32,250 nt of DNA, from the NCBI GenBank assembly GCA_023705905.1, contig BPTK01000020.1, positions 1-32,250 of the forward strand, given 5' to 3'. This document shows, one piece after another, positions 1 to 32,250 of this stretch. Every line of letters begins with the position of its first letter. The stretch's first letter is position 1. Made by a program: the position numbers and the translations under genes. The notes under the pieces were generated by a model. The model saw only the letters and a list, made by a program, of their open reading frames with translations, had not been told where the DNA came from and did no database searches. Source of the stretch: Candidatus Heimdallarchaeota archaeon (lineage in GTDB: Archaea > Asgardarchaeota > Heimdallarchaeia > Heimdallarchaeales > Heimdallarchaeaceae).

Positions 1-1111
1 TTTCAATATCTTCTATCGTGACACTAACGGTTGCTTGAGTTATAGCTACATTGCCTAGATCATCTGCGGGATTTTCATTACTTAATGTCGGTGGGTTATT
101 TGATGGTGCTGATTGTTCACTGCCGAAACTGCTCCAAGAAGGAGGAGTGTCTGAATATTTTCGGATTAACCAATTATCCAGGTAGGTGTCACATGGAACT
201 GTAGGACTTACACTCAGAGTGAAGAAATGATTTATGGCATCTATATCATTTCTCCACCCGCAATCAGTATCGCTATAAATGATGTCCCTATTTTCATCCA
301 ATACCTTTATGTCACAAGTATGAGCAACAAGATTAAAGTTTTCAAACACAAAAATGTACCAAGTATCCTCAGAATAATCTCCTACATCATTCCAACTTCC
401 ATCAAAATAGCCAATCCAAGGATCACTATTTCTAAAACCACCATACCACCCCCAAGTGTCCTGGGTGGGTGTAGTCTGGCTCTGAAATGAAAATAGATGA
501 TAATTTGCCTCATTAATGTTTGGGAGATAAACTGCCACTTCTAATGTTTTATCGGCTACATCGACTGGTCTACGAAAAACAGTACATTGCCCTGATGTGG
601 TAATTTGATTTGCACTATAGCTTCCGGTACGTGCATAATCACTACTTTGAACCATATCACCATCAGGCGCCCCCTGATAAATTTCTTCTGTCCAATTGCC
701 TACCCCATCTTCTGCACCATCAAAAGCGTCAAATACGGCATAGCCATCGCTTGTAGTTGAAACACCCGAATTACCATAAAACATTTCGAAACTGCTATAA
801 TTACCAGAATTATTTACCCACACCCAGACATAACTACCAGAAACAATCTTCTCAAACCAATAGGGTAATTCTGTCGCATTATTATATACGAAACGTAAAT
901 CATCAAAATCAGGTTGACAGTGACCCTCACAAGAAACATCGCCACCACCATCATATGATACATTCAAAAGCAACTGATACTCATCTATTTTATTGGCAAT
1001 ATTACATGTTTTATGATAATCCCAATCATTATTCCACCATGGATTATCAGCTTCAACTATTGAAAGTGGGAAAAATGATGAAATAAGGCAAGAGATTATA
1101 AGCCCTATCAA
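1..1111 (-). CDS. N-terminal part of DUF2341-like/lectin-like surface protein (truncated by window edge)
   Basis: Copy of 26658-27768; the start corresponds to 27768. N-terminus WWNNDWDYHKTCNI...LPYWFEKIVSGSYVWVWVNNSGNYSSFEMFYGN resembles DUF2341. Confidence 0.8.
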   Translation of the reverse strand, partial: MIGLIISCLISSFFPLSIVEADNPWWNNDWDYHKTCNIANKIDEYQLLLNVSYDGGGDVSCEGHCQPDFDDLRFVYNNATELPYWFEKIVSGSYVWVWVNNSGNYSSFEMFYGNSGVSTTSDGYAVFDAFDGAEDGVGNWTEEIYQGAPDGDMVQSSDYARTGSYSANQITTSGQCTVFRRPVDVADKTLEVAVYLPNINEANYHLFSFQSQTTPTQDTWGWYGGFRNSDPWIGYFDGSWNDVGDYSEDTWYIFVFENFNLVAHTCDIKVLDENRDIIYSDTDCGWRNDIDAINHFFTLSVSPTVPCDTYLDNWLIRKYSDTPPSWSSFGSEQSAPSNNPPTLSNENPADDLGNVAITQATVSVTIEDIE

Positions 1112-1131
1112 AAATATTTTTTTAGCTTCTT

Positions 1132-1587
1132 TTATTCGTCTGATGCTGCAATCCCTCCTTCAGATAATAAATGCATGACAGATAACGCAATTAGGATACC
1201 AATCAGGGAGAAAAATAGATACAAAGCCATTCCCATGCTTGGTCTGATTGTAGGATTCAATGAATAATAAATATTCCAGAGAAGACCTGCAGTACCAATC
1301 ACGCCATGCGATAATAACCCTGCGAATATGCCGATATTGATGACAGCTGATCCTTGGATGTTGGCTAATTTAGAGACAACTATCGCTACGAGAATCCCTG
1401 ACAATAGTGATACTAGGATGTTCTTAGCGATATGGGACCAAATAAGAGATGTGGCACCAACTTCATCATATTGACCCACTCCTTCTTCATCGACATAAGC
1501 AGGACCTGTAATGCTAAGGATTGAAAAAGTAGAGATTACAAAACTGAAAATTATAAGAAAAATGCTAATCTGCATTAGTTTCATCAT
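1132..1587 (-). CDS. Small multi-TM protein (about 151 aa)
   Basis: ORF 1132..1692; start re-assigned to MMKLMQISIFLIIFS, which overlaps the stop of the upstream 983-aa gene by ATGA. Hydrophobic segments throughout. Confidence 0.75.
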   Translation of the reverse strand: MMKLMQISIFLIIFSFVISTFSILSITGPAYVDEEGVGQYDEVGATSLIWSHIAKNILVSLLSGILVAIVVSKLANIQGSAVINIGIFAGLLSHGVIGTAGLLWNIYYSLNPTIRPSMGMALYLFFSLIGILIALSVMHLLSEGGIAASDE

Positions 1588-4535
1588 GTTTTTTTGTCCT
1601 CCTTCTCCGTTTGCCTTCCTGCTAATGCCGCCCAAAGACCCAAAATGAATATGAACAATCCAGCAGCACCAAGAACTACGCCCTGAATCCAAGAATAATT
1701 TGCGAAAAGAGATTCAAGACCCGCGATTGCACCTGCAGCAAGGATAAATATGAGACCTTCAACCATCAGACCCACATGTGCCTGCTCAGGCTTAAATGAT
1801 AGAAGACCAAGTAATGCAAGTATCAAAACTCCAAGATATGCATATCCGACACTTATGCCCCCTGCCGACACCGGTGAAGGGCCGAAAAACAGAGCTAATA
1901 TGTCATCTAATGTAGAAACATCTGTTATAATGTAGCTTTGCTTTGTCAATATGGGGATCCAGCCAGTGGTAAATGTTCCCAATGCCTGAAAAGTGACGTT
2001 GATGCGCCATACGTATTCCTCATCTTTATCGTAGCCGTCAACAGTTGTGAATGTAAAGTTATAATTATTTATTCCCCCCATTTCCTCAGTATAGACTATT
2101 GTTCTATTATGATAATTTGCTACTGACATGCTCACGCTTATTGTGCTCTCTGTGAGGTCCGTATAGTCCAGATACAACAATGTATCGCTTCTCCCTAAGG
2201 AAACATCAATATGATCCCAAATTGCATACTCAAAAAGCATTTCAGCGGGTATTGTAATAACAACTGAATCTTCTGCACCCGTGGGGGCTTTACCGATGTA
2301 CTCCAACTCAGCTACATCTGATTTTATACCCATATAATAGATTTTTCCAAACACCAACGTAGGAGTGATTTGCATATCAAGATCGAGATATTCTGAATGA
2401 ATAATCATCTTATCTCCGTTTTTAGCATACAAATATATATATACATATGCATTGTCTTCATAAGAAAAAGAACCATGATTATCTGCAAAAGTATATTGAT
2501 ATTCACCTAAAAATGTTTTATTAGCCCAGTTTGCCATTGTACCTAATGCAAGTGGAACATATTCAAGATCAGTCCGTAGATAAAAAGTGATATTCTGACC
2601 TTCAAACTGATCAACTACCAAAGTTCTAGTACAAAAATCAGCGTTTTCCCAGAACCACCAAACAGTGTCGTATCCTTTCCATTGAAACTCCATCTCACGT
2701 GGGAGATTAGTTGCATTGATAGTCCAAGATCCATCCGTTTCATCAGTATCGGTAAGATTTGAATCCGTGATATACCATTCTTTGCCTTCCTCATAATAAT
2801 TCTCCTCAAAACTACCACCCAATATGTGCGGCCCTAGAGAAGAAAAATACCGCACATAAAAAATATGTTTATGATAATCCCGGGTGTCAAGATTGAGCGG
2901 GATGTATCCATATGTTGAATTTTCATATCTTACACTGATGGTATAGAGACCTGAAAGTGTTGTGCCTGATGTAGTTGTACGTCCCTGACTCTTAGACCAC
3001 AATATGGGAGAATGGGTGTCATTGACATATGTCCATGCAGAGAAAAAATAGGTTGTACTAGATAACAATGCTGATTTATTATACCACGTTCCAGTATCAT
3101 TATAAATCTCCACACCTTCAGTCCAAGTAGGATAAGAATCATTACTCATCCGTATAATCGTTGATTGATTTGCTGAAGTATCAGCGTCAAAAGAATTAGT
3201 CCAGGACAAATTTATGGACCCATAGCCCTCGTTATTAACTTCAAAATCATTTGGGGGGCTTGTTGGTGGCATGATAAAATATTTTTCTTCTCCAAAATGA
3301 TATTCTTCACCATCATTGTACCAAGCCATATAATGATAATAAGTTGATGCATTGGCATCTATCATTAGCCAATAACCACCAGTATGATCTGAAAGATCTG
3401 AAAAGGCGGTCTCATTATTCTCATGAACGGTTTGATTTACAGAATTATTTCCCCATAAAAAACCAACGTCTCCCGTTACATTATAACATAGCCCAAAGAT
3501 TTCAATGGATGTTGAAGAATAAATTATCTCCAAAAGAGTATATATGTGAAAATATGAATTTACATAAATTGTTGACGAGTAATTTCCCATATTCCCGTGA
3601 TAATCTCTGCATTTAACCCTATATGCACATTCCGTATTTTCAGAAGCAATACTATGATCTACATATGTTGGTGATTCCTGCCACCCTGAATCCGTTCCAT
3701 TCCCTGTGATTTCATCAAAATAATAGAGAATAGGTGGATCTGCATCAGAAACAGTTGTCGCAGTCATTGTAATGGAATACGCTGCAATAGGCTCAGGTTC
3801 TGAATCCCATGTTGACGGATCGGGGCTAGGTGGCGCGTCATCTGTATCGTACTTGTATACCATGTGCAGTCCATCATTGACCATCCAGAAGAAGTTGCCA
3901 TCAGTACAAATAGATGTGCCTGTAATGAAACCATAATCCCAATGAAAATCCGCATCTTCCCCATCCATATGATATTTATAGACTTCTTTTTGAGTGTAGT
4001 TTGTAAGCCAAATATTGACACCATCCGTAGCTATTCCCATGCATTGCTGATCTGGAGTCCAACAACCGATATAATTGCCCTGCAGATCATACTTTTCCAC
4101 CTTGTTTTGATCGTGGAGAACAATCCATAGAAAACCATCATAACTTGTAATCTCACCAGGCCCCAGATTCACATTTGCCGTCCAATTACCATTATATCCC
4201 CCGCTCAGCGTATAATTATGGATTTTTGCTGTGCCTGCATCCCGAATATATATGAAATTCCCATATTTGGCGATTCCACCATTATCAAATCCTTCCGTAT
4301 GTGTAGTTTCAAAAGAACTCAAATAATCCCCTTCCATATCAAATTTATAGACATACCCATAATAATCCAATATCCAAATATTAACCCCATCTGTTGTGAT
4401 CCCCCCCGTCTTTGTGGAAGGTGAAGTTGACCACATTCCAGCATAATCTCCTTCCCCTGCATTGATATTTATAGAGAATACTGAGAGAAAAATAAGAAAA
4501 ACAATTATGATTGGTAACATTTTTTTAGTTTCCAT
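1584..4535 (-). CDS. 983-aa surface protein: signal peptide, beta-propeller-like repeats, FN3/Ig-like region, C-terminal multi-TM
   Basis: Signal sequence MLPIIIVFLIFLSVFSI; repeated DGVNIWxxxY..VYKxDMxGxY motifs; C-terminal hydrophobic helices; many N-x-S/T sequons; GGAGG upstream of the start. Confidence 0.85.
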   Translation of the reverse strand: METKKMLPIIIVFLIFLSVFSININAGEGDYAGMWSTSPSTKTGGITTDGVNIWILDYYGYVYKFDMEGDYLSSFETTHTEGFDNGGIAKYGNFIYIRDAGTAKIHNYTLSGGYNGNWTANVNLGPGEITSYDGFLWIVLHDQNKVEKYDLQGNYIGCWTPDQQCMGIATDGVNIWLTNYTQKEVYKYHMDGEDADFHWDYGFITGTSICTDGNFFWMVNDGLHMVYKYDTDDAPPSPDPSTWDSEPEPIAAYSITMTATTVSDADPPILYYFDEITGNGTDSGWQESPTYVDHSIASENTECAYRVKCRDYHGNMGNYSSTIYVNSYFHIYTLLEIIYSSTSIEIFGLCYNVTGDVGFLWGNNSVNQTVHENNETAFSDLSDHTGGYWLMIDANASTYYHYMAWYNDGEEYHFGEEKYFIMPPTSPPNDFEVNNEGYGSINLSWTNSFDADTSANQSTIIRMSNDSYPTWTEGVEIYNDTGTWYNKSALLSSTTYFFSAWTYVNDTHSPILWSKSQGRTTTSGTTLSGLYTISVRYENSTYGYIPLNLDTRDYHKHIFYVRYFSSLGPHILGGSFEENYYEEGKEWYITDSNLTDTDETDGSWTINATNLPREMEFQWKGYDTVWWFWENADFCTRTLVVDQFEGQNITFYLRTDLEYVPLALGTMANWANKTFLGEYQYTFADNHGSFSYEDNAYVYIYLYAKNGDKMIIHSEYLDLDMQITPTLVFGKIYYMGIKSDVAELEYIGKAPTGAEDSVVITIPAEMLFEYAIWDHIDVSLGRSDTLLYLDYTDLTESTISVSMSVANYHNRTIVYTEEMGGINNYNFTFTTVDGYDKDEEYVWRINVTFQALGTFTTGWIPILTKQSYIITDVSTLDDILALFFGPSPVSAGGISVGYAYLGVLILALLGLLSFKPEQAHVGLMVEGLIFILAAGAIAGLESLFANYSWIQGVVLGAAGLFIFILGLWAALAGRQTEKEDKKT

Positions 4536-4788
4536 CCTGGTCCTCCTTCTCCTTCTTCTTCTTCTTTTTCGATAGATACATCAGACAACCAGCCATGGAC
4601 AATACAATTACAAAGCCGAGAATGAACTTGAGATTTTGATATTCCGCATCATGTGACGTTCCCCCTATCGATTCTTCCATTTCAACAAATTCATCTATCA
4701 TCATTGAGAATGCAGCAATACACACAATGAACAATAGCAGGAATACCCCAATTCTACCCATCAGAGTGATGTCGCTTAGATCCACCAT
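4525..4788 (-). CDS. 87-aa two-TM protein with lysine-rich tail
   Basis: Two hydrophobic segments, KKKKKKEKE tail; overlapping starts/stops with neighbours. Confidence 0.8.
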   Translation of the reverse strand: MVDLSDITLMGRIGVFLLLFIVCIAAFSMMIDEFVEMEESIGGTSHDAEYQNLKFILGFVIVLSMAGCLMYLSKKKKKKEKEDQDGN

Positions 4789-5024
4789 TATTCTCGCTTC
4801 TCCTGCACTTCTCTCCAGAGTGCGAATGATTGCTTTACAAAATAGACGCCGGGAACAATAGTCCAGATGAAAAAGGCTATAGGTTTCAGAGGGTGCACCA
4901 CAGGCATAAATACTTTTGCTACGTCAATAACGGCATTGATGACAAAATAGCCAACCCCGAACAAAAACAGATTGCGTGCGAAGGCGTATATCTCCTTTAG
5001 CATGAGCACATGTAATGTGCTCAT
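4788..5024 (-). CDS. 78-aa two-TM protein (start may be Met8 at 5003)
   Basis: Hydrophobic segments; ends directly at the start of the 87-aa gene; TATA-like elements upstream. Confidence 0.75.
   Translation of the reverse strand: MSTLHVLMLKEIYAFARNLFLFGVGYFVINAVIDVAKVFMPVVHPLKPIAFFIWTIVPGVYFVKQSFALWREVQEKRE
5002..5024. promoter_or_regulatory. Perfect inverted repeat over the start region of the 78-aa gene
   Basis: ATGAGCACAT-GTA-ATGTGCTCAT; TATA-like AATATAAA (5025-5032) and CATTTATAGCAC (5042-5053) adjacent. Confidence 0.6.
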
Positions 5025-5248
5025 AATATAAATAATAGTAACATTTATAGCACATTTGCGGGAAATAGAGTATATAATCCCCCGCCCCCACTCCTATAGT
5101 ATTAATTATTTCATTATACTCATTGTTTTGAATCTAGTCTTATTACCACGTCATGTCGCCCGAAAAAAGATGTGCTATTTTAAAAAAAGTTTGATTAAAG
5201 ATTCTTTGAACGACTAAAACTCAATGAAAAACTAATTCGAAACCCTCT

Positions 5249-6139
5249 TCATACTGTTTGTATGCCCCTCTTTTCAGCTAGTCTTTCCAATGCTCGTTTT
5301 AGCTCTCTATTATCCTCTTCTAATCGTTCGATGGCAGGGTTTCTTTCCTCCGTTTTTGAAAGAATGCCCTGTGTTCTCACGTATCCCTCTAGTTGCTGTT
5401 CAAATGTTAGAGGGTATGGTTGAGGGTATGGTTGCATGCCTGGTGGATAGAATTGCTGCTGTTGAGATGGCAGGGGGTTTACTGGTATTGGATATTGATT
5501 TGGAACATTCCATCCTTGAGGCGGCTGTTGTGTAGGTATAGTACCATATGACAGAGTGGGCTGTGCCTCAGGTACTCTCATTCCTTGATACGGCTGCTGC
5601 CAATACTCGGCTTTTTTCCGTTGTAGATCTTGATACTTTTGAACTTCGAATGAATAGGCTTCAGCTATAGCTGCTGCAATCTCTGGAGTCATGTTTTTTT
5701 GCAATCTCACAATATCACCCTGGAGCTGTGCGGGTTGCGGTAGCTCACCTGCTCTAAGCTGAACACGATCGACGAGAATGGCGATTGTTCTCTTTTTTAG
5801 TCCATACTGATGTGGTTTACCGTTCAGAAAATGTTCGAACCATTCGGATGGTTCAAGATCTTCGATATTAACCACAGTAGCTGGAGGCTCTACATCTTTT
5901 ACAACGGGTTCCATCTGTTGCTGTTCTGATAATGCTTTTTGAACTTCATCTCTTATTATTTGCTGGATATCTTGTGTTTCTGCTGGTTGCACGGATGTTG
6001 TGGTTGTTTCTTGGATAACTGGAACTTTTGGTTCACCTTGTGATGATGGTATTAATGGAGGGTATCCCCCCTGTTCAACGGATTTTCGAGTTGTTGGTTG
6101 TATTTCTGGTGGCAAAATGTTTTCCCGTATTTTATTCAT
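5249..6139 (-). CDS. Pro/Gln-rich protein with C-terminal coiled coil (about 296 aa)
   Basis: ORF 5249..6196; likely start MNKIRENILPPEIQP; QPPQ/PYPQPYP-rich, C-terminal RLEEDNRELKRALERLAEKRG. Confidence 0.75.
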   Translation of the reverse strand: MNKIRENILPPEIQPTTRKSVEQGGYPPLIPSSQGEPKVPVIQETTTTSVQPAETQDIQQIIRDEVQKALSEQQQMEPVVKDVEPPATVVNIEDLEPSEWFEHFLNGKPHQYGLKKRTIAILVDRVQLRAGELPQPAQLQGDIVRLQKNMTPEIAAAIAEAYSFEVQKYQDLQRKKAEYWQQPYQGMRVPEAQPTLSYGTIPTQQPPQGWNVPNQYPIPVNPLPSQQQQFYPPGMQPYPQPYPLTFEQQLEGYVRTQGILSKTEERNPAIERLEEDNRELKRALERLAEKRGIQTV

Positions 6140-6213
6140 TTGATCTCCATTGTTTGATTTCAAAAAAAAGATAGATGCAATCAGTGCTGTATGCATTGAT
6201 TGCCAATCCGGTA

Positions 6214-6417
6214 TTACTCTTCTGTTTTGTCTTCTGGGGTTTCCTTGGGCTTCTCATCAACTTCTTCTTTTTTCTCCACGGGTTTTTTTATGCTACATTT
6301 TTCATTTTCGTCTATGACCCGATTGATCACCCCATCATAACTTTCTCCGAATTTTCCCATGTCGCTTAGTTTTTTGTCGGTTGCCTCAGATATTTTTATG
6401 GCTTTTTCTTTTCCCAT
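6214..6417 (-). CDS. RHH-like small protein with acidic tail
   Basis: AIKISEATDKKLSDMG...DGVINRVIDENEK matches the RHH/CopG-like pattern; homologous to 31930..32172. Confidence 0.7.
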   Translation of the reverse strand: MGKEKAIKISEATDKKLSDMGKFGESYDGVINRVIDENEKCSIKKPVEKKEEVDEKPKETPEDKTEE

Positions 6418-6545
6418 TATATTTCACCTAGTTAACATAGTTCACTGAGTATAAATAGTTTTCTCAATGATGAATGCTATGCCTTCAGCACTACAGAGAT
6501 AATGCCTTCACGCCTGTTCTCTGCAAACATTTTTAGAGAAAATAC

Positions 6546-7310
6546 TTAACGTGCTTGAATTGGCCATCCCTGATTGAAACAATTTGCACAGGGAATATAC
6601 AGCTGTGACTTTGACATAGGTTGCCCACATGCATAACAAACGATCACATCTCCCCGTTGTTCCCCATCAGAAACACCCCGTAGATATCCATCATTATCTG
6701 CTTGTGCCTTCACCTGTTTCAATTCAGCAGGATGCTCTCTTTTCATCTGACTGATTTGCCCCTCAAGCTCTTTTATAATTTTATCACGAGGGACCACATA
6801 CGCATCCAACATCTCCTGAGTATACCAATGACTTCCTTTCTGCAGGTAATTTGGATTAAATTGTTTATCGATTACGTCCCTCTGATAGTCAGCGATGATT
6901 TTTCGTTTTTCCTCAATCTCTCTCAGTTGTTTCCCACGAACAAGATCTCCCTCATCCTCATCAAGTTTTTTCTCTACTTCTTCAGCAAGACGTTCAGAAT
7001 GCTTCTTGATCTTCGTATGTTCAATCTGCGCCCGAGTAGGTGCCAACTCCTTTTCATACTCCATCTGCGTACCCATCTCCCGTAAATCATCAACATCAAC
7101 AACCCCCGGTTCTTGCTCCAATTCTTTTTGCTCCAATTCTTCTCTTTCCTCTTCTTGTTCTACTTCCATCTTGCGTACCTCATGCTCTTTTCTGATATCA
7201 TTTATACTGTGAGGAGAATGATTATATTTCTGTCCAAGAAAATAATTAGTAACACCTGGATCGCTCTCAATATCCTTGATGATTTTTCCTCTTTCTTTCT
7301 TACCAATCAT
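6546..7310 (-). CDS. HTH-like N-terminus, long coiled coil, C-terminal Zn-ribbon protein
   Basis: Start at MIGKKERGKI; E/K/Q-rich helix; C-terminal CYACGQPM...CANC. Confidence 0.75.
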   Translation of the reverse strand: MIGKKERGKIIKDIESDPGVTNYFLGQKYNHSPHSINDIRKEHEVRKMEVEQEEEREELEQKELEQEPGVVDVDDLREMGTQMEYEKELAPTRAQIEHTKIKKHSERLAEEVEKKLDEDEGDLVRGKQLREIEEKRKIIADYQRDVIDKQFNPNYLQKGSHWYTQEMLDAYVVPRDKIIKELEGQISQMKREHPAELKQVKAQADNDGYLRGVSDGEQRGDVIVCYACGQPMSKSQLYIPCANCFNQGWPIQAR

Positions 7311-7379
7311 AAATATCAAATCCAATCATGGCAATATATATTTTTCTATCAAGAAAACTGCAAAAAACTACACTATTTT

Positions 7380-7475
7380 CTGCAACATCATGCAAAACAA
7401 TGTAGAAATAATGCGAAATTAATGCAAATATAATGTAGAAACACATGCAAAACCATGTAATTATACTTGCAGAAA
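7380..7475. repeat. Cluster of short TGCAAA/ATGTA direct repeats
   Basis: ATGCAAAACAATGTAGAAATA, ATGCGAAATTA, ATGCAAATATAATGTAGAAACAC, ATGCAAAACCATGTAA in tandem in an intergenic region. Confidence 0.6.
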
Positions 7476-7507
7476 TATTAAAAAACATTATCTAAAAAAT
7501 AAAAAAT

Positions 7508-7586
7508 CTAGGGGGTCCGGGAAGGTCTGGGATATATGGAGTATACACCCTACTGGACTGGCAGGTATATTCACGTAGCCCCCTAG
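7508..7586. other. GC-rich inverted-repeat element, possible structured RNA, terminator or att
   Basis: CTAGGGGG (7508-7515) / CCCCCTAG (7579-7586) enclosing TCCGGGAAGGTCTGGGA etc. in an otherwise very AT-rich intergenic region. Confidence 0.5.
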
Positions 7587-7628
7587 CGTATTAGTTCATA
7601 GTGAAAACTGCGTACTCAACATATGCAT

Positions 7629-8075
7629 CTAGCACAATATCTCCAGCTCAAACTTATCGAAAGCCAGCGTCAGCACCAGCATACACACAAGCGAACTAAA
7701 CATAAACACCCCATCAAGCTTACTCTGTATCTCACCAAATACAAGAACAACCAGTGGCAGTATAATTATGAACCGTAACGTCAAAAAACTAAATTCTTCA
7801 TGTCTGGTTGTAATGGCGACATGCCGTGAATGCCTAGACTGGCTGATGAATAGATAAACGAAAGCAAACACCATGAATGCTGTCGACCACTGTCCAGCGA
7901 TCATCCACACAATATCCAGCTCAAAATGAAAAAGAAAAAGATAAACTGTAAGGAACATCAATGGCGTAGCAACAACAAAACAACCATTAGACCTACGAGC
8001 ATAATTCTTGAAATAATGCCTATGAGGCATGAACTTCTTAGACTTTTTTTGCTTCATAAGGAAGACACCACACAT
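7629..8075 (-). CDS. 148-aa multi-TM protein
   Basis: Several hydrophobic segments; overlaps the upstream HELLH-protein gene. Confidence 0.7.
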   Translation of the reverse strand: MCGVFLMKQKKSKKFMPHRHYFKNYARRSNGCFVVATPLMFLTVYLFLFHFELDIVWMIAGQWSTAFMVFAFVYLFISQSRHSRHVAITTRHEEFSFLTLRFIIILPLVVLVFGEIQSKLDGVFMFSSLVCMLVLTLAFDKFELEILC

Positions 8076-8565
8076 GAGAAATTATCAGGATGACCCCTGA
8101 GATTTGGAGGAAAATATATGGCGTAAATAAAAACAGGAAGCTCAATGGGAAAATAATAACGTATGGTGCCATCCCTATTCGCCATCGATGTTTTTCCATG
8201 GCTTCTTTATTAGGGAAAATAACGTCAAATCCTTCCATAGTGATGTTCTTCTGTGTATAAGGTATCTTGACTATATTAATAGAATACCATTCAGTCTTGT
8301 AGCCCAACTGTATGGTAATTATGTAATGGAGAAGCTCATGAGCGAGAAATATAGAGGTGCAGATAGGGATAACAGCAAGTAGTTCCCCCGCCCAACTAAC
8401 ATATTGATAGATTGCGATAGAAATTATGATGAAGACAACGGTATAAATCAACATATGAATAAACCATTGCCGTACTGATTCTGTAAGTCCATAAAGAAAT
8501 CTATGTGCATCATCTTCAGCCTCTCCCCACTTTTCCTTTCTTGTTTGTTTCTTCTTATGTGCCAT
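8038..8565 (-). CDS. Membrane zincin-like protein (DUF3267-like, putative metalloprotease)
   Basis: FLAHELLHYIITIQLGYKTEWYSI within a multi-TM protein: HExxH motif in TM context. Confidence 0.7.
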   Translation of the reverse strand: MAHKKKQTRKEKWGEAEDDAHRFLYGLTESVRQWFIHMLIYTVVFIIISIAIYQYVSWAGELLAVIPICTSIFLAHELLHYIITIQLGYKTEWYSINIVKIPYTQKNITMEGFDVIFPNKEAMEKHRWRIGMAPYVIIFPLSFLFLFTPYIFLQISGVILIISHVWCLPYEAKKV

Positions 8566-8585
8566 CTTTCAAATACCTCCATCAT

Positions 8586-8849
8586 TTATTTTTTAGTATG
8601 AGTTTGAACTCTTTTTGTTTGTAATCGCCTATTGAATTTAACACCTTTATAATCATCAACATAATTGTTTTTCTGTCTTCTATAATAGGTAACACCACAT
8701 CGCATCTTCTGTTCAAAACTACTACAATGTGGATAACGAAAGATTGAATCAACTATAACATCGCCTATTGCTCTAGCAACTACATATTCAATCATTCCAA
8801 TGAAACCATCACTCATCTTTAACGCCACGCCTATATAATTCCAACTCAA
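8586..8849 (-). CDS. Hypothetical basic protein, 87 aa
   Basis: ORF in the co-directional array. Confidence 0.5.
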   Translation of the reverse strand: MSWNYIGVALKMSDGFIGMIEYVVARAIGDVIVDSIFRYPHCSSFEQKMRCGVTYYRRQKNNYVDDYKGVKFNRRLQTKRVQTHTKK

Positions 8850-8914
8850 CTCTTGTTTTTAATCTCATCAATGCAAATATAGACATATCTCCTAAATTCA
8901 TTCTTCTTTATCTC

Positions 8915-9031
8915 CTATCCCTGCAATATTCCTACAATAGTCCAGAAGGTTATACATATGATTCCTTCTATAGCAAAAGTCAAAACTATGTGCTTTTCAA
9001 TCCATTTATTCACATTCATCTTATCTCTCAT
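8915..9031 (-). CDS. 38-aa single-TM protein (not in ORF track)
   Basis: MRDKMNVNKWIEKHIVLTFAIEGIICITFWTIVGILQG*; ATGA overlap with the stop of 9028..9270. Confidence 0.6.
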   Translation of the reverse strand: MRDKMNVNKWIEKHIVLTFAIEGIICITFWTIVGILQG

Positions 9032-9270
9032 TCCTCAATATCATCATAAAATATATCTTTTTGTTTCACAGCATCATATTGCTGCCAATCCTGCCAAAAC
9101 GTCTTCAGTGGCCTCATAGGACGAAACTGTTTCGGCTCACGCAATATATTTGGGTTGACGTTAGCAACCAAAGTTCCATCAAGATGCTCATGATAAACAT
9201 AAGGACGGAGATCTGTCGCATCATATTCAAAAAACATACCACACCAACACTTCAATTCAGGCATCAACAT
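9028..9270 (-). CDS. Hypothetical protein, about 80 aa (start may be 9264)
   Basis: MPELKCWCGMFFEYDATDL...; in the overlapped gene chain. Confidence 0.65.
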   Translation of the reverse strand: MLMPELKCWCGMFFEYDATDLRPYVYHEHLDGTLVANVNPNILREPKQFRPMRPLKTFWQDWQQYDAVKQKDIFYDDIEE

Positions 9271-9371
9271 TCCTCCTTCATAATCTTCAACACATGCTTA
9301 TAAAGATTAATACTAGTCATTGTAAACAGACCTGCGACAAAACCCATCAACACAACAACAAACCAATTCAT
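9264..9371 (-). CDS. 35-aa TM protein (not in ORF track)
   Basis: MNWFVVVLMGFVAGLFTMTSINLYKHVLKIMKEEC*; ATGA overlap with the stop of the 9368 gene; GGAGG precedes the next gene. Confidence 0.6.
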   Translation of the reverse strand: MNWFVVVLMGFVAGLFTMTSINLYKHVLKIMKEEC

Positions 9372-9631
9372 TTCTCTCTCCACGTAATAATCATCAGGTC
9401 AGCCCAGATAGTTATATCTCGAATATCCCTCTCAAAATAGGTCTCAGGATACAATGCATCAACAATTCTTATTTTGAGTTCACCATCATTCCAACCTGTT
9501 TCCATCCATGCAATAAGACCTGTGAATCTGCTATCTTCCAAATCTATCTCACGAACAGTATTGTTTTTAATATCCAAACATTCCTTCGCATAATAGGTTG
9601 CACTTGACTTGAATGTGAATTTATTTTCCAT
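9368..9631 (-). CDS. Hypothetical protein, about 87 aa
   Basis: Start re-assigned to MENKFTFKSSATYYAKECLD. Confidence 0.65.
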   Translation of the reverse strand: MENKFTFKSSATYYAKECLDIKNNTVREIDLEDSRFTGLIAWMETGWNDGELKIRIVDALYPETYFERDIRDITIWADLMIITWREK

Positions 9632-9815
9632 TTTCACTCCATTCATTCCAACAATCAAGATGACCACACATCCTCTCAGACCTTAAACCATCTTCAAAGA
9701 CAGGGCATCCTTCACAAGTTTCATTAGCTGATTTTTCTTCAATGACCTTTATAAGCATCCCAGTGAGCATACAGAAAACAAGAAACAGGGAATAATTCGC
9801 TGACAACTCAATCAT
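9621..9815 (-). CDS. 64-aa protein with N-terminal TM
   Basis: MIELSANYSLFLVFCMLTGMLIKVIEE then CEGCPVFEDG; overlaps neighbours. Confidence 0.6.
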   Translation of the reverse strand: MIELSANYSLFLVFCMLTGMLIKVIEEKSANETCEGCPVFEDGLRSERMCGHLDCWNEWSENGK

Positions 9816-10030
9816 TTTCTTTTTCCCCCGTACATTTTATCGAGATTCTCACCCCACTCTCGTAGAAACGTGATAGCCTTCCAAGCTTTAGATGACTTCC
9901 TCTCACGCTCCCTCTTCGCAGTCTTAAGGGATCTAATCTCCTGTTCAACATCAGCCCGGTGCTTCACATCCTTCTTCTCCTGCTTAAGCTCCTCGAGCTC
10001 CTTCTCCAAAACATCAATATCAGACATCAT
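9812..10030 (-). CDS. Coiled-coil protein, paralogue of 17894..18088
   Basis: MSDIDVLEKELEELKQEKKD...AITFLREWGENLDKMYGGKRK; start overlaps the upstream stop (ATGA). Confidence 0.75.
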   Translation of the reverse strand: MMSDIDVLEKELEELKQEKKDVKHRADVEQEIRSLKTAKRERERKSSKAWKAITFLREWGENLDKMYGGKRK

Positions 10031-10182
10031 CTCACTTTTACCATGAATATAACTGAAATAATGAGAACAAACAACAAAGAAACAGTCAACACCCAAAAAC
10101 CAACGCCCAACTTTTTCTGTTTTCTTCGCAGATCCCACGCTCCCCAAGTAGGGACAATCCAATCAATGACTTTCTTTAACAT
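10027..10182 (-). CDS. 51-aa single-TM protein (not in ORF track)
   Basis: MLKKVIDWIVPTWGAWDLRRKQKKLGVGFWVLTVSLLFVLIISVIFMVKVR*; TGA at 10029-10027 overlaps the next ATG. Confidence 0.7.
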   Translation of the reverse strand: MLKKVIDWIVPTWGAWDLRRKQKKLGVGFWVLTVSLLFVLIISVIFMVKVR

Positions 10183-10487
10183 ATCTCAAACACAACCCCT
10201 TCTAAATTTTTATAATATTCGAACTTGCTAGGCGTATATCTCCTGATAGTCGTAAAAATCATATTCTTATCAGATTGAAATATTAACAAAATCAAATCAC
10301 CCTTAGGAACCGGATACAATTCATCACTACCATAAATCTTAGCATCATACTTCAACATATACTCAGACAAATCAGTATAATGCACCTTCAGAACCTGAAG
10401 TAAGGTAGACGTATGCCCCATCCCTTGCAATTTATCATAATCATGACTGAACTTTATCTTTTTCATAAAATCCTCTGTAAATTCCAT
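10176..10487 (-). CDS. Hypothetical protein, 103 aa
   Basis: Directly follows the integrase stop. Confidence 0.6.
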   Translation of the reverse strand: MEFTEDFMKKIKFSHDYDKLQGMGHTSTLLQVLKVHYTDLSEYMLKYDAKIYGSDELYPVPKGDLILLIFQSDKNMIFTTIRRYTPSKFEYYKNLEGVVFEIC

Positions 10488-11027
10488 TCACCATTCTACC
10501 TTATCAAAATCATCAATAATGTCTGCACCAGTAATATCAAGATATACCTGGGTACAGGTTAAACTGCTATGACCAAGAATCTTCTGAAGATTCCTAAGAT
10601 TCATACCACTTTTAAGACAGTGAACGGCAAAACTATGACGAAAAGTATGCGGATGCACATTATAGCCATCTGGTGTATACTTATAAACAATGTTTCTAAC
10701 TTGGCGATCTGAGATTTTAAACAATTTATCCTTTGGATGTAATCCATCAAGATAAAAACCAAGAATGTTACCCAATTCTTTTTCAAGGGGTATCACTCGG
10801 TCCTTACCAAATTTTCCCTGTCTCACAAAAATAATATCATTCTGGATATCTCGTTTTTTTAAATTTACTAATTCGCTGACACGTAAACCAGTTCGCCAGA
10901 GCATTAGCAAAATTAAATAGTTTCTTTTTTTGTCTTTTTTTGCATCATCCAACATTTCTAAAACTACCGAATCTTCAATATATTTCGGTAACTTCTTAGC
11001 TTTGTGTTCAAACACTGGTTTTATCAT
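10488..11027 (-). CDS. Tyrosine recombinase/integrase, catalytic domain only (179 aa)
   Basis: TGLRVSELVNL (Arg I), HPHTFRHSFAVH (HxxR), LGHSSLTCTQVY (H/Y): complete catalytic signature; no room for a full core-binding domain. Confidence 0.9.
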   Translation of the reverse strand: MIKPVFEHKAKKLPKYIEDSVVLEMLDDAKKDKKRNYLILLMLWRTGLRVSELVNLKKRDIQNDIIFVRQGKFGKDRVIPLEKELGNILGFYLDGLHPKDKLFKISDRQVRNIVYKYTPDGYNVHPHTFRHSFAVHCLKSGMNLRNLQKILGHSSLTCTQVYLDITGADIIDDFDKVEW

Positions 11028-11107
11028 ATTACTCCGTATGCAATGCCCATTTATAAGCTTTCCGTTCTTATATCATTTAGGAAGTAATCATGGTTTTTAA
11101 CTAAAAA

Positions 11108-11148
11108 ATACACTCATCATTTCATTTCAAATCAATTCAAATCAATAA
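11108..11148. repeat. 41-bp direct repeat, copy 1
   Basis: ATACACTCATCATTTCATTTCAAATCAATTCAAATCAATAA, with internal tandem TCAAATCAAT. Confidence 0.9.
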
Positions 11149-11211
11149 TTTTGAATGTAGTTTTCTTGAAGCAATTCTTCATTCTGTAATACGGGGTGTG
11201 TTTAGTGAAAT

Positions 11212-11252
11212 ATACACTCATCATTTCATTTCAAATCAATTCAAATCAATAA
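11212..11252. repeat. 41-bp direct repeat, copy 2
   Basis: Identical to 11108-11148, offset 104 bp. Confidence 0.9.
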
Positions 11253-11426
11253 AATAACATACACCTATTAGATACGACAAGGTATTTTTAGGAGACATAT
11301 CTATTTTAGGGACATCTACTAAAATCAATTCGCTAGACAGGACTATTTTGTACATCTATTGAAATCCTAAAGAAAAGGATTCGATATACCCCCCGTATTA
11401 CCACTTGTACACCAGAAGGGAATCAT

Positions 11427-11600
11427 TCATTCTTTTTTTTCAAGAACAACCAAGAACGGAAGATCCTTATCATCTGACTGATTAACCCGCTTGACCTCTT
11501 TAATACATTTGATTTTAATCCCTAGACTGTTCTCAATCCACCGCGTCAACTCTACTGCAGGGATTTCAACTGAAACTACATCATTTTGTTGTATTTTCAT
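11427..11600 (-). CDS. 57-aa hypothetical protein (not in ORF track)
   Basis: MKIQQNDVVSVEIPAVELTRWIENSLGIKIKCIKEVKRVNQSDDKDLPFLVVLEKKE*; overlaps the upstream stop (11597). Confidence 0.65.
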   Translation of the reverse strand: MKIQQNDVVSVEIPAVELTRWIENSLGIKIKCIKEVKRVNQSDDKDLPFLVVLEKKE

Positions 11601-11953
11601 GCTTCCAGCTCCTTCTTAAAATATTTCTCATACAACCAGTTAATCGATTCAACAAATCCCTTGATCTGCTCTTTCCCCCTTAGATGTATATGACCAACAC
11701 CATCAAACAACAGCGTCAAGTCGTTTGGACTGAATTGAATCAACTCAATACCATCAACCTCATAATTATCCGACTGAGTATCAAAAAGACAATCAAAAAT
11801 CATACATGTCGCTTTAGATATATGTTTCTCTTCATCATGAGTATCTATATGCTTTTCAAAAAACAACTTACCCTTATCCCTAATAATCACTCTTGGAATC
11901 AACAACTCCTTATCCTTATCTGGATGATTCACCATCCCTTTTTTAATCTCCAT
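11597..11953 (-). CDS. Hypothetical protein, 118 aa
   Basis: ORF in the co-directional array, plausible composition. Confidence 0.65.
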   Translation of the reverse strand: MEIKKGMVNHPDKDKELLIPRVIIRDKGKLFFEKHIDTHDEEKHISKATCMIFDCLFDTQSDNYEVDGIELIQFSPNDLTLLFDGVGHIHLRGKEQIKGFVESINWLYEKYFKKELEA

Positions 11954-11957
11954 CTTT

Positions 11958-12161
11958 TCACCTCACTATTATCCAACAACCATAATCTGGCCTAATATAA
12001 TTAGCATTCTTCAGAAGAACCAGATAATGCTTGATGGTCTCATTACGATGTGAACCTGTTGCATCCCTCATAAACTGAAACAAACTAGGCGTAGATATAG
12101 TTTTAATGTCACTATTCCTAAGTTTCTCACCAGCATCCAATATTACTTTATATTTTACCAT
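11958..12161 (-). CDS. Small winged-helix-like protein
   Basis: SLFQFMRDATGSHRNETIKHYLVLLKNANYIRPDYGCWIIVR resembles an HTH/wing arrangement. Confidence 0.55.
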   Translation of the reverse strand: MVKYKVILDAGEKLRNSDIKTISTPSLFQFMRDATGSHRNETIKHYLVLLKNANYIRPDYGCWIIVR

Positions 12162-13022
12162 TTATGCCACATCCACTAGATCATCCTTTTTTGAAGGAGT
12201 GTCAAAAAGATTCAGAAGTTTCTCAAGATTTTTCTCCATCTCAGAAACCCTTGAAGGAATGTTTGCATCGCTCCATTGAAGCATTTGCATTGTCTTCAAC
12301 TTTGCAGGGTCGGTGCTTTCCAATTCACCCCATTTAAAACCGTTCTTACTACAGTCAATCCAACAGTCTCCTATACGCCGTATTACTATAGATTTCAGTA
12401 CATTCTGTATTTCAGGATTCAAGATAGGGGAAGCAATCTCCATTTCCTGAATCACTTCTGGAAAGTTACAGCGACACTGAAGCACTTTCATAAGCCATCT
12501 GCAAACCCGTGACATTTCTAATTCAAGAAAATCATCAATATTTTTTAGCTCTACATCAGTTACAAAATTCTTATGTGGATATATAATGATACTATTCTTG
12601 ATTTTTTCTATTGTAATATTTGGAAAAAACAGATATTGCTTCAAAACACCGTTTTTCATCTTGCTATTTTTATCCCACGTAATTTTTCTTTTCGGCTCAG
12701 ACAAAATATCCATTTTCCAACGTTTATTGTGAACGCGATTGAACACCCCAGTGTGATTTCCACAAACAACTTGACACTTTTCTCCTGTTAAAAGTGGTGC
12801 TTTTGGTGTTGCCCTGTAATATTTGACGTAACATTTTGGAGTTGTGCAAATTAACCATTTTTTTTTCAAAAAATCAGCTGTATCTCGACAGACCATGGTT
12901 TCGTCATAACTCTTATTTTTGACTATCCAAGACTGAGATTTACCTTGAGCAAGTAGCGTGAGAATTTTATACCTTTTTGTGTTGTGACGCATAACATCAT
13001 ACCCCCTTGACTTGACGTACAA
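12162..13022 (-). CDS. 286-aa protein with N-terminal wHTH-like region; candidate replication initiator or regulator
   Basis: RYKILTLLAQGKSQSWIVKNKSYDETMVCRDTADFLKKKWLI looks HTH-like; adjacent to a repeat-rich intergenic region. Confidence 0.55.
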   Translation of the reverse strand: MYVKSRGYDVMRHNTKRYKILTLLAQGKSQSWIVKNKSYDETMVCRDTADFLKKKWLICTTPKCYVKYYRATPKAPLLTGEKCQVVCGNHTGVFNRVHNKRWKMDILSEPKRKITWDKNSKMKNGVLKQYLFFPNITIEKIKNSIIIYPHKNFVTDVELKNIDDFLELEMSRVCRWLMKVLQCRCNFPEVIQEMEIASPILNPEIQNVLKSIVIRRIGDCWIDCSKNGFKWGELESTDPAKLKTMQMLQWSDANIPSRVSEMEKNLEKLLNLFDTPSKKDDLVDVA

Positions 13023-13097
13023 CTTGACGTTTGCCTTCTGTTAAAATGAAAATGTGTTGTCCAACTAGTGTGCCTTTTCCTTCTGTTAATATAAAAA

Positions 13098-13115
13098 AAA
13101 GATTATCGTTCAAAA
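13098..13115. repeat. 18-bp direct repeat AAAGATTATCGTTCAAAA, copy 1
   Basis: Identical to 13201-13218. Confidence 0.85.
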
Positions 13116-13152
13116 TTAACCACCTTTTTTGTTGAAACCAAAATTGATAAAG

Positions 13153-13170
13153 TTATTTTTATAAAAATAA
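13153..13170. repeat. 18-bp perfect AT palindrome TTATTTTTATAAAAATAA
   Basis: Lies between the two 18-bp direct repeats. Confidence 0.8.
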
Positions 13171-13200
13171 TTAAGCTTGTTTTTAGTCGTATAAATAATG

Positions 13201-13218
13201 AAAGATTATCGTTCAAAA
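13201..13218. repeat. 18-bp direct repeat AAAGATTATCGTTCAAAA, copy 2
   Basis: Identical to 13098-13115. Confidence 0.85.
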
Positions 13219-13300
13219 GCCACCAACTCTTTTCTTTGCATGACTAAAGTTAATGTAATATTTCTTTAAAAGGTTTTTTGTTGAAAAAAAAGGGGATGGG

Positions 13301-13357
13301 AATAAGCTCTTAGTCTGCAAAGAAAAGAGGTGGTTTATTCCTCTCTAAGAGCTTATT
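13301..13357. other. Stem-loop with 13-bp perfect arms and nested hairpin
   Basis: AATAAGCTCTTAG (13301-13313) / CTAAGAGCTTATT (13345-13357); nested AGAGG...CCTCT. Confidence 0.75.
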
Positions 13358-13377
13358 GACACCTTGGGACGCAGAAC

Positions 13378-13431
13378 AAACTCTTAATCCGGCATAATAG
13401 AAGATGAAATACATCATACTTCTAAGAGTTT
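13378..13431. other. Second, similar stem-loop with nested hairpin
   Basis: AAACTCTTA (13378-13386) / TAAGAGTTT (13423-13431); nested GAAGATGA...TCATACTTC. Confidence 0.65.
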
Positions 13432-13536
13432 ACCAGCATCATTACTAAAAATGCATATATCTTGTCATCTTATAAGGGTTTTGCATCTCAAGGGGAAAAT
13501 ATATATAGTTGTATGCTTTTAATATAGTGTTAGGAG

Positions 13537-13570
13537 GGGATTTGGGGACTTAGGTTTTCCCGAAATCCCC
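13537..13570 (-). terminator. Hairpin just downstream of the 155-aa gene, terminator-like
   Basis: GGGGATTT (13537-13544) / AAATCCCC (13563-13570), 6 nt past the stop at 13577. Confidence 0.4.
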
Positions 13571-13576
13571 GTGCAC

Positions 13577-14044
13577 TTATTTATTAAGATCTGACTCTAT
13601 TGAAAACTCATATCCCTCATCCCGTTCCTTATAGGGGATTTCTTTTGAAATATGAATCGCTTCTTGAATGCTACTAGGAAATATATTCATGAAAGAGTCA
13701 TAAAGCCGCTGCCACAACTCACTAATATCTACTTGGATGATTGTGTCTTCATATTTGATTGTTTGACGTGGTCCCTGTACCTTGGTCATCCTCAATGCAA
13801 ATGTATGAGCTCTCCCAAGTGGGATTCTGATATGGCCATGATCATAAAATAGTTTTGGGATGTTTCCTTGGCTGAGAAGAGCATCTCCAAGTAGTTTTGG
13901 GAATTTCTGGCTTTCTTTATCAGACAATCCTGTATTGTGTCTGATTTTGCTTAATATTAATCTTGATAGTTCAGCTTGGCTCGTAATGGTATCTTGATAA
14001 GTGAGTCGTATTTGTTTACGAGCATTGTTCTTCTTATCAGACAT
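13577..14044 (-). CDS. Hypothetical protein, 155 aa
   Basis: Overlaps the end of the ATPase gene; coherent composition. Confidence 0.7.
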   Translation of the reverse strand: MSDKKNNARKQIRLTYQDTITSQAELSRLILSKIRHNTGLSDKESQKFPKLLGDALLSQGNIPKLFYDHGHIRIPLGRAHTFALRMTKVQGPRQTIKYEDTIIQVDISELWQRLYDSFMNIFPSSIQEAIHISKEIPYKERDEGYEFSIESDLNK

Positions 14045-14894
14045 TTGGTTTTTTAATCTCCTTTGGTTTTTCTTTTTTTATGACATGTGCTTCAATATGA
14101 AACCCAGGTTGTGGTTTATAGATATCTCCGAAACGAACTCTTCCAAAAATACCTGCCTCAACCAAATATGCTTGGTTGCCTCGTTTAATGTCCCGCTCTA
14201 AATTGTCAATAGCTATCTGAGTTACACGACAATTTCTATCCCGAGTTGCACCAGGCAAATATATCTTAATCATGACCTTGTTCCGACATTCATAATGGAC
14301 ATCTGATTTCTGTTGCGTATTATAATGCAGATTAATCATACATTTTCTGACATCCTTAAGGCATTTAGCGAAATTTCTGACATGATACCACTCCTTCCTT
14401 GAAGGAAACATAGGAGCTATCTCACTGAACTCCTCAATAAAAACATGAACCCATTCACCTACACTTCTGAGATATTTCACAAACTCCATCCATCTCTTAC
14501 GATCCCCGAAAAACACTACATTAACATGACCACTCACAGCTTTCCGATAGAGATCATCAAAATTAGAAAAAAATGTTGGATTCAAATCAATTATTTTCAG
14601 TTTTTTATCACGATCTCTGAATACTATGTCCATGTTGTCATCTTTTTTTATGAAGAAACGTATTTTATCTTTGTTTTTGAGTTTGAATATTTGTAGTGGT
14701 GAATCATAGCATTCAGACCAGAATATCTTCTCTTTAGGATAATGATTAATAGTGTAATCTGTGAATGCTAGGTTTACAGCTGTCTTCGCACTCCCCATAG
14801 CGCCCGTAGTCTCAGTCAATACTCCGCCTTGATCTGGATTGTGGATATGTATTCGTTGCAATGTTTCTTTTCCAATTCTCTCTATTTTAGACAT
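14037..14894 (-). CDS. P-loop ATPase, possibly FtsK/HerA/Zot-like (candidate packaging or morphogenesis ATPase)
   Basis: Walker A-like TTGAMGSAKTAVNLAF; Walker B-like WVHVFIEEFSEIAPMFP; downstream LHYNTQQKSDV polar motif. Start assigned to MSKIERIGKETLQRIH. Confidence 0.7.
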   Translation of the reverse strand: MSKIERIGKETLQRIHIHNPDQGGVLTETTGAMGSAKTAVNLAFTDYTINHYPKEKIFWSECYDSPLQIFKLKNKDKIRFFIKKDDNMDIVFRDRDKKLKIIDLNPTFFSNFDDLYRKAVSGHVNVVFFGDRKRWMEFVKYLRSVGEWVHVFIEEFSEIAPMFPSRKEWYHVRNFAKCLKDVRKCMINLHYNTQQKSDVHYECRNKVMIKIYLPGATRDRNCRVTQIAIDNLERDIKRGNQAYLVEAGIFGRVRFGDIYKPQPGFHIEAHVIKKEKPKEIKKPNV

Positions 14895-14901
14895 ATTATT
14901 T

Positions 14902-15315
14902 TTACACCTTCTCAATATTGATTACTGGTGGGTTTTCAGATTCAAGAATAGCCCGAGTAATAAAAATATCTATGATTTTGAAGAGATAATCTTTCCGATA
15001 CATCCACTCATACTCATTCCTTTTGGTTTCAATATATTTCTTTTTTGAAATAGGGTTATTACACTGAATTGCATCATCTTGTATCTGAAGCATTTTCGTT
15101 TCAAGTGCCTTTTTCAATTTCTTTTGATAATCTATGCATGTCTGATATGCTATCGTATCTTTAGAGAGAAACATTTCGATTATATCAGTGGTTTCATCAA
15201 AGAGATCGCCATCACGAGCAGTCATTGTGTTCAGTAGCTCCCCTAATTTCATTCTTAGAAGAGATTCAATTGTTATCTTTCCATCTTCACTTGCTGTCTT
15301 TTTCTCCATAATCAC
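14902..15315 (-). CDS. Hypothetical helical protein, 137 aa
   Basis: Adjacent to the ATPase. Confidence 0.7.
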   Translation of the reverse strand: MIMEKKTASEDGKITIESLLRMKLGELLNTMTARDGDLFDETTDIIEMFLSKDTIAYQTCIDYQKKLKKALETKMLQIQDDAIQCNNPISKKKYIETKRNEYEWMYRKDYLFKIIDIFITRAILESENPPVINIEKV

Positions 15316-15322
15316 CCTTCGA

Positions 15323-15739
15323 TTAGAATATGCCTGAAAATAGGCCTATGATATCCTCCCAGAAAAGGAACACTACAAGCCCTATGCCTCCAGCAATTGC
15401 AAGCACATAAAGGATATTCCAATTAGTGCCACCCAACGCGATTACTTTCGGTCGAGCTGTGTTTCTCATGTACTCAATCACCCTAGCGTTATCGTAGCGG
15501 AGAAGAGTTTTCATGTCCGAAGGAGAGACTTTGATAACCATGTTTTCGATACTGAAAACATCAACAGGAACGCCACCGATGACGATTTCCCCTTTGCCGG
15601 GTTCACTACGGTTCTTTTTGAGTTCATCAACCTGCACTAAAGGAGCTGTTGATTCTTCTTTGTCTTTGTCTTTGTCTTTGACTTTATCAGAAATATGTTC
15701 CTTAATGTCATCTAACAAATCACTTTTGATATTGTTCAT
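15323..15739 (-). CDS. 138-aa protein with C-terminal TM
   Basis: NWNILYVLAIAGGIGLVVFLFWEDIIGLFSGIF; N-terminal DKVKDKDKDKEE from a TTTGTC hexamer repeat. Confidence 0.75.
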   Translation of the reverse strand: MNNIKSDLLDDIKEHISDKVKDKDKDKEESTAPLVQVDELKKNRSEPGKGEIVIGGVPVDVFSIENMVIKVSPSDMKTLLRYDNARVIEYMRNTARPKVIALGGTNWNILYVLAIAGGIGLVVFLFWEDIIGLFSGIF

Positions 15740-16290
15740 GTTGTTTCCTCCTTTCTCTTTTGATATGTTGATATTTCTGTTTCCTTCTCTTGAGGCAATT
15801 TTTCTTTTTTTCTAGTGATAAATTTCCTTAATTCATGAAGACTTTTCACATTCCAAACTCTTTTTGCAAAAGAGGCATACAGACATAACCCTAAATCAAC
15901 AGAATGACCCACGCCCTCAGGAACGATCCTGATAGCGTGACCTGCGAATCTATATGTTTGAAAGTCCTGAATCTGCTGATCGAGCTTCTTAGAAAAACTA
16001 TGTCGCTCCAGCTTCCTCATAGCAGGAGTCACAATGATGTCACGATCCCCGTATACATACAGCCAATGGATCTTGCTTCGTTTAGGGTCATCAAGAAGAT
16101 GGATAAGGGTTGAATCCATCGCTCTGAAATGTATCAGTAGCAGACTCATCAATATCAATATAACACCTATAATCATGAACATCAACACAATTATAAATGG
16201 TATAAAAAAACTAAAAAGTATACATAACACCATCAACATAAGTCCTATCAGCATCAGCATATAACTTCTTGCAAAAATCATTTTTTTCAT
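15736..16290 (-). CDS. 184-aa protein with N-terminal TM hairpin
   Basis: Two long hydrophobic segments then a soluble domain; overlaps the next gene. Confidence 0.75.
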   Translation of the reverse strand: MKKMIFARSYMLMLIGLMLMVLCILFSFFIPFIIVLMFMIIGVILILMSLLLIHFRAMDSTLIHLLDDPKRSKIHWLYVYGDRDIIVTPAMRKLERHSFSKKLDQQIQDFQTYRFAGHAIRIVPEGVGHSVDLGLCLYASFAKRVWNVKSLHELRKFITRKKEKLPQEKETEISTYQKRKEETT

Positions 16291-16305
16291 TTCTCCTATT
16301 TTTTT

Positions 16306-16746
16306 CTATTGTTTTTTTGGTTTTATGGCAGAAACTACTCTACCAGTAAGCGACTTCTTCTTCTTTATATTTTCAACAATATCTCCCACGAGCTCCTTTC
16401 GCTCAACACCTCGAAGTGCATACATCATCCCCATTGCTCCAATCGAACGAGAGCTCTGCATCATCATGAGCTCCATCGCCATGAGCTGATGAGCACGTTC
16501 ATATGCACCCCACTCAAGTAGGATGGCGATTTCTTCAAAGGCACAGATCATAGCAAATCTTTCATGACGCTCAATATTCCCAAGTGCCATGATGTTACAA
16601 TAAAGAATGGAAAATTCCTTGAACTTCTCCTGCTCCGATATCGGAATTGCAGGACTTAACAAATACTCAGCTACCGTTATGCCAACGTCTGTAGCATTGA
16701 CTTCTTTTTCAAGTTTAACAAGCTTATAGTTTTCTGTGTCTTCCAT
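16306..16746 (-). CDS. Helical hypothetical protein, 146 aa
   Basis: Co-directional, overlapping the upstream gene. Confidence 0.7.
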   Translation of the reverse strand: MEDTENYKLVKLEKEVNATDVGITVAEYLLSPAIPISEQEKFKEFSILYCNIMALGNIERHERFAMICAFEEIAILLEWGAYERAHQLMAMELMMMQSSRSIGAMGMMYALRGVERKELVGDIVENIKKKKSLTGRVVSAIKPKKQ

Positions 16747-17038
16747 TATTTCGCTTCCTTAAAATTAGCATTGTTATCACAAAGATGATACTTGATGATA
16801 AAATCCATGGCAATAAAAGATCAATATAGGGAAAAAAGAGTATGATGAAACCTAAAATGATGACAAGCATGATCGACAAATTAATGAGTACTGCATCACT
16901 TAATTGTCTATAGAAAGGATGACGTATCGCCGTGACAGCATCACGGAAGAGTTGTGAACGATTGATGTCTTTATGTTTATCAAGCCATTCAAACATCTCA
17001 TACGGAATTATAAGACTGATCCGCTGGTCATCATCCAT
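16724..17038 (-). CDS. RHH-like domain fused to two TM helices
   Basis: QRISLIIPYEMFEWLDKHKDINRSQLFRDAVTAIRHP followed by two hydrophobic segments. Confidence 0.7.
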   Translation of the reverse strand: MDDDQRISLIIPYEMFEWLDKHKDINRSQLFRDAVTAIRHPFYRQLSDAVLINLSIMLVIILGFIILFFPYIDLLLPWILSSSIIFVITMLILRKRNNGRHRKL

Positions 17039-17111
17039 TGCGGGGGGGTAGGGGGTGCATTATTCATATACTTTTTGAAAAAAAAAGGGGAGAGAGAAGG
17101 GGCCTACTCAT

Positions 17112-17160
17112 TCTTAGGAAGGGGCCTTAAAAATATAGAACAGGATGCACTCCGAAAAAT
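17112..17160 (-). pseudogene. Degenerate copy of the 3' end of the 80-aa two-TM gene
   Basis: ggggccttaaaaatatagaacaggatgca matches agggccttgaatatgtagaataggatgca at 17232-17260. Confidence 0.6.
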
Positions 17161-17214
17161 AATAAGAGTAGGGGGAAAACCCCCTTGGTTAGTTTTTAGT
17201 TTTTGTTTTCTGTT

Positions 17215-17457
17215 TTAGTCGTCTTTAGGTAGGGCCTTGAATATGTAGAATAGGATGCATATCACTAAAACGAAACCTATCACACCAGCAATTTTTGTCC
17301 ATAATTCGGTAGTGTTGTTTATGTGGCTTTTTGCTTCACTGGATTCAACGATGTCAAGATCTTTCAAATATGCCATAAAAATGTACCCTATGGCGAGTGT
17401 GGCGACTATTACGAGAATTGTAGTGATCGTTGCAACTTTTATTCCCGCCACAAGCAT
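17215..17457 (-). CDS. 80-aa two-TM protein; candidate membrane capsid/structural protein
   Basis: MLVAGIKVATITTILVIVATLAIGYIFMAYL...IAGVIGFVLVICILFYIFKALPKDD. Confidence 0.7.
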   Translation of the reverse strand: MLVAGIKVATITTILVIVATLAIGYIFMAYLKDLDIVESSEAKSHINNTTELWTKIAGVIGFVLVICILFYIFKALPKDD

Positions 17458-17608
17458 CTACTCTTGAGACTATAGGAAAATTATAACGAACTTTGCAAAC
17501 TTGGTTATCCATTTTCGGTTTTTCACCTCCTACAGTTTTTAATAACCATGATAGAAGAACCAGTTGAAGTTTATATGTATTTGAGATTAAATAATTTTCA
17601 ACAGAAGG

Positions 17609-17660
17609 CAGTATATACTGAGATGATTAATTATTTTTCAGTATATAATTATTATATACT
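17609..17660. promoter_or_regulatory. Operator-like palindromes upstream of the 80-aa gene
   Basis: CAGTATATACTG (17609-17620) and AGTATATAAT-T-ATTATATACT (17640-17660). Confidence 0.6.
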
Positions 17661-17687
17661 CCATCTGTTGTCACCGCCCCTAAGGTT

Positions 17688-17873
17688 TTATTCTATTTTA
17701 GGATCTAATATTCCTCTATGTTTATTCCAATATTCTTTAAACTCAGGCGTTGCCGTTATACTCGTAAGTCTATCATATTGTAATCCACATTTCTCACAAT
17801 AGTAATTGTTGAAAGCACCAGCTTTATGTATAGCTCCTTTGCAAACAATACAAGTTCCCAATTTTCCTCTCAT
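17688..17873 (-). CDS. Zn-ribbon protein, 61 aa
   Basis: CIVCKGAIHKAGAFNNYYCEKCGLQYD. Confidence 0.75.
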   Translation of the reverse strand: MRGKLGTCIVCKGAIHKAGAFNNYYCEKCGLQYDRLTSITATPEFKEYWNKHRGILDPKIE

Positions 17874-17893
17874 ACGACTCCTAGATTAGATCC

Positions 17894-18088
17894 TTACATT
17901 TTATCAAGATTATTAGCCCACCTCTGCAGGAACTTAAGCAGACCTCCTGATTGTTTTTTGTTACGTTCTTTCTTTTCATCCTTGAGTGCCTTGATTTCTT
18001 TTTTTAGATTTACCTTTTGTTCTGCAGTTTCCTTTTCCTCTTTGAGTTCTTTGAGTTCTTTTTTCAATTCTTCAATATCAGACATCAT
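17894..18088 (-). CDS. Coiled-coil protein, paralogue of 9812..10030
   Basis: MSDIEELKKELKELKEEKE...LLKFLQRWANNLDKM. Confidence 0.75.
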   Translation of the reverse strand: MMSDIEELKKELKELKEEKETAEQKVNLKKEIKALKDEKKERNKKQSGGLLKFLQRWANNLDKM

Positions 18089-18242
18089 CTTTCACGATTC
18101 CTTTTCTACATAAATCATTTACAACTTTTGATATAGTAGTTTCGGTATCTGTCGAATCTTCTATCTCACCAACTCTCTTTATTATTTTATCCCATATATC
18201 TTTATCAAAGACAATTGATCTTACTGCTACTTCTTCCTTCAT
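18078..18242 (-). CDS. 54-aa RHH-like protein (not in ORF track)
   Basis: MKEEVAVRSIVFDKDIWDKIIKRVGEIEDSTDTETTISKVVNDLCRKGIVKDDV*; ATGA overlap with the stop at 18239. Confidence 0.65.
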   Translation of the reverse strand: MKEEVAVRSIVFDKDIWDKIIKRVGEIEDSTDTETTISKVVNDLCRKGIVKDDV

Positions 18243-18628
18243 GCGACAACCTTAGGTTTTTTCAACCATCTTATTAATTTATAAAACGGATAATTCAAGA
18301 TATGAATATGAGAATTATTCTCAATCCAGATCCTTTCTGCTCTAGCTTTCATTAACTTTCTTTCTGATCTGTTTAATTTCATTTTCACGTGTCCTACACC
18401 TGCCTTATGATTTTTCTTCAGACAAAAAACCTCAATAACTTTACTGCCTATATATGGCATTGATATAACGCCCAGTGTTGCCACTATCATTCCAGTTACC
18501 CACTGTTCTTCTGCTATATAACAGCCATAAACAAAAATCATCATTCCAATAAAACAAAATAATGACATACTAAATATCATTATAATGAGTTTTTTTGTTC
18601 CTATTCTGTCTTTTTCAACTTCAGTCAT
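18239..18628 (-). CDS. 129-aa two-TM protein
   Basis: Two N-terminal hydrophobic segments, basic C-terminal half. Confidence 0.7.
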   Translation of the reverse strand: MTEVEKDRIGTKKLIIMIFSMSLFCFIGMMIFVYGCYIAEEQWVTGMIVATLGVISMPYIGSKVIEVFCLKKNHKAGVGHVKMKLNRSERKLMKARAERIWIENNSHIHILNYPFYKLIRWLKKPKVVA

Positions 18629-18648
18629 TTTCGCGCCCTCAGGGTTTT

Positions 18649-18780
18649 CTAAAATAATGATCCTTTATAATGATTTATTAACACTAAAGCCGTCAGAACT
18701 ACCAAAGTAAGAGTGGTCCAACCAGTTATTGCAAGGAATTTCCAAGTTTTTCTATCTATTAGTTCTTCAGTTTTTTTCAT
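18649..18780 (-). CDS. 43-aa single-TM protein (not in ORF track)
   Basis: MKKTEELIDRKTWKFLAITGWTTLTLVVLTALVLINHYKGSLF*; ATGA overlap with the stop at 18777. Confidence 0.65.
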   Translation of the reverse strand: MKKTEELIDRKTWKFLAITGWTTLTLVVLTALVLINHYKGSLF

Positions 18781-18890
18781 TTTTTAACACCTGCCTTATA
18801 TGGTCTCTGACATCGAGGACACTTAGTGGGTCTCTTTCGTGACCTGCGAAACCAAACATGGCCACATTCGATGCACTTCTCTTCTATCAT
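18777..18890 (-). CDS. 37-aa Zn-ribbon protein, probably leaderless
   Basis: MIEEKCIECGHVWFRRSRKRPTKCPRCQRPYKAGVKK; TATA-like box about 27 nt upstream of the start. Confidence 0.6.
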   Translation of the reverse strand: MIEEKCIECGHVWFRRSRKRPTKCPRCQRPYKAGVKK

Positions 18891-18892
18891 AA

Positions 18893-18910
18893 GTATACGT
18901 ATACGTATAC
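18893..18910. promoter_or_regulatory. 18-bp perfect palindrome, operator-like
   Basis: GTATACGTATACGTATAC between TATA-like GCATATAAAA (18912-18921) and the start codon at 18890. Confidence 0.65.
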
Positions 18911-18930
18911 CGCATATAAAACTATCGATT

Positions 18931-19269
18931 TCACTTTTCCTTGATGCCGAAATGCTTGATGATTGCTTCAAGCATCACCTTATTTTTGTTTACCTTCTCC
19001 TTTAATTTCACAAGTTCAGGGTTCTTATTGAACGTATAGACCTGTGAAGAAGGAAGAATAAATTTTGTATCAATAAAAACAATACCGGTTATACCTATAA
19101 CTATTATTATCGCCCAATAATACCATTCAAACCCCATAGGTGATTGTATGATGTACAAATAAAATATCATTACAAAATTCACTATCGCTATATATGAAGC
19201 TAATCTCATCTGCCAGACCTTCAACTTACCCGCCATGATACTTGCTTTCTTCAATCTATGTTTCATCAT
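18931..19269 (-). CDS. 112-aa protein with TM hairpin
   Basis: Two hydrophobic segments and a helical tail. Confidence 0.7.
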   Translation of the reverse strand: MMKHRLKKASIMAGKLKVWQMRLASYIAIVNFVMIFYLYIIQSPMGFEWYYWAIIIVIGITGIVFIDTKFILPSSQVYTFNKNPELVKLKEKVNKNKVMLEAIIKHFGIKEK

Positions 19270-19280
19270 AAAAAATCCAC

Positions 19281-20630
19281 CTATTTTTCCTTTTGATATA
19301 TATAAAAATTTGCATGCAATTCATATCTGTTTTTGATTTCCTTTATCAAATCCCATTCTGGCAGATTGTTTTCTATCCATCTTGTAAATTGTCTATGCTT
19401 CACATGATTTCTTTGTTTAGTATTCATATTAGAAGAATAAATAATTACAAAATTATTAGATAATGAAAATACCCGCTTCATATAGAGATTAAATATTTCA
19501 TCCTCAACAAGATGATAAATCACATCTAACGATAAAGTAAGATCTGCTGTTATAGATTTGTTGTCTTCAAAGTATTTTGGTTCATACAAAGAGAAACTCT
19601 TTGTTTTGTCATTCTTAAAATGGTTCATGCACAATTCTAGTGCAGTATTTGAAACATCCAAACCAATATAATTTGGAAAAACAAGTAAGGATAATTGGTT
19701 GCCATCGCCACAACCGAGTTCTATAACTGAATTAATTTCATTATTTTCTACAAATGAATTTATAATTTCAGCTTTGAATTTAGCAAATTTACCTTGTGAA
19801 CCCGCTCCAGAATTACCGCCATCGCTATATCTTTTTTCCCAATATCTGGACGACCCGTGGAAAAAGAAATTTCTTACCAATCCTGTTTTTATGATGAGAG
19901 TTACCGCATACAAAATTAGAAAATATAAAAGAATTATAAATAATCCGATTCCTCTAACATTATTATTGATGACCCCCAAAACTATGTCAATTATGGTAAA
20001 TGCTGTGATTCCCACACAAATATAGAGTGCGTCTCCATAGCTCCCTATTTTACTTCTTTGTAATCTCTCACCCTTTGTTTTATTCACATTGAGAATTTTA
20101 CCTATAAAAATGAATATCCCACGATTCCCTGATGGTTTTTTTAATAAATTATAAAGTTGCCGTCTTATTCCATGTAACGTCCACGTCCCAAACCATAAGA
20201 TAGCCGTTAGCACCCCAATAATTATTGGAAGGAAATGTTCCCCTGACCGGATTGATATCCCTATACCTACAGCTGGAAAAAGCATATGTGGAACAACTCT
20301 TATATTAAGCCAATCCAAAGTGCCACCTATCCCTTTAGGGGTACATCTATATCTTGCAATCTTACCATCACAGTAATCACATATAAACCAAAAGTTCAAA
20401 AAAAAGACAGCGATGAGAAGAGAAATATTACTACCATATGCAAAAAAAATGGCTGAAAGTCCGCCAAACACTATTCCAGCTGATGAAACTTGATTTGCAG
20501 TAATTCTAGTGTATAATAATATCTTTGCAAGATAGAGCGCTATCTCATCATAAAGACGAAGGACATATGAAAGCTTTTTCGCCTTCTCTTTTGCACATAA
20601 CTTTCTTAGTTCCTCTATCTTTTCAACCAT
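19281..20630 (-). CDS. Fusion: N-terminal CDP-alcohol phosphatidyltransferase-like membrane domain + C-terminal SAM methyltransferase
   Basis: DYCDGKIARYRCTPKGIGGTLDWLNI (CDP-OH-P-like motif) and YWEKRYSDGGNSGAGSQGKFAKFK...VIELGCGDGNQLS (class I MTase). Confidence 0.85.
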   Translation of the reverse strand: MVEKIEELRKLCAKEKAKKLSYVLRLYDEIALYLAKILLYTRITANQVSSAGIVFGGLSAIFFAYGSNISLLIAVFFLNFWFICDYCDGKIARYRCTPKGIGGTLDWLNIRVVPHMLFPAVGIGISIRSGEHFLPIIIGVLTAILWFGTWTLHGIRRQLYNLLKKPSGNRGIFIFIGKILNVNKTKGERLQRSKIGSYGDALYICVGITAFTIIDIVLGVINNNVRGIGLFIILLYFLILYAVTLIIKTGLVRNFFFHGSSRYWEKRYSDGGNSGAGSQGKFAKFKAEIINSFVENNEINSVIELGCGDGNQLSLLVFPNYIGLDVSNTALELCMNHFKNDKTKSFSLYEPKYFEDNKSITADLTLSLDVIYHLVEDEIFNLYMKRVFSLSNNFVIIYSSNMNTKQRNHVKHRQFTRWIENNLPEWDLIKEIKNRYELHANFYIYQKEK

Positions 20631-20641
20631 ACATCAGCTCT

Positions 20642-21205
20642 TCATTTTTCAAGTCTATAAATTATCACCTCAGTATAGACTGTTTGATTCATAGGAAGCG
20701 CAATCCATCTATGTGAAAGAGGAGGAAAACGAACATATGTTCCGACAATTTTTACAATCCTTAACTTACAAATCCTTACAAGATTACGCATATTGGTTTT
20801 TCTAAAACAGTGAATGTGAGTTATTTCCTCACCAATGCCATTGAAAAAATCGCCATACAAAATTCTATTATTACTAGGAGTAGATATTATTATTCTTCCC
20901 TTCTCCGATAGAACTTCTCTGCACTCCATTAGTAATGTTTTAAAGTGTTCGATATGCTCAATAAACTCATTTAGAAAAACAACATCAAATTTTTTATCGG
21001 AAACTTCCCTCGGCAGACCATTCTCCAAGTCATGTGTTATATCCCCTCCTTCGACATCAATACCTGTATATTCAACATCTTTTGGTAGCAATGTTTTTAT
21101 TATCTTATCCTTGCCACACCCTAAGTCTAAAACTGTTTCACCATTGGAAACATTACCAACAGATATAGTTTTGTTAATTCTATATTTAATTCCTTTGTTT
21201 TTCAT
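20642..21205 (-). CDS. Class I SAM-dependent methyltransferase
   Basis: GETVLDLGCGKDKIIKTLLPKDVEYTGIDVEGGD; LNEFIEHIEH. Confidence 0.85.
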   Translation of the reverse strand: MKNKGIKYRINKTISVGNVSNGETVLDLGCGKDKIIKTLLPKDVEYTGIDVEGGDITHDLENGLPREVSDKKFDVVFLNEFIEHIEHFKTLLMECREVLSEKGRIIISTPSNNRILYGDFFNGIGEEITHIHCFRKTNMRNLVRICKLRIVKIVGTYVRFPPLSHRWIALPMNQTVYTEVIIYRLEK

Positions 21206-22206
21206 GACATCAAAACATTTATAATTTTATAAATTGACATCGCTCTCGCCTCTATTGGAAAGTCAACTATTCTTTTTCTTGCTTTTCCCCTTAATTCTTC
21301 CGGAGCATTTAGAGCTTTTTTTATCGCCTCAGCTGTTTTCTCCTCGTCGCCGTATACAGTATAAAAACCTGCATTCCCAACAAACTCAGGCATCCCACTT
21401 CTTTCTTTTGTCACGACTGGAATGCAACCACACGCCATCCCTTCAGCAGGCGTAAGCCCAAAGGCTTCGTAGTAGGATAGCTGACATATTACTTTTGCTT
21501 TCTGATACCACTTCAATAAATCTTTATCAGAAACAAAACCAGTAAATTTGACATTTGGTGGAGCAATAGATTTTAAGTGTTCAATTGAACCATCGATAAA
21601 TTTGCCTATAACAACAAAACGAGCCTCGGGAATATATTTGGCAGATTTCACAAAGGTTTCAATTCCTTTTCTTTTTAGATTTGACCATTTAATCCCCCCT
21701 ACCGTTATTACGAGATTGCCTTCTTTTTCTCCAGATGGCTTAAACTTTTTGATATTAACACCGTTATAAACAAGTTTTAACTGTTTTGGCGTTACTTTTT
21801 CTAAAACCTCATTCTTGGTAAACTTGGAAACAGGTAAAACAACGTCAGCATTTTTTAATACAAATTTTGCAGGTATTTTCTCCTTCAAATTCGTAAAAGC
21901 TCCATAACCAATTTTGGGTTCATTTGCACAATCATATCCCCCTGCTACCACAATAGATTTTTTCCTAAATAATCTACCAAACAATACTGGAAAGAACGAA
22001 TCCCAACTTGCAAACCAACAAAAAACAACATCACTCCATTTCACTAAGAAAAATGTTTTAAACAAAAATATGGGAAAGGATATGGAAGACAGGGAGATAG
22101 GTCTAACATCGAACTCTTTTTGAAGGCACTTATAATCGGTTTCCACGAAAGACTGTTTTCTGTTGCCTATAAAAAGAAGTTTTGTTTTTTCTTTCATCAA
22201 AATCAT
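21202..22206 (-). CDS. Glycosyltransferase family 4-like
   Basis: YYEAFGLTPAEGMACGCIPVVTKERSGMPEFVG: ExFGxxxxE-type motif. Confidence 0.88.
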   Translation of the reverse strand: MILMKEKTKLLFIGNRKQSFVETDYKCLQKEFDVRPISLSSISFPIFLFKTFFLVKWSDVVFCWFASWDSFFPVLFGRLFRKKSIVVAGGYDCANEPKIGYGAFTNLKEKIPAKFVLKNADVVLPVSKFTKNEVLEKVTPKQLKLVYNGVNIKKFKPSGEKEGNLVITVGGIKWSNLKRKGIETFVKSAKYIPEARFVVIGKFIDGSIEHLKSIAPPNVKFTGFVSDKDLLKWYQKAKVICQLSYYEAFGLTPAEGMACGCIPVVTKERSGMPEFVGNAGFYTVYGDEEKTAEAIKKALNAPEELRGKARKRIVDFPIEARAMSIYKIINVLMS

Positions 22207-23345
22207 CTCTCAATCGTTTCATACAACTCTATCAGTTTCCCCCCTTGTTTTTCCCAGTTGTATTTTTTTAATGCAGCATCTAAACCATTTTTCCCCAGTT
22301 TTTCACATAGTTGCGGGTCATCTCTTAATTTTATCATTGCTTCTTTAATCGCATTAAGATTGTAATCTACTACTAACCCACACTGTAACTCTTCAGTCGT
22401 ATCCCCTGAGTAAGTGTTCTTGGTGCAAATAATCGGTCTTCCACAAGTCATGGCATCAAACTGCTTGTTTGTAGTGGCAATTTTATTCAATGTTGCAGAG
22501 GGGTCAAGAGGACATAACACAACATTGGATTTACATGTTTCAGGAACAACGCGATTAAAGGTTATTTGGCCCAAAAACTCAACATTTTCATATTTGGCAG
22601 ATGTCTTTTCTACTTCATGATAAAGTTTTATGTTCTCTTTTTTACCTGCAAGTACAAATCTAATGTTTTTTGTTTTACCCAATACGTCAATGATTTCTGG
22701 GAGAAATCTTTTTTTAGATAAGTTAGTGACAAAAGAAGCTGTAAAAATTTTGTTTTTTGGTGGATTATAACTCTCCGAAACCAAATCATTACAATTCATC
22801 ACAATAGTAATAGGTACGTTAATTATTTTTTTAAAATACTTTTTAAATGGTTCATTAACAGTTATCACGTGATCTACATTTTTAACCAATTTTTTTTCCA
22901 TTCTAAACACAAAGTTTATAACAAACTGAGGTACATCTTCTTCAATCATATAGCCAAAGATTTCATGGGCATCATAAACAAGTTTACATCCGAGTTTTTT
23001 CTTTAACCGTACACCAGTCTGCAATGTATCTAAATCATGGCAATGGACCACATCAAAATCAAAACCATCTTTGTATAACTTTATTCCCATTCTGTATGAC
23101 TTTTTCCACCACAGAAGATTCCTAAAAAGATTATTTGGTAACGCCCTCATCAAGAAACCATTATGTAATCTAATGAGTTTTATCCCATCGACAACATCTC
23201 TTGATGCATACTCATGTCTACGATCCCAAACAATAACGGCGACCTCATGTCCAGCATCAACTAAAGTTTTTGCTTCTTTATGAACACGAGGATCAACCAT
23301 AAATGGATTGGAAAGAATCATTAGAACCTTCATTTTTTCATCCAA
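22203..23345 (-). CDS. Glycosyltransferase family 4-like
   Basis: MKVLMILSNPFMVDPRVHKEAKTLVDAGHEVAVI; ATNKQFDAMTCGRPIICTKNTYSG. Confidence 0.85.
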   Translation of the reverse strand: MDEKMKVLMILSNPFMVDPRVHKEAKTLVDAGHEVAVIVWDRRHEYASRDVVDGIKLIRLHNGFLMRALPNNLFRNLLWWKKSYRMGIKLYKDGFDFDVVHCHDLDTLQTGVRLKKKLGCKLVYDAHEIFGYMIEEDVPQFVINFVFRMEKKLVKNVDHVITVNEPFKKYFKKIINVPITIVMNCNDLVSESYNPPKNKIFTASFVTNLSKKRFLPEIIDVLGKTKNIRFVLAGKKENIKLYHEVEKTSAKYENVEFLGQITFNRVVPETCKSNVVLCPLDPSATLNKIATTNKQFDAMTCGRPIICTKNTYSGDTTEELQCGLVVDYNLNAIKEAMIKLRDDPQLCEKLGKNGLDAALKKYNWEKQGGKLIELYETIER

Positions 23346-23357
23346 ATTCCTCTCTCA

Positions 23358-23516
23358 TCACTTTCCAGTATCAATCATTAAAAGTTTTTTATCGAGATAA
23401 TCTCTCAATGCATTACGTATAATAGTGCTTCTGGTTTCAAACTCTACTGATGCTATCTTATCTATTTTTTTCAAGGTGGTTTCTGGTATCTTCAATTCAA
23501 CCCTTACGGTTTTCAT
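23358..23516 (-). CDS. 52-aa RHH/CopG-like protein (not in ORF track)
   Basis: MKTVRVELKIPETTLKKIDKIASVEFETRSTIIRNALRDYLDKKLLMIDTGK*: canonical RHH pattern. Confidence 0.8.
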   Translation of the reverse strand: MKTVRVELKIPETTLKKIDKIASVEFETRSTIIRNALRDYLDKKLLMIDTGK

Positions 23517-23548
23517 ACGGTTTCATAACGGTACTTTGTTAATATACT

Positions 23549-23830
23549 TTACTTAATTTTAAATTTATAATCTCCACCACGGATAAATTCGTAGCCAAGC
23601 GGGATACATACAACGTTCTTCACAAACGGCCGTTCCACGTAGCACGGTGATGTCACTAGCAACCTACCCCCTTGCCTCTCTTTCAGCGTCAGACGAGACA
23701 ATAGACGCGCTGACGGTGAATCCTGCATCAGTGCGTAACCATACTTCTCCAAATCATCTAGAACCTGCTTAAGATTCTGTTTCATATATCTTGGCGTTGA
23801 AAGAGTGATCACTGAAGTGAAATCATTCAT
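23549..23830 (-). CDS. Hypothetical protein, 93 aa
   Basis: Overlaps the upstream gene. Confidence 0.65.
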   Translation of the reverse strand: MNDFTSVITLSTPRYMKQNLKQVLDDLEKYGYALMQDSPSARLLSRLTLKERQGGRLLVTSPCYVERPFVKNVVCIPLGYEFIRGGDYKFKIK

Positions 23831-24326
23831 TGTGTTTTCTCCTTTTCTTCTGCATTATGAGAGCACCGACAATGCCACCCAAAACACCACCCGCTACACC
23901 CATAGATAAACCCATATCAAGAGGAGCATCACCAAGACAATCTTCAGGGGAAATTGCAGTAGTGAAATTATAAATCGGGCTTGTAACATTAAGACTTGTG
24001 TCTTCATAATTCTCAGAATAAACATACCAATAATAAGTCGTATTGAACTGAGTCATATTCTGGCAGGTATGAACATAATGAGTTGAGTTTGTCACATTGA
24101 TATATGAATCCAACAATGTAAACACAGTCATATTTTCACTATAATAAAAAGTTATATTAGCATGTCCTGTGCTTACTTCCATATCTATACCTAAAACGAT
24201 ACAAGGGCATATTCCTATTGAGTTATTTGTTGGATATTCTGAGGTGAGAATAGGTATAGCTGAGGCACTTGAAACTAGGGCTGCAGCTATCGTTATAACA
24301 ACAATCACCATTTTTCTTATGATCAT
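23823..24326 (-). CDS. Secreted/surface Ig-like protein with C-terminal TM
   Basis: Signal peptide, TSEYPTNNSIGICPC...TTYYWYVYSEN, C-terminal GxxxG-rich TM, many sequons. Confidence 0.8.
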   Translation of the reverse strand: MIIRKMVIVVITIAAALVSSASAIPILTSEYPTNNSIGICPCIVLGIDMEVSTGHANITFYYSENMTVFTLLDSYINVTNSTHYVHTCQNMTQFNTTYYWYVYSENYEDTSLNVTSPIYNFTTAISPEDCLGDAPLDMGLSMGVAGGVLGGIVGALIMQKKRRKHNE

Positions 24327-24607
24327 GTCTCAGGTCCTTCCTCTTCAGGCATCGCTTGAAACTTGTAGATTATCGTCAGAAATCCACACAGAGATCCAAT
24401 CAAGATGAACAACACCCTTGCAGCATCATCACTGAATACCCCTATAGATGCAGAAGAGTATGGAATCTGAATCATCATACTCAAACCAGCAAGGGCGAAA
24501 AATAAGAAAGAATCAAAAGCGAAAAAAGGATAAGACTCCCACGCGAAACCCAGCAGCATAATGATGAATGCAAAGACAATTATCAACAGATATATTTGTA
24601 ACAACAT
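24323..24607 (-). CDS. 94-aa multi-TM protein
   Basis: Hydrophobic segments; overlapping neighbours. Confidence 0.75.
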   Translation of the reverse strand: MLLQIYLLIIVFAFIIMLLGFAWESYPFFAFDSFLFFALAGLSMMIQIPYSSASIGVFSDDAARVLFILIGSLCGFLTIIYKFQAMPEEEGPET

Positions 24608-27600
24608 TATTTATCATTCTCCGGTGGTTTCTTTTTTATAAACACTCTGTAGACAAGGCCTGCAGTTGCTAGACCTAATAATATCGCCATGAGGTCAGCC
24701 AATCCGACGGGGAGAACGACACGGGTGAATATCAGGACAGCTATCAGATAGCCGATCAGGGAGTAATTATTTGATTTCCATGTATAGATCGCTACGCCTA
24801 TGACGCCGAAGAACAATCCCCAAAAGAAATCACTGAATAAGGCAATATATGGACCGAAACCTAAAGCCAAAAATCCATCTTCTGCAATTATATTGCTGAA
24901 ATCTAATCCCTCTATATCGGGGTCACCTATATTTTTAAGAGGATCTTCATCTTCATCTTCATCTTCATCAGGGGTAAACTCAGCTTTTGTTGTAAAATAA
25001 TAAATCGCCGATACATTGTCGTAAGTATCGTTTGCTGTAATTTTCCAGTAGTAGATTGTTGAATAGGAGTTTGCTCCTGCATAAACATAAGATACGCTTT
25101 CATTGAGAACAGTGAGATTTGTTTGTCTATGTGTCCAATCACTGGCATCAGGAGATGTATAAAAATTGCATGTCATCTGATGTCCATCATTATCAGTGAT
25201 AGTTACGCTGCATGTTGGTTGCAGTTCTATATTTGATGCTGCATTTTTAGGCATCTCATTGTTGAAGAGAGGAATTATGTTTGTAGTGTTAGTAGTTGCA
25301 TCATCTGTGCTTCCTGCACTCCAACAATTATCTGTATTATTCCATGACCATGCTTTATAAAAATGATGTGTTCCAGGGTCTAAACCCGTATCCGATGTTG
25401 ATTCTCCACTATCATTATATAAAAAGTTATTATCCCCTGGACCCCAGCCACCACCAGCTATATTGTACTTATAAACCTCATTAGTAGAATACTTGAGAAT
25501 CCATATATTCGCACTATCGGTGGCTATGCCGAAGGGGGCAGTATTTCCAGTCCATACATCGAGATACTCTCCAGCCATATCATACTTATAAACCGCACCG
25601 TAGTAGTCAACAACCCAGATATTATTACCATCCGTAACGATGCCTCGGGGTGTATCATTTGGAACTGTTAGATTCCATGAACCAATATAGTTTCCAGTCA
25701 TATCATACTTATAAACAGCCGCAGTACTTCCGTCAACAACCCAGATATTCGTATCATCCGCAGCGATGCCATGGGGATTTTCATTTGTAATTGTCCAGGA
25801 ATCAATATAGTTTCCAAGCATATCATATTTATAAACATCCTTATTAGTGCCAGTGTTAACCACCCAGATGTTCACCCCGTTAGTACCCATACCACGGGGG
25901 TAATAATTTAGAGCTGTGCACTCCCATGAATCAATATAGTTTCCAACCATATCGTACTTATAAACCTTATCAGCACCTCCATCAACCACCCAGATATTAG
26001 TACCATCAGTGGCGATGCCATGGGATACAGCATTTATTAGACTCCATGAGCCAAGGTGGTCTTCATCTGCAGCTGTAGACCATTCTACAAGAGTGGAATC
26101 GGCTTTGCTGTCATCTGTCCAAGAGAGGTCTATTTGGAATCTACCATCTGCGGTTGCTGTAAAACTTGCAGGTGGATCAAGAATGTATTGTGATCTAGTT
26201 GTAAAATTATAGGTAGCGTTTGTCCAATCTATACCATCAGTCACATTGATATACCATACGATATCTGTAGAACAGGGTAATGGTGTAATTGTATTGGCTG
26301 ACTTAGAACCATTCGAAGCGTCATTTGCTCCTGTGTTGGTTATGTACTGACCTTGGATAGTCCAATCAAAAGTTTCAATATCTTCTATCGTGACACTAAC
26401 GGTTGCTTGAGTTATAGCTACATTGCCTAGATCATCTGCGGGATTTTCATTACTTAATGTCGGTGGGTTATTAGCAGCTGTTGTAAAATTATAAGTAGCT
26501 TTTGTCCAGCCATACCCATCTGTTACATTGACATACCATACGATGTCTGTAGAATAGGGCAATGGTGTAATTGTATTGGCCGACTTAGAACCATTCGAGG
26601 CATCATTTGCACCAGTATTTGTTATATACTGCCCCTGAATAGTCCAATTAAACGTATTTTCAATATCTTCTATCGTGACACTAACGGTTGCTTGAGTTAT
26701 AGCTACATTGCCTAGATCATCTGCGGGATTTTCATTACTTAATGTCGGTGGGTTATTTGATGGTGCTGATTGTTCACTGCCGAAACTGCTCCAAGAAGGA
26801 GGAGTGTCTGAATATTTTCGGATTAACCAATTATCCAGGTAGGTGTCACATGGAACTGTAGGACTTACACTCAGAGTGAAGAAATGATTTATGGCATCTA
26901 TATCATTTCTCCACCCGCAATCAGTATCGCTATAAATGATGTCCCTATTTTCATCCAATACCTTTATGTCACAAGTATGAGCAACAAGATTAAAGTTTTC
27001 AAACACAAAAATGTACCAAGTATCCTCAGAATAATCTCCTACATCATTCCAACTTCCATCAAAATAGCCAATCCAAGGATCACTATTTCTAAAACCACCA
27101 TACCACCCCCAAGTGTCCTGGGTGGGTGTAGTCTGGCTCTGAAATGAAAATAGATGATAATTTGCCTCATTAATGTTTGGGAGATAAACTGCCACTTCTA
27201 ATGTTTTATCGGCTACATCGACTGGTCTACGAAAAACAGTACATTGCCCTGATGTGGTAATTTGATTTGCACTATAGCTTCCGGTACGTGCATAATCACT
27301 ACTTTGAACCATATCACCATCAGGCGCCCCCTGATAAATTTCTTCTGTCCAATTGCCTACCCCATCTTCTGCACCATCAAAAGCGTCAAATACGGCATAG
27401 CCATCGCTTGTAGTTGAAACACCCGAATTACCATAAAACATTTCGAAACTGCTATAATTACCAGAATTATTTACCCACACCCAGACATAACTACCAGAAA
27501 CAATCTTCTCAAACCAATAGGGTAATTCTGTCGCATTATTATATACGAAACGTAAATCATCAAAATCAGGTTGACAGTGACCCTCACAAGAAACATCGCC

Positions 27601-27768
27601 ACCACCATCATATGATACATTCAAAAGCAACTGATACTCATCTATTTTATTGGCAATATTACATGTTTTATGATAATCCCAATCATTATTCCACCATGGA
27701 TTATCAGCTTCAACTATTGAAAGTGGGAAAAATGATGAAATAAGGCAAGAGATTATAAGCCCTATCAA
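24607..27768 (-). CDS. 1053-aa surface protein: DUF2341-like, lectin-like, tandem Ig-like domains, beta-propeller repeats, C-terminal multi-TM
   Basis: DUF2341-like N-terminus; two NNPPTLSNENPADDLGN domains; five DxxNIWVVDxx..VYKYDMxGNYIxSW repeats; FN3-like repeats; D/E hexamer repeat; C-terminal TM helices. Confidence 0.88.
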   Translation of the reverse strand: MIGLIISCLISSFFPLSIVEADNPWWNNDWDYHKTCNIANKIDEYQLLLNVSYDGGGDVSCEGHCQPDFDDLRFVYNNATELPYWFEKIVSGSYVWVWVNNSGNYSSFEMFYGNSGVSTTSDGYAVFDAFDGAEDGVGNWTEEIYQGAPDGDMVQSSDYARTGSYSANQITTSGQCTVFRRPVDVADKTLEVAVYLPNINEANYHLFSFQSQTTPTQDTWGWYGGFRNSDPWIGYFDGSWNDVGDYSEDTWYIFVFENFNLVAHTCDIKVLDENRDIIYSDTDCGWRNDIDAINHFFTLSVSPTVPCDTYLDNWLIRKYSDTPPSWSSFGSEQSAPSNNPPTLSNENPADDLGNVAITQATVSVTIEDIENTFNWTIQGQYITNTGANDASNGSKSANTITPLPYSTDIVWYVNVTDGYGWTKATYNFTTAANNPPTLSNENPADDLGNVAITQATVSVTIEDIETFDWTIQGQYITNTGANDASNGSKSANTITPLPCSTDIVWYINVTDGIDWTNATYNFTTRSQYILDPPASFTATADGRFQIDLSWTDDSKADSTLVEWSTAADEDHLGSWSLINAVSHGIATDGTNIWVVDGGADKVYKYDMVGNYIDSWECTALNYYPRGMGTNGVNIWVVNTGTNKDVYKYDMLGNYIDSWTITNENPHGIAADDTNIWVVDGSTAAVYKYDMTGNYIGSWNLTVPNDTPRGIVTDGNNIWVVDYYGAVYKYDMAGEYLDVWTGNTAPFGIATDSANIWILKYSTNEVYKYNIAGGGWGPGDNNFLYNDSGESTSDTGLDPGTHHFYKAWSWNNTDNCWSAGSTDDATTNTTNIIPLFNNEMPKNAASNIELQPTCSVTITDNDGHQMTCNFYTSPDASDWTHRQTNLTVLNESVSYVYAGANSYSTIYYWKITANDTYDNVSAIYYFTTKAEFTPDEDEDEDEDPLKNIGDPDIEGLDFSNIIAEDGFLALGFGPYIALFSDFFWGLFFGVIGVAIYTWKSNNYSLIGYLIAVLIFTRVVLPVGLADLMAILLGLATAGLVYRVFIKKKPPENDK
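24943..24970. repeat. Hexamer microsatellite (ATCTTC)n encoding DEDEDEDED
   Basis: atcttcatcttcatcttcatcttcatca. Confidence 0.8.
26373..26472. repeat. 100-bp exact direct repeat (unit 1) within the 1053-aa gene
   Basis: TTTCAATATCTTCTATCG...GTGGGTTATT identical to 26658-26757 and to window 1-100; encodes the N-terminal part of a tandem Ig-like domain (NNPPTLSNENPADDLGNVAITQATVSVTIEDIE). Confidence 0.95.
26658..26757. repeat. 100-bp exact direct repeat (unit 2)
   Basis: Offset 285 bp from unit 1; flanking bases differ on both sides. Confidence 0.95.
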
Positions 27769-27788
27769 AAATATTTTTTTAGCTTCTT

Positions 27789-28244
27789 TTATTCGTCTGA
27801 TGCTGCAATCCCTCCTTCAGATAATAAATGCATGACAGATAACGCAATTAGGATACCAATCAGGGAGAAAAATAGATACAAAGCCATTCCCATGCTTGGT
27901 CTGATTGTAGGATTCAATGAATAATAAATATTCCAGAGAAGACCTGCAGTACCAATCACGCCATGCGATAATAACCCTGCGAATATGCCGATATTGATGA
28001 CAGCTGATCCTTGGATGTTGGCTAATTTAGAGACAACTATCGCTACGAGAATCCCTGACAATAGTGATACTAGGATGTTCTTAGCGATATGGGACCAAAT
28101 AAGAGATGTGGCACCAACTTCATCATATTGACCCACTCCTTCTTCATCGACATAAGCAGGACCTGTAATGCTAAGGATTGAAAAAGTAGAGATTACAAAA
28201 CTGAAAATTATAAGAAAAATGCTAATCTGCATTAGTTTCATCAT
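27789..28244 (-). CDS. Second copy of the 151-aa TM protein
   Basis: Identical to 1132-1587. Confidence 0.75.
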   Translation of the reverse strand: MMKLMQISIFLIIFSFVISTFSILSITGPAYVDEEGVGQYDEVGATSLIWSHIAKNILVSLLSGILVAIVVSKLANIQGSAVINIGIFAGLLSHGVIGTAGLLWNIYYSLNPTIRPSMGMALYLFFSLIGILIALSVMHLLSEGGIAASDE

Positions 28245-31192
28245 GTTTTTTTGTCCTCCTTCTCCGTTTGCCTTCCTGCTAATGCCGCCCAAAGACCCAA
28301 AATGAATATGAACAATCCAGCAGCACCAAGAACTACGCCCTGAATCCAAGAATAATTTGCGAAAAGAGATTCAAGACCCGCGATTGCACCTGCAGCAAGG
28401 ATAAATATGAGACCTTCAACCATCAGACCCACATGTGCCTGCTCAGGCTTAAATGATAGAAGACCAAGTAATGCAAGTATCAAAACTCCAAGATATGCAT
28501 ATCCGACACTTATGCCCCCTGCCGACACCGGTGAAGGGCCGAAAAACAGAGCTAATATGTCATCTAATGTAGAAACATCTGTTATAATGTAGCTTTGCTT
28601 TGTCAATATGGGGATCCAGCCAGTGGTAAATGTTCCCAATGCCTGAAAAGTGACGTTGATGCGCCATACGTATTCCTCATCTTTATCGTAGCCGTCAACA
28701 GTTGTGAATGTAAAGTTATAATTATTTATTCCCCCCATTTCCTCAGTATAGACTATTGTTCTATTATGATAATTTGCTACTGACATGCTCACGCTTATTG
28801 TGCTCTCTGTGAGGTCCGTATAGTCCAGATACAACAATGTATCGCTTCTCCCTAAGGAAACATCAATATGATCCCAAATTGCATACTCAAAAAGCATTTC
28901 AGCGGGTATTGTAATAACAACTGAATCTTCTGCACCCGTGGGGGCTTTACCGATGTACTCCAACTCAGCTACATCTGATTTTATACCCATATAATAGATT
29001 TTTCCAAACACCAACGTAGGAGTGATTTGCATATCAAGATCGAGATATTCTGAATGAATAATCATCTTATCTCCGTTTTTAGCATACAAATATATATATA
29101 CATATGCATTGTCTTCATAAGAAAAAGAACCATGATTATCTGCAAAAGTATATTGATATTCACCTAAAAATGTTTTATTAGCCCAGTTTGCCATTGTACC
29201 TAATGCAAGTGGAACATATTCAAGATCAGTCCGTAGATAAAAAGTGATATTCTGACCTTCAAACTGATCAACTACCAAAGTTCTAGTACAAAAATCAGCG
29301 TTTTCCCAGAACCACCAAACAGTGTCGTATCCTTTCCATTGAAACTCCATCTCACGTGGGAGATTAGTTGCATTGATAGTCCAAGATCCATCCGTTTCAT
29401 CAGTATCGGTAAGATTTGAATCCGTGATATACCATTCTTTGCCTTCCTCATAATAATTCTCCTCAAAACTACCACCCAATATGTGCGGCCCTAGAGAAGA
29501 AAAATACCGCACATAAAAAATATGTTTATGATAATCCCGGGTGTCAAGATTGAGCGGGATGTATCCATATGTTGAATTTTCATATCTTACACTGATGGTA
29601 TAGAGACCTGAAAGTGTTGTGCCTGATGTAGTTGTACGTCCCTGACTCTTAGACCACAATATGGGAGAATGGGTGTCATTGACATATGTCCATGCAGAGA
29701 AAAAATAGGTTGTACTAGATAACAATGCTGATTTATTATACCACGTTCCAGTATCATTATAAATCTCCACACCTTCAGTCCAAGTAGGATAAGAATCATT
29801 ACTCATCCGTATAATCGTTGATTGATTTGCTGAAGTATCAGCGTCAAAAGAATTAGTCCAGGACAAATTTATGGACCCATAGCCCTCGTTATTAACTTCA
29901 AAATCATTTGGGGGGCTTGTTGGTGGCATGATAAAATATTTTTCTTCTCCAAAATGATATTCTTCACCATCATTGTACCAAGCCATATAATGATAATAAG
30001 TTGATGCATTGGCATCTATCATTAGCCAATAACCACCAGTATGATCTGAAAGATCTGAAAAGGCGGTCTCATTATTCTCATGAACGGTTTGATTTACAGA
30101 ATTATTTCCCCATAAAAAACCAACGTCTCCCGTTACATTATAACATAGCCCAAAGATTTCAATGGATGTTGAAGAATAAATTATCTCCAAAAGAGTATAT
30201 ATGTGAAAATATGAATTTACATAAATTGTTGACGAGTAATTTCCCATATTCCCGTGATAATCTCTGCATTTAACCCTATATGCACATTCCGTATTTTCAG
30301 AAGCAATACTATGATCTACATATGTTGGTGATTCCTGCCACCCTGAATCCGTTCCATTCCCTGTGATTTCATCAAAATAATAGAGAATAGGTGGATCTGC
30401 ATCAGAAACAGTTGTCGCAGTCATTGTAATGGAATACGCTGCAATAGGCTCAGGTTCTGAATCCCATGTTGACGGATCGGGGCTAGGTGGCGCGTCATCT
30501 GTATCGTACTTGTATACCATGTGCAGTCCATCATTGACCATCCAGAAGAAGTTGCCATCAGTACAAATAGATGTGCCTGTAATGAAACCATAATCCCAAT
30601 GAAAATCCGCATCTTCCCCATCCATATGATATTTATAGACTTCTTTTTGAGTGTAGTTTGTAAGCCAAATATTGACACCATCCGTAGCTATTCCCATGCA
30701 TTGCTGATCTGGAGTCCAACAACCGATATAATTGCCCTGCAGATCATACTTTTCCACCTTGTTTTGATCGTGGAGAACAATCCATAGAAAACCATCATAA
30801 CTTGTAATCTCACCAGGCCCCAGATTCACATTTGCCGTCCAATTACCATTATATCCCCCGCTCAGCGTATAATTATGGATTTTTGCTGTGCCTGCATCCC
30901 GAATATATATGAAATTCCCATATTTGGCGATTCCACCATTATCAAATCCTTCCGTATGTGTAGTTTCAAAAGAACTCAAATAATCCCCTTCCATATCAAA
31001 TTTATAGACATACCCATAATAATCCAATATCCAAATATTAACCCCATCTGTTGTGATCCCCCCCGTCTTTGTGGAAGGTGAAGTTGACCACATTCCAGCA
31101 TAATCTCCTTCCCCTGCATTGATATTTATAGAGAATACTGAGAGAAAAATAAGAAAAACAATTATGATTGGTAACATTTTTTTAGTTTCCAT
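28241..31192 (-). CDS. Second copy of the 983-aa surface protein
   Basis: Identical translation to 1584..4535. Confidence 0.85.
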   Translation of the reverse strand: METKKMLPIIIVFLIFLSVFSININAGEGDYAGMWSTSPSTKTGGITTDGVNIWILDYYGYVYKFDMEGDYLSSFETTHTEGFDNGGIAKYGNFIYIRDAGTAKIHNYTLSGGYNGNWTANVNLGPGEITSYDGFLWIVLHDQNKVEKYDLQGNYIGCWTPDQQCMGIATDGVNIWLTNYTQKEVYKYHMDGEDADFHWDYGFITGTSICTDGNFFWMVNDGLHMVYKYDTDDAPPSPDPSTWDSEPEPIAAYSITMTATTVSDADPPILYYFDEITGNGTDSGWQESPTYVDHSIASENTECAYRVKCRDYHGNMGNYSSTIYVNSYFHIYTLLEIIYSSTSIEIFGLCYNVTGDVGFLWGNNSVNQTVHENNETAFSDLSDHTGGYWLMIDANASTYYHYMAWYNDGEEYHFGEEKYFIMPPTSPPNDFEVNNEGYGSINLSWTNSFDADTSANQSTIIRMSNDSYPTWTEGVEIYNDTGTWYNKSALLSSTTYFFSAWTYVNDTHSPILWSKSQGRTTTSGTTLSGLYTISVRYENSTYGYIPLNLDTRDYHKHIFYVRYFSSLGPHILGGSFEENYYEEGKEWYITDSNLTDTDETDGSWTINATNLPREMEFQWKGYDTVWWFWENADFCTRTLVVDQFEGQNITFYLRTDLEYVPLALGTMANWANKTFLGEYQYTFADNHGSFSYEDNAYVYIYLYAKNGDKMIIHSEYLDLDMQITPTLVFGKIYYMGIKSDVAELEYIGKAPTGAEDSVVITIPAEMLFEYAIWDHIDVSLGRSDTLLYLDYTDLTESTISVSMSVANYHNRTIVYTEEMGGINNYNFTFTTVDGYDKDEEYVWRINVTFQALGTFTTGWIPILTKQSYIITDVSTLDDILALFFGPSPVSAGGISVGYAYLGVLILALLGLLSFKPEQAHVGLMVEGLIFILAAGAIAGLESLFANYSWIQGVVLGAAGLFIFILGLWAALAGRQTEKEDKKT

Positions 31193-31445
31193 CCTGGTCC
31201 TCCTTCTCCTTCTTCTTCTTCTTTTTCGATAGATACATCAGACAACCAGCCATGGACAATACAATTACAAAGCCGAGAATGAACTTGAGATTTTGATATT
31301 CCGCATCATGTGACGTTCCCCCTATCGATTCTTCCATTTCAACAAATTCATCTATCATCATTGAGAATGCAGCAATACACACAATGAACAATAGCAGGAA
31401 TACCCCAATTCTACCCATCAGAGTGATGTCGCTTAGATCCACCAT
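31182..31445 (-). CDS. Second copy of the 87-aa two-TM protein
   Basis: Identical to 4525..4788. Confidence 0.8.
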   Translation of the reverse strand: MVDLSDITLMGRIGVFLLLFIVCIAAFSMMIDEFVEMEESIGGTSHDAEYQNLKFILGFVIVLSMAGCLMYLSKKKKKKEKEDQDGN

Positions 31446-31681
31446 TATTCTCGCTTCTCCTGCACTTCTCTCCAGAGTGCGAATGATTGCTTTACAAAAT
31501 AGACGCCGGGAACAATAGTCCAGATGAAAAAGGCTATAGGTTTCAGAGGGTGCACCACAGGCATAAATACTTTTGCTACGTCAATAACGGCATTGATGAC
31601 AAAATAGCCAACCCCGAACAAAAACAGATTGCGTGCGAAGGCGTATATCTCCTTTAGCATGAGCACATGTAATGTGCTCAT
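31445..31681 (-). CDS. Second copy of the 78-aa two-TM protein
   Basis: Identical to 4788..5024. Confidence 0.75.
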   Translation of the reverse strand: MSTLHVLMLKEIYAFARNLFLFGVGYFVINAVIDVAKVFMPVVHPLKPIAFFIWTIVPGVYFVKQSFALWREVQEKRE

Positions 31682-31929
31682 AATATAAATAATAGTAACA
31701 TTTATAGCACATTTGCGGGAAATAGAGTATATAATGCCCCATCCCCACTCCTATATATTTAATTATTTCATTATACTCATTGTTTTGAATCTAGTCTTAT
31801 TGCACGTCATGTCGCCCGAAAAAGCCTATGTTGTTTTGAAAAAAGTTGTTTTAAAGAAAAAAGAAAAGTTGATTTATAAAAAAAGAAGGGAAATTAAAAA
31901 AATAAATGAGGGAGATTTTTGCAAACCAT

Positions 31930-32172
31930 CTAATCGGTCTTCTCAATCTCTTCATCTATCTCTTCAGGTTCTTCAACCAGCTCTTCTTTTGCAGGAGCAG
32001 CAGCTGCACAAGATTTTTGCATCTCACTATGTTCGTCTACAATACGAGAAATAATGCCCGAAGGATTTTTGTCAGAATAGCATCCTTTTTCTTCAAGTTT
32101 CTCCAGCGTTTCTTTTGATATCCGAACCTGGATATCTGCGACTTCTTTTTTTTCTTGAGTCATATAAATCAA
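31930..32172 (-). CDS. RHH-like protein with acidic tail, diverged homologue of 6214..6417
   Basis: VADIQVRISKETLEKLEEKG...SGIISRIVDEHSEMQ; acidic C-terminus. Confidence 0.75.
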   Translation of the reverse strand: MIYMTQEKKEVADIQVRISKETLEKLEEKGCYSDKNPSGIISRIVDEHSEMQKSCAAAAPAKEELVEEPEEIDEEIEKTD

Positions 32173-32250
32173 ATATCAATATGTAGCACTTGTATAAAGA
32201 TGTTACGCCTGTTACAAAATGAGAGGCACATACCTAATGCTATACCTTCA

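Follow-up and report, generated by a model that had tools for sequence, protein, structure and literature searches.

A perfect 5-kb repeat in a contig of a Heimdallarchaeota bin is probably for the most part an assembly effect around an apparently new, unclassified virus-like element

According to the authors of CheckV, circular genomes assembled from short reads are left with terminal repeats, and copies of the same genome are sometimes joined by the assembler; they attributed the large duplications in 6,543 contigs to such concatenation (PMC8116208). Here, we analysed a stretch of 32,250 nucleotides, hereafter the window, which is the entire contig C19 of a Heimdall-group bin, so that its first and last bases (1 and 32250) are assembly ends. 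Like the CheckV contigs, the window carries the kind of end repeat that results from going round a circular template. However, only the first copy lies at a contig end, starting at base 1, whereas the second stops 515 bp short of the other end and precedes 515 bp of what would be another genome, so that the repeat is not strictly terminal; moreover, the duplication makes up 15.7% of the contig, which is under the 20% filter of the CheckV paper (PMC8116208). It would escape an automatic test for terminal repeats. With regard to its content, the element described below resembles HeimV1, a circular or integrated element of Ca. Heimdallarchaeum endolithica (~30 kb, PMC8813620), in size, in its circular virus-like nature and in carrying an integrase, both being assigned to Heimdall-group archaea. 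HeimV1 has been described as related to phages and as encoding nucleic-acid enzymes together with viral structural proteins, among them a tail fibre (PMC8813620), and by this description it is set apart from our element, in which none of these enzymes and structural proteins were recognised. Aloposons encode proteins of 3,000-6,000 aa in tandem genes (PMC8813620), whereas the largest ORF of the window encodes 1,053 aa. As a lead only, pleomorphic and spindle-shaped archaeal viruses are alike in their small membrane proteins and large membrane-anchored glycoprotein-like spikes, and also in having a putative NTPase, an integrase and no recognised capsid or tail genes. However, Pfam and PHROGs scans of the element gave no significant family match to the hallmark proteins of these viruses, there was no family-level match to pleolipovirus core genes, and the element exceeds the ~7-16 kb stated for pleolipoviruses (PMC13107129).

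The segments of the window and the genes at the edge of the repeat are as follows.

1-5078, no strand: repeat copy 1 (node R), 0 mismatches to 26658-31735
26658-31735, no strand: second copy of the repeat (node R), read again after one turn of the loop
26373-26472 (= 26658-26757 = 1-100), no strand: 100-bp exact repeat within the spike-like gene, its left edge being contig base 1
5079-26657, no strand: branch B, the remainder of the loop, which together with R forms the 26,657-bp unit
31736-32250, no strand: branch C, 515 bp outside the 26,657-bp unit, the probable exit into a diverged relative
5249-6196, minus strand: Gln/Pro-rich protein, 315 aa, present in branch B and absent from branch C at the corresponding position
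6214-6417, minus strand: 67-aa protein of branch B, weak DUF7557/VapB-antitoxin match
31930-32163, minus strand: 77-aa protein of branch C, homologous to the 67-aa protein above, resembling ribbon-helix-helix proteins by eye and with no strong match in Pfam

The original prediction had equated 1-5078 with 26658-31735 at a period of 26,657 bp and with an abrupt right boundary, and all of this is exact: self-comparison at offset 26657 gave 0 mismatches, noncoding parts included, and the copies split at 5079/31736, the first mismatches being 5079, 5084, 5085, 5099-5101 and 5145. The predicted ~90 bp of imperfect homology past the boundary was likewise found and spans about 90-120 bp, with 60 of 66 bases identical over 5079-5144 and similarity by blastn reaching 5201/31857, before the sequence content diverges. 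Gene content does differ beyond this point as claimed, but the change is smaller, since branch C encodes a diverged homolog of the 6214-6417 protein. Node R itself comprises the 5' half of the first spike-like gene (cut by the contig start), a 186-aa and a 983-aa membrane or surface protein, two small membrane proteins and a leader region. Besides this, no exact direct repeat of the 26,657-bp unit other than the 100-bp one exceeds 41 bp.

How such a repeat is to be read depends on the kind of assembly. The bin is an Illumina short-read k-mer assembly: the Illumina adapter stub AGATCGGAAGAGC has 53 exact copies in the bin, compared with 0 for the reversed control, all of its 26 reverse-strand copies lie within the first 48 bases of contigs, the five forward copies whose position could be judged all lie within the last 49 bases, and contig starts carry readable longer TruSeq adapter strings. 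Since the adapter runs at contig ends are ~45-48 bp long and the contigs C4 and C117 overlap by exactly 45 bp at their ends, the k-mer size of the assembly can be put at about 45-48, and at this size a repeat of 5,078 bp stays unresolved as a single graph node, with no separate consensus for its copies. From the behaviour of k-mer assemblers, all genomes crossing a stretch are expected to merge into one node, and the two identical 5,078-bp copies would be the same node printed twice. Identity of the copies is thus forced by the short-read k-mer assembly, and therefore its perfection is neither biological evidence nor evidence for exchange. Untrimmed Illumina adapter stands at about 50 contig ends of this public MAG, e.g. 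at the starts of C111, C124 and C127.

The window is very probably a short-read contig that runs once round a virus-like element of 26,657 bp, which may be circular, circularly permuted or concatemeric, and then exits into a related genome. According to this explanation, the contig would complete one turn of the element, read its own initial 5,078 bp again and leave the loop at the first difference from a second, related genome of the same sample. The graph path would be rep-R-B-rep-rep-R-C, i.e. a closed loop (26,657 bp) with one side exit, in which the loop is taken to be a physical circle, the exit another strain, and node R to have no further incoming edge. Several signatures in the sequence argue for such a path. 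Contig base 1 is the exact left edge of the 100-bp repeat, for which the chance is about one in ten thousand under random contig starts, and because two different bases (26372 and 26657) precede this repeat, leftward extension must stop there. After the split, the longest exact run common to branches B and C is 43 bp, just below k. The contig end thus coincides with a repeat node that exceeds k in length, and no B/C run after the split reaches k, as expected of a loop in a short-read graph. Within ~179 kb of other sequence of the bin, no exact direct repeat of at least 46 bp was found within a contig stretch. Furthermore, the 1053-aa spike-like frame is continuous across the loop junction 26657/26658, so that this gene is intact across the junction, as expected for the originally predicted circle. 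These graph signatures give good support to the proposal that the contig of a 26,657-bp circle had run on into another strain. The loop length of 26,657 bp carries an uncertainty of +/-285 bp, because the 100-bp repeat is longer than k and the count of spike repeat units (~285 bp each) is affected. A closed circle and a linear genome that is circularly permuted or concatemeric would give the same graph loop.

The exit leads into sequence related to branch B. Aligned to the 67-aa protein, the 77-aa protein scores 83, compared with a shuffled mean of 33 (sd 5.7) and 0 of 2000 shuffles as high, and its gene has the same place and strand as the 67-aa gene, beside the same leader and without the intervening 315-aa gene. 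Branch C therefore appears to belong to a diverged relative of the element. Judged by its presence and absence between the branches, the 315-aa gene at 5249-6196 is an accessory gene. No continuation of branch C was found in the bin. Identity to the left of 5078 is guaranteed for this other genome over only about one k-mer (~45 bp), and its share of R may be anywhere from about 45 bp to 5,078 bp or more.

The 26,657-bp unit has 35 ORFs, all on the minus strand, with 85% of the sequence coding. Its main genes are:

24607-27768, minus strand: spike-like surface protein, 1053 aa, TTG start as listed, DUF2341 domain
1584-4535, minus strand: second spike-like protein, 983 aa, residues 26-180 with 40% identity to a part of the 1053-aa protein
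10488-11027, minus strand: tyrosine recombinase, 179 aa, catalytic domain only (PF00589 1.3e-28; phrog_216 1.6e-34)
14037-14915, minus strand: putative NTPase, 292 aa, Walker-A-like TGAMGSAKTAV by eye, matching only phrog_22963 (2.2e-23; no assigned function)
18931-19269, minus strand: small membrane protein, 112 aa, common to contig C73 of the bin
19281-23345, minus strand: CDP-alcohol phosphatidyltransferase/methyltransferase fusion, methyltransferase and two family-4 glycosyltransferases (Pfam)

Many further small membrane proteins are encoded. The 1053-aa spike-like protein is rich in N-X-S/T and has a membrane segment at its C-terminus. A repeat segment is common to both spike-like proteins (25453-26073 and 1584-4535), with 40% identity over ~155 aa, and judged from sequence this suggests that they are paralogous surface proteins. 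Upstream of the integrase, a 569-bp noncoding stretch contains a 52-bp direct repeat (92%) at 11097-11252 with an inverted repeat nearby (11186-11199/11388-11401), and this stretch is a candidate origin or attachment region. No polymerase, capsid or tail gene was recognisable among the proteins scanned against Pfam and PHROGs. A Rep-Arvir (DUF7845) replication protein, an idea taken from PMC13107129, was considered for 12162-13022 and dropped, as Pfam gave no match. Single-sequence structure models of the NTPase-like and a 286-aa protein reached pLDDT values of 32.5 and 33.9, too poor for a structure search. We regard the element as integrase-bearing and virus-like, with a plasmid as the alternative that remains.

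A loop in the graph is not the only way to obtain R twice. Recent recombination could have given two co-resident related elements a truly identical 5-kb spike cassette, flanked by B in one and by C in the other. Receptor-binding gene modules are commonly exchanged in viruses, and here the diverged branches B and C, with their 77-aa and 67-aa homologs and the 315-aa gene present or missing, meet the same end of R. However, any genome sharing about one k-mer (~45 bp) before 5078 would yield the same printed R; a short conserved leader would suffice for this, given the ~90% identity of B and C in the 66 bp that follow. The spike module may really have been exchanged, but as an explanation of the window we consider the shared cassette unlikely, and it is quite unlikely that two diverged Asgard-associated elements share an identical 5-kb spike module because co-resident archaeal viruses pass a surface-protein cassette between them. 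The suggestion of tandem or co-resident elements with a recent spike-cassette exchange had rested on the 5-kb identity, which the short-read k-mer assembly forces, and thus draws no support from it.

Taken literally, the contig reads R-B-R-C and the element encodes an integrase, both of which would suit a true tandem array of two related integrated elements, head-to-tail on one molecule. Short reads cannot support the path R-B-R-C, however, and neither end of the contig is flanked by host sequence. Copies of a tandem integrated provirus would be bounded by attachment sites next to an integrase or tRNA gene, whereas R is bounded within the spike gene and a gene leader, away from the integrase (10488-11027), and no tRNA was found in the window. 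As the internal 100-bp repeat also explains the contig start without a second incoming genome, such an array is very improbable. Closer to the preferred reading is a linear genome that is circularly permuted or terminally redundant, due to headful packaging or concatemers, instead of a closed circle. It would give an identical loop in the assembly graph (PMC8116208), while two weak arguments point away from it: among the proteins scanned against PHROGs there is no terminase or tailed-virus family, and the location of all genes on one strand is a plasmid- or pleomorphic-virus-like layout. The linear form is rated as distinctly unlikely, and a loop read once round before the exit into a relative is preferred.

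The bin comprises 3.74 Mb in 396 contigs and is 81.6% complete. For its ribosomal protein S8, a Candidatus Heimdallarchaeota MAG gave a match with 97% identity, followed by 18 matches of 79-95% identity to other Heimdallarchaeota or Asgard-group MAGs; the bin is therefore an Asgard archaeon of the Heimdall group. The element is assigned to this host through binning only, with base composition (G+C of ~37% compared with ~34-36% in host contigs) and four-base usage being compatible and not decisive. Relatives were searched for in several collections. IMG/VR gave no close relative of the NTPase-like, both spike-like and the 112-aa proteins or of a leader sequence, and phage records gave none of the NTPase-like and 1053-aa spike-like proteins, the one weak match (27%) being a Methanofastidiosa Caudoviricetes record. 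Among 84,980 species genomes there was no close relative of the NTPase-like protein, and in genomes of the class or phylum the NTPase-like, 983-aa spike-like, 112-aa and branch-C proteins gave nothing convincing outside their own bin. Short matches in related genomes resemble AT-rich chance, and no clear CRISPR spacer match was seen. With nothing close in the collections searched, the element appears to be new. The 112-aa two-helix membrane protein recurs in the same bin on contig C73 (17,217 bp) at 4219-4557, with 80% amino acid and 82% DNA identity, and in none of the other genomes among 228 of the phylum. The C73 element is also one-stranded in its gene layout and has its own integrase, but is otherwise unrelated, and in both elements the 112-aa gene adjoins glycosylation genes.

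The repeat is thus probably for the most part an assembly effect, and what looks striking becomes the ordinary sign of a complete genome. It provides an example of a loop with an overhang into a strain variant that terminal-repeat tests miss, and a caution that perfect identity of copies within one short-read contig should not be read as recent exchange. For the Heimdallarchaeota, a group for which few viruses have been described, it yields a probably complete, unclassified circular element from one of their bins.
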